From: Xestospongia muta
Lineage: Eukaryota > Porifera > Demospongiae > Haplosclerida > Petrosiidae
Assembly: GCA_963693285.1 (NCBI GenBank)
Contig: OY848925.1
Span: 6,426,932-6,490,931 of the forward strand
Length of the DNA stretch: 64,000 nucleotides
Direction of reading: 5' to 3'
Part shown: positions 1-64,000 of the stretch, piece by piece
Numbering within the stretch: the first letter of the stretch is position 1
Layout: each line of letters begins with the position of its first letter
Made by a program: the position numbers and the translations under genes
Notes under the pieces: generated by a model
What the model was told of the DNA's origin: nothing
Databases searched by the model: none
The model's input: the letters and a program-made list of their open reading frames with translations, nothing else

Positions 1-424
1 TAACAAACGCTTACACAGGTGCCCTCCAGCTTCAGAAAAAAAAATCAGAAATTGTCAAAAATTGTAAAATTAAGATAGTTTAAGAGACAGCGACAAACAA
101 CCACAAAATGTATGACTGATAAAAAAGTTAGCAGCTATGTTGCCACACCCACCTTAGGTTGATGATATTGTCATTATTGAATTCCACTAAATGCAGTCAT
201 TCTCAACACAAACAGATATAAGTTATAGTACATAGTCCATTATAGTACCAGTGTTAATTGTAACATGATAATTGAGGTTCAACTAGTTCATAACATATTA
301 TATAGCTTCCTAATTCCTGTTTTCTCATGCAGCATGATCCCTAATTAAATGTCACACTTAATTAATCCTATTTATTCTAACAATATTATAATGGAAATAT
401 CTCATCATGTTGTCACTGACATAC

Positions 425-758
425 CATGATACTGGGGAGCTAAAGTTGACAGCTCCTCTGCGAGATTCCTACCAACAATTGTTGCTGGTCCACCAAGATC
501 CTCGAGAATTCTAACAAGACGATGACAGTCTGTCTGTATTTCCTCCACAGTCTTCCCCAACTTCAATCCAGTTTTCAATTCCTCAGCTATGTAAGTAAAA
601 TTCTCGCTTCTCATAACAGACTCAGATATCAGACGAGCGGCAAATACTTCCTCTGTAAATTCTGTCATACATCCTTGTAGAGCTGAACTGAGGTTGGCAT
701 ATTGAGAATTAAAGACATCGATAACGGCTTTCTTGTAGCTTTCGAGTGAGTCATCCAT
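425..758 (-). CDS. Receptor exon 1 (helical, possibly death-fold); rest of gene lies left of window
   Basis: Starts at ATG 758 (MDDSLESYKKAV) and reads about 111 codons to a GT donor (CATG|GTATGT), ending in phase 1. The peptide is predominantly charged/amphipathic, as expected for a helical bundle; a CARD- or DED-like fold is possible but not demonstrated. In the other copies the same exon splices in frame onto the Death-domain exon about 0.9-1.2 kb further left, so this exon belongs to a receptor copy mostly outside the window. It differs from the other copies at several residues, for example EEVFAARL and FTYIAEEL. Upstream of the ATG there is about 0.7 kb without recognised coding sequence, the likely promoter. 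Confidence 0.7.
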
Positions 759-1471
759 TGTCGATCACAAGAAGGGTGGGGCTTGTAAATATTGAATTGC
801 CCCACCTATTTTGACAGCTATGAATAATATACAATTATGATATATTTTATATGCTAACCAAAAAAACCTACAGAGTTCAAAGTAAAATAAACTGTACTTA
901 ATAACACGTACATACATAATAAACAGTTAGTGATAATAACAATGAATTATCATAATATTATATAATATTAATATAATAACTCAAACTAGTTAAAAGTGAA
1001 AGTGTCTCCTTTGTTCCTTCCTCTTGTGATTATAATCTCCTTTTTGTTTGTTCTTTGTTATAGACATATCTATTGTCTATTACACAAGTAGTCCTCCAAT
1101 CTCTATTCCTACAATCATACACAGTACATTTAATATACCAGTATAGTCTAATAATTGTTCCGTCATTTTGTTTGTTATCAATACATCATGTCAATTAATA
1201 TATCTATCCATTCATCTGTTAATTTGTCCATTCATCTTACTTACTTCTAAACTTTTATTCTCATATTATATCATACCAGTAATACAATGGAGGGGAGTAT
1301 AAATATTAAATGATACACCAGATTTAATGATGACATCATTTTCTATAGTATGCTACACAAACTATATAATTATTATTATAATACAAAAATATAATGATTA
1401 TAGAAATAGATAATTCACAATGATTAATGACTATTACTATTAATATTACAGTACTTCATACTACTTCAAAA
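759..1471. other. Spacer between receptor exon 1 and YIF1; probable receptor promoter
   Basis: AT-rich, with no convincing reading frame. Short ATTATATAATATTA runs occur at about 950-970. It must contain the receptor promoter (reading left) and any YIF1 3' end. The equivalent spacer in copies 2 and 4 fuses directly to a point near the YIF1/BCKDHA junction because of a shared deletion. Confidence 0.5.
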
Positions 1472-2475
1472 CTAGATGATATAACTTACTGAAAAAGCTT
1501 GAGGGGTTCCTAGAACACCACCTAGCCCCATCTCAATTAGCATTCCTCTCCTCATCCTCATTTCCACTCCCAATCTTGTCTCCATACCTATTACATACTT
1601 GTAACTACAATATGCCAAAATGTCCATCCATGTTAGACAAACTGTCACTCGACAAAGAAACATACTCAACCAGATCAAGAAGACTTCAACAAATAGCCAA
1701 GCTAAGAGTGAACTAGCACTAATACCGAGTACCTCAGGAGTAAACCTAATGACGAAAGATAACTGACAACAGATACATACTAATAAATTATTAAAAATGA
1801 TATAATTGTAAGTTATTAATAATTGCTTTAATTAATAGGAGTTTACCTCTTTTGAGTGCCCAACACAAACCCATTTAATAACACGTATGTCACAAATGCC
1901 ATTGCTATATAAAAGACATATAATATCAATATATTATATGTCAATATACACAATACATATGTCATTACACACAATATAAATACAGTAATGTACCAGGTAT
2001 ATAAAGGTCAGGTGCATTGATGTCACGACGTGGTTCAATAGGACCATTACCAGAATATTGTAGAGACCAGTCCTACAGGAAGAGAGATATCAGTGAACTG
2101 ATCACAAGAGTTAAATATGATTGTACTCGATGAGTATAGGGAAAAAGAACGATCCATAACTTATTAAGTACATAATTTGTGTCTACAGAAAAATATTGTT
2201 TTATTCCAGGTGCAAATCTATTGACCTGGGAGAGAGAGAGAAGTGAGTGTAATACATAGCATTGTATCAACCTACGCCTCTATCTAAATATGATTGTCCC
2301 ATGTTCACTAGTCCTTGTCCATATTGTAATGCTGCCTCAGTAACCATTGGATTAGATAAGAACTGTTGAGCGGCTCCAATAGGAGGAAAAGAAGGCCCAC
2401 TACTACAAACAATACCAAGATAAAACAGTGAGATACAAACTACCTCGTGTCTTCAAATAGGGGAGCTGTCTTCAT
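1472..2475 (-). CDS. YIF1: YIF1-like ER-Golgi membrane protein, copy 1 (C-terminus divergent or truncated)
   Basis: YIF1 partners YIP1 in ER-Golgi vesicle traffic. Six exons can be joined: MKTAPLFEDT (2444-2475), SSGPSFPPIGAAQQ..., VNRFAPGIKQYFSVDTNYV..., DWSLQYSGNGP..INAPDLYIP, AMAFVTYVLLNGFVLGTQKR, and FTPEVLGISASS..LAYCSYKYV. The family hallmarks PxLFEDTSS, DRFxP..YFxVDTxYV, PDLYIPxMAFxTYVL and YKYV are visible, with at least two hydrophobic membrane segments. After YKYV the frame reads on to a stop at 1472 without resembling the family's last membrane segments, so roughly the last 90 residues appear lost or replaced. In this copy the upstream ATG used in copies 2-4 is ACG, but an Ile-to-Met change supplies a new ATG five codons downstream. 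Confidence 0.75.
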
Positions 2476-3791
2476 ATAAGCTCTGATCGTCACTAGTACT
2501 GTGACTTCCGAGTCTGAAATAAAAGAGTTAAATATTATTGAGAGTCTAAAGGGTTAAATACCTATATGTCATAGCTTCAATAAGTACTGGTCATCCTTCC
2601 TCAACACAAACCTGTTTAGCGTGTTTTGTGACATTATACATGGCCAATACATCATTGCCGTCAACTCTAATGGCTTCCATACCATACCCTATACCACGAT
2701 TAACAATCCCATCACCAGCGTATTGATCTTCTACGGGGGTGGATATAGCGTAGCCATTATTGCGACAGAGGAAAATGACAGGACAATTTAAGGTGGCAGC
2801 AAAATTCTTTGCAGCACGACAGTCTCCTTCCTGAGCTGCTCCATCTCCAAAATAGACAATGACACAGTTTTTGGAACCAGCCATTTTCATACCATATGCA
2901 TAGCCTGGTGCTAGAATGGAGTACGTGAACATGAGGAGTACAATGTACCAAGAAAATAGTTAACCTTGTGGTATTTGAGTAGCCAACGGAGATGAGATAA
3001 AATGAAAGTTATGTTCTTTACTTCCATAATGTACTGGCATTTGACGTCCACGACCTTTATCCAAATTGTTTGAGAAACATTGATTCATCATATCATCAAG
3101 TGTAAATCCTCGCCACATGAGGACACCTGTTTCACGATATTGGGCATATACCACGTCTTCCAAATCCAGAGCAGCTGCTGTTCCAAAATGTGTACCCTCC
3201 TCTCCATAATTCATCATATAAAATGATATGAGACCCTGTTGTCATGGAAACAGAATGGATGTGGTTAATTGTGTGTATTCAATATGTACCATTCTCTGTG
3301 CTCTATAAAGATATTGATCCATTAATTGCAGTGTCAGCATTTTGGAGTACATACGTAACAGAAGATCTTTGTCAAGCTAGAAAGAAAAACATCTGCTTAT
3401 ATGATAATGTATCTATTAACAATAATCATAAACAATCTAGTACTAGTCTCCTATTGAAGCATATGACATAAATATATTGTAATATTTGAATACATTTGGG
3501 TCTTGGGAGGAGTCAAGTACTATTCCTTCATTATTCAGTATACAATATATCGGTCGTAGATGAAGACTCTTATTTAGTGAACTGGCTTGCATTAGATCAG
3601 TTGTATAAGGAGGACCTCGTGGACTAACCTCCTCTGATAGTACTGGTATTGTATAATGGAGTTGCTATAGGGAAAAATGCGCTCTATTTAGGTATAGAGA
3701 GATTGTTTACCTTCTTGCAACATAATCTGTTGAGCCATAACTGATAACTGTTACCTGCTCTTCTTGTTAGAAACAAAAGCTTGCTAGCCAT
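2453..3791 (-). pseudogene. BCKDHA: BCKDHA, branched-chain 2-oxoacid dehydrogenase E1-alpha, copy 1 (truncated, nonsense codon)
   Basis: E1-alpha is the thiamine-diphosphate-dependent subunit of the mitochondrial branched-chain ketoacid dehydrogenase. Exons: 3711-3791 (MASKLLFLTRRAG, a transit-type leader), 3494-3664, 3290-3376, 2965-3235 ([26 protein letters not shown]), 2562-2910 and 2444-2513. The ThDP/Mg region [18 protein letters not shown] is present. A TGA replaces Arg in [14 protein letters not shown] near 2610. The last recognisable motif is GSHSTSDDQS; then the frame stops at 2453 inside the exon that also starts YIF1. The usual C-terminal ~110 residues are absent from the unit. The gene starts 26 bp from MTIF2 on the opposite strand. 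Confidence 0.8.
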
Positions 3792-3817
3792 TTTTCTGGA
3801 GGTGTGGCACTACCCAC
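3792..3817. promoter_or_regulatory. 26-bp divergent promoter gap, BCKDHA / MTIF2, copy 1
   Basis: The ATG of BCKDHA (-, 3791) and the first in-frame ATG of MTIF2 (+, 3818) are separated by only 26 bp. The gap contains GGAGGTGTGGCACTACCCAC. Both transcripts must start here or overlap each other. Both products are mitochondrial, which would suit co-regulation. No TATA-like element is visible. Confidence 0.5.
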
Positions 3818-4862
3818 ATGTCAACAATGGCTCTGCGGAAGAATGTAAGTTTTTAAAAAATACTTTTTTTAATTTCTGCAACTTTTTAGGTTTTCAAAGT
3901 GTTAAAGTATTCACTTCAAATAAGATCATATGCTACTAATCAAGTAGGTGTGGTTAACATTATATTATCGTTACTGTGATGTCATTGTATTCAGGAGAAG
4001 ATTGCTGTGACATTAAAAAATGGACTGACTGTTCGTCAGTTAGCAAAACAACTTAATGTAAAAACAAGTAAGTATCGACTTATGTGGATTCAAAATTACT
4101 TTGTCGCTGATAATTAGAATTAAGTGATATTATGGTATCTCTATTTTAGCCGGTATAATTAAGGTATTGCAAGAATTAGGTGAAAAAAGTCACACCCCCA
4201 ACACTCGTTAGTTGATCATCTATTAATACATGACCACACCCCTTTCCAGGCATGTCATTGGAGTTAGCAGAACTTGTTACCATGGAAATGGGACATCCCA
4301 TAAAAGAGACCAAAACAAAAGATGCCACACCCATAATCCGATCTAAAGATGCATTAAAGTAATAAGTATAATACCTGCTATTTGTTATCACATCTTATAT
4401 CTTAGACCACGCCCACCTATAGTGACTGTAATGGGTCATGTTGATCACGGCAAGACAACTTTACTGGATAACCTTCGAAGTACATCTGTGGCCTCAAGAG
4501 AGGCAGGTGGTATTACACAACACATTGGGGCTTTCTCAGATACATTAAGATGATTCACGTTATTAAGAATACATCTCCTTAGTTCCTTTGGTAAGTGGGA
4601 GAACCATTACATTTCTGGACACACCTGGCCATGCTGCGTTTTCTGCGATGCGTTCAAGTGGTGCTAATGTAACTGATATCGTAGTTCTTGTGGTAGCTGC
4701 TGATGATGGTGTAATGCCACAAACAGTGGAGTGTATTAGAATGGCTCAGGAAGAACAAGGTAAGTATGTACATGTCTTGTTAGTACATTCATTGTGTGTC
4801 TCTTTTCAGTTCCTATTGTAGTGGCCATTAATAAATGTGATAAATATAGCAGCAATGTAGTA

Positions 4863-4898
<36 letters not shown>

Positions 4899-6298
4899 GG
4901 GGAGGAGGGAGGGAGAGATAATAATTTTCACACACTTTATCTCTCTCTAGTCTAAAGTTAAGCAGCAATTGCTACAATATAGTATACAATTAGAAGAATT
5001 TGGTGGCGAAGTGCAAGCAGTTGAAATCTCCGCCCTCACTGGTAATGGATTGGATACATTAGAAGAAGCTATTATTGTATTAGCTGAACTGAATGAAATC
5101 CAAGCAGATCCCACGGGACCAGTTGAAGGAGTTATACTGGAAGCAAGAAATGATAAAGGATTAGGGTGAGTGTAAAATAAGGGGTTAAAAATAACTCTCT
5201 TTTGATAGAACTATTGCAACTGTATTAGTTTTACATGGTACTCTAAAAAATGGGTGTGTCCTTGTGGCTGGAGAGGTGTTGGGTAAAATTAGAACCATGA
5301 TGGATTGGAGTGGTCAAATAATGAAAGAAGCCCCACCCTCTATCCCTGTACTCACAGCAGGATGGCGGGAACTACCTATAGTTGGAGAGAAATGTCTACA
5401 AGTGAGTTTCAATAATTGTTAATTTAAGATTTATAGTTCTGGGTATGAAGGTCAAAGGAGAGTCCCAGGCTAATGAAGTTATTCAATATCGGAGTTATCT
5501 TCAACGGAAGTACCAAATATTACAAGAAAAAAAGAGGATACAAAAGCAGCTGGAGAGAGAGGAGGGCGTCCAAGTTGTTCCTCTTATTATAAAAGGTGAT
5601 GTAAGTGGATCTGTAGAGGCACTTGTAGAAGTTATTAATTCTTGTCAACCAAAACAACTTCAACTTGAAGTTGTTCAGTCTGGTGTAGGAAATATCACAG
5701 AAAGTGAAGTGGAGATAGCAAGTTCTATCAGAGGTAAGACAATATACTGTTGTATTTTATATATAATGGTTCTGCTCATTAGGTGTCATACTAGCATTTA
5801 ATGTCACTGCTAATAAATTAACTACAAAACTTGCTGAGCAAAAGGAAGTGGACATACTCTCTCATAATGTCATCTACAAATTACTAGAAAAATTAAAAGT
5901 ACAAAAAAGTGTTATTTTAAGCCAATTCATTTATCTTACAGGATTGGCTTAAAAATCAACTTCCTTTTGTTAAAGAAGAAGAAATTATTGGAGAAGGTGT
6001 TGTTCTCAGAGTATTCAAATTACGTGGAACTAAAGCAGCTGCTGTTGGTGGTTGTCGTGTTAAAAAAGGACAGCTGGTACGAGATGCTATCTATCAATTA
6101 TGGCGAAATGAGGAGTTGATCCATGAAGGTACACTAGTTGGTATGAAACGAGAGAAAGAGGACATTAGTATGGCAAGAAAAGAAACAGAGTGTGGACTGA
6201 GTTTCAGTAAAGATCCTGGTTGGGAAGAAGGTGATAAAATAGTATGTCTACGTAGGAAAGATGTACCACAACCATTAGAATGGGACATTGGATTCTAA
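3818..6298 (+). pseudogene. MTIF2: Mitochondrial translation initiation factor IF-2, copy 1 (splice donor lost)
   Basis: MTIF2 is the GTPase that brings fMet-tRNA to the mitoribosome. Reading through exons: MSTMALRKN, VFKVLKYSLQIRSYATNQ (transit-type leader), LTVRQLAKQLNVKT, then the G domain with GHVDHGKT (G1), GGITQH (G2), DTPGH (G3), NKCD (G4) and SALTG (G5). Domain II (GPVEGVILEARNDKG...), the linker, KGDVSGSVEAL and the C2 domain ending PLEWDIGF* follow. ATG 3818 and ATG 3827 are both in frame. After [11 protein letters not shown] the donor reads CAG|AT at about 4540, where copies 2 and 4 have CAG|GT; read-through stops within a few codons. All later exons are open. An alternative donor could rescue it, but I see none. 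Confidence 0.8.
4864..4920. repeat. GA microsatellite in MTIF2 intron (with length variants in other copies)
   Basis: An uninterrupted GA run directly follows the donor GTAAGTGAGAG of the intron between the NKCD exon and the next exon. Lengths differ: copy 1 about 4865-4894, copy 2 about 21930-21953, copy 3 about 38587-38618, copy 4 about 54588-54613. A purine-rich extension (GGAGGGGAGGAGGGAGGG) follows in copy 1 only. Confidence 0.8.
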
Positions 6299-6435
6299 TG
6301 AGATATTATTTAAGAGTTAAAAATAAATAAAGTATTTATTTATTTATTATTTGTAATATTAATACACGGACATTATTATTAAGTGAACTAGTGTCTACCA
6401 TTGTACATATGATTGTACATGATATATATCAACTT

Positions 6436-8128
6436 TCATGAGTTACTTCTTCCTCACTATCTCTTACTGAAGAATGAGTCAAAGATACTTTACCAGCTGT
6501 TACTGCTTTTCTACTAATATCATCATTTACATGTAAATCATCTAACTGGTCTATAAATTAAAATGTTATTGAGAAGAAATATTATATAGTCTCTTACTTT
6601 CTATTTGATGGAACCATCCCCTAGCTCTCTCTTCCATTAATGTTAATAGTTTAGTCTGCATATTTGAACGATAAGCTATAAATTCTTCTTCCAATGTTTC
6701 TTTCTCAATTTCACTTTGTCTCAGTTCACGATGAAGAACATCAATCACTTCTTGTTGTGATTCTAACCTCCCTTGAAGGACAAGAACCTCTTGTCTCAGT
6801 CTCTCCATTACACACACCTGCTCACAGTGAGCCACAATTGACATAGTCCTCCTGTTGCCATAGTAACAGCTTAATAGCAAAACTACACTCACTAGCTAAC
6901 CAGTTTTTGATGTGGTCAGTCATGGCTTCCAGAGATTTAAGTGAACCTGCAGTCTGAGCTGATAATAATACAGTATTAAATTATTTAATATTGTAGGGGC
7001 TTACCAGAGTATGGTGGTACATACACCATAAGTGTACTGTTCTCCCAATAGTCTGCCTGCATTCTGAGGGAGAGATGGACAGATAGCTGGGGTAACAGAC
7101 CAAATACCAATGTACTTATATCTTGCTGTTATTATAGGATCATCAGTAAATCCATGACGAGAGAAGAACTTTTCCGCTTTGTGATCAGCAAATGTCAATA
7201 CAACATCATATTGACCCACAATGGCTGGGTCTTTGATGAGACGGAGGAGATATCCTCCAACACCAAGTCCTCTCCAACGATGACGAACAGCTAATAGTAG
7301 TACTTGAACTGATGATTCTCCCGGTTTACTACAAATGGACAGATAAATAGATCAATGGATGTATAGATAAATGGATACATATCCATACCTAGATAACCTC
7401 ATAAATGTGATAGAACCAACCAATCTATCTTCTATTCCAACTGAAGACAAATGTAATGGATCCATGTTCCTTCTCTCTCTAACTTGAGTCAGAAATCTAT
7501 CTCGTTCTTTGTCATAAGTCTTTACTTCTTCACTCTCCTCCTCTTCCTCGTCCCTATAATAAAGAAATAATTATTATGTCCATTTAACTAATTACTTACT
7601 TGTCATCATCTTCACTATCACTGTAAAGATCACTGTATGGATCACAATAATCCTCTTCAATATTCTCTAGTAGCTCCACCCCTATTTCATTATCCTTTGT
7701 TTCCACAGTCTCTTTGTGATTTGTTAATGTTGTAGGTGGACCATGTTGCTTTCGATATTCTAATACAGCTGGTAAAAATAATTTTATATCATTATGATTA
7801 TTAACTGTGGGGGCATACCCTTTTCAGTAGCCAATACAAATATCGTACGTGAGGGTTTTGTTAAACTCCCATAAATTGCCTCGAGTTCCATGTCAGGTAA
7901 AGCAGCTGAATAGAGAGCTGCCATGGAGTGAAAGAGATCACGTGAGTCGATGGGCGGGGAGACACAATGGACAGGACTCCGGCCAATTGAACCCTCTCTT
8001 TTCTCTCTTACTTCTTCATCATCATGACATTTTAAACGACGAAAATTTACGAGTAAGACATTAGCAGAGATCTTCTTCGAGCCATCACGGGAGGAGAAAG
8101 CCGTAGTCTCACTCAATACTTCAACCAT
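6436..8128 (-). CDS. GNAT-family acetyltransferase-domain protein with coiled coil, copy 1
   Basis: About seven exons encode roughly 450 residues. Start ATG 8128 (MVEVLSETTAFSSRD); an in-frame TGA lies just upstream. Order: an N-terminal unassigned part, an acidic stretch (SDSEDDDK, DEEEEESEE), then a GNAT core. The core has beta strand VQVLLLAVRHR, the acetyl-CoA loop RWRGLGVGGYLL, and DVVLTFADHKAEKFFSRHGF. A C-terminal leucine/glutamate coiled coil (VMERLRQEVLVLQGRL...) and a tail ending THES* follow. The combination suggests a protein acetyltransferase with a dimerising tail, but I cannot name an orthologue. It diverges from the CD36-like gene over a 183-bp promoter. No disabling change was found in this copy. 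Confidence 0.6.
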
Positions 8129-8202
8129 CACCTCCTCCAATCAGCTGTCTCATTTAGTGGGTGGGGCTCAATCCTACTCTCTTCCTCTGCAAACTAGCGA
8201 AC

Positions 8203-8234
8203 TAGACCCTCCTTATCATGATAAGAAAGGTCTA
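8203..8234. promoter_or_regulatory. Inverted GATA-type palindrome between GNAT and CD36 genes, copy 1
   Basis: TAGACCCTCCTTATC is followed by an imperfect inverted match, GATAAGAAAGGTCTA. The core TTATC..GATAA is two head-on GATA-type sites. It lies between two divergent start codons (8128 and 8312). Confidence 0.45.
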
Positions 8235-8311
8235 GCTCACTATAAGATTAATACAAACCTTACATTATTTATAGATGTTGTCCTACAAGCTGATGCTGCA
8301 AAATAACTAGA

Positions 8312-8847
8312 ATGAAATGTAGCTGTGGTAGAGTGTGTTGGTACATCCTAACTCCATGTTGTCTCTTAACTTCACTGGTGTTAGTTGGTGCTGCAGTAGC
8401 AATCTTTCTATTGTATCCATCACTACTGGCCCAGCAAGTACAGGAAGTAAGTCCTTTTAAAATGACTGTTTCTTTGATTTTAGCTTCAGAAAGTGACTAT
8501 AGTACCTGGTCACCTGCCTTTTGAACAGTTTCAACATCCCAGTGTACCAATGTATAAAGATATATATTTTTTTAATTTAACTAATGCTGAAGAATTTGTT
8601 GACGGTGCACGTCCAAGAGTTGAAGAAGTTGGTCCATATTCTTTCAGGTAAAAAGATACTCTTTAAGTTACAAATATTATATTGTATTTGATCAACATTG
8701 AAAGAGAGAGATAGAGAGAGAGAGATAGGTTTGCTAATAATACTACACTCATTAAACATTTCTCTGAGTATAGGGAATATCGCCATAAGTTCTTCAATGA
8801 CTCTAATCTATCTAAGAACAGGACACTGTTGGAGTATACTCAATTGT
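8312..8847 (+). pseudogene. CD36/SCARB-family receptor, 5' fragment, copy 1
   Basis: CD36-family proteins are two-pass scavenger receptors of about 480-500 residues. Three exons remain: 8312-8446 (MKCSCGRVCWYILTP and a hydrophobic segment SLVLVGAAVAIFLLY, the first membrane anchor), 8484-8647 (FEQFQHPSVPMYKDIYFFNL, TNAEEFVDGARPRVEEVGPY, the conserved start of the ectodomain) and 8774-8847 (EYRHKFFNDSNLSKNRT). The intron 8447-8483 is only 37 bp. After a good donor at 8848 no further CD36 exon is found before the next gene, so only about a quarter remains. It could still make a short secreted or anchored fragment; I treat it as a gene fragment. Confidence 0.75.
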
Positions 8848-9061
8848 GTAAGTTATAAATGGATCAATGGATATTCAGTAATAGATAGATGGACAAATTA
8901 ATGTATGAATAGATGATTACATTACAGAAAAGATACATCTACTAGATGTATATAATAAAAAGAACAGTTCATATAACGTAATATATACCTTTTATAAGAT
9001 ATAGGGTTGTTCTAAATTAATCAAATATTATGACAAATATAATTCATCATATGTAGTATAT

Positions 9062-9435
9062 TCATGTGAAGTTAAGACCACCTCCAGCTAGACCACTTGA
9101 GTTAGCTCTGACTCCGCCCCCTAAATTACCTCTAAACCCAAACAGTCCAGATCCTTGTTGACCAAACATGTCAGCACCACTTCCAAGACCACTCCCATCT
9201 AGAACTCTAGTTATACCTAACATACCACCTGGTTGACTTGTAAATAAACTGGTATCTAAAAATGAATGGATAGACAAAATGGACACATGATTAGATAATG
9301 GATGAATAAATAAATTATGAGATATTACATTGTATAAAATTAACAGGAGAAGTCCCTACCTATTAAAGACATTTCACCTGAGATTATATTAGTATTATTA
9401 CCAATACCAGTTCCAACTCCTCGTCCTTTTCCCAT
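9062..9435 (-). CDS. Small glycine-rich reading frame, copy 1
   Basis: Two exons give about 90 residues: 9360-9435 (MGKGRGVGTGIGNNTNIISG) and 9062-9255 (DTSLFTSQPGGMLGITRVLD, GSGLGSGADMFGQQGSGLFG, ending GGGLNFT*). Junction ATAG|GTAGG...TTTTAG|AT is in phase. The product is unrecognised; it may be the C-terminal remnant of a larger gene. A second open frame in exon 1 (VILDSEVESWEKDEELEL, acidic) cannot be excluded. Copy 1 alone has the AG acceptor; copies 2-4 read TTTTATAT there. Confidence 0.35.
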
Positions 9436-9981
9436 GACTCAACCTCCGAGTCCAAGATTACCTGGGCTCTGTCAACTCCAATCTCTCCATCCCTACATTA
9501 AATTAAAGATTATTAACATAGTGTGATTGGGGTTAAAATATAGACCATTCAAATTTAGTTTCTTATGTTTTCAAGCACCACACACAGTGACACACACACA
9601 CAGTATATAGTATAGAGTATTACTAGTAATTAACAGATAACTTACTAACTCCTTAGAACATTTGGTGAAGAACAAAGTAAATAGAAAACATCAGAAAGAC
9701 TAACAATTGATAAATTCTTTGATTTTGCAATAACTTTTGAATTTCCTGCAAAGAAGGAGATAGAAACTGATTATTAAGAACTCCCTCCTCCATATTGGAA
9801 GTAAAAGACAGTTTTCTGTAAATTCAACAAACACCAGTTGAACTGCACATGACAATAGGAGGTGTGGCTGAAAATGTATTATAAGTAACTCCTATTAATG
9901 TGATATTGCCATAAATATTGGAGAGTTACTCTGTAGCAATGGAGAAAACATGTTATAGACTTTGACTGATGTTGTAACTAG
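9436..9981. other. Spacer, no gene recognised
   Basis: Contains a CA-rich tract near 9585-9602 and the element GGAGGTGTGGCTGAAAATG at about 9857. No convincing exon is visible. The equivalent stretches in copies 2-4 (about 26466-27000, 43128-43680, 58223-58780) are the same apart from CA-tract length. Confidence 0.4.
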
Positions 9982-10618
9982 GTCATGTTGTAGACGATAT
10001 GATCAAACTCATCTTCATCAAGTTCTATCTGAACAACTCACTAGAGCTCAAGCTGACTGGATCTCCGAGGGAGAAGACACAATTGTTATGTTCCAGTAAG
10101 TATCAAGTTTACAGGTCATAGGGTATCAAGTAGTATTCTCAACTAACTGGAGGATGAAAATATTCCACTGTTAGTGATAGCTACCTGTAACTAATATTTT
10201 TTTCATTATTACCAGAGACATCACATGAACTTTTGACATAATATTCCTTTGTCTCCTCCTCTTCCTTCAGTCTGTAGTCTGTTTAATAATAAAAAAACAA
10301 GACACTCTTACCGCCATATTTATTCGCGGGTTTGCATTTTTCCATAGTTACACACCACACCTATTAAAGTAGCAGCTGTAGAAGCCAGCAGGTGTCGGTG
10401 AGAAAAAGTTTGCTGCTTAAGTCTTTACTGCTTTAAGCCTTCTTTACTAGAAACTACTAATGATAGAAGATAACTAACTAGCAAAACTGCTAACTACTAG
10501 ATACAGTCTACTACTGTTAATAGAAACTAAGTTTGTTTAGTAGTAAGTTAATAGTTGTAATGTTATCAAGAAATCTTCTGATGTTGTATGGATCAGTACT
10601 TTCATGGAATTGTTAAAA
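9982..10618 (+). CDS. Two internal exons of an unrecognised gene, copy 1
   Basis: Exon a (9982-10095, after acceptor TAACTAG, before donor CCA|GTAAGT) reads SCCRRYDQTHLHQV and LTRAQADWISEGEDTIVMF. Exon b (10555-10618, before donor AAAA|GTGAGT) reads CNVIKKSSDVVWISTFMELLK. Phases match (2 then 1). I do not recognise the protein. In copies 2-5 two extra bases (GAGAAAAGACAC against GAGAAGACAC) shift exon a out of phase with exon b, so only copy 1 joins cleanly. The flanking exons are not found, so this is a fragment at best. Confidence 0.35.
10206..10345 (-). CDS. First exons of an unrecognised small gene, copy 1
   Basis: ATG 10345 opens MEKCKPANKYG, then donor GGCG|GTAAG. A second exon reads DYRLKEEEETKEYYVKSSCD and ends at a GTAATA-type donor near 10216. 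Highly charged and unrecognised. It is inside the intron of the opposite-strand exon pair 9982-10618. Equivalent ATGs lie at 27382, 44039, 59139 and 61529; copy 3 has a weakened donor (GTTAG). Confidence 0.3.
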
Positions 10619-10752
10619 GTGAGTGTATTATTAAATAGAACGTGTTATTAAATATAATAACTTGTTAAGTGAACTGTGTGTGTAGGAAATAAGTTTTTAG
10701 GTTATTTTGACAAATTAATTGGCTTTAATTAATGGATTTTTTATTAGCAGTA

Positions 10753-11509
10753 GTAATTAGCAGTGGCGTATCCAAGGTAGGGCATGGTAGGGCATTTGCC
10801 CTACCAACTGCTGCTGGCTCAGTTAATTCAGTTTTGGTTACAGACTTACAATGTTGCCATCTTTTATCTCCTATCTCCTATGATAATTTTTGTAGTACAA
10901 ATCACACACTTAAACTGTCTTTGACCTTCTGGAAAGATAAAAGAGAAGCAAACTGAACTCTGCGGTTCAATCTCTGACATTGTGAGACCACACCTTTATA
11001 ATAATAAAATTAATTATTTCAGAAGCATTTCCCAATCTTGTCAGGCTGATAAAAATTGCTATGGCTATTGCTATTTCAACAGCACAGTGTGAGCATTCCT
11101 TTTCTACACTAAAACTAGTAAAAAACCATTTATGATCGACAATGGGTGATGATAGATTGTCCAACTTGGTTATTTTGTCAATTGAAAGAGAGCTTTCTGA
11201 TGCAATTAAACCTTGAAGAAGTGGTTACTGAATTTTCTGGATTGGATAACAACAGAAGGATTGCTCTTATTTAAACTTAAGTTTTAATCTATAGCTAGTT
11301 GTAATTGGATTTATGTTTTCCTTTCACTTTTTTCAGAATTGCGGATCATGTAGAATGTCATAACAATGTTATTATTATAATCAAGTAATTAAATTAATTT
11401 ACCACGCCCATCATGAATATATTTAACTCTGAAATTTTTCGGCCGAGCTTTGCGGGCATCTCTGGTGCCCTATCATCTTAAAATTCCTGCCTACGCCACT
11501 GGTAATTAG
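10753..11509. mobile_element. hAT-superfamily transposon relic with 8-bp target duplication
   Basis: Present only in copy 1. The element 10761-11501 begins CAGTGGCGTATCCAAGG and ends CCTGCCTACGCCACTG, giving matching terminal inverted repeats CAGTGGCGTA. It is flanked by GTAATTAG at 10753-10760 and again at 11502-11509. Copies 2-5 have a single uninterrupted GTAATTAG, so the empty site is visible. An 8-bp duplication, this terminus and an internal hAT C-terminal domain fix the superfamily. At 741 bp it is an internally deleted, non-autonomous copy. Confidence 0.9.
11022..11216 (+). pseudogene. hAT transposase C-terminal dimerisation domain fragment
   Basis: Reads EAFPNLVRLIKIAMAIAI then STAQCEHSFSTLKLVKNHL, TMGDDRLSNLVILSIERELS and stops at TGA 11214-11216. 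The SxxCEHSFSxLKxVKxxLRSTMGxxRL signature is typical of the hATC domain of ZMYM/Tip100-like hAT transposases. One in-frame TGA (about 11132) replaces the expected Arg before STMG. The catalytic core and DNA-binding zinc finger are missing, so it cannot encode active transposase. Confidence 0.85.
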
Positions 11510-11844
11510 TGGTATTAGACGTAGCGATAATATTTAATATTATATAGCTACTAACTAGAGGCCTATTAATGTACAATTTAGTCTAGTTTGTTTGTTATAA
11601 TTGTATTCGTAAATATTAGAAATAACAATATTGAAGCTTTTATTATTAATTAATGTAGGCGTGGTCAATTGTCAAGTAGAGAAATTGAGTTTTTCTAGAG
11701 AAGAAGTGAATTATAAAAATTGTTAACTTTGTTAGAAGACAAAGAACTGGAAACTAAAGTATTTAACTAATAATTGACTTATTTGAATTTGAAATAATTT
11801 ATTTTTAGTAAAAAATACAGCAATAGTACAAAAATAACTAATAA

Positions 11845-14800
11845 TTAACGATCAAGGAGTACATTATTATTAACAACCAAATACGTCAAACTATTATTAT
11901 TAACAACAACATTTTGTAATTGTTGTATACCAAATTTACTAATATTAGGACAGTGAGTGAGAGATAGTAATTGTAGTGTGTCAGTGTTTGTAATTAGAGT
12001 AGATAGATGTGGTATGTCTTTATCAGTAATGTTATTGTCATTCCACAAGCATAATCTCTTGATTATTTTATTACCAACTACAGCAGTTGTTAATAAGTGG
12101 TAAGTATCTGGTACAAGAGGTGAGGAGTAAAGAGTTAGTTCCTCCATTGTTTGGTTATAAGGTAGTACTTGAGATAGTTTACTGACACAGTTACTATCAA
12201 AAGGAGTGTTCCTTATATGAAGTACCTCCACTTGACATCCATTAATATCAGTTAATATTGTAAGTAAACTTTGAGGAGATAATGACTTGAGTGTAATACT
12301 CCATGTTTTGTGTTGTAGTCTCTTTAATTGATGTATCACTTCTTTACATTCTGCCACAGTAGATGAAGTAAGTATAACACCATAACTGTACCACTGAACA
12401 CTTCCAGTGTTTCCTATAATAAAACATAGTTACTATATAATATTTTACACACACAACAATAGCTATACACACGCTCTAACATGCTCAACTACGATTGTCA
12501 AGGCCTAACGAAGAAGACGACGCCATTACTGATGTTAAGTTACTATAGCAATGATGTACGGAGATGAACGGATTCTACAAAACAGTCTTAAATTTACTGA
12601 GTGTTATACTAATAATTTACTGTATTAGATGATGTGAGCTAAGATGGGAACGTCAAGATCTACTGAGACAGGCACACAGGGTACTGAACTGTTATACCAA
12701 TAATTTACTGTATTAGTTTGGAAGACTAAATTTCTGTTGATATATTATCACTCAATGATCTGAGCCAGGATGAGGTGCAAAGTTACTGAGACCAGCACTG
12801 TGGTACCTAGTCTTGTCCCCAGACCTACTCACAAGCTTAAAGTACTACTTAAATTTGCGAGTAGGTCAATTATTTTGTTTAGTGTAGTGTCAATTCAATA
12901 GTACCAGTTCTGAGTATTTTAATAGAATACTCCCAAAGACTATAAAGTACTAATACTTAAAGAAAGGCTCATTTTGTTACACACAGACATTGGGGGCTCC
13001 ATAAATATAGCTATTGAAAAAGGGGAGTGGCTAGCTACATGAGACTGCCCACCTATTTGATTGGGTTTCCAGACTACACAGTATTTAATGTACTATGTTC
13101 TGTTCATGTTGAGAAAGACTGTGGTTTAGTGGAATTCCAATAATAACCCATGTCATCAACCTGACTTGGGTGTGGCATTGTAATTGTAACACTACATGTA
13201 GAAATGTATGGATATGTGACTGTCAGATAGCCATCAGTATTAGATGATCTGAACTAAGATGAGGGATGTCACTATCAATTGAGACAGACACACAAGGTAC
13301 TGAACTGTAAGTGAGAATGACTCGATTATATCATTAGTCAAAATGATTCACAATTACGAAGCAATACTCAAGCATAAATCATCACGATGTCTGGTAATAG
13401 AGTTTTGTTTGACTTGTCTTTTGTGTGTTGACATTTCTCTTTTACTTTACAAATGTCATGATGTAATAAAACATTATATTTAGTATTGTGATGTGATATC
13501 ATAATGTAAGTTATGTCATTTATAATGTACTTCAATATTTTGAAACAATAATTATTATTTGAAACTATCCTATCAACATTGAAGCTGGAACATGTGTGTA
13601 ATAATAGTGACATCATTTCTCTATGTCAGCTAATGAACACCAGTTAACTCACAGATGTCATTACAATATTTTCATATCAGCTCAAGTTTACTATTCTTCT
13701 AGTAGTTAGTCTTCTCTCCATTTTTTTTGTTTTTCTTATATTTTCATAATACATGTATATATATAGCTGAAAATATTGATGAGGGATTAATTTGACCATG
13801 TTGGTGATTTTTTAAATTCAACAACTTTTGATACCACACTATTTTAATATAATACATTGTAAGCTTTAAATTTTATTCTCTCCAATATTTCCACTATATT
13901 CAGTACAGTACATGTACTATACATTCATGTCAGTACATGATAATAATATTATTAACTATAAACCATGTACTGGTACTTTCTTTATATCAGTGAATTTATG
14001 CTTAGCTTGTGTCTTCTGGAACTATATAACACAACATAAGTCTTCAAATTGTACACTCAATTCCTCTATCCCGTGGACATCTTTATAATGTCAGTGGTAG
14101 TCCTAGGTACTGATGTCAAGAGTAACTATTCCTGTATTATTTGATAATGTGTTTGTTATTGACTTCTTGATCTCTAGTGATCATGTGACTTATTGTTATT
14201 TTACTTGTTGTATCAATTAATAGTAGTTCATATACAATTATATAGTTGAGGTATAGGAATCTCCTTCGTTTGTATTTTATGAATTGACTTTTAATAATTA
14301 TATTAACCCAATCATACAATGTAGTATTGAATTTAAAGTCCTAGTTACCACATTATATTCAAGCTTTGAAAATATCTTGAAGTAAACAATAACTTGACTA
14401 CATTAATTGGTACATGTGTAGGTACTATTATAGCAGAGATCTTCATAGAGATCCACTATAGATTACTGAGAAATACTTGATAGTTTAATGTTGAAATTTT
14501 TTATTATTACTGAGCCATCAATGATGAATTCATTACTCGTTCATACTCAACATTGACTGACAACAGGTGTGGTGATGAAAGCAACTAATGAAATAGACTT
14601 GTGTCTTCATGTAATAAAGGTATGTGAAATTGCATGTTGTAGGAGTGTGCTACAAGCCAGTACATACTGTACCATATATACATTGTAGTTTGATCAAATG
14701 TTTTAATATTACTAAGTTTATAATGGCAGCTTACTTGGTAATTCTTCATCATCTGATGATTCCTGTTGGTCACTATGGGTATCTTTCTCCTCGTCTGTAC

Positions 14801-17800
14801 TTTTTGATGTTAACTGAGTGATAATTTTATCTTTCTCTGTCAATTGAAGAGTTAGTGAACTAATCATCTCCTGTAATTTTGTAATCTCTTGTTGTCTGTC
14901 AGTAGCTACACAGTACACAATATAAGATATTGTATATTGTCAGTAGTTATATAATACCTTCTCTTTCTTGGACAGTAGATGTGAGGTCCTCTAGTGTTTT
15001 CACCAGCTCATATGCTTCTGTATCTTAAATATGAAGTGATAAAGAATGTGCAGGTGTAGATAAAGTTATATAAAGAACATATGTACCTATACCTTCTTGT
15101 TTGCTATCAAGTGGTTCCTCAAGTTTTTGACTTAAAAGTGGATGACTAGTTTTAAGGAGATCTCTTACTTCTAATATACGAGACCTCAGATCTACAATAG
15201 ATAAAGTAAAGAGCTATACATGTTGTTAATATACCTTTTATGTTCTCTGTTAAACGAACATTTCTTTCCTCCTTCTCTCTTAATTGTAAAGTAAGACACG
15301 TTATTATCTCTTGTAATGATTGTAGCTCCTTCTGTAATTCTGTAAAATATAAAGCACATGTACAACACATGTATATTATAAATATTAGACATAATTATAT
15401 ATAATAACAGGAGCACATAATGAGAAAAGACAATCAACGGAAGGAGCATGAAATTCCATGCGATTTATCAAATCTGACGTATAGAGCTCTTAGGAGTTCT
15501 GTTACTATATTAAGATCAATAACTTATTAATTGTGGTTATATATGAGACCTGAATGAAGACTCTTTGCACTCTGTCATGTCATTAGTTTTCTTTGTCTTG
15601 AGAAAGTGTTACTACATATCACAATCTATACAAGGAATTACTTTAGACTAGATCTCTCTCTACCTAGTATTACTTGGGAACTGTACTTATCATTTAATTA
15701 ATGATGTGGAAGTTTCATGTTCTTTATTCATTACATGTTCCTGTTAATAATATCTGCTAAGTTCTCACCTTTCTGTGTAGACTTTAACTGAGTAACCTCT
15801 AATGACATTGTCTTCTTCAATTTTGCTTCAACAATATAATTATAATGTTAATTGAATTTTGTAGACCAATTATAGTTTTGTAGATACATCCTATAACATT
15901 TTATATTTTACTTACCTTTCATCTTCTCCATCAACTGACTCATTCCACTTTCTTCTCTCTCCATTACTTCTACATTTAGTGATTTTATTTCCATTTGTAA
16001 CCCCTCAATCTCTTCTTGTTTCTCTACTAATACTTTATTAGTAGCTATAGAACATAACCATATATGGTATGTACTACTAACAGTACTATAGCTCACCTTC
16101 TTTATGTCTGGTTAACTCCTCTATCTCTAAGGTCTTTGCCTTATTCATTTTCTCTAATAGTTTCAGCTTCTCTGTTTACATTAGGTACATAGTTATATCT
16201 CAATTAATGTACATGTACCTGATAAAGTGTCAGTTGATGGTTGATCTTGTGGTCCTTCTCTCTCCATACTGTGTGCTAGTACTAATAAAATATACCCACA
16301 TAATAATACAGTAGTGTGATTATTATTAGCTATTAATGAAAGGTATTTAATCATACAGAGTTTAGAATATAATATGATGACTTGATGGTAAACTATTAGC
16401 TAGCTATGTATGTAATTGATGACACAATGTAGTATAGGTCAGAATATATACATATAAAATAACTAACTTTGTTTTGTCTTTTCTCTCTCTAAAAGTTCAT
16501 TAAGAACATCCTCTTTTTCTTGTAGCAATTTAACAAGTAGAGATACTTCTGGTTTCTCAGAATATGATCTAATATGGTCATAAAGTGAGAATGTATTCAA
16601 GAAAACACTTACAACACAGCCACTAGATCAACATTAACTTTGTAAGATTGACTTGACTTGTCCCACTCAAGGTAATTGAACAGCTTGGATTCAGGAGAGC
16701 TTTTCTCCAATACTACTGTGGGAAGACTAAATACTAATTCAATACAGCCTTCATTGTAATCATGGAAGTGTAAGATAGCACTACTTTGAAAACCCAGTAG
16801 TCTGGCAAGGTTACGTTGAATAGCTTTGACTTCTCCTCCAGTTATGACGAGATCTCCAGACACTTTAAGAAGAAGTTCAGTACGTTGAGATTGTGTGTGT
16901 GGAGGAGCACATGGTATCTCAAAAATGGAGCGTTTTAAATAAGGAATGAGATGTTTATCTTCATATTCCTTTAAACGCATCTTTTCAGATTCATCTCCCA
17001 AATTTTCAACTATTACTTGAAATGAATCATAGTTGAACCATGTACAGTGTTTGGTCAACTCAGAAAACACATCTGAAATGTCGTCGTCTCTTCTAAAATC
17101 AAACACACTTGGTTCTCGCTGATCCTTTTCTGAAGTGCAATAGCTACGTACAATTGACTGAATATCTCTTGGGTTAATTTTACGTTCTCTAAATGATTTT
17201 ATAAGATAAGCAACAAAGGCAGTATAAGCTTTACGGACATCGCGATTGTCATCCATTAGCTTGTTTCTCACTGCCAAATCTTCCCAGTTTGGATAACTAA
17301 CTTTAGCTTTCTCTGGAGCAAGGTGAAATGTCACTGTTTGTGGCAATGATGTTATTCTCTTTGAAAGATATTTTAATATAGATTCAGCTACAAAACGATC
17401 TTCCATTTTTAAAAAAGACTTCACCAATTCTTTGTAAGTAGCTGCACTCCCGTTCTTTCTTTTCCATGCCCACAATAACTCGTTCTTCTTTTCTACATCA
17501 CTTTTATCACTTTGGGAAATACTATGAACTCTTTCTGTTGATAAATTGAGACAACGACCAGCTGTTATATAGTCATCATTCATATGTTGTGAGACCTCAA
17601 TGAAAACTCCATCATCACACTCTTTATCTACTACTTCATATGATAGACCATACTGACTGAGTAGACTTAAAAGATCTAATTTAATTAAAGAGACATTACA
17701 ATATACAAAAGACAATATAATTGATACTTAATATATTTTTATTTCAATTAGCATATTAACTAGTTATATGAGAGCTACCATTATCACTAATGGGTGGGGT

Positions 17801-18939
17801 TAATACCTCATTTTGCCTCACCCATTGAGTAAACTTTGTATTATCTCTTGTTTGTAACTACCTTCATACAATGATACAATTATAGCCATCATATAAATAG
17901 CCCTGCCTACCAGCACTGTATGAATTTTCATACAGTAACTCTATTCCAATTATGGTATATACAAACACTGTCCATATTAAGAATGAACACTAATTCACTG
18001 TTATAACTCAGACTAGAAATGAACTTGATAGAAATGGTTTGTACAATTTAAACACCTTGGAAGTCCACAAATTTTATCAGAAAACTAGGCCACTAGTTAT
18101 TTAGGAAAGTCACAAACCAGAAATCCAATGTAAAGTCTTTGTATTCCATGACCTGATGTCATGTATAATTTGGACATTATTAACAAACGCTTACACAGGT
18201 GCCATCCAGTTTCAACAATAAAAATTCAGAAATTGTCAACATAGTAAAATTAAGATAGTTTAAGAGACAGTGACAAAGAACCACAAAATGTATGACTGAT
18301 AAAATAGTTAGCAGCTATGTTGCCACACCCACCTTAGGTTGATGATATTGTCATTATTGAATTCCACTAAATACAGTCATTCTCAACACAAACAGATATA
18401 AGTTATAGTACATAGTCCATTATAGTACCAGTGTTAATTGTGACATGATAATTGAGGTTCAACTAGTTCATAAGATATTATATAGCTTCCTAATTCCTGT
18501 TTTCTCATGCAGCATGATCCCTAATTAAATGTCATACTAAATTAATCCTATTTATTCTAACAATAATTATACTGGAAATATCTCATCATGTTGTCACTGA
18601 CATACCATGATACTGGGGAGCTAATGTTGACAGCTCTGCTGCAAGATTCCTACCAACAATGGCTGCTGGTCCACCAAGATCCTCGAGAATTCTAACAAGA
18701 CAATGACAGTTTGTCTGTATTTCCTCCACAGTCTTCCCCAACTTCAATCCAGTTTTCAATTCGTTAGCTATATCAGCAAAATTCTCGCTTCTCATAACAG
18801 ACTCAGATATCAGACGAGCGGCAAATGCTTCCTCCGTAAATTTTGTCAGGCATCCTTGTAGAGCTGAACTGAGGTTGGCATATTGAGAATTAAAGACATC
18901 AATAACGGCTTTCTTGTAGCTTTCGAGTGAGTCATCCAT
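11845..18939 (-). CDS. Death-domain / coiled-coil / LRR receptor-like protein, copy 1
   Basis: About 12 exons, roughly 950 residues. Exon 1 (18606-18939, ATG 18939) encodes a ~111-residue helical, possibly death-fold, segment. It splices in phase (CAT G|AT CTT) to 16613-17675: a Death domain at about residues 130-217 (EVSQHMNDDYITAGRCLNLS, LLWAWKRKNGSAATYKELV) and a ~250-residue conserved region without named family. Nine or so small exons (14735-16568) form coiled coil such as LQSLQEIITCLTLQLREKEE. The terminal exon 11845-12413 joins in phase (ELP|R|NTGSVQWYSYG) and carries five or six short LRR strands ending VLLDR*. Likely a cytosolic sensor/adaptor; no signal peptide or NACHT domain seen. 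Copy-1 oddities: six codons missing in WEDLA|VRNKL, and one coiled-coil exon without its acceptor (near 15830). Confidence 0.7.
12414..14734 (-). other. Long intron between coiled-coil and LRR exons, copy 1
   Basis: No convincing exon. It includes diverged repeats of a ~70-bp motif (GATGTGAGCTAAGATGGGAA..., GATCTGAGCCAGGATGAGG..., GATCTGAACTAAGATGAGG...) at about 12630, 12755 and 13238. It also has a stretch (about 12815-13235) without counterpart in copies 2-5. Equivalent introns: copy 2 28721-30423 and copy 3 45361-47070. Confidence 0.5.
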
Positions 18940-19504
18940 TGTCGATCACAAAGAAGGGTGGGGCTTGTAAATATTGAATTGCCCCACCCTATTTTGACAG
19001 CTATGAATAATATACAATTATGATATATTTTACAAAAAACCTACAGAGTTCAAAGTAAAATAAACTGTACTTAATGACACGTACATACATAATAAACAGC
19101 TAGTGATAATAACAATGAATTATCATAATATTATATAATATTAATATAATAACTCAAACTAGTTAAAAGTGAAAGTGTCTCCTTTGTTCCTTCTTCTTGT
19201 GATTATAATCTCCTTTTTGTTTGTTCTTTGTTATAGACATATCTATTGTCTATTACACAAGTAGTCCTCCAATCTCTATTCCTACAATCATACACAGTAC
19301 ATTTAATATACCAGTATAGTCTAATAATTGTTCCATCATTTTGTTTGTTATCAATACATCATGTCAATTAACATATCTATCCATTCATCTGTTAATTTGT
19401 CCATTCATCTTACTTACTTCTAAACTTTTATTCTCATATTATATCATACCAGTAATACAATGAAGGGAAACAATATCAAGATAAAACAGTAAGATACAAA
19501 CTAC
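18940..19504. other. Spacer, receptor promoter region of copy-1 receptor; YIF1 body deleted
   Basis: Follows the copy-1 spacer up to about 19460 (CCAGTAATACAATG) and then jumps to sequence corresponding to about 2410, removing all YIF1 exons except the first. Copy 4 has the same junction near 52120. Confidence 0.6.
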
Positions 19505-19551
19505 CTCGTGTCTTCAAATAGGGGAGCTGTCTTGATATAAGCTCTGATCAT
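19505..19551 (-). pseudogene. YIF1: YIF1 remnant, exon 1 only, copy 2
   Basis: ATG 19551 reads MIRAYIKTAPLFEDT to the donor GAG|GTAG. The remaining YIF1 exons are deleted, so this cannot encode the protein. The exon overlaps the last BCKDHA exon in a different frame. Confidence 0.7.
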
Positions 19552-20852
19552 CACTGGTACTGTGACTTCCAAGTCTGAAATAAAAGAGTTAAATATTATT
19601 GAGAGTCTAAAGGGTTAAATACCTATATGTCATAGCTTCAATAAGTACTGGTCTTCCTTCCTCGACACAAACCTGTTTAGCGTGTTTTGTGACATTATAC
19701 ATGGCCAATACATCATTGCCGTCAACTCTAATGGCTTCCATACCATACCCTATCCCACGATTAACAATCCCATCACCAGCGTATTGATCTTCTACGGGGG
19801 TGGATATAGCGTAGCCATTATTGCAACAGAGGAAGATGACAGGACAATTTAAGGTGGCAGCAAAATTCATTGCAGCACGACAGTCTCCTTCCTGAGCTGC
19901 TCCATCTCCGAAATAGACAATGACACAGTTTTTGGAACCAGCCATTTTCATACCATATGCATAGCCTGGTGCTAGAATGGAGTACGTGAACATGAGAAGG
20001 AGTACAATGTACCAAGAAAATAGTTAACCTTGTGGTATTTGAGTAGCCAACGGAGATGAGATAAAATGAAAGTTATGTTCTTTACTTCCATAATGTACTG
20101 GCATTTGACGTCCACAACCTTTATCTAAATTGTTTGAGAAACAATGATTCATCATATCATCAAGTGTAAATCCTTGCCACATGAGGACACCTGTTTCACG
20201 ATATTGGCCATATACCACGTCATCCAAATCCAGAGCAGCTGCTGTTCCAAAATGTGTACTCTCCTCTCCATAATTCATCATATAAAATGATATGAGACCC
20301 TGTTGTCATGGAAACAGAATGGATGTGGTTAATTGTGTGTACTCAATATGTACCATTCTCTGTGCTCTATAAAGATATTGATCCATTAATTGCAGTGTCA
20401 GCATTTTGGAGTACATACGTAACAGAAGATCTTTGTCAAGCTAGAAAGAAAAACATCTGCTTATATGATAATGTATCTATTAACAATAATCATAAACAAT
20501 CTAGTACTAGTCTCCTATTGAAGCATATGACATAAATATATTGTAATATTTGAATACATTTGGGTCTTGGGAGGAGTCAAGTACTATTCCTTCATTATTC
20601 AGTATACGATATATCGGTTGTAGATGAAGACTCTTATTTGGTGAACTGGCTTGGATTAGATCAGTTGTATAAGGAGGACCTCGTGGACTAACCTCCTCTG
20701 ATAGTACTGGTATTGTATAATGGAGTTGCTATAGGTAAAAATTCGCTCTATTTAGGTATAGAGAGGTTCTTTACCTTCTTGCAACATAATCTGTTGAACC
20801 ATAACTGATAACTGTTACCTGCTCTTGTTAGAAACAAAAGCCTGCTAGCCAT
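19514..20852 (-). pseudogene. BCKDHA: BCKDHA copy 2 (C-terminally truncated, catalytic-site Arg changed)
   Basis: Same six-exon structure as copy 1, with no nonsense codon before the terminal TGA at 19514. The leader is one residue shorter (a 3-bp loss). In the ThDP-binding stretch the family's CRNNGYAIS reads CCNNGYAIS. This Arg contacts the cofactor phosphate in human E1-alpha, where its loss causes maple syrup urine disease (from memory of the family). With the missing C-terminus, activity is very unlikely. Confidence 0.75.
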
Positions 20853-20878
20853 TTTTCTGGAGGTGTGGCACTACCCAC
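20853..20878. promoter_or_regulatory. 26-bp divergent promoter gap, BCKDHA / MTIF2, copy 2
   Basis: Identical arrangement to copy 1; GGAGGTGTGGCACTACCCAC is conserved. Confidence 0.5.
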
Positions 20879-23332
20879 ATGTCAACAATGGCTCTGTGGA
20901 AGAATGTAAGTTTTTTAAAAATACTTTTTTTTTAATTTCTGCAACTTTTTAGGTTTTCAAAGTGTTAAAGTATTCACTTCAAATAAGATCATATGCTACT
21001 AATCAAGTAGGTGTGGTTAACATTATATTATCGTTACTGTGATGTCATTGTATTCAGGAGAAGATTGCTGTGACATTAAAAAATGGACTGACTGTTCGTC
21101 AGTTAGCAAAACAACTTAATGTAAAAACAAGTAAGTATCGACTTATGTGGATTCAAAATTACTTTGTCGCTGATAATTAGAATTAAGTGATATTATGGTA
21201 TCTCTATTTTAGCCGGTATAATTAAGGTATTGCAAGAATTGGGTGAAAAAAGTCACACCCCCAACACTCGTTAGTTGATTATCTATTAATACATGACCAC
21301 ACCCCTTTCCAGGCATGTCATCGGAGTTAGCAGAACTTGTTACCATGGAAATGGGACATCCCATAAAAGAGACCAAAACAAAAGATGCCACACCCATAAT
21401 CCGATCTAAAGATGCATTAAAGTAATAAGTATAATACCTGCTATTTGTTATCACATCTCATATCTTAGACCACGCCCACCTATAGTCACTGTAATGGGTC
21501 ATGTTGATCACGGCAAGACAACTTTACTGGATAACCTTCGAAGTACATCTGTGGCCTCAAGAGAGGCAAGTGGTATTACACAACACATTGGGGCTTTCTC
21601 AGGTACATTAGAACATTCAAGTTATTATTAAGAATACATCTCCTTAGTTCCTTTGGTAAGTGGGAGAACCATTACATTTCTGGACACACCTGGCCATGCT
21701 GCATTCTCTGCTATGCGTTCACGTGGTGCTAATGTAACTGATATCGTAGTTCTTGTGGTAGCTGCTGATGATGGTGTAATGCCACAGACAGTGGAGTGTA
21801 TTAAAATGGCTCAGGAAGAACAAGGTAAGTATGTATATGTCTTGTTAGTACATTCATTGTGTGTCTCTTTTCAGTTCCTATTGTAGTGGCCATTAATAAA
21901 TGTGATAAATATAGCAGCAATGTAGTGAGTGAGAGAGAGAGAGAGAGAGAGAGATAATGATTTTCACACACTTTATCTCTCTCTAGTCTAAAGTTAAGCA
22001 GCAATTGCTACAATATAGTATACAATTAGAAGAATTTGGTGGCGAAGTGCAAGCAGTTGAAATCTCCGCCCTCACTGGTAATGGATTAGATACATTAGAA
22101 GAAGCTATTATTGTATTAGCTGAACTGAATGAAATCCAAGCAGATCCCATGGGACCAGTTGAAGGAGTTATACTGGAAGCAAGAAATGATAAAGGATCAG
22201 GGTGAGTGTAAAATGAGGGGTTAAAATAACTCTCTTTTAATAGAACTATTGCAACTGTATTAGTTTTACACGGTACTCTAAAAAATGGGTGTGTCCTTGT
22301 GGCTGGAGAGGCGTGGGGTAAAATTAGAACCATGATGGATTGGAGTGGTCAAATAATGAAAGAAGCCCCACCCTCTATCCCTGTACTCACAGCAGGATGG
22401 CGGGAACTACCTATAGTTGGAGAGAAATGTCTACAAGTGAGTTTCAATAATTGTTCGTTTAAGATTTATAGTTCTGGGTATGAAGGTCAAAGGAGAGTCC
22501 CAGGCTAATGAAGTTATTCAGTATCGGAGTTATCTTCAAAGGAAGTATCAAATATTACAAGAAAAAAAGAGAATACAAAAGCAGCTGGAGAGAGAGGAGG
22601 GCGCCAAGTTGTCCCTCTTATTGTAAAAGGTGATGTGAGTGGATCTGTAGAGGCACTTGTTGAAGTTATTAATTCTTGTCAACCAAAACAACTTCAACTT
22701 GAAGTTGTTCAGTCTGGTGTAGGAAATATCACAGAAAGTGAAGTGGAGAGAGCAAGTTCTATCGGAGGTAAGACAATTTACTGTTGTATTTTATATATAA
22801 TGATTCTGCTCATTAGGTGTCATACTAGCATTTAATGTCACTGCTAATAAATTAACTACAAAACTTGCTGAGCAAAAGGAAGTGGACATACTCTCTCATA
22901 ATGTCATCTACAAATTACTAGAAAAATTAAAAGTACAAAAAAGTGTTATTTTAAGCCAATTCATTTATCTTACAGGATTGGCTTAAAAATCAACTTCCTT
23001 TTGTTAAAGAAGAAGAAATTATTGGAGAAGCTGTTGTTCTCAGAGTATTCAAATTACGTGGAACTAAAGCAGCTGCTGTTGGTGGTTGTTGTGTTAAAAA
23101 AGGACAGCTGGTACGAGATGCTATTTATCAATTGTGGCGAAATGAGGAGTTGATCCATGAAGGTATACTAGTTGGTATGAAACGAGAGAAAGAGGACATT
23201 AGTGTGGCAAGAAAAGAAACAGAGTGTGGACTGAGTTTCAGTAAAGATCCTGGTTGGGAAGAAGGTGATAAAATAGTATGTCTACGTAGGAAAGATGTAC
23301 CACAACCATTAGAATGGGACATTGGATTCTAA
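20879..23332 (+). pseudogene. MTIF2: Mitochondrial IF-2, copy 2 (1-bp frameshift)
   Basis: All G-domain exons are open and the donor lost in copy 1 is intact here (CTCAG|GTACATT, about 21602). In the linker before domain III copies 1 and 3 read GAGGGC-GTCC/ATCC-AAGTTGT, but copy 2 reads GAGGGCGCCAAGTTGT, one base short near 22603. The new frame reaches TAA about 20 bases later. Downstream exons stay open, which suggests a recent lesion or a base-call error. The start MSTMALWKN differs from copy 1 by Arg to Trp. Confidence 0.8.
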
Positions 23333-23468
23333 TGAGATGTTATTTAAGAGTTAAAATAAATAAAGTATTTATTTATTTATTATTTGTAATATTAATACAG
23401 GGACATTATTATTAAGTGAACTAGTGCCTACCATTGTACATACCATTGTACATGATATATATCAACTT

Positions 23469-25161
23469 TCATGAGTTGCTTCTTCCTCACTATCTCTTAC
23501 TGAAGAATGAGTCAAAGATTCTTTACCAGCTGTTACTGCTTTTCTACTAATATCATCATTTACATGTAAATCATCTAACTGGTCTATAAATTAAAATGTT
23601 ATTGAGAAGAAATATTATATAGTCTCTTACTTTCTATTTGATGGAGCCATCCCCTAGCTCTCTCTTCCATTAATGTTAATAGCTTAGTCTGCATATTTGA
23701 ACGATAAGCTGTAAATTCTTCTTCCAATGCTTCTTTCTCAATTTCACTTTGTCTCAGTTCACGATGAAGAACATCAATCACTTCTTGTTGTGATGCTAAC
23801 CTCCCTTGAAGGACAAGAACCTCTTGTCTCAGTCTCTCCATTACATACACCTGCTCACAGTGAGCCACAATTGACATAGTCCTCCTGTTGCCATAGTAAC
23901 AGTTTAATAGCAAAACCATACTCACTAGCTAACCAGTTTTTGATGTGGTCAGTCATGGCTTCCAGAGATTTAAGTGAACCTGCAGTCTGAGCTGATAATA
24001 ATACAGTATTAAATTATTTAATATTGTAGGGGCTTACCAGAGTATGGTGGTACATACACCATAAGTGTACTGTTCTCCCAATAGTCTGCCTGCATTCTGA
24101 GGGAGGGATGGACAGATAGCTGGGGTAACAGACCAAATACCAATGTACTTATATCTTGCTGTTATTATAGGATCATCAGTAAATCCATGATGAGAGAAGA
24201 ACTTTTCCGCTTTGTGATCAGCAAATGTCAATACAACATCATATTGACCCACAATGGCTGGGTCTTTGATGAGACGGAGGAGATATCCTCCAACACCAAG
24301 TCCTCTCCAACGATGACGAACAGCTAATAGTAGTACTTGAACTGATGATTCCCCCGGTTTACTATAAATGGACAGATAAATAGATCAATGGATGTATAGA
24401 TAAATAGATACATATCCATACCTAGATAACCTCATAAATGTGATAGAACCAACCAATCTATCTTCTATTCCAACTGAAGACAAATGTAATGGATCCATGT
24501 TCCTTCTCTCTCTAACTTGAGTCAGAAATCTATCTCGTTCTTTGTCATAAGTCTTTACTTCTTCACTCTCCTCCTCTTCCTCGTCCCTATAATAAAGAAA
24601 TAATTATTATGTCCATTTAACTAATTACTTACTTGTCATCATCCTCACTATCACTGTAAAGATCAGCGTATGGATCACAATAATCCTCTTCAATATTCTC
24701 TAGTAGCTCCACCCCTATTTCATTATCCTTTGTTTCCACAGTCTCTTTGTGATTTGTTAATGTTTTAGGTGGACCATGTTGCTTTCGATATTCTAATACA
24801 GCTGGTAAAAATAATTTTATATCATTATGATTATTAACTGTGGGGGCATACCCTTTTCAGTAGCTAATACAAATATCGTACGTGAGGGTTTTGTTAAACT
24901 CCCATAAATTGCCTCGAGTTCCATGTCTGGTTAAGCAGCTGAATAGAGAGCTGCCATGGAGTGAAAGAGATCACGTGAGTCGATGGGCGGGGAGACACCA
25001 CGGACAGGACTCCGGCCAATTGAACCCTCTCTTTTCTCTCTTACTTCTTCATCATCATGACCTTTTAAACGACGAAAATTTACCAGTAAGACATTACCAG
25101 AGATCTTCTTCTCGCCATCACGGGAGGAGAAAGCCGTAGTCTCACTCAATACTTCAACCAT
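23469..25161 (-). pseudogene. GNAT-domain/coiled-coil gene, copy 2 (nonsense in exon 1)
   Basis: Same exons as copy 1. In exon 1 the codon TTA of AALPDMELE is TAA (24931-24933), stopping after YSAA, about 77 residues in. The acetyl-CoA loop and coiled coil remain open downstream. The tail reads THES* after an EEA variant. Confidence 0.6.
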
Positions 25162-25235
25162 CACCTCCTCCAATCAGCTGTCTCATTTAGTGGGTGGGGC
25201 TCAATCCTACTCTCTTCCTCTGCAAACTAGCGAAC

Positions 25236-25267
25236 TAGACCCTCCTTATCATGATAAGAAAGGTGTA
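25236..25267. promoter_or_regulatory. Inverted GATA-type palindrome, copy 2
   Basis: TAGACCCTCCTTATC faces GATAAGAAAGGTGTA; three mismatches from perfect symmetry. Confidence 0.4.
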
Positions 25268-25348
25268 GCTCACTATAAGATTAATACAAACCTTACATTA
25301 TTTTTATAGATGTTGTCCTACCAGTTGATGCTTTAACGTAACTATAGA

Positions 25349-25878
25349 ATGAAATGTAGCTGTGGTAGAGTGTGTTGGTACATCCTAACTCCATGTTGTC
25401 TCTTAACTTCTCTGGTGTTAGTTGGTGCTGCAGTAACAATCTTTCTATTGTATCCATCACTACTGACCCAGCAAGTACAGGAAGTAAGTCCTTTAAAAAC
25501 GACTGTTTCTTTGATTCTAGCTTCAGAAAGTGACAATAGTACCTGGTCACCTACCTTTTGAACAGTTTCAACATCCCAGTGTACCAATGTATAAAGATAT
25601 ATATTTTTTTAATTTAACTAATGCTGAAGAATTTGTTGACGGTGCACGTCCAAGAGTTGAAGAAGTTGGTCCATATTCTTTCAGGTAAAAAGATACTCTT
25701 TATGTTACAAATATTATATTGTATTTGATCAACATTGAAGGAGAGAGATAGAGAGATAGGTTTGCTAATAATACTACACTCATTAAACATTTCTCTGAGT
25801 ATAGGGAATATCACCATAAGTTCTTCAATGACTCTAATCTATCTAAGAACAGGACACTGTTGGAGTATAATCAATTGT
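25349..25878 (+). pseudogene. CD36-family 5' fragment, copy 2
   Basis: Same three exons as copy 1 with a few substitutions (YPSLLTQQ, EYNQL). It stops at the same donor; no later exons. Confidence 0.7.
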
Positions 25879-26091
25879 GTAAGTTATAAATGGATCAATG
25901 GATATTCAGTATAGATGGATAGACAAATTAATGTATGAATAGATGGTTACATTACAGAAAAGATACATCTACTAGATGTATATAATAAAAAGAACAGTTC
26001 ATATAACGTAATATATACCTTTTATAAGATATAGGGTTGTTCTAAATTAACCAAATATTATGATAAATATAATTCATCATATGTAGTATAT

Positions 26092-26465
26092 TCATGTGAA
26101 GTTAAGACCACCTCCAGCTAGACCACTTGAGTTAGCTCTGACTCCGCCCCCTAAATTACCTCTAAACCCAAACAGTCCAGATCCTTGTTGACCAAACATG
26201 TCAGCATCACTTCCAAGACCACTCCCATCTAGACCTCTAGTTATACCTAACATACCACCTGGTTGACTTGTAAATAAACTGGTATATAAAAATGAATGGA
26301 TAGACAAAATGGACACATGGTTAGATAATGGATGAATAAATAAATTATGAGATATTACATTGTATAAAATTAACAGGAGAAGTCCCTACCTATTAAAGAC
26401 ATTTCACCTGAGATTATATCAGTATTATTACCAATACCAGTTCCAACTCCTCATCCTCTTCCCAT
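26092..26465 (-). pseudogene. Glycine-rich small frame, copy 2 (broken)
   Basis: The start exon reads ATG GGA AGA GGA TGA, a stop at codon 5, and the acceptor before the second exon reads TTTTATAT instead of TTTTAGAT. Confidence 0.35.
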
Positions 26466-27411
26466 GACTCAACCTCCGAGTCCAAGATTACCTGGGCTCT
26501 GTCAACTCCAATCTCTCCATCCCTACATTAAATTAAAGATTATTAACATAGTGTGATTGGGGTTAAAATATAGACCATTCAAATTTAGTTTCATATGTTT
26601 TCAAGCACCACACACACACGCACACAGTATATAGTATAGAGTATTACTAGTAATTAACAGATAACTTACTAACTCCTTAGAACATTTGGTGAAGAACAAA
26701 GTGAACAGAAAACATCAGAAAGACTAACAATTAATAAATTCTTTGATTTTGCAATAACGTTTGAATTTTCTGCAAAGAAGGAGATAGAAACTGATTGTTA
26801 AGAACTCCCTCCTCCATATTGGAAGTAAAAGACAGTTTTCTGTAAATTCAACAAACACCAGTTGAACTGCACATGACAATAGGAGGTGTGGCTGAAAATG
26901 TATTTTAAGTAACTCTTATTAATGTGATATTACCATAAATATTGGAGAGTTACTCTGTAGCAATGGAGAAAACATGTTATAGACTTTGATTGATACTCTA
27001 ATTAGGTCATGTTTGTAGACAATAATTATAATAAAACTTACCTTCATCATGTTATATCTGAACAACTTACTAGACCTCAAGCTGACTGGATCTCCGAGGG
27101 AGAAAAGACACAATTGTTATGTTCAAGTAAGTATCAAGTTCACAGGTCATAGGGTATCAAGTAGTATTCTCAACTAACTGGAGGATGAAAATGTTAATGA
27201 TAGCTACCTGTAACTAATAGTTTTCATTATTACAAGACTACAAAATTAACAGACATAATATGAACTTTTGACATAATATTCCTTTGTCTCCTCCTCTTCC
27301 TTCAGTCTGTAATCTGTTTAATAATAATAGGCAAGACACTCTTACCGCCATGTTTATTCGCAGGTTTGCATTTTTCCATAGTTACACACCACACCATTAA
27401 AGTAGCAGCTG

Positions 27412-27558
27412 TTACATGTAGCAAACTTAGTATGATGTAAAAGTAAAAATAACACTGTTTTTATTACTAATGCACTACAGCTGCATAAACAGTAGTACAT
27501 TAGTAATAAAAACAATGTTATGTCTACTTTCACATCATATTAAGTTTATTACATGTAA
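27412..27558. repeat. Long imperfect inverted repeat (hairpin), copy 2
   Basis: Left arm TTACATGTAGCAAACTTAG... (27412-27477) matches the reverse complement of the right arm ending ...TTTATTACATGTAA (27493-27558) over about 66 bases with around ten mismatches; the loop is about 15 bases. Found in copies 2 and 5 only; copies 1, 3 and 4 have unrelated sequence there. No clear target duplication. Confidence 0.75.
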
Positions 27559-28151
27559 TCTGTATAACAATATATTAGTTAAATCAACAAATCAATTTTT
27601 ACAGTGTAGTTGTAATGTTATCAAGAAATCTTCTGATGTTGTATGGATCAGTACTTTCATGGAATTGTTAAAAGTGAGTGTATTATTAAATAGAACGTGT
27701 TATTAAATATAATAACTTGTTAAGTGAACTGTGTGTATAGGAAATAAGTTTTTTAAGGTGATTTTGACAAATTAATTGGCTTTAATTAATGGATTTTTTA
27801 TTAGCAGTAGTAATTAGTGGTATTAGACATAGCGATAATCTTTAATTTTATATAGCTACTAACTAGAGGCCTATTAATGTACAATTTAGTCTAGTTTGTT
27901 TGTTATAATTGTATTTGTAAATATTAGAAATAACAATATTGAAGCTTTTATTATTAATTAATGTAGGCGTGGCAATTGTCAAGTAGAGAAGTTGAGTTTT
28001 TCTAGAGAAGAAGTGAATTATAAAAATTGTTAACTTTGTTAGAAGACAAAGAACTGGAAACTAAAGTATTTAACTAATAATTGACTTATTTGAATTTGAA
28101 ATAATTTATTTTTAGTAAAAAATATAGCAATAGTACAAAAATAACTAATAA

Positions 28152-31100
28152 TTAACGTGTAAGGAGTAAATTATTATTAACAAGCAATTTCTTGAAACTA
28201 TTATTATTAACAACAACATTTTGTAATTGTTGTTCACCAAATTTAGTAATATTAGGACAGTCAGTGAGAAATAGTGATTGTAGTGTGTTAGTGTTTGTAA
28301 TTAGAGTAGATAGATGTGGTATGTCTTTATCAGTAATGTTATTGTCATCCCACAAGTATAATCTCTTGATTATTTTATTATCAGCTACAGCAGTTGTTAA
28401 TAAGTGGTAAGTATCTTGTACGAGAGGTGAGGAGTAAAGATGTAGGTACTCCATTGTTTGGTTATAAGGTAGTACTTGAGATAGTTTACTGACACAGTTA
28501 CTATCAAAATGAGTGTTCTCTATAACAAGTCCCCTCACTTGACATCCATTAATATCAGTTAATATTGTAAGTAAACTTTGAGGAGATAATGACTTGAGTT
28601 CAATAATCCATGTTTTGTGTTGTCGTCTCTTTAATTGACGTATCACTTCTTTACATTCTGCCACAGTAGATGAAGTAAGTGTAACACTATATCTGTACCA
28701 CTCAACACTTCCAGTGTCTCCTATAATAAAACATAGTTACTATATAATATTTTACACACACAACAATAGCTATACACACACTCTAACATGCTCAACTACG
28801 ATTGTCAAGGCCTAACGAAGAAGACGACGCCATTACTGATGTTAGGTTACTATAGCAATGATGTACGGAGATGAACGGATTCTACAAACGGTCTTAAATT
28901 TACTGAGTGTTATACTAATAATTTACTGTATTAGATGATGTGAGCTAAGATGGGAACGTCAATATCTACTACTGAGTTAGGCACACAAAGTACTGAACTG
29001 TCAGTGAGGATGACTCGATTATATCACTAGTCAAGATGATTCACAATTAAGAAGCAACACTCAAGCATAAATCATCATGATGTCTGGTAATAGAGTTTTG
29101 TTTGACTTGTCTTTTGTGTGTTAACATTTCTCTTTTACTTTACAAATGTCATGATTTAATAAAACATTATATTTAGTATTGTGATGTGATATCATAATGT
29201 AAGTTATGTCATTTATAACGTACTTCAATATTTTGAAACAATAATTATTATTTGAAACTATCCTATCAACATTGAAGCTGGAACATGTGTGTAATAATAG
29301 TGACATCATTTCTCTATGTCAGCTAATGAACACCAGTTAATTCACAGATGTCATTACAGTATTTTCATATCAGCTCAAGTTTACTATTCTTCTAGTAATT
29401 AGTCTTCTCTTCATTTTTTTGTTTTTCTTATATTTTCATAATACATGTATACATATAGCTGAAAATATTGATGAGGGATTAATTTGACCATGTTGGTGAT
29501 TTTTGAAATTCAACAACTTTTGATACCACACTATTTTAATATAATACATTGGAAGCCTTAAAATTTATTCTCTCCAATATTTCCACTATATTCAGTACAG
29601 TACATGTACTATACATTCATGTCAGTACATGATAATAATATTATTAACTATAAACCATGTACTGGTACTTTCTTTATATCAGTGAATTTATGCTTAGCTT
29701 GTGTCTTCTGGAACTATATAACACAACATAGTCTTCAAATTGTACACTCAATTCCTCTATCCTGTGGACATCTTTATAATGTCAGTGGTAGTCCTAGGTA
29801 CTGATGACAAGAGTAACTATTCCTGGATTATTTGATAATGTGTTTGTTGTTGACTTCTTGATCTCTAGTGATCATGTGACTTATTGTTATTTTACTTGTT
29901 GTATCAATTAATAGTAGGTCATATACAATTATATAGTTGAGGTATGGGAGTCTTCTTCATTTGTATTTTATGAATTGACTTTTAATAATTATATTAACCA
30001 ATCATACAATGTAGTATTGAGTTTAAAGTCCTAGTTTCCACATTATACTCAAGCTTTGAAAGTATCTTGAAGTAAACAATAACTTGACTACATTAATTGG
30101 TACATGTGTAGGTACTATTATAGCAGAGATCATCATAGAGATCCACTATAGATTACTAAGAAATACTTGATAGTTGAATGTTGAATTTTTTATTATTACT
30201 GAGCCATCAATGATGAATTCATTACCCGTTCATACTCAACATTGACTGACAACAGGTGTGGTGATGAAAGTAACTAATGAAATAGACTTGTGTCTTCATG
30301 TAATAAAGGTATGTGAAATTGCATGTTGTAGAAGTGTGTTACAAGCCAGTACATACTGTACCATATATACATTGTAGTTTGATCAAATGTTTTAATATTA
30401 CTAAATTTATAATGGCAGCTTACTTGGTAATTTTTCATCATCTGATGATTCCTGTTGGTCACTATGGGTATCTTCCTCCTCATCTGTACCTTTTGATGTT
30501 AACTGAGTGATAATTTCATCTTTTTCTGTCAATTGAAGAGTTAGTGAACTAATCATCTCCTGTAATTTTATAATCTCTTGTTGTCTGTCAGTAGCTACAC
30601 AGTATACAATTTTAAGATATTGTATATTGTCAGTAGTTATATAATACCTTCTCTTTCTTGGACAGTAGATGTGAGGTCCTCTAGTGTTTTCACTAGCTCA
30701 TATGCTTCTGTATCTGAAATATGAAGTGATAAAGAATGTGCAAGTGTAGATAAAGTTATATAAAGAACATATGTACCTATACCTTCTTGTTTGCTATCAA
30801 GTGGTTCCTCAAGTTTTTGACTTAAAAGTGGATGACTAGTTTTAAGGAGATCTCTTACTTCTAATATCCGAGACCTCAGATCTACAATAGATAAAGTAAA
30901 GAGCTATACATGTTGTTAATATACCTTTTATGTTCTCTGTTAAATGAACATTTCTTTCCTCCTTCTCTCTTAATTGTAAAGTAAGAGACGTTATTATCTC
31001 TTGTAATGATTGTAGCTCCTTTTGTAATTCTATAGAATATAAAGCACATGTACAATACATGTATATTATAAATATTAGACATAATTATATATAATAACAG

Positions 31101-34100
31101 GAGCACATAATGAGAAAAGACAAGAAATGGAAGGACCATGAAATCCCATGCAGTTTATCAAATCTGACGTATAGAGCTCTTGGGAGTACTGTTACTATAT
31201 TAAGATCAATAACTTATTAATTGTGGTTATATATGAGACCTGAATAAAGACTCTTTGCACTCTGTCATGTCATTAGTTTTCTTTGTCTTGAGAAAGTTTT
31301 ACTACATATCACAATCTATACAAGGAATTACTTTAGACTAGAGCTCTCTCTACCTAGTATTACTTGGGAACTGTACTTATCATTTAATTAATGATGTGGA
31401 AGTTTCATGTTCTTTATTCATTACATGTTCCTGTTAATAATATCTGCTAAGTTCTCACCTTTCTGTGTAGACTTTAACTGAGTAACTTCTAATGACATTG
31501 TCTTCTTCAATTTTGCTTCAACAATTCTTGGATCTACAATAATTTATATTAATTATAATTATAATTTTAATTGAATTTTGTAGAGCCAATTATAGTTTTG
31601 TAGATACATCCTATAACATTTTATATTTTACTTACCTTTCATCTTCTCCATCAACTGACTGATTCCACTTTCTTCTCTCTCCATTACTTCTACATTTAGT
31701 GATTTTATTTCCATTTGTAATGCCTCAATCTCTTCTTGTTTCTCTACTAACACTTTATTAGTAGCTATAGAACATAACCATATATGGTATGTACTACTAA
31801 CAGTACTATAGCTCACCTTCTTTATGTCTGGTTAACTCCTCTATCTCTAAGGTCTTTGCCTTATTCATTTTCTCTAATAGTTTCAGCTTCTCTGTTTACA
31901 TTAGGTACATAGTTATATCTCAATTAATGTACATGTACCTGATAAACTGTCAGTTGATGGTTGATCTTGTGGTCCTTCTCTCTCCATACTGTGTACTAGT
32001 ATTAATAAAATATACCCACATAATAATACAGTACTGATTATCATTAGCTATCAGTGAAAGGTATTTAATCATACAGAGTTTAGAATATAATATGATGACT
32101 TGATGGTAAACTAATAGCTAGCTATGTATGTAATTGATGACACAATGTAGCATAGGTCAGAATATATACATATAAAATAACTAACTTTGTTTTGTCTTTT
32201 CTCTCTCTAAAAGTTCATTAAGAGCATCCTCTTTTTCTTGTAGTAACTTAACAAGTAGAGATACTTCTGGTTTCTCAGAATATGATCTAATATGGTCATA
32301 AAGTGAGAATATATTCAAGATAACACTTACAACACATCCACTAGATCAACATTAACTTTGTAAGATTGACTTGACTTGTCCCACTCAATGTAATTGAAGA
32401 GCTTGGATTCAGGAGAGCTTTTCTCCAATACTACTGTGGGAAGACTAAATAGTAATTCAATACAGCCTTCATTGTAATCATTGAAGTGTAAGATAGCACT
32501 ACTTTGAAAACCCAGTAGTCTGGCAAGGTTACGTTGAATAGCTTTGACTTCTCCTCCAGTTATGATGAGATCTGCAGACACTTTAAGAAGTTTGGTACGT
32601 TGAGATTGTGTGTGTGGAAGAGCACATGGTATCTCAAAAATGGAGCGTTTTAAATAAGGAATGAGATGGTTATCTTCATATTCCTTCAAACGCATTCTTT
32701 CAGATTCATCTCCCAAATTTTCAACTATTACTTGAAATGAATCATAGTTGAACCATGTACAGTGTTTAATCAACTCGAAAAACACATCAGAAATGTCGTC
32801 GTCTCTTCTAAAATCAAACACCATTGATTCTCGCTGATTCTTTTCTGAAGTGCAATAGCTACGTACAATTGACTGAATATCTCTTGGATGAACTTTACGT
32901 TCTCTAAATGATTTTATGAGATAAGCAACAAAGGCAGTATAAGCTTTACGGACATCACGATTGTCATCCATTAGCTGGTTTCTCACTGCCTCCTGCTCAC
33001 TCTCTGTCAATTCTTCCCAGTTTGGATAACGAACTTTAGCTTTCTCTGGAGCAAGGTGAAATGTAACTGTTTGTGTCAATGATGTCATTCTCTTTGAAAG
33101 ATATTTTAATATAGATTCAGCTACAAAATGATCTTCCATTTTCAAAAAAGATTTCACCAATTCTTTGTAAGTAGCTGCACTCCCATTCTTTCTTTTCCAT
33201 GCCCACAATAACTCATTCTTCTTTTCTACATCAATTTTATCACTTTGGGAAATACTATGAACTCTTTCTGTTGATAAATTGAGACAACGACCAGCTGTTA
33301 TATAGTCATCGTTCATATGTTGTGAGACCTCAATGAAAACTCCATCATCACACTCTTTATCTACTACTTCATATGATAGACCATACTGACTGAGTAGACT
33401 TGAAAGATCTAATGTAATTAAAGAGACATTACAATATACAAAAGACAATATAATTGATACTTAATATATTCTTATTTAAATTAATATATTAACTAGTTAT
33501 ATGAGAGCTACCATTATACTCTAATGGGTGGGGTCAATATCTCATTATAAAAATTAATATTTTACTTTAACTAGTTGCTTTGTAATAACATACCAACAAA
33601 TTATATAGTGAGTAATTTATATTAATTATGGATTCCATAGTAACCACTTATGTAAACTATAAATTAGTTGTTAAAATAACTGATTAATTTTTACAATGAG
33701 CAAACTTTGTATTATCTCTTGTTTGTAACTACCTTCATACAATGATACAATTATAGCTATCATATAAATAGCCCCGCCTACCAGCACTGTATGAATTTAA
33801 TACAGTAACTGTATTCCAATTATGGTATATACAAACATTGTTAGAGTCTTTGATATGAATACTATTAACAGCTGGAATACTTCACTATTAACAGGAAATG
33901 TAATGTAATATAAAGCAGTAGAAATGGAATAATCACAAGGTCACACAAGAACTACATTACAAGTATAGTTCATCATAGTATACTCTGTTCATATTAAGAT
34001 TGAACACTAATTCATTGTTATAACTCAGACTAGAAATGAACTTGTTAGAAATTGTTTACACAATTCAAACACCTTGGAACTCCACAAATTGTATCAGAAA

Positions 34101-34945
34101 ACTAGGCCACTAGTTATTTAGAAAAGTCACAAACCAGAAATCCAATGTAAAGTCTTTGTATTCCATGACATGATGTTATGCATAATTTGGACATTATTAA
34201 CAAACGCTTACAAAGGTTAGCCAAAAAAAATTTCAGAAACTGTCAAAAATAGTAAAATTAAGATAGTTTAAGAGACAGTGACAAAGAACCACAAAATGTA
34301 TGACTGATAAAAAATTTAGCAGCTACGTCGCCACACCCACCTAAGGTTGATGATATTGTCATTATTGAATCCACTAAATGCAGTCATTCTCAACACAAAT
34401 AGATATAAGTTATAGTACATAGTCCATTATAGTACCAGTGTTAATTGTGACATGATAATTGAGGTTCAACTAGTTCATAACATATTATATAGCTTCCTAA
34501 TTCCTGTTATCTCATGCAGCATGATCCCTAATTAAATGTCACACTTAATTAATCCTATTTATTCTAACAATATTATACTGGAAATGTCTCATCATGTTGT
34601 CACTGACATACCATGATACTGGGGAGCTAATGTTGACAGCTCTTCTGCAAGATTCCTACCAACAATGGTTGCTGGTCCACCAAGATCCTCGAGAATTCTA
34701 ACAACACGATGACAGTTTGTCTGTATTTCCTCCACAGTCTTTCCCAACTTCAATCCAGTTTTCAATTCGTTAGCTATATCAGCAAAATTCTCGCTTCTCA
34801 TAACAGACTCAGATATCAGACTAGCGGCAAATTCTTCCTCTGTAAATTTTGTCATACATCCTTGTAGAGCTGAACTGAGGTTGGCATATTGAGAATTAAA
34901 GACATCAATAACGGCTTTCTTGTAGCTTTCGAGTGAGTCATCCAT
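28152..34945 (-). CDS. Death-domain / coiled-coil / LRR receptor-like protein, copy 2
   Basis: Exon 1 is 34612-34945 (ATG 34945). The Death exon runs from the acceptor near 33410 to about 32331 and is fully open, with WEELTESEQEAVRN retained. The coiled-coil exons lie at 30424-32290, including the 25-codon exon DPRIVEAKLKK whose acceptor is missing in copy 1. LRR exon 28152-28720 has variable strands W-I-I-E-L, GLVIENT, YLHLYSS, RLYLWDD, SLFLTDC and KLLVNNN. No disabling change seen. Confidence 0.7.
33544..33698. mobile_element. MITE-like inverted-repeat insertion in receptor intron 1, copy 2
   Basis: About 155 bp bounded by ATAAAAATTAATATTTTACTT at the left and, inverted, TTGTAAAAATTAATCAGTTA at the right. 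Present at the same place in copy 3 and absent from copy 1. No coding capacity; superfamily not determined. Confidence 0.5.
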
Positions 34946-35660
34946 TGTCGATCACAAAGAAGGGTGGGGCTTGTAAATATTCAATTGCCCCACCCTATTT
35001 TGACAGCTATGAATAATATACAATTATGATATATTTTAGATGCTAACCAAAAAAACCTACAGAGTTCAAAGTAAAATAAACTGTACTTAATGACACGTAC
35101 ATACATAATAAACAGCTAGTGATAATAACAATGAATTATCATAATATTATATAATATTAATATAATAACTTAAACTAGTTAAAAGTGAAAGTGTCTCCTT
35201 TGTTCCTTTCTTTTGTGATTATAATCTCCTTTTTGTTTGTTCTCTGTTATAGACATATCTATTGTCTATTACACAAGTAGTCCTTCAATCTCTATTCCTA
35301 CAATCATACACAGTACATTTAATATACCAGTATAGTCTAATAATTGTTCCATCATTTTGTTTGTTATCAATACATCATGTCAATTAATATATCTATCCAT
35401 TCATCTGTTAATTTGTCCATTCATCTTACTTACTTCTAAACTTTTATTCTCATATTATATCATACCAGTAATACAATGGAGGGGAGTATAAATATTAAAT
35501 GATACACCAGATTTAATGATGACATCATTTCCTATAGTATGCTACACAAACTATATAATAATTATTATAATACAGAAATATAATGATTATAGAAATAGAT
35601 AATTAACAATGATTAATGACTATTACTATTAATATTAATATTACAGTACTTCATACTACT

Positions 35661-36685
35661 TCAAAACCAGACGATATAACTTACTGAAAAGGCTTGAGGG
35701 GTTCCTAGAACACCACCTAGCCCCATTTCAATTAGCATTCCTCTCCTCATCCTCATTCCCACTCCCAATCTTGTCTCCATACCTATTACATACTTGTAAC
35801 TACAATATGCCAAAATGTCCATCCGTGTTAGACGACCTGTCACTCGACAAAGAAACATACTCAACCAGATCAAGAAGACTTCAACAAATAGCCAAGCTAA
35901 GAGTGAACTAGCACTAATACTGAGTACCTCAGGAGTAAACCTAATGACAAAAGATAACTGACAACAGATACATACTAATAAATTATTAAAAATGACATAA
36001 TTGTAAGTTATTAATAATTACTTTAATTAATAGGAGTTTACCTCTTTTGAGTACCCAACACAAACCCATTTAATAACACGTATGTCACAAATGCCATTGC
36101 TATAGAAAAGACATATAATATCAATATATTATATGTCAATATACACAATACATATGTCATTACACACAATATAAATACAGTAATGTACCAGGTATATAAA
36201 GGTCAGGTGCATTGATGTCACGACGTGGTTCAATAGGACCATTACCAGAATATTGTAGAGACCAGTCCTACAGGAAGAGAGATATCAGTGAACTGATCAC
36301 AAGAGTTAAATATGACTGTACTCGATGAGTATAGGGGAAAAGAACGATCCATAACTTATTAAGTACATAATTTGTGTCTACAGAAAAATATTGTTTTATT
36401 CCAGGTGCAAATCTATTGACCTGGGAGAGAGAGAGAAGTGAGTGTAATACATAGCATTGTATCAACCTACGCCTCTATCTAAATATGATTGTCCCATGTT
36501 CACTAGTCCTTGTCCATATTGTAATGCTGCCTCAGTAACCATTGGATTAGATAAGAACTGTTGAGCTGCTCCAATAGGAGGAAAAGAAGGCCCACTACTA
36601 CAAACAATATCAAGATAAAACAGTGAGATATAAACTACCTCGTGTCTTCAAATAGGGGAACTGTCTTGATATAAGCTCTGATCAT
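35661..36685 (-). CDS. YIF1: YIF1-like ER-Golgi membrane protein, copy 3
   Basis: Same exons as copy 1, with start ATG 36685 (MIRAYIKTAPLFEDT), about five residues longer than copy 1. The body matches the family up to YKYV; beyond that it reads a Met/Arg-rich tail to a stop at 35661 that does not resemble YIF1. Changes relative to copy 1 include CRVTGRLTRMD against CRVTVCLTWMD. The best-preserved copy, but its C-terminus is probably still incomplete. Confidence 0.7.
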
Positions 36686-37989
36686 CACTGGTACTGTGAC
36701 TTCCGAGTCTGAAATAAAAGAGTTAAATATTATTGAGAGTCTAAAGGGTTAAATACCTATATGTTATAGCTTCAATAAGTACTGGTCTTCCTTCCTCAAC
36801 ACAAACCTGTTTAGTGTGTTTTGTGACATTATACATGGCCAATACATCATTGCCGTCAACTCTAATGGCTTCAATACCATACCCTATACCACGATTAACA
36901 ATCCCATCACCAGCATATTGATCTTCTACCGGGGTGGATATAGCGTAGCCATTATTGCGACAGAGGAAGATGACAGGACAATTTAAGGTGGCAGCAAAAT
37001 TCATTGCAGCATGACAGTCTCCTTCCTGAGCTGCTCCATCTCCGAAATAGACAATGACACAGTTTTTGGAACCAGCCATTTTCATACCATATGCATAGCC
37101 TGGTGCTAGAATGGAGTACATGAACATGAGAAGGAATACAATGTACCAAGAAAATAGTTAACCTTGTGGTATTTGAGTAGCCAACGGAGATGAGATAAAA
37201 TGAAAGTTATGTTCTTTACTTCCATAATGTACTGGCATTTGACGTCCACAACCTTTATCCAAATTGTTTGAGAAACATTGATTCATCATATCATCAAGTG
37301 TAAATCCTCGCCACATGAGGACACCTGCTTCACGATATTGGGCATACACCACGTCTTCCAAATCCAGACCAGCTGCTGTTCCAAAATGTGTACCCTCCTC
37401 TCCATAATTCATCATATAAAATGATATGAGACCCTGCTGTCATGGAAACAGAAAGGATGTGGTTAATTGTGTGTACTCAATATGTACCATTCTCTGTGCT
37501 CTATAAAGATATTGATCCATTAATTGCAGTCTCAGCATTTTGGAGTACATACGTAACAGAAGATCTTTGTCAAGCTAGAAAGAAAAACATCTGCTTATAT
37601 GATAATGTGTATATTAATAATAATCATAAACAATCTAGTAGTAGTCTCCTATTGAAGCATATGACATAAATATATTGTAATATTTGAATACATTTGGGTC
37701 TTGGGAGGAGTCAAGTACTATTCCTTCATTATTCAGTATACGATATATCGGTCGTAGATGAAGAGTCTTATTTGGTGAACTAGCTTGCATTAGATCAGTT
37801 GTATAAGGAGGACCTCGTGGACTAACCTCCTCTGATAGTACTGGTATTGTATAATGGAGTTGCTATAGGGAAAAATGCGCTCTATTTAGGTATAGAGAGA
37901 TTGTTTACCTTCTTGCAACATAATCTGTTGAGCCATAACTGATAACTGTTACCTGCTCTTCTTGTTAGAAACAAAAGCCTGCTAGCCAT
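36648..37989 (-). pseudogene. BCKDHA: BCKDHA copy 3 (C-terminally truncated, otherwise open)
   Basis: Six exons, no premature stop, and the ThDP Arg (CRNNGYAIS) is retained. The frame still ends in the YIF1-overlapping exon after GSHSTSDDQS, so the C-terminal region that completes the active site and contacts the beta subunit is missing. A short protein may be made; function is doubtful. Confidence 0.75.
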
Positions 37990-38015
37990 TTTTCTGGAGG
38001 TGTGGCACTACCCAC
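37990..38015. promoter_or_regulatory. 26-bp divergent promoter gap, BCKDHA / MTIF2, copy 3
   Basis: Conserved gap between ATG 37989 (-) and ATG 38016 (+). Confidence 0.5.
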
Positions 38016-40001
38016 ATGTCAACAATGGCTCTGTGGAAGAATGTAAGTTTTTTAAAAATACTTTTTTTAATTTCTGCAACTTTTTAGGTTTTCAAAGTAT
38101 TAAAGTATTCACTACAAATAAGATCATATGTTACTAATCAAGTAGGTGTGGTTAACATTATATTATCGTTACTTTGATGTCATTGTATTCAGGAGAAGAT
38201 TGCTGTGACATTAAAAAATGGACTGACTGTTCGTCAGTTAGCAAAACAACTTAATGTAAAAACAAGTAAGTACCGACTCATGTGGATTCAAAATTACTTT
38301 GTCGTTGATAATTAGAATTAAGTGATATTATGGTATCTCTATTTTAGCCGGTATAATTAAGGTATTACAAGAATTAGGTGAAAAAGGTCACACACCCAAC
38401 ACTCGTTAGTTGATCATCTATTAATACATGACCACATCCCTTTCCAGGCATGTCATTGGAGTTAGCAGAACTTGTTAGCAGAACTTGTTACCACATGTCT
38501 TGTTAGTACATTCATTGTGTGTCTCTTTTCAGTTCCTATTGTAGTGGCCATTAATAAATGTGATAAATATAGCAGCAATGTAGTAAGTGAGAGAGAGAAA
38601 GAGAGAGAGAGAGAGAGATAATAATTTTCACACACTTTATCTCTCTCTAGTCTAAAGTTAAGCAGCAATTGCTACAATATAGTATACAATTAGAAGAATT
38701 TGGTGGCGAAGTGCAAGCAGTTGAAATCTCCGCCCTCACTGGTAATGGATTGGATACATTAGAAGAAGCTATTGTTGTATTAGCTGAACTGAATGAAATC
38801 CAAGCAGATCCCACGGGACCAGTTGAAGGAGTTATACTGGAAGCAAGAAATGATAAAGGATTAGGGTGAGTGTAAAATGAGGGGTTAAAATAACTCTCTT
38901 TTTAATAGAACTATTGCAACTGTATTAGTTTTACACGGTACTCTAAAAAATGGGCGTGTCCTTGTGGCTGGAGAGGCGTGGGGTAAAATTAGAACCATGA
39001 TGGATTGGAGTGGTCAAATAATGAAAGAAGCCCCACCCTCTATCCCTGTACTCACAGCAGGATGGCGGGAACTACCTATAGTTGGAGAGAAATGTCTACA
39101 AGTGAGTTTCAATAATTGTTCGTTTAAGGAAATTTATAGTTCTGGGTATCAAGGTCAAAGGAGAGTCCCAGGCTAATGAAGTTATTCAATATCGGAGTTA
39201 TCTTCAACGGAAGTACCAAATATTACAAGAAAAAAAGAGGATACAAAAGCAGCTGGAGAGAGAGGAGGGCATCCAAGTTGTCCCTCTTATTATAAAAGGT
39301 GATGTCAGTGGATCTGTAGAGGCACTTGTAGAAGTTATTAATTCTTGTCAACCAAAACAACTTCAACTTGAAGTTGTTCAGTCTGGTGTAGGAAATATCA
39401 CAGAAAGTGAAGTGGAGATAGCAAGTTCTATCAGAGGTAAGACAATTTACTGTTGTATTTTGTATGTAATGGTTCTGCTCATTAGGTGTCATACTAGCAT
39501 TTAATGTCACTGCTAATAAATTAACTACAAAACTTGCTGAGCAAAAGGAAGTGGACATACTCTCTCATAATGTCATCTACAAATTACTAGAAAAATTAAA
39601 AGTACAAAAAAGTGTTATTTTAAGCCAATTCATTTATCTTACAGGATTGGCTTAAAAATCAACTTCCTTTTGTTAAAGAAGAAGAAATTATTGGAGAAGC
39701 TGTTGTTCTCAGAGTATTCAAATTACGTGGAACTAAAGCAGCTGCTGTTGGTGGTTGTCGTGTTAAAAAAGGACAGCTGGTACGAGATACTATTTATCAA
39801 TTGTGGCGAAATGAGGAGTTGATCCATGAAGGTATACTAGTTGGTATGAAACGAGAGAAAGAGGACATTAGTATGGCAAGAAAAGAAACAGAGTGTGGAC
39901 TGAGTTTCAGTAAAGATCCTGGTTGGGAAGAAGGTGATAAAATAGTATGTCTACGTAGGAAAGATGTACCACAACCATTAGAATGGGACATTGGATTCTA
40001 A
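38016..40001 (+). pseudogene. MTIF2: Mitochondrial IF-2, copy 3 (G1-G3 exons deleted)
   Basis: The leader and N-terminal exons are present. Inside the exon encoding SLELAELV a 14-base stretch (AGCAGAACTTGTT) is duplicated, and the sequence then jumps to the intron after the DTPGH exon (38480-38495). Lost: [14 protein letters not shown] and DTPGH. NKCD, SALTG, domain II, the linker and C-terminal domains are open. Without the P-loop it cannot bind GTP. Confidence 0.85.
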
Positions 40002-40138
40002 TGAGATATTATTTAAGAGTTAAAAATAAATAAAGTATTTATTTATTTATTATTTGTAATATTAATACACGGACATTATTATTAAGTGAACTAGTGTCTA
40101 CCATAGTACATACCATTGTACATGATATATATCAACTT

Positions 40139-41819
40139 TCATGAGTTACTTCTTCCTCACTATCTCTTACTGAAGAATGAGTCAAAGATACTTTACCAGC
40201 TGTTACTGCTTTTCTACTAATATCATCATTTACATGTAAATCATCTAACTGGTCTATAAATTAAAATGTTATTGAGAAGAAATATTATATAGTCTCTTAC
40301 TTTCTATTTGATGGAGCCATCCCCTAGCTCTCTCTTCCATTAATGTTAATAGTTTAGTCTGCATATTTGAACGATAAGCTGTAAATTCTTCTTCCAATGC
40401 TTCTTTCTCAATTTCACTTTGTCTCAGTTCACGATGAAGAACATCAATCACTTCTTGTTGCGATTCTAACCTCCCTTGAAGGACAAGAACCTCTTGTCTT
40501 AGTCTCTCCATTACACACACCTGCTCACAGTGAGCCACAATTGACATAGTCCTCCTGTTGCCATAGTAACAGCTTAATAGCAAAACCACACACACTAGCT
40601 AACCAGTTTTTGATGTGGTCAGTCATGGCTTCCAGAGATTTAAGTGAACCTGCAGTCTGAGCTGATAATAGTACAGTATTAAATTATTTAATATTGTAGG
40701 GGCTTACCAGAGTATGGTGGTACATACACCATAAGTGTACTGTTCTCCCAATAGTCTGCCTGCATTCTGAGGGAGAGATGGACAGATAGCTGAGGTAACA
40801 GACCAAATACCAATGTACTTATATCTTGCTGTTATTATAGGATCATCAGTAAATCCATGACGAGAGAAGAACTTTTCCGCTTTGTGATCAGCAAATGTCA
40901 ATACAACATCATATTGACCCACAATGGCTGGGTCTTTGATGAGACGGAGGAGATATCCCCCAACACCAAATCCTCTCCAACGATGACGAACAGCTAATAG
41001 AAGTACTTGAACTGATGATTCTCCCGGTTTACTACAAATGGACAGATAAATAGATCAATGGATGTATAGATAAATAGATACATATCCATACCTAGATAAC
41101 CTCATAAATGTGATAGAACCAACCAATCTATCTTCTATTCCAACTGAAGACAAATGTAATGGATCCATGTTCCTTCTCTCTCTTACTTGAGTCAGAAATC
41201 TATCTCGTTCTTTGTCATAAGTCTTTACTTCTTCACTCTCCTCCTCTTCCTCGTCCCTATAATAAAGAAATAATTATTATGTCCATTTAACTAATTACTT
41301 ACTTGTCATCATCCTCACTATCACTGTAAAGATCAGCGTATGGATCACAATAATCCTCTTCAATATTCTCTAGTAGCTCCACCCCTATTTCATTATCCTT
41401 TGTTTCCACAGTCTCTTTGTGATTTGTTAATGTTGTAGGTGGACCATGTTGCTTTCGATATTCTAATACAGCTGGTAAAAATAATTTTATATCATTATGA
41501 TTATTAACTGTGGGGGCATACCCTTTTCAGTAGCCAATACAAATATCGTACGTGAGGGTTTTGTTAAACTCCCATAAATTGCCTCAAGTTCCATGTCTGG
41601 TAAAGCAGCTGAATAAAGAGCTGCCATGGAGTGAAAGAGATCACGTGAGTCGATGGGCGGGGAGACACCACGGACAGGACTCCGGCCAATTGAACCCTCT
41701 CTTACTTCTTCATCATCATGACATTTTAAACGACAAAAATTTACCAGTAAGACATTAGCAGAGATCATCTCGCCATCACGGGAGGAGAAAGGCGTAGATT
41801 CACTCAATACTTCAACCAT
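40139..41819 (-). CDS. GNAT-domain/coiled-coil gene, copy 3
   Basis: Open in all exons examined. Exon 1 has in-frame losses of a few codons relative to copy 1 (SSRDGEMISANV; EEVREGSIG). The acetyl-CoA loop and coiled coil are unchanged. Confidence 0.6.
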
Positions 41820-41893
41820 CACCTCATCCAATCAGCTGTCTCATTTAGTGGGTGGGGCTCAATCCTACTCTCTTCCTCTGCAAACTAGCGAAC

Positions 41894-41925
41894 TAGACCC
41901 TCCTTATCATGATAACAAAGGTGTA
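41894..41925. promoter_or_regulatory. Inverted GATA-type palindrome, copy 3
   Basis: TAGACCCTCCTTATC faces GATAACAAAGGTGTA; least symmetric of the four copies. Confidence 0.35.
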
Positions 41926-42005
41926 GCTCACTATAAGATTAATGCAAACCTTACATTATTTTATAGATGTTGTCCTACCAGTTGATGCTTTAACGTAACT
42001 ATAGA

Positions 42006-42539
42006 ATGAAATGTAGCTGTGGTAGAGTGTGTTGGTACATCCTAACTCCATGTTGTCTCTTAACTTCACTGTTGTTAGTTGGTGCTGCAGTAACAATCTT
42101 TCTATTGTATCCATCACTACTGGCCCAGCAAGTACAGGTAGTAAGTCCTTTAAAAATGACTGTTTCTTTGATTTTAGCTTCAGAAAGTGACTATAGTACC
42201 TGGTCACCTACCTTTTGAACAGTTTCAACATCCTAGTGTACCAATGTATAAAGATATATATTTTTTTAATTTAACTAATGCTGAAGAATTTGTAGATGGT
42301 GGACGTCCAAGAGTTGAAGAAGTTGGTCCATATTCTTTCAGGTAAAAAGATACTCTTTAAGTTACAAATATTATGTTGTATTTGATCAACATTGAAAGAG
42401 AGAGATAGAGAGATAGATAGGTTTGCTAATAATACTACACTCATTGATCATTTCTCTGAGTATAGGGAATATCGCCATAAGTTCTTCAATGACTCTAATC
42501 TATCTAAGAACAGGACACTGTTGGAGTATACTCAATTGT
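42006..42539 (+). pseudogene. CD36-family 5' fragment, copy 3
   Basis: Three exons as in copy 1; exon 1 ends QQVQV and exon 2 has EFVDGGRPRVEE. Truncated at the same donor. Confidence 0.7.
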
Positions 42540-42753
42540 GTAAGTTATAAATGGATCAATGGATATTCAGTAATAGATGGATAGACAAATTAATGTATGA
42601 ATAGATGGTTACATTACAGAAAAGATACATCTACTAGATGTATATAATAAAAAGAACAGTTCATATAACGTAATATATACCTTTTATAAGATATAGGGTT
42701 GTTCTAAATTAATCAAATATTATGACAAATATAATTCATCATATGTAGTATAT

Positions 42754-43127
42754 TCATGTGAAGTTAAGACCACCTCCAGCTAGACCACTTGAGTTAGCTC
42801 TGACTCCGCCCCCTAAATTACTTCTAAACCCAAACAGTCCAGATCCTTGTTGACCAAACATGTCAGCATCACTTCCAAGACCACACCCATCTAGACCTCT
42901 AGTTGTACCTAACATACCACCTGGTTGACTTGTAAATAAACTGGTATATAAAAATGAATGGATAGACAAAATGGACACATGGTTAGATAATGGATGAATA
43001 AATAAATTATGAGATATTACATTGTATAAAATTAACAGGAGAAGTCCCTACCTATTAAAGACATTTCACCTGAGATTATATCAGTATTATTACCAATACC
43101 AGTTCCAACTCCTCGTCCTCTTCCCAT
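42754..43127 (-). pseudogene. Glycine-rich small frame, copy 3 (acceptor lost)
   Basis: The start exon MGRGRGVGTGIGN is open, but the acceptor of the second exon reads TTTTATAT. Confidence 0.35.
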
Positions 43128-44788
43128 GACTCAACCTCCGAGTCCAAGATTACCTGGGCTCTGTCCACTCCAATCTCTCCGTCCCTACATTAAATTAAAG
43201 ATTATTAACATAGTGTGATTGGGGTTAAAATATAGACCATTCAAATTTAGTTTCTTATATTTTCAAGCACCACACACAGTGACACACACACACACAGTAT
43301 ATAGTATAGAGTATTACTAGTAATTAACAGATAACTTACTAACTCCTTAGAACATTTGGTGAAGAACAAAGTAAAAAGAAAACATCAGAAAGACTAATAA
43401 TTGATAAATTCTTTAATTTTGCAAAAACTTTTGAATTTTCTGCAAAGAAGGAGATAGAAACTGATTATTAAGAACTCCCCCCTCCATATTGGAAGTAAAA
43501 AGACAGTTTTCTGTAAATTCAACAAACACCAGTTGAACTGCACTTGACAATAGGAGGTGTGGCTGAAAATGTATTTTAAGTAACTCCTATTAATGTGATA
43601 TCACCATTAATATTGGAGAGTTACTCTGTAGCAATGGAGAAAACATGTTATAGACTTTGACTGATGTTGTAACTAGGTCATGTTGTAGACGATATGATCA
43701 AACTCATCTTCATCATCTTATATCTGAACAACTCACTAGAGCTCAAGCTGACTGGATCTCCAAGGGAGAAAAGACACAATTGTTATGTTCCAGTAAGTAT
43801 CAAGTTCACAGGTCATAGAGTATCAAGTAGTATTCTCAACTAACTGGAGGATGAAAATATTCCACTGTTAATGATAGCTACCTGTAACTAATAGTTTTCA
43901 TTATTACCAGAGACATCACATGAACTTTTGATATAATATTCCTTTGTCTCCTCCTCTTCCTTCAGTCTGTAGTCTGTTTAATAATAAAAGACAAGACACT
44001 CTAACCGCCATGTATATTCGCGGGTTTGCATTTTTCCATAGTTACACACCACACCTATTAAAGTAGCAGCTGTAGAAGCCAGCAGCTGTCGGTGAGAAAA
44101 AGTTTGCTGCTTAAGTCTTTACTGCTTTAAGCCTTCTTTACTAGAAACTACTAATGATAGAAGATAAGTAACTAGCAAAACTGCTAACTACTAGATACAG
44201 TCTACTACTGTTAATAGAAACTAAGTTTGTTTAGTAGTAAGTTAATAGTTGTAATGTTATCAAGAAATCTTCTGATGTTGTATGGATCAGTACTTTCATG
44301 GAATTGTTAAAAGTGAGTGTATTATTAAATAGAACGTGTTATTAAATATAATAACTTGTTAAGTGAACTGTGTGTGTAGGAAATAAGTTTTTAGGTTATT
44401 TTGACAAATTAATTGGCTTTAATTAATGGATTTTTTATTAGCAGTAGTAATTAGTGGTATTAGACGTAGCGATAATATTTAATTTTATATAGCTACTAAC
44501 TAGAGGCCTATTAATGTACAATTTAGTCTAGTTTGTTTGTTATCATTGTGTTTGTAATATTAGAAATAACAATATTGAAGCTTTTATTATTAATTAATGT
44601 AGGCGTGGTCAATTGTCAAGTAGAGAAGTTGAGTTTTTCTAGAGAAGAAGTGAATTATAAAAATTGTTAACTTTGTTAGAAGACAAAGAACTGGAAACTA
44701 AAGTATTTAACTAATAATTGACTTATATGAATTTGAAATAATTTATTTTTAGTAAAAAATACAACAATAGTACAAAAATAACTAATAA

Positions 44789-47700
44789 TTAACGTCGATC
44801 AAGGAGTACATTATTATTAACAATCAAATACTTCAAACTATTATTATTAACAACAACATTTTGTAATTGTTGTATACCAAATTTAGTAATATTAGGACAG
44901 TGAGTGAGAGATAGATGTTGTAGTGTGTTAGTGTTTGTAATTAGAGTAGATAGATGTGGTATGTCTTTATCAGTAATGTTATTGTCATCCCACAACCATA
45001 ATCTCTTGATTATTTTATTACCAACTACAGCAGTTGTTAATAAGTGGTAAGTATCTGGTACGAGAGGTGAGGAGATAAGACGTAGGTACTCCATTGTTTG
45101 GTTATAAGGTAGTACTTGAGATAGTTGACTGACACAGTCACTATCAAAATGAGTGTTCCATATATAAAGTCCCTCCACTTGACATCCATTAATATCAGTT
45201 AATATTGTAAGTAAACTTTGAGGAGATAATGACTTGAGTACAATCCACCATGTTGTGTGTTGTTGTCTCTTTAATTGACGTATCACTTCTTTACATTCTG
45301 CCACAGTAGATGAAGTAAGTGTAACTCTATTACTAGTCCACTCAACACTTCCAGTGTCTCCTATAATAAAACATAGTTACTATATAATATTTTACACACA
45401 CAACAATAGCTATACACACACTCTAACATGCTCAACTACGATTGTCAAGGCCTAACGAAGAAGACGACGCCATTACTGATGTTAGGTTACTATGGCAATG
45501 ATTTACGGAGATGAACGGATTCTACAAAAAGGTCTTAAATTTACTGAGTGTTATACTAATAATTTACTGTATTAGATGATGTGAGCTAAGATGGGAACGT
45601 CAATACCTACTGAGACAGAAACACAAGGTACTGAACTGTCAGCGAGGATGACTCGATTATATCACTAGTCAAGATGATTCACAATTAAGAAGCAACACTC
45701 AAGCATAAATCATCATGATGTCTGGTAATAGAGTTTTGTTTAACTTGTCTTTTGTGTGATGACATTTCTCTTTTACATTACAAACGTCATGATATAATAA
45801 AACATTATATTTAGTATTGTGATGTGATATCATAATGTAAGTTATGTCGTTTATAATGTACTTCAATATTTTGAAACAATAATTATTATTTGAAACTATC
45901 CTATCAACATTGAAGCTGGAACATGTGTGTAATAATAGTGACATCATTTCTCTATGTCAGCTAATGAACACCAGTTAACTCACAGATGTCATTACAGTAT
46001 TTTCATATAAGCTCAAGTTTACTATTCTTCTAGTAATTAGTCTTCTCTCATTTTTTGTTTTTCTTATATTTTCATAATACATAGTACATGTATACATATA
46101 GCTGAAAATATTGATGAGGGATTAATTTGACCATGTTGGTGATTTTTGAAATTCAACAACTTTTGATACCACACTATTTTAATATAATACATTGGAAGCT
46201 TTAAAATTTATTCTCTCCAATATTTCCACTATATTCAGTACAGTACATGTACTACACATTCATGTCAGTACATGATAATAATATTATTAACTATAAATCA
46301 TGTAGTGGTACTTTCTTTATATCAGTGAATTTATGCTTGGCTTGTGTCTTCTGGAACTATATAACACAACATAGTCTTCAAATTGTACACTCAATTCCTC
46401 TATCCTGTGGACATCTTTATAATGTCAGTGGTAGTCCTAGGTACTGATGTCAAGAGTAACTATTCCTGTATTATTTGATAATGTGTTTGTTGTTGACTTC
46501 TTGATCTCTAGTGATCATGTGACTTATTGTTATTTTACTTGTTGTGTCAATTAATAGTAGGTCATATACAATTATATAGTTGAGGTATAGGAATCTCCTT
46601 CATTTGTATTTTATGAATTGACTTTTAATAATTATATTAACCCAATCATACAAAGTAGTATTGAATTTAAAGTCCTAGTTTCCACATTATATTCAAGCTT
46701 TGAAAGTATCTTGAAGTAAACAATAAATTGACTACATTAATTGGTACATGTGTAGGTACTATTATAGCAGAGATCATCATAGAGATCCACTATAGATTAC
46801 TGAGAAACACTTGATAGTTGAATGTTGAAATTTTTTATTATTACTGAGCCATCAATGATGAATTCATTACCCATTCATACTCAACATAGACTGACAACAG
46901 GTGTGGTGATGAAAGCAACTAATGAAATAGACTTGTGTCTTCATGTAATAAAGGTATGTGAAATTGCATGTTGTAGGAGTGTGCTACAAGCCAGTACATA
47001 CTGTACCATATATATATTGTAGTTTAATCACATGTTTTAAATATTACTAAAGTTATAATGGCAGCTTACTTGGTAATTCTTCATCATCTGATGATTCCTG
47101 TTGGTCACTATGGGTATCTTCCTCCTCGTCTGTATCTTTTGATGTTAACTGAGTGATAATTTTATCTTTCTCTGTCAATTGAAGAGTTAGTGAACTAATC
47201 ATCTCCTGTAATTTCGTAATCTCTTGTTGTCTGTCAGTAACTACACAGTACACAATATAAGATATTGTATATTTTGAGTAGTTATATAATACCTTCTCTT
47301 TCTTGGACAGTAGATGTGAGGTCCTCTAGTGTTTTCACCAGCTCATATGCTTCTGTATCTGAAATATGAAGTGATAAAGAATGTGCAGGTGTAGATAAAG
47401 TTATATAAAGAACATAGGTACCTATACCTTCTTGTTTGCTATCAAGTGGTTCCTCAAGTTTTTGACTTAAAAGTGGATGACTAGTTTTAAGGAGATCTCT
47501 TACTTCTAATATCCGAGACCTCAGATCTACAATAGATAAAGTAAAGAGCTATACATGTTGTTAATATACCTTTTATGTTCTCTGTTAAATGAACATTTCT
47601 TTCCTCCTTCTCTCTTAATTGTAAAGTAAGAGACGTTATTATCTCTTGTAATGATTGTAGCTCCTTCTGTAATTCTATAGAATATAAAGCACACGTACAA

Positions 47701-50700
47701 CACATGTATATTATAAATATTAGACATAATTATATATAATAACAGGAGCACATAATGAGAAAAGACAAAAAATGGAAGGACCATGAAATCCCATGCAGTT
47801 TATCAAATCTGACGTATAGAGCTCTTGGGAGTACTGTTACTATATTAAGATCAATAACTTATTAATTGTGGTTATATATGAGACCTGAATGAAGACTCTT
47901 TGCACTCTATCATGTCATTAGTTTTCTTTGTCTTGAGAAAGTTTTACTACATATCACAATCTATACAAGGAATTATTTTAGACTAGAGCTCTCTCTACCT
48001 AGTATTACTTGGGAACTGTACTTATCATTTAATTAATGATGTGGAAGTTTTATGTTCTTTATTCATTACATGTTCCTGTTAATAATATCTGCTAAGTTCT
48101 CACCTTTCTGTGTAGACTTTAACTGAGTAACTTCTAATGACATTGTCTTCTTCAATTTTGCTTCAAGAGTTCTTGGATCTACAATAATTTATATTAATTA
48201 TAATTATAATGTTAATTGAATTTTGTAGAGCAATTGTTGTTTTGTAGATACATCCTATAACATTTTATATTTTACTTACCTTTCATCTTCTCCATCAACT
48301 GACTGATTCCACTTTCTTCTCTCTCCATTACTTCTACATTAAGTGATTTTATTTCAATTTTTAATGCCTCAATCTCTTCTTGTTTCTCTACTAACACTTT
48401 ATTAGTAGCTATAGAACATAACCATATATGGTATGGACTACTATCAGTACTATAGCTCACCTTCTTTATGTCTGGTTAACTCCTCTATCTCTAAGGTCTT
48501 TGCCTTATTCATTTTCTCTAATAGTTTCAGCTTCTCTGTTTACATTAGGTACATAGTTATATTTCAATTAATGTACATGTACCTGATAAAGTGTCAGTTG
48601 ATGATTGATCTTGTGGTCCTTCTCTCTCCATACTGTGTACTAGTATTAATAAAATATACCCACATAATAATACAGTGATGATTATCATTAGCTATCAGTG
48701 AAAAGTATTTAATCATACAGAGTTTAGAATATAATATGATGACTCGATGGTAAACTAATAGCTAGCTATGTATGTAATTGATGACACAATGTAGTATAGG
48801 TCAGAATATATACATATAAAATAACTAACTTTGCTTTGTCTTTTCTCTCTCTAAAAGTTCATTAAGAACATCCTCTTTTTCTTGTAGCAATTTAACAAGT
48901 AGAGATACTTCTGGTTTCTCAGAATATGATCTAATATGGTCATAAAGTGAGAATATATTCAAGATAACACTTACAACACATCCACTAGATCAACATTAAC
49001 TTTGTAAGATTGACTTGACTTGTCACAATCAATGTAATTGAACAGCTTGGATTTAGGAGAGCTTTTCTCCAATACTACTGTGGGAAGACTAAATACTAAT
49101 TCAATACAACCGTCATTGTAATCATTGAACTGTAAGATAGCACCACTTTGAAAACCAAGTAGTTTGGCAAGGTTACGTTGAACAGCTTTTACTTCTAATC
49201 CAGTTATGACGAGATCTATAGACACTTTAAGAAGAAGTTCAGTACGTTGAGATTGAGTGTGTGGAGGAGCACATGGTATCTCAAAAATGGAGCGTTTTAA
49301 ATAAGGAATGAGATGTTTATCTTCATATTCATTTAAACGCATCTTTTCAGATTCATCTCCCAAATTTTCAACTATTACTTGAAGTAAATCATAGTTGAAC
49401 CATGTACAGTGTTTGGTCAACTCAGAAAACACATCTGAAATGTCGTCGTCTCTTCTAAAATCAAACACCATTGGTTCTCGCTGATCCTTTTCTGGAATGC
49501 AATAGCAACGCACAATTGACTGAATATCTCTTGGCTTAACTTTACGTTCTCTAAATGATTTTATGAGATAAGCAACAAAGGCAGTATAAGCTTTACGGAC
49601 ATCACGATTGTCATCCATTAGCTGGTTTCTCACTGCCTCTTTCTCTTTCTCTGCCAAATCTTCCCAGTTTGGATAACGAACTTTAGCTTTCTCTGGAGCA
49701 AGGTGAAATGTTACTGTTTGTGTCAATGATGTCATTCTCTTTGAAAGATATTTTAATATAGATTCAGCTACAAAACGATCTTCCATTTTTAAAAAAGACT
49801 TCACCAATTCTTTGTAAGTAGCTGCACTCCCGTTCTTTCTTTTCCATGCCCACAATAACTCATTATTCTTATCAACATCACTTTTATCACTTTGGGAAAT
49901 ACTATGAAGACTTTTTGTAGATAAATTGAGACAACAACCAGCTGTTATATAGTCATCGTTCATATGTTGTGAGACCTCAATGAAAACTCCATCATCACAC
50001 TCTTTATCCACTATTTCATATGATAGACCATACTGACTGAGTAGACTTGAAAGATCTAATGTAATTAAAGAGACATTACAATATACAAAACACAATATAA
50101 TTGATACTTAATATATTCTTATTTTAATTAGCATATTTACTAGTTATATGAGAGCTACCATTATCACTAATGGGTGGGGCAATATCTTATTATAAAAATT
50201 AATATTTTACTTTAACTAGCTGCTTTGTAATAACATACACACAAATTATATAGTGAGTAATTTATATTAATTATGGATTCCATAGTAACCGCTTATGTAA
50301 ACTATAAACTAGTTGTTAAAATAACTGATTAATTTTTACAATGAGCAAACTTCCTATTATCTCTTGTTTGTAACTACCTTCATACAATGATACAATTATA
50401 GCATCATATAAATAGCCCTGCCTACCAGCACTGTATGAATTTAATACACTAACTCTATTCCAATTTTGGTATATACAAACATTGTACAAACTTTGATATG
50501 AATACTATTAACAGCTGGAATACTTCACTATTAACAAGAGATGTAATGTAACTAGATATGGAAGAATCACAAGGTCACACAAGAACTACATTACAAGTAT
50601 AGTTCATCATAGTATACTCTGTCCATATTAATAATGAACACTAATTCACTGTTATAACTCAGACTAGAAATGAACTTGATAGAAATGGTTTACACAATTC

Positions 50701-51588
50701 AAACACCTTGGAAGTCCACAAATTTATTGAAAAACTAGGCCACTAGTTACTTAGGAAAGTCACAAACCAGAAATCCTATGTAAAGTCTTTGTATTCCATG
50801 ACCTGATGTCATGTATAATTTGGACATTATTAACAAACGCTTGCACAGGCGCCCTCCAGCTTCAGCAAAAAAATTTAGAAATTGTCAAAAATAGTAAAAT
50901 TAAGATAGTTTATGAGACAGTGACAAACAACCACAAAATGTATGACTGATAAAAAAGTTAGCAGCTACGTTGCCACACCCACCTTAGGTTGATGATATTG
51001 TCATTATTGAATTCTACTAAATGCAGTCATTCTCAACACAAACAGATATAAGTTATAGTACATAGTCCATTATAGTACCAGTGTTAATTGTGACATGATA
51101 ATTGAGGTTCAACTAGTTCATAAGATATTATATAGCTTCCTAATTCCTGTTTTCTCATGCAGCATGATCCCTAATTAAATGTCACACTTAATTAATCCTA
51201 TTTATTCTAACAATATTATATTGGAAATGTCTCATCATATTGTCACTGACATACCATGGTACTGGGCAGCTAATGTTGACAGCTCTGCTGCAAGATTCCT
51301 ACCAACAATGGTTGCTGGTCCACCAAGATCCTCGAGAATTCTAACAACACGATGACAGTTTGTCTGTATTTCCTCCACAGTCTTCCCCAATTTCAATCCA
51401 GTTTTCAATTCGTTAGCTATGTCAGCAAAATTCTCGCTTCTCATAACAGACTCAGATATCAGACTAGCGGCAAATGCTTCCTCTGTAAATTTTGTCATAC
51501 ATCCTTGTAGAGCTGAACTGAGGTTGGCATATTGAGAATTAAAGACATCGATAACGGCTTTCTTGTAGCTTTCGAGTGAGTCATCCAT
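44789..51588 (-). CDS. Death-domain / coiled-coil / LRR receptor-like protein, copy 3
   Basis: Exon 1 is 51255-51588. The Death exon runs from the acceptor near 50057 to about 48975, open, with WEDLAEKEKEAVRN. Coiled-coil exons lie at about 47071-48930. LRR exon 44789-45360 has variable strands W-W-I-V-L, GLYIWNT, YLRLISS, RLWLWDD, HLSLTHC and YLIVNNN, and ends LLDRR*. No disabling change seen. Confidence 0.7.
50189..50342. mobile_element. MITE-like inverted-repeat insertion in receptor intron 1, copy 3
   Basis: Same element and site as in copy 2, bounded by TATAAAAATTAATATTTTAC and the inverted AATTTTTACAAT end. Confidence 0.5.
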
Positions 51589-52162
51589 TGTCGATCACAA
51601 AGAAGGATGGGGCTTGTAAATATTGAATTGCCCCACCTATTTTGACAGCTATGAATAATATACAATTATGATATATTTTATATGATAACCAAAAAAACCT
51701 ACAGAGTTCAAAGTAAAATAAACTGTACTTAATGACATGTACATACATAATAAACAGCTAGTGATAATAACAATGAATTATCATAATATTATATAATATT
51801 AATATAATAACTCAAACTAGTTAAAAGTGAAAGTGTCTCCTTTGTTCCTTCTTCTTGTGATTATAATCTCCTTTTTGTTTGTTCTTTGTTATAGACATAT
51901 CTATTGTCTATTACACAAGTAGTCCTCCAATCTCTATCCCTACAATCATACACAGTACATTTAATATACCAGTATAGTCTAATAATTGTTCCATCATTTT
52001 GTTTGTTATCAATACATCATGTCAATTAATATATCTATCCATTCATCTGTTAATTTGTCCATTCATCTTACTTACTTCTAAACTTTTATTCTCATATTAT
52101 ATTATACCAGTAATACAAAGGAGGGAAACAATATCAAGATAAAACAGTAAGATACAAACTAC

Positions 52163-52209
52163 CTCGTGTCTTCAAATAGGGGAGCTGTCTTGATATAAGC
52201 TCTGATCAT
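52163..52209 (-). pseudogene. YIF1: YIF1 remnant, exon 1 only, copy 4
   Basis: ATG 52209 reads MIRAYIKTAPLFEDT to the donor; the remaining exons are deleted with the same left junction as copy 2 (near 52120). Confidence 0.7.
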
Positions 52210-53513
52210 CACTAGTACTGTGACTTCCAACTCTGAAATAAAAGAGTTAAATATTATTGAGAGTCTAAAGGGTTAAATACCTATATGTCATAGCTTCAAT
52301 AAGTACTGGTCTTCCTTCCTCGACACAAACCTGTTTAGCGTGTTTTGTGACATTATACATGGTCAATACTTCATTGCCGTCAACTCGAATGGCTTCCATA
52401 CCATATCCTATACCACGATTAACAATCCCATCACCAGCGTATTGATCTTTTATGGGGATGGATATAGCGTAGCCATTATTGCGACAGAGGAAGATGACAG
52501 GACAATTTAAGGTGGCAGCAAATTTCATTGCAGCATGGCAGTCTCCTTCCTGAGCTGCTCCATCTCCGAAATAGACAATGACACAGTTTTTGGAACCAGC
52601 CATTTTCATACCATATGCATAGCCTGGTGCTAGAATGGAGTACGTGAACATGAGAAGGAGTACAATGTATCAAGGCAATAGTTAACCTTGTGGTATTTGA
52701 GTAGCCAACGGAGATGAGATAAAATGAAAGTTATGTTCTTTACTTCCATAATGTACTGGCATTTGACGTCCACGACCTTTATCCAAATTGTTTGAGAAAC
52801 ATTGATTCATCATATCATCAAGTGTAAATCCTCGCCACATGAGGACACCTGTTTCACGATATTGGGCATATACCACGTCTTCCAAATCCAAAGCAGCTGC
52901 TGTTCCAAAATGTGTACCCTCCTCTCCATAATTCATCATATAAAATGATATGAGACCCTGTTGTCATGGAAACAGAATGGATGTGGTTAATTGTGTGTAC
53001 TCAATATGTACCATTCTCTGTGCTCTATAAAGATATTGATCCATTAATTGCAGTGTCAGCATTTTGGAGTACATACGTAACAGAAGATCTTTGTCAAGCT
53101 AGAAAGAAAAACATCTGCTTATATGATAATGTATCTATTAACAATAATCATAAACAATCTAGTACTAGTCTCCTATTGAAGCATATGACATAAATATATT
53201 GTAATATTTGAATACATTTGGGTCTTGGGAGGAGTCAAGTACTATTCCTTCATTATTCAGTATACGATATATCGGTCGTAGATGAAGAGTCTTATTTGGT
53301 GAACTAGCTTGCATTAGATCAGTTGTATAAGGAGGACCTCGTGGACTAACCTCCTCTGATAGTACTGGTATTGTATAATGGAGTTGCTATAGGGAAAAAT
53401 GCGCTCTATTTAGGTATAGAGAGGTTCTTTACCTTCTTGCAACATAATCTGTTGAGCCATAACTGATAACTGTTACCTGCTCTTCTTGTTAGAAACAAAA
53501 ACCTGCCAGCCAT
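52172..53513 (-). pseudogene. BCKDHA: BCKDHA copy 4 (C-terminally truncated)
   Basis: Six exons without a premature stop. Conserved residues CRNNGYAIS are kept, but the next stretch reads [10 protein letters not shown] where the others have [11 protein letters not shown]-terminal region missing as in all copies. Confidence 0.75.
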
Positions 53514-53539
53514 TTTTCTGGAGGTGTGGCACTACCCAC
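53514..53539. promoter_or_regulatory. 26-bp divergent promoter gap, BCKDHA / MTIF2, copy 4
   Basis: Conserved gap between ATG 53513 (-) and ATG 53540 (+). Confidence 0.5.
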
Positions 53540-55095
53540 ATGTCAACAATGGCTCTGTGGAAGAATGTAAGTTTTTTAAAAATACTTTTTTTAATTTCTG
53601 CAACTTTTTAGGTTTTCAAAGTATTAAAGTATTCACTTCAAATAAGATCATATGCTACTAATCAAGTAGGTGTGGTTAACATTATATTATCGTTACTGTG
53701 ATGTCATTGTATTCAGGAGAAGATTGCTGTGACATTAAAAAATGGACTGACTGTTTGTCAATTAGCAAAACAACTTAATGTAAAAACAAGTAAGTATCGA
53801 TTCACGTGGATTAAAAATTACTTTGTCGCTGATAATTAGAATTAAGTGATATTATGGTATCTCTATTTTAGCCGGTATAATTAAGACATTGCAAGAATTA
53901 GGTGAAAAAAGTCACACCCTCAACACTCGTTAGTTGATCATCTATTAATACATGACCACACCCCTTTCCAGGCATGTCATTGGAGTTAGCAGAACTTGTT
54001 ACCATGGAAATGGGACATCCCATAAAAGAGACCAAAACTAAAGATGCCACACCCATAATCGGATCTAAAGATACATTAAAGTAATAAGTATAATACCTGC
54101 TATTTGTTATCACATCTTATATCTTAGACCACGCCCACCTATAGTGACTGTAATGGGTCATGTTGATCACGGCAAGACAACTTTACTGGATAACCTTCGA
54201 AGTACATCTGTGGCCTCAAGAGAGGCAGGTGGTATTACACAACACATTGGGGCTTTCTCAGGTACATTAAGATGATTCACGTTATTAAGAATACACTCCT
54301 TAGTTCCTTTGGTAAGTGGGAGAACCATTACATTTCTGGACACACCTGGCCATGCTGCGTTCTCTGCTATGCGTTCACGTGGTGCTAATGTAACTGATAT
54401 CGTAGTTCTTGTGGTAGCTGCTGATGATGGTGTAATGCCACAGACAGTGGAGTGTATTAAAATGGCTCAGGAAGAACAAGGTAAGTATGTACATGTCTTG
54501 TTAGTACATTGATTGTGTGTCTCTTTTCAGTTCCTATTGTAGTGGCCATTAATAAATGTGATAAATATAGCAGCAATGTAGTAAGTGAGAGAGAGAGAGA
54601 GAGAGAGAGAGAGGGAAAGATAATCATTTTCACACACTTTATCTCTCTCTAGTCCAAAGTTAAGCAGCAATTGCTACAATATAGTATACAATTAGAAGAG
54701 TTTGGTGGCGAAGTGCAAGCAGTTGAAATCTCCGCCCTCACTGGTAATGGATTGGATACATTAGAAGAAGCTATTATTGTATTAGCTGAACTGAATGAAA
54801 TCCAAGCAGATCCCACAGGACCCACAGAACTAAAGCAGCTGCTGTTGGTGGTTGTTGTGTTAAAAAAGGACAGCTGGTACGAGATGCTATTTATCAATTG
54901 TGGCGAAATGAGGAGTTGATCCATGAAGGTACACTAGTTGGTATGAAACGAGAGAAAGAGAACATTAGTATGGCAAGAAAAGAAACAGAATGTGGACTGA
55001 GTTTCAGTAAAGATCCTGGTTGGGAAGGTGATAAAATAATATGTCTACGTAGGAAAGATGTACCACAACCATTAGAATGGGATATTGGATTCTAA
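53540..55095 (+). pseudogene. MTIF2: Mitochondrial IF-2, copy 4 (domain II-III deletion, out of frame)
   Basis: G-domain exons are complete, with the intact donor at about 54261. After QADPTGP the sequence jumps at about 54825 to the C-terminal exon. The join CCCACAGAACTAAAG puts that exon in the wrong frame, ending after NCGEMRS. Domain II, the linker, domain III and part of C2 are gone. The native frame of the tail still reads to PLEWDIGF*. Confidence 0.85.
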
Positions 55096-55232
55096 TGAGA
55101 TATTATTTAAGAGTTAAAAATAAATAAAGTATTTATTTATTTATTATTTGTAATATTAATACAGGGACATTATTATTAAGTGAACTAGTGCCTACCATTG
55201 TACATACCATTGTACATGATATATATCAACTT

Positions 55233-56925
55233 TCATGAGTCACTTCTTCCTCACTATCTCTTACTGAAGAATGAGTCAAAGATACTTTACCAGCTGTTAC
55301 TGCTTTTCTACTAATATCATCATTTACATGTAAATCATCTAACTGGTCTATAAATTAAAATGTTATTGAGAAGAAATATTATATAGTCTCTTACTTTCTA
55401 TTTGATGGAGCCATCCCCTAGCTCTCTCTTCCATTAATGTTAATAGTTTAGTCTGCATATTTGAACGATAAGCTATAAATTCTTCTTCCAATGCTTCTTT
55501 CTTAATTTCACTTTGTCTCAGTTCATGATGAAGAACATCAATCACTTCTTGTTGTGATGCTAACCTCCCTTGAAGGACAAGAACCTCTTGTCTCAGTCTC
55601 TCCATTACACACACCTGCTCACAGTGAGCCACAATTGACATAGTCCTCCTGTTGCCATAGTAACAGCTTAATAGCAAAACCACACTCACTAGCTAACCAG
55701 TTTTTGATGTGGTCAGTCATGGCTTCCAGAGATTTAAGTGAACCTGCAGTCTGAGCTGATAATAATACAGTATTAAATTATTTAATATTGTAGGGGCTTA
55801 CCAGAGTATGGTGGTACATACACCATAAGTGTACTGTTCTCCCAATAGTCTGCCTGCATTCTGAGGGAGGGATAGACAGATAGCTGGGGTAACAGACCAA
55901 ATACCAATGTACTTATATCTTGCTGTTATTATAGGATCATCAGTAAATCCATGACGAGAGAAGAACTTTTCTGCTTTGTGATCAGCAAATGTCAATACAA
56001 CATCATATTGACCCACAATGGCTGGGTCTTTGATGAGACGGAGGAGATATCCTCCAACACCAAATCCTCTCCAACGATGACGAACAGCTAATAGTAGTAC
56101 TTGAACTGATGATTCTCCCGGTTTACTACAAATGGACAGATAAATAGATCAATGGATGTATAGATAAATAGATACATATCCATACCTAGATAACCTCATA
56201 AATGTGATAGAACCAACCAATCTATCATCTATTCCAACTGAAGACAAATGTAATGGATCCATGTTCCTTCTCTCTCTAACTTGAGTCAGAAATCTATCTC
56301 GTTCTTTGTCATAAGTCTTTACTTCTTCACTCTCCTCCTCTTCCTCGTCCCTATAATAAAGAAATAATTATTATGTCCATTTAACTAATTACTTACTTGT
56401 CATCATCCTCACTATCACTGTAAAGATCAGCGTATGGATCACAATAATCCTCTTCATTATTCTCTAGTAGCTCCACCCCTATTTCATTATCCTTTGTTTC
56501 CACAGTCTCTTTGTGATTTGTTAATGTTGTAGGTGGACCATGTTGCTTTCTATATTCTAATACAGCTGGTAAAAATAATTTTATATCATTATGATTATTA
56601 ACTGTGGGGGCATACCCTTTTCAGTAGCCAATACAAATATCGTACGTGAGGGTTTTGTTAAACTCCCATAAATTGCCTCGAGTTCCATGTCAGGTAAAGC
56701 AGCTGAATAGAGAGCTGCCATGGAGTGAAAGAGATCACGTGAGTCGATGGGCGGGGAGACACCATGGACAGGACTCCGGCCAATTGATCCCTCTCTTTTC
56801 TCTCTTACTTCTTCATCATCATGACATTTTAAACGACGAAAATTTACCAGTAAGACATTAGCAGAGATCTTCTTCTCGCCATCACGGGAGGAGAAAGTCG
56901 TAGTCTCACTTAATACTTCAACCAT
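55233..56925 (-). CDS. GNAT-domain/coiled-coil gene, copy 4
   Basis: Open in all exons examined; close to copy 1. GEKKISANV in exon 1 and LENNEE in the acidic exon are the main differences. Start ATG 56925. Confidence 0.6.
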
Positions 56926-56999
56926 CACCTCCTCCAATCAGCTGTCTCATTTAGTGGGTGGGGCTCAATCCTACTCTCTTCCTCTGCAAACTAGCGAAC

Positions 57000-57031
57000 T
57001 AGACCCTCCTTATCGTGATAAGGAGGGTCTA
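57000..57031. promoter_or_regulatory. Perfect GATA-type palindrome, copy 4
   Basis: TAGACCCTCCTTATC, a two-base spacer GT, then GATAAGGAGGGTCTA: a perfect 15-bp inverted repeat between the divergent GNAT and CD36 starts. Other copies are imperfect at this site. Confidence 0.6.
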
Positions 57032-57108
57032 GCTCACTATAAGATTAATACAAACCTTACATTATTTATAGATGTTGTCCTACAAGCTGATGCTTTAACG
57101 TAACTAGA

Positions 57109-57638
57109 ATGAAATGTAGCTGTGGTAGAGTGTGTTGGTACATCCTAACTCCATGTTGTCTCTTAACTTCACTGGTGTTAGTTGGTGCTGCAGTAACAAT
57201 CTTTCTATTGTATTCATCACTACTGGCCCAGCAAGTACAGGAAGTAAGTCCTTTTAAAACGACTGTTTCTTTGATTCTAGCTTCAGAAAGTGACTATAGT
57301 ACCTGGTCACCTACCTTTTGAACAGTTTCAACATCCCAGTGTACCAATGTATAAAGATATATATTTTTTTAATTTAACTAATGCTGAAGAATTTGTAGAT
57401 GGTGCACGTCCAAGAGTTGAAGAAGTTGGTCCATATTCTTTCAGGTAAAAAGATACTCTTTAAGTTACAAATATTATGTTGTATTTGATCAACATTGAAA
57501 GAGAGAGATAGAGAAATAGGTTTGCTAATAATACTACACTCATTAATCATTTCTCTGAGTATAGGGAATATCACCATAAGTTCTTCAATGACTCTAATCT
57601 ATCTAAGAACAGTACACTGTTGGAGTATACTCAATTGT
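57109..57638 (+). pseudogene. CD36-family 5' fragment, copy 4
   Basis: Three exons as in copy 1; truncated at the same donor. Confidence 0.7.
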
Positions 57639-57851
57639 GTAAGTTATAAATGGATCAATGGATATTCAGTATAGATGGATAGACAAATTAATGTATGAAT
57701 AGATGGTTACATTACAGAAAAGATACATCTACTAGATGTATATAATAAAAAGAACAGTTCATATAACGTAATATATACCTTTTATAAGATATAGGGTTGT
57801 TCTAAATTAATCAAATATTATGATAAATATAATTCATCGTGTGTAGTATAT

Positions 57852-58222
57852 TCATGTGAAGTTAAGACCACCTCCAGCTAGACCACTTGAGTTAGCTCTG
57901 ACTCCGCCCCCTAAATTACTTCTAAATCCAAATAGTCCAGATCCTTGTTGACCAAACATGTCAGCACCACTTCCAAGACCACTCCCATCTAGACCTCTAG
58001 TTATACCTAACATACCACCTGGTTGACTTGTAAATAAACTGGTATATAAAAATGAATGGATAGACAAAATGGACACATGGTTAGATAATGGATGAATAAA
58101 TAAATTATGAGATATTACATTATATAAAATTAACAGAAGTCCCTACCTATTAAAGACATTTCACCTGAGATTATATCAGTATTATTACCGATACCAGTTC
58201 CAACTCCTCATCCTCTTCCCAT
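57852..58222 (-). pseudogene. Glycine-rich small frame, copy 4 (broken)
   Basis: The start exon carries the same early TGA as copy 2 and the second-exon acceptor is lost. Confidence 0.35.
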
Positions 58223-58367
58223 GACTCAACCTCCAAGTCCAAGATTACCTGGGCTCTGTCCACTCCAATCTCTCTGTCCCTACATTAAATTAAAGATTAT
58301 TAACATAGTGTGATTGGGGTTAAAATATAGACCATTCAAATTTAGTTTCATATGTTTTCAAGCACCA

Positions 58368-58373
<6 letters not shown>

Positions 58374-58398
<25 letters not shown>

Positions 58399-58400
58399 AG
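58374..58400. repeat. CA microsatellite, expanded in copy 4
   Basis: Uninterrupted CA run in the spacer; shorter in copies 1-3 (for example 9589-9602). Confidence 0.8.
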
Positions 58401-59893
58401 TATATAGTATAGAGTATTACTAGTAATTAACAGATAACTTACTAACTCCTTAGAACATTTGGTGAAGAACAAAGTAAACAGAAAACATCAGAAAGACTAA
58501 CAATTGATAAATTCTTTGATTTTGCAATAACGTTTGAATTTTCTGCAAAGGAGATAGAAACTGATTATTAAGAACCCCCTCCTCCATACTGGAAGTAAAA
58601 AGACAGTTTTCTGTAAATTCAACAAACACCAGTTGAACTACACATGACAATAGGAGGTGTGGCTAAAAATGTATTTTAAGTAACTCCTATTAATGTGATA
58701 TCGCCATAAATATTGGAGAGTTACTCTGTAGCAATGGAGAAAACATGTTATAGACTTTGACTGATGTTGTAACTAGGTCATGTTGTAGACGATATGATCA
58801 AACTCATCTTCATCATGTTATATCTGAACAACTCACTAGAGCTCAAGCTGACTGGGTCTCCGAGGGAGAAAAGACACAATTGTTATGTTCCAGTAAGTAT
58901 CAAGTTCACAGGTCATAGAGCATCAAGTAGTATTCTCAACTAACTGGAGGATGAAAATGTTAATGATAGCTACCTGTAACTAATAGTTTTCATTATTACA
59001 AGACTACAACAGACATCATATGAACTTTTGACATAATATTCCTTTGTCTCCTTCTCTTCCTTCAGTCTGTAGTCTGTTTAATAATAAAAGACAAGACACT
59101 CTTACCGCCATGTTTAGTCGCGGGTTTGCATTTTTCCATAGTTACATACCACACCTATTAAAGTAGCAGCTGCAGAGCCAGCAGCTGTTGGTGAGAAAAA
59201 GTTTGCTGCTTAAGTCTTTACTGCTTTAAGCCTTCTTTACTAGAGAAACTACTAATGATAGAAGATAACTAACTAGCAAAACTGCTAACTACTAGATACA
59301 GTCTACTACTGTTAATAGAAACTAAGTTTGTTTAGTAGTAAGTTAATAGTTGTAATGTTATCAAGAAATCTTCTGATGTTGTATGGATCAGTACTTTCAT
59401 GGAATTGTTAAAAGTGAGTGTATTATTAAATAGAACGTGTTATTAAATATAATAACTTGTTAAGTGAACTGTGTGTGTAGGAAATAAGTTTTTTAGGTAA
59501 TTTTGACAAATTAATTGGCTTTAATTAATGGATTTTTTATTAGCAGTAGTAATTAGTGGTATTAGACGTAGCGATAATATTTAATTTTATATAGCTACTA
59601 ACTAGAGGCCTATTAATGTACAATTTAGTCTAGTTTGTTTGTTATAATTGTATTTGTAAATATTAGAAATAACAATATTGAAGCTTTTATTATTAATTAA
59701 TGTAGGCGTGGTCAATTGTCAAGTAGAGAAGTTGAGTTTTTCTAGAGAAGAAGTGAATTATAAAAATTGTTAACTTTGTTAGAAGACAAAGAACTGGAAA
59801 CTAAAGTATTTAACTAATAATTGACTTATTTGAATTTGAAATAATTTATTTTTAGTCAAAAAAATACAGCAATAGTACAAAAATAACTAATAA

Positions 59894-60462
59894 TTAACGT
59901 CTAAGGAGTACATTATCATTAACAATCAAATACTTCAAACTATTATTATTAACAACAACATTTTGTAATTGTTGTTTACCAAATTTAGTAATATTAGGAC
60001 AGTCATAGAAAGATAGTACTTGTAGTGTGTTAGTGTTTGTAATTAGAGTAGATAGATGTGGTATGTCTTTATCAGTAAAGTTATTGTCATTCACCAAGTA
60101 TAATCTCTTGATTATTTTATTACCAACTACAGCAGTTGTTAATAAGTGGTAAGTATCTGGTACGAGAGGTGAGGAGGAAAGACGTAGGACCTCCATTGTT
60201 TGGTTATAAGGTAGTACTTGAGATAGTTTACTGACACAGTTAATATCAAAAGGAGTGTTCTCTATATAAAGTCTCCACACTTGACATCCATTAATATCAG
60301 TTAATATTGTAAGTAAACTTTGAGGAGATAATGACTTGAGTACAATACTCCATGTTTTGTGTTGTCGTCTCTTTAATTGACGTATCACTTCTTTACATTC
60401 TGCCACAGTAGATGAAGTAAGTCTAACTCTATCACTGTACCACTTAACACTTCCAGTGTCTC
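59894..60462 (-). pseudogene. Orphan receptor LRR exon, copy 4
   Basis: Complete LRR exon, open, with its own set of variable residues (W-S-I-V-L, RLYIENT, VLRLSSS, RLYLVND, VLSFYDC, YLIVNDN; ends LLRR*). The intron upstream is cut at 60880 and again at 61093, so no coiled-coil or Death exon belongs to it. It could be spliced to a distal exon only across copy 5. Confidence 0.65.
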
Positions 60463-61093
60463 CTATAATAAAACATAGTTACTATATAATATTTTACACA
60501 CACAACAATAGTTATACACACACTCTAACATGCTCAACTACGATTGTCAAGGCCTAACGAAGAAGACGACGCCATTACTGATGTTAGGTTACTATAGCAA
60601 TGATGTACGGAGATGAACGGATTCTACAAAACGGTCTTAAATTTACTGAGTGTTATACTAATAATTTACTGTATTAGATGATGTGAGCTAAGATGGGAAG
60701 GTCAATATCTACTGAGACAGGCACACAGGGTACTGAACTGTTATACCAATAATTTACTGTATTAGTTGGAAGACTAAATTTCTGTTGATATATTATCACT
60801 CAATGATCTGAGCCAGGATGAGGATGTCAATATCTTACAAAGTTACTGAGACCATGTCAGTGAGGATGACTCGATTATATCTATTAGTCTTCTCTCCATT
60901 TTTTTGTTTTTCTTATATTTTCATAATACATGTATACATATAGCTGAAAATATTGATGAGGGATTAATTTGACCATGTTGGTGATTTTTGAAATTCAACA
61001 ACTTTTGATACCACATTATTTTAATATAATACATTGGAAGCCTTAAAATTTATTCTCTCCAATATTTCCACTATATTCAGTACAGTACATGTA
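60463..61093. other. Rearranged intron remnant with two breakpoints
   Basis: Contains two of the ~70-bp GATG(T/C)GAGC-type motifs. A jump at about 60880 (GATTATATC|TATTAGTC) skips about 390 bp relative to copy 2. A second jump at about 61093 (GTACATGTACTAT|TGGAGAG) starts copy 5. Short shared bases (TAT) at the second join suggest microhomology. Confidence 0.6.
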
Positions 61094-61561
61094 CTATTGG
61101 AGAGTTACTCTGTAGCAATGGAGAAAACATGTTATAGACTTTGATTGATACTCTAATTAGGTCATGTTGTAGACGATATGATCAAACTCATCTTCATCAT
61201 GTTATATCTGAACAACTCACTAGAGCTCAAGCTGACTGGGTCTCCGAGGGAGAAAAGACACAATTGTTATGTTCCAGTAAGTATCAAGTTCACAGGTCAT
61301 AGGGTATCAAGTAGTATTCTCAACTAACTGGAGGATGAAAATGTTAATGATAGCTACCTGTAACTAATAGTTTTCATTATTACAAGACTACAAAATTAAC
61401 AGACATAATATGAACTTTTGACATAATATTCCTTTGTCTCCTCCTCTTCCTTCAGTCTGTAATCTGTTTAATAATAATAGGCAAGACACTCTTACCGCCA
61501 TGTTTATTCGCAGGTTTGCATTTTTCCATAGTTACACACCACACCATTAAAGTAGCAGCTG

Positions 61562-61708
61562 TTACATGTAGCAAACTTAGTATGATGTAAAAGTAAAAAT
61601 AACACTGTTTTTATTACTAATGCACTACAGCTGCATAAACAATAGTACACTAGTAATAAAAACAGTGTTATGTCTACTTTCACATCATATTAAGTTTATT
61701 ACATGTAA
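61562..61708. repeat. Long imperfect inverted repeat (hairpin), copy 5
   Basis: Same hairpin as 27412-27558, with a few substitutions in the right arm and loop. Confidence 0.75.
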
Positions 61709-62302
61709 TCTGTATAACAATATATTAGTTAAATCAACAAATCAATTTTTACAGTGTAGTTGTAATGTTATCAAGAAATCTTCTGATGTTGTATGGATCA
61801 GTACTTTCACGGAATTGTTAAAAGTGAGTGTATTATTAAATAGAACGTGTTATTAAATATAATAACTTGTTAAGTGAACTGTGTGTATAGGAAATAAGTT
61901 TTTTAAGGTGATTTTGACAAATTAATTGGCTTTAATTAATGGATTTTTTATTAGCAGTAGTAATTAGTGGTATTAGACATAGCGATAATCTTTAATTTTA
62001 TATAGCTACTAACTAGAGGCCTATTAATGTACAATTTAGTCTAGTTTGTTTGTTATAATTGTATTTGTAAATATTAGAAATAACAATATTGAAGCTTTTA
62101 TTATTAATTAATGTAGGCGTGGTCAATTGTCAAGTAGAGAAGTTGAGTTTTTCTAGAGAAGAAGTGAATTATAAAAATTGTTAACTTTGTTAGAAGACAA
62201 AGAACTGGAAACTAAAGTATTTAACTAATAATTGACTTATTTGAATTTGAAATAATTTATTTTTAGTAAAAAATATAGCAATAGTACAAAAATAACTAAT
62301 AA

Positions 62303-62871
62303 TTAACGTGTAAGGAGTAAATTATTATTAACAAGCAATTTCTTGAAACTATTATTATTAACAACAACATTTTGTAATTGTTGTTCACCAAATTTAGTAA
62401 TATTAGGACAGTCAGTGAGAAATAGTGATTGTAGTGTGTTAGTGTTTGTAATTAGAGTAGATAGATGTGGTATGTCTTTATCAGTAATGTTATTGTCATC
62501 CCACAAGTATAATCTCTTGATTATTTTATTATCAGCTACAGCAGTTGTTAATAAGTGGTAAGTATCTGGTACGAGAGGTGAGGAGTAAAGATGTAGGTAC
62601 TCCATTGTTTGGTTATAAGGTAGTACTTGAGATAGTTTACTGACACAGTTACTATCAAAATGAGTGTTCTCTATAACAAGTCCCCTCACTTGACATCCAT
62701 TAATATCAGTTAATATTGTAAGTAAACTTTGAGGAGATAATGACTTGAGTTCAATAATCCATGTTTTGTGTTGTCGTCTCTTTAATTGACGTATCACTTC
62801 TTTACATTCTGCCACAGTAGATGAAGTAAGTGTAACACTATATCTGTACCACTCAACACTTCCAGTGTCTC
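62303..62871 (-). CDS. Receptor LRR exon, copy 5 (gene continues beyond window)
   Basis: The protein is identical to the copy-2 LRR exon except Pro for Gln in SSPLV(P/Q)DT. The upstream intron follows copy 2 to the end of the window, so the coiled-coil and Death exons should lie to the right of 64000. Confidence 0.65.
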
Positions 62872-64000
62872 CTATAATAAAACATAGTTACTATATAATA
62901 TTTTACACACACAACAATAGCTATACACACACTCTAACATGCTCAACTACGATTGTCAAGGCCTAACGAAGAAGACGACGCCATTACTGATGTTAGGTTA
63001 CTATAGCAATGATGTACGGAGATGAACGGATTCTACAAACGGTCTTAAATTTACTGAGTGTTATACTAATAATTTACTGTATTAGATGATGTGAGCTAAG
63101 ATGGGAACGTCAATATCTACTACTGAGTTAGGCACACAAAGTACTGAACTGTCAGTGAGGATGACTCGATTATATCACTAGTCAAGATGATTCACAATTA
63201 AGAAGCAACACTCAAGCATAAATCATCATGATGTCTGGTAATAGAGTTTTGTTTGACTTGTCTTTTGTGTGTTAACATTTCTCTTTTACTTTACAAATGT
63301 CATGATTTAATAAAACATTATATTTAGTATTGTGATGTGATATCATAATGTAAGTTATGTCATTTATAACGTACTTCAATATTTTGAAACAATAATTATT
63401 ATTTGAAACTATCCTATCAACATTGAAGCTGGAACATGTGTGTAATAATAGTGACATCATTTCTCTATGTCAGCTAATGAACACCAGTTAATTCACAGAT
63501 GTCATTACAGTATTTTCATATCAGCTCAAGTTTACTATTCTTCTAGTAATTAGTCTTCTCTTCATTTTTTTGTTTTTCTTATATTTTCATAATACATGTA
63601 TACATATAGCTGAAAATATTGATGAGGGATTAATTTGACCATGTTGGTGATTTTTGAAATTCAACAACTTTTGATACCACATTATTTTAATATAATACAT
63701 TGGAAGCCTTAAAATTTATTCTCTCCAATATTTCCACTATATTCAGTACAGTACATGTACTATACATTCATGTCAGTACATGATAATAATATTATTAACT
63801 ATAAACCATGTACTGGTACTTTCTTTATATCAGTGAATTTATGCTTAGCTTGTGTCTTCTGGAACTATATAACACAACATAGTCTTCAAATTGTACACTC
63901 AATTCCTCTATCCTGTGGACATCTTTATAATGTCAGTGGTAGTCCTAGGTACTGATGACAAGAGTAACTATTCCTGGATTATTTGATAATGTGTTTGTTG

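Follow-up and report, generated by a model that had tools for sequence, protein, structure and literature searches.

The window, a stretch of 64,000 nucleotides from Xestospongia muta, carries five copies of a terminal LRR exon together with the Death exons and first exons of three genes, all on the minus strand. Copies c2 to c5 were identified from sequence, and c1 was also modelled. The features are:

423..758, minus strand: exon 1 of an edge gene, with its Death exon (C9:6425208) and LRR exon (C9:6421309) immediately before the window
10307..12808, minus strand: LRR cassette c1 with its flanks, interrupted by an insert at 10761-11501
11845..12413, minus strand: terminal LRR exon copy c1, the hypervariable cassette exon (AF2 model, pLDDT 95.5)
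14740..16560, minus strand: short exons of gene 1, predicted and read by eye, with charged coiled-coil-like sequence
16609..17727, minus strand: open frame of gene 1; its Death domain (Pfam, 2.7e-10) is accompanied by a second helical region and by a TRADD-N-like part of beta-alpha-beta form
18604..18939, minus strand: exon 1 of gene 1, 112 aa
28152..28720, minus strand: terminal LRR exon copy c2
32327..33460, minus strand: Death exon of gene 2, counterpart of that of gene 1 (Pfam Death, 4e-9)
34610..34945, minus strand: exon 1 of gene 2
44789..45360, minus strand: terminal LRR exon copy c3, with one extra codon near the stop
48971..50107, minus strand: Death exon of gene 3, counterpart of that of gene 1
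51253..51588, minus strand: exon 1 of gene 3
59894..60462, minus strand: terminal LRR exon copy c4
62303..62871, minus strand: terminal LRR exon copy c5, a single codon apart from c2

The five LRR exons share the acceptor TTATTATAG|G and end in TAA. The coordinates of four of them, given in an earlier note on this DNA, were confirmed, and the fifth copy was added. Copy c4 lies 2.4 kb downstream of c5, with no Death-exon match between them among the matches listed; it is read as the second terminal exon, perhaps used alternatively, of the gene that holds c5. Exon 1 of gene 1 gave no Pfam match and no signal peptide was apparent by eye, nor was a transmembrane or secreted part seen by eye in the window gene. 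The architecture reads as intracellular, and the receptors are probably cytosolic.

The second helical region of the gene 1 open frame may, judging from the model, be a further death-fold domain. The remainder of the head was modelled with strands at 281-288, 319-324, 328-335, 352-355 and 360-363 and a helix at 296-309. G326 and C327 sit in the beta2-beta3 turn of this model; G326 is kept in at least 90% of 68 sequences, and head types B and C have NS at the corresponding place, as read by eye. TRADD-N is described as an RRM-like sandwich with a tiny residue and a Ser (sometimes Cys) in this turn (Kaur et al. 2021, PMC8195603, available sections). The Death exon had no Pfam TRADD-N match, and no TRADD-N chain was among the fold-search matches listed, an absence that is not evidence in itself. 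We call this part TRADD-N-like, a putative assignment based on the modelled topology and the two-residue motif. Contig C9 holds none of the 98 listed NACHT matches (102 of 155 candidates scored), and the exons scanned gave no Pfam NACHT; on these searches the genes do not belong to the NLR (NACHT-LRR) family.

The available sections of Kaur et al. (2021, PMC8195603) describe an NCOA6-clade TRADD-N expansion in Amphimedon, comprising 357 often fast-evolving proteins in one sponge, with one to three Death-like domains, TRADD-N and a variable C-terminus, most commonly ankyrin repeats or SH3 followed by LRRs. The window genes likewise carry an N-terminal Death-like domain and a variable C-terminal domain of LRR fold, presumably spliced to the head. 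SH3 was sought through Pfam scans of the exons other than the short ones. Because the combination of Death-like, TRADD-N-like, coiled-coil and LRR parts matches the Amphimedon expansion, the earlier suggestion of an undescribed family is not supported. The available account of that expansion, however, mentions neither hypervariability on the concave LRR face nor a comparison of synonymous rates, and describes no sharing of an LRR cassette among heads; the terms ‘positive selection’ and ‘hypervariab’ are absent from its main text as available (PMC8195603). In the open-licence literature searched, we found no report of the hypervariable LRR face, its selection signature or the cassette sharing.

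The modelled LRR exon has an LRR fold, and the best matches in a fold search include NLRP3 and ribonuclease inhibitor. Pfam scans did not recognise the window LRR exon; relatives of it bear the precomputed label PF27087, which these scans did not return. Across 63 distinct exons, all 20 of the 20 sites with entropy above 2 bits fall inside a modelled strand or at most two residues from one, and none in helices. The claim that variation is confined to the concave strands holds for most of the 39 sites above 1 bit, 32 of which are inside a strand or no more than two residues away, but not for the 4 that are helical. The variable face is rich in aromatic residues (Tyr 20%, Trp 5%), and the hydrophobic strand residues between hypervariable sites are near-invariant.

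Within the window, the copies contain all the strand amino-acid alternatives previously listed. Of the synonymous changes between c1 and c3, where the earlier note saw a single one, one is clear (codon 105) and another lies beside the one-codon indel. In the six pairs of the four distinct window copies (NG86), Nd ranged from 34.8 to 42.5 and Sd from 0 to 4.2, giving a total pN/pS of 5.10. Two disjoint pairs, with 4 silent and 82 replacement differences, rejected neutrality (p = 5e-6). The corresponding totals for the other exon types of these units were 0.51 for Death (four copies, one from outside the window), 0.41 for exon 1, 0.60 for E1_dh and 0.70 for the MTIF2-like exon (three pairs, one without any silent change). 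Silent divergence within the window was 0.018 for the LRR exon, below the 0.056-0.086 of the three genes' Death exons. Neither of the outcomes that the earlier note had named as contrary to its reading, a ratio near 1 across the exon or variable sites off the concave face, appeared.

We read 64 exons, of 151 matches, and kept the 63 distinct ones, from three contigs, which include all 27 C9 exons of this type among the matches listed. The LRR exon and its flanks form a cassette common to several head types on the three contigs, at about 92-99% identity. Genes with heads A and C align only in a piece of 264 columns (73.5%) and around the LRR (94.7% over 1192 columns and 98.7% over 455 columns), and a C9 gene and a C3 gene share the cassette at 93.7% and 98.5%, their Death exon regions being about 80% alike. 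Within C9, distances at hypervariable columns picked from the same data were independent of head type (A-A 0.597, A-B 0.582, A-C 0.610). A run-length test for exchange tracts, with columns also picked from the data under test, was weakly positive (mean longest run 3.21 versus 2.80 +/- 0.13, 60 permutations; 18 runs of 8 or more versus 16.8 permuted); there are clear single pairs, for example L013/L035, with 16 consecutive hypervariable sites equal and 17% of the remaining ones. A cassette-carrying transposon was also considered; no sharp element ends were seen, since the cassette edges vary between comparisons. Flank divergence is a poor predictor of the hypervariable difference (Spearman 0.09; 1431 pairs, 54 exons), and 19 pairs with flanks less than 0.5% diverged differ on average by 0.66 at these sites. 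The neutral clock has therefore been set back by exchange, which precludes giving an absolute rate.

For the selection analysis, 30 hypervariable columns, 19 of them in strands, were taken from 18 outside proteins, which had been picked out of 120 by framework words and are 72.8-78.6% identical to the nearest exon read (for P0116, the best genome match is 78%). Column entropies in the outside set and here are correlated (Pearson 0.82, Spearman 0.56; 161 columns), with 21 variable columns in both sets, 9 only here and 9 only in the outside set. At the 19 strand codons, the 63 exons differ by 0.535 at position 1 and 0.478 at position 2, while silent third-position transitions reach 0.026 (C/T) and 0.022 (A/G), and the flanks show 0.015-0.025 for changes of these kinds (downstream flank compared in 54 of the 63 exons). 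In 31 disjoint nearest pairs, positions 1 and 2 had changed in 480 of 1176 cases and silent third transitions had occurred in 5 of 459, a ratio of 37. In the 30 columns, pN/pS was 7.7 (p = 4e-43). Some 20 residues, in the strands or next to them, approach saturation, and the framework is nearly identical at the silent level. Together with the window pairs, these replacement-to-silent comparisons strongly support diversifying selection on the strand face of a near-invariant frame, as first proposed from the window.

In the remaining columns, pN/pS in the nearest pairs was 0.96, so the frame itself is without clear purifying selection over that time. This value is what an LRR exon drifting without function, as relaxed or decaying copies would, is expected to give, yet we put next to no weight on that explanation. 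Replacement divergence at the hypervariable columns far exceeds flank divergence, which already refutes relaxed constraint for those sites; the hydrophobic strand residues are retained, and in-frame stops are few (6 among at most 150 listed matches of the window-type exon, and 1 of 145 matches of a second family, C4).

That ancient hypervariable variants were kept by balancing selection while gene conversion homogenised the surrounding frame seems improbable to us, although the cassette and its flanks, more alike between the C9 and C3 genes than the Death exon regions are, do look homogenised. Codon 13 has states (TAC/GAG/ACT) in two groups unlinked by single-base steps, and column 153 divides the exons 46/17, as old variants could. 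When hypervariable columns were chosen from the exons themselves, column 13, which the outside set does not cover, gave 253 of 576 silent C/T differences. In the 30 outside-chosen columns, however, silent third transitions stay near flank level even between codons that differ in their first two bases (384/15690 C/T, 178/6787 A/G), which argues against old diversity, as conversion would scarcely act on some bases of a codon and spare others. Moreover, in 15 of the 19 strand columns every codon joins one single-base network, as stepwise mutation gives.

The low silent change inside hypervariable codons also argues against a programmed mutator, whether DGR-like, deaminase-like or other, acting in germline or soma. 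Changes confined to particular codons, seemingly fixed third bases and the very large replacement excess are what such targeted mutagenesis might produce, but we regard it as very improbable: a mutator would raise silent third-base changes, which the nearest pairs do not show, and third-base changes between the C/T and A/G classes, mostly replacements, reach 0.20. The framework silent rate is not clearly above that of the flanks. Adenine-specific mutagenesis fits poorly, with columns 45, 68 and 124 retaining their third A in 61, 61 and 62 of 63 copies and many adenine-containing framework codons invariant in 45 exons. A diversity-generating retroelement product was rejected on the retention of these third adenines, since its variation would be adenine-only.

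The second LRR family, C4, shows a pattern like that of the first (16 exons sampled of 145). In this sample, with hypervariable columns picked from the same data, silent A/G change in hypervariable codons was 0.048, about twice that of the framework (0.021).

Lamprey variable lymphocyte receptors carry their diversity in the concave strand residues of a fixed LRR frame and are extracellular and somatically assembled. The position of the diversity is common to both systems, whereas here it lies in exons of the germline whose LRR fold is of the intracellular type, close to NLRP and ribonuclease-inhibitor chains. Zebrafish NLR-B30.2 genes are likewise clustered in hundreds, with a positively selected C-terminal recognition module and gene conversion across N-terminal groups, but they are NACHT-based and vary in B30.2, their LRRs not being particularly variable, whereas here the LRR varies and no NACHT match is listed on C9 (PMC4852459). 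Fungal HNWD and other repeat NLRs also combine a repeat frame conserved in concert, hypervariable positively selected surface positions and varied N-terminal effectors; their WD, ANK or TPR repeats vary within a gene, whereas here an LRR exon of nearly fixed length varies between genes (PMC4986451). Plant hvNLRs show periodic entropy spikes on the LRR surface and exposed aromatics, taken as likely binding sites, but form near-allelic series between individuals, whereas the exons here are paralogues within a single genome, little diverged at silent sites, and neither NACHT nor NB-ARC was seen (PMC8226289). The 20 sites above 2 bits exceed the entropy threshold for hvNLRs (at least 10 positions above 1.5 bits), but the sequences compared are paralogues rather than alleles and belong to a protein other than an NLR (PMC8226289). 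In brown algal LRR-ROCO genes, LRR exons are shuffled and concave sites are under diversifying selection; there, each repeat is one 72-base exon attached to a ROCO GTPase, whereas here a single exon encodes the entire LRR domain and is exchanged in one piece (PMC11378527).

We consider it likely that the locus belongs to a germline array of Death/TRADD-N-like/coiled-coil receptor genes with an exchanged LRR cassette under strong diversifying selection at its binding face. A signalling part of Death-fold domain(s), TRADD-N-like domain and coiled coil would be joined to a terminal six-repeat LRR exon as the recognition part. Gene conversion, unequal exchange and duplication would homogenise the frame and carry cassettes from head to head, and replacement changes at the binding face would be fixed by strong diversifying selection. 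Each LRR exon would bind a different, fast-changing ligand, be it a protein of a pathogen or symbiont or a marker of non-self, and binding would lead the Death and TRADD-N parts to assemble a signalling or cell-death complex. Architecture and evolutionary pattern are the grounds for proposing an immune function.

Whether the repertoire serves to mark individuals, with receptors that sense non-self tissue rather than pathogens, bears on that ligand. Other public contigs encode exons of the same frame with different hypervariable strings: P0010 is at best 88% identical to an exon here, and P0002, P0003, P0009, P0011, P0016, P0017, P0020 and P0030 have no exact match among the 63 exons read, although those contigs may not be of the same species or individual. 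Such haplotype differences equally fit pathogen-driven selection, and the apparently intracellular architecture, with no membrane or secreted part seen by eye, speaks against allorecognition, which we think unlikely. More tentatively, the cassette might constitute a germline ‘V-region’ system of an early-branching animal, amplified and exchanged among Death/TRADD-N heads, with repertoires differing between haplotypes or individuals and some genes using two alternative terminal LRR exons, in the service of anticipatory immunity or allorecognition. Cassette copies, so counted, number in the scores, and well over two hundred with the sister family.

Compared with MHC and plant R genes, a replacement-to-silent ratio of about 37 in the same codons is extreme. 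The near-identity of frame and flanks means that the variable sites can be named beforehand, which makes questions of binding, allorecognition and germline versus somatic origin directly testable. Zebrafish NLR-B30.2 and fungal HNWD genes show a parallel separation of recognition cassette and signalling head, which suggests convergent solutions. The array is a concrete candidate for a broad and specific recognition repertoire in an early-branching animal without adaptive immunity.

The window (C9:6426932-6490931) is built of tandem units of about 15-18 kb, each with one receptor gene on the minus strand. In this gene a long exon carrying a Death domain comes after exon 1 (112 aa); short exons follow, and the gene closes with an LRR exon that has a TAA stop codon. 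The short exons of gene 1, read by eye, hold coiled-coil-like sequence. Between the receptor genes lie exons matching the Pfam family E1_dh (one copy scanned) and exons that we take to be MTIF2-like, for which a Pfam scan gave no match. Both have been co-amplified with the receptor units:

E1_dh exons, window positions 2591-2959, 19607-20023, 36741-37157 and 52265-52669
MTIF2-like exons, window positions 5921-6298, 22955-23332 and 39624-40001

In the final gene of the window there is a pair of LRR exons, c4 lying 2.4 kb beyond c5, and the listed matches include no Death exon in the interval. Exon L022 belongs to a similar arrangement (C3:963800-972800), where one Death exon precedes two cassettes (LRR exon plus flanks) spaced 3.7 kb; such paired cassettes are possibly alternative terminal exons.

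The earlier note had listed alternative amino acids at the strand positions of otherwise near-identical LRR exons, and codon comparison bore these out. In the six pairwise comparisons among the four distinct copies there were 34.8-42.5 replacement and 0-4.2 silent changes. Four Death exons, one of them from beyond the window, gave a total pN/pS of 0.51 by the same calculation, and four copies of exon 1 gave 0.41; the totals were 0.60 for E1_dh (three copies) and 0.70 for the MTIF2-like exons (three copies, one pair having 3 replacement and 0 silent changes); the last two values suggest weak constraint on the E1_dh and MTIF2-like copies. Replacement divergence was higher in the LRR exon than in the Death exon (0.090 versus 0.051), whereas silent divergence was lower (0.018 versus 0.056-0.086 in the window genes), indicating that the LRR part was homogenised or copied more recently.

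Selection was assessed in 63 distinct window-type exons (64 read, from contigs C9, C3 and C12), using 30 hypervariable columns, 19 of them in strands, picked beforehand on 18 proteins from a separate public set. Each of these proteins shares 72.8-78.6% identity with the exon closest to it among those read, and one of them, searched against the genome, reached at most 78% identity. Column variability in the two sets agreed well, if imperfectly (Pearson 0.82, Spearman 0.56), with 21 variable columns in common and 9 in each set alone. Across all pairs, the strand columns differed at 0.535 of first and 0.478 of second positions, while silent third-position transitions numbered 484/18470 (C/T) and 184/8237 (A/G). 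The like comparison gave 0.0220 and 0.0148 in the downstream 100-base flank and 0.0203 and 0.0250 in the upstream one; differences of all kinds totalled 0.043 and 0.037 in these two flanks. Since all-pair numbers are not independent, the comparison was redone on 31 disjoint nearest pairs, with 480/1176 first and second positions changed versus 5/459 silent third transitions. Great age of the hypervariable codons, or a mutator acting on them, would predict frequent silent changes there; such changes are infrequent. Third-base changes between the C/T and A/G classes, mostly residue-changing, reached 0.20 in the strand columns. The rarity of the former and the frequency of the latter strongly support a filter operating on the protein, that is, selection and not mutation. 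Outside the 30 columns, pN/pS was 0.96 (nearest pairs).

An AlphaFold2 model from 83 sequences (pLDDT 95.5) folds into an LRR arc in which six helix-strand repeats follow an N-terminal strand pair or triplet, and in a structure comparison its closest matches were the LRRs of NLRP proteins and ribonuclease inhibitor. Entropy exceeds 2 bits at 20 sites, every one of which falls within a strand or at most two residues away (17 in strands, none in helices). They alternate with near-invariant residues, mainly leucine or isoleucine, and in an LRR this alternation would direct the hypervariable side chains to the concave side. Tyrosine makes up 20% of the hypervariable residues, which are also rich in Arg, Val, Glu, Ser and Asp; Trp accounts for 5%.

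Hypervariable difference is nearly independent of flank divergence, and recent duplicates such as c2/c5 show changes at 0 of 19 strand sites. Pairs of exons such as L013/L035 are equal at 16 consecutive hypervariable sites and at 17% of the remaining ones, a pattern that tract exchange would produce; overall, a permutation test for such tracts was weakly positive. Exchange between chromosomes is incomplete, given that C9 exons differ from C3/C12 exons by 0.766 and the latter among themselves by 0.630.

Four module sets (heads) were read 5' of LRR exons:

Head A: window type
Head B: Death exon (Pfam 2.9e-6), helical exon and middle domain
Head C: Death exon (Pfam 1e-4, barely above cut-off), helical exons and middle domain
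Head D: weakly Death-like exon (0.012, under cut-off) and A-type exon

Read by eye, the middle domains of heads A, B and C look related. DNA alignment of A with C genes is confined to a 264-column piece (73.5%) and the LRR surroundings (94.7% over 1192 columns, 98.7% over 455). A and B partly share the coiled-coil region (83-95%), and A and D align over the cassette (93.7%), downstream (98.5%), and in the Death exon (80.2%) and coiled-coil (84.4%) regions. Between head types, cassette blocks are 91.7-98.7% identical, and on C9 (16 A, 4 B and 7 C exons) hypervariable distance within head types equals that between them. The c1 cassette carries an insert of about 740 bases (window 10761-11501), absent from the other compared genes spanning that place; its ends resemble the inverted repeats of a DNA transposon, possibly hAT-like. 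NACHT gene clusters lie within or adjoining cassette arrays at C3:1.31-1.38 Mb and C12:2.85-4.9 Mb, the latter including a type C receptor with a cassette (L033, L085); none of the 98 NACHT matches listed is on C9.

Searches covered 158.0 Mb in 28 contigs. The window-type LRR exon gave at least 151 matches (468 first-look candidates, 150 scored). A second, larger LRR-exon family, queried with a C4 relative, gave at least 145 (550 candidates, 145 scored) on several contigs, mostly C4 (6.3-10.4 Mb); by eye, several of its exons have a relative of the head C middle domain within a few kb. With 22 places common to both lists (counted by eye), about 270 LRR places, some of them fragments, form a lower bound. 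The pattern in the C4 family (16 exons read, with columns picked on the same data as tested) is the same: first and second hypervariable positions differ at 0.40 and 0.37, and silent third positions at 0.019 (C/T) and 0.048 (A/G) versus 0.030 and 0.021 in the framework, the A/G value being about twice the framework figure.

The hypervariable LRR pattern is strongly supported as real. The receptor architecture is already known; we did not find the extreme evolutionary pattern reported in the open-licence literature. Function, ligand binding and expression of the receptors are putative, and the species assignment is presumptive. The public protein P0010 has the same LRR frame, with a best identity of 88% in this genome, and its contig label is also borne by proteins matching exons L015, L019, L031 and L064. 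Eight further public proteins had no exact match among the exons read, and P0009, 95.9% identical to L011, is the only one that resembles an allele of a known exon. These sequences suggest that receptor repertoires vary from one haplotype or individual to another.
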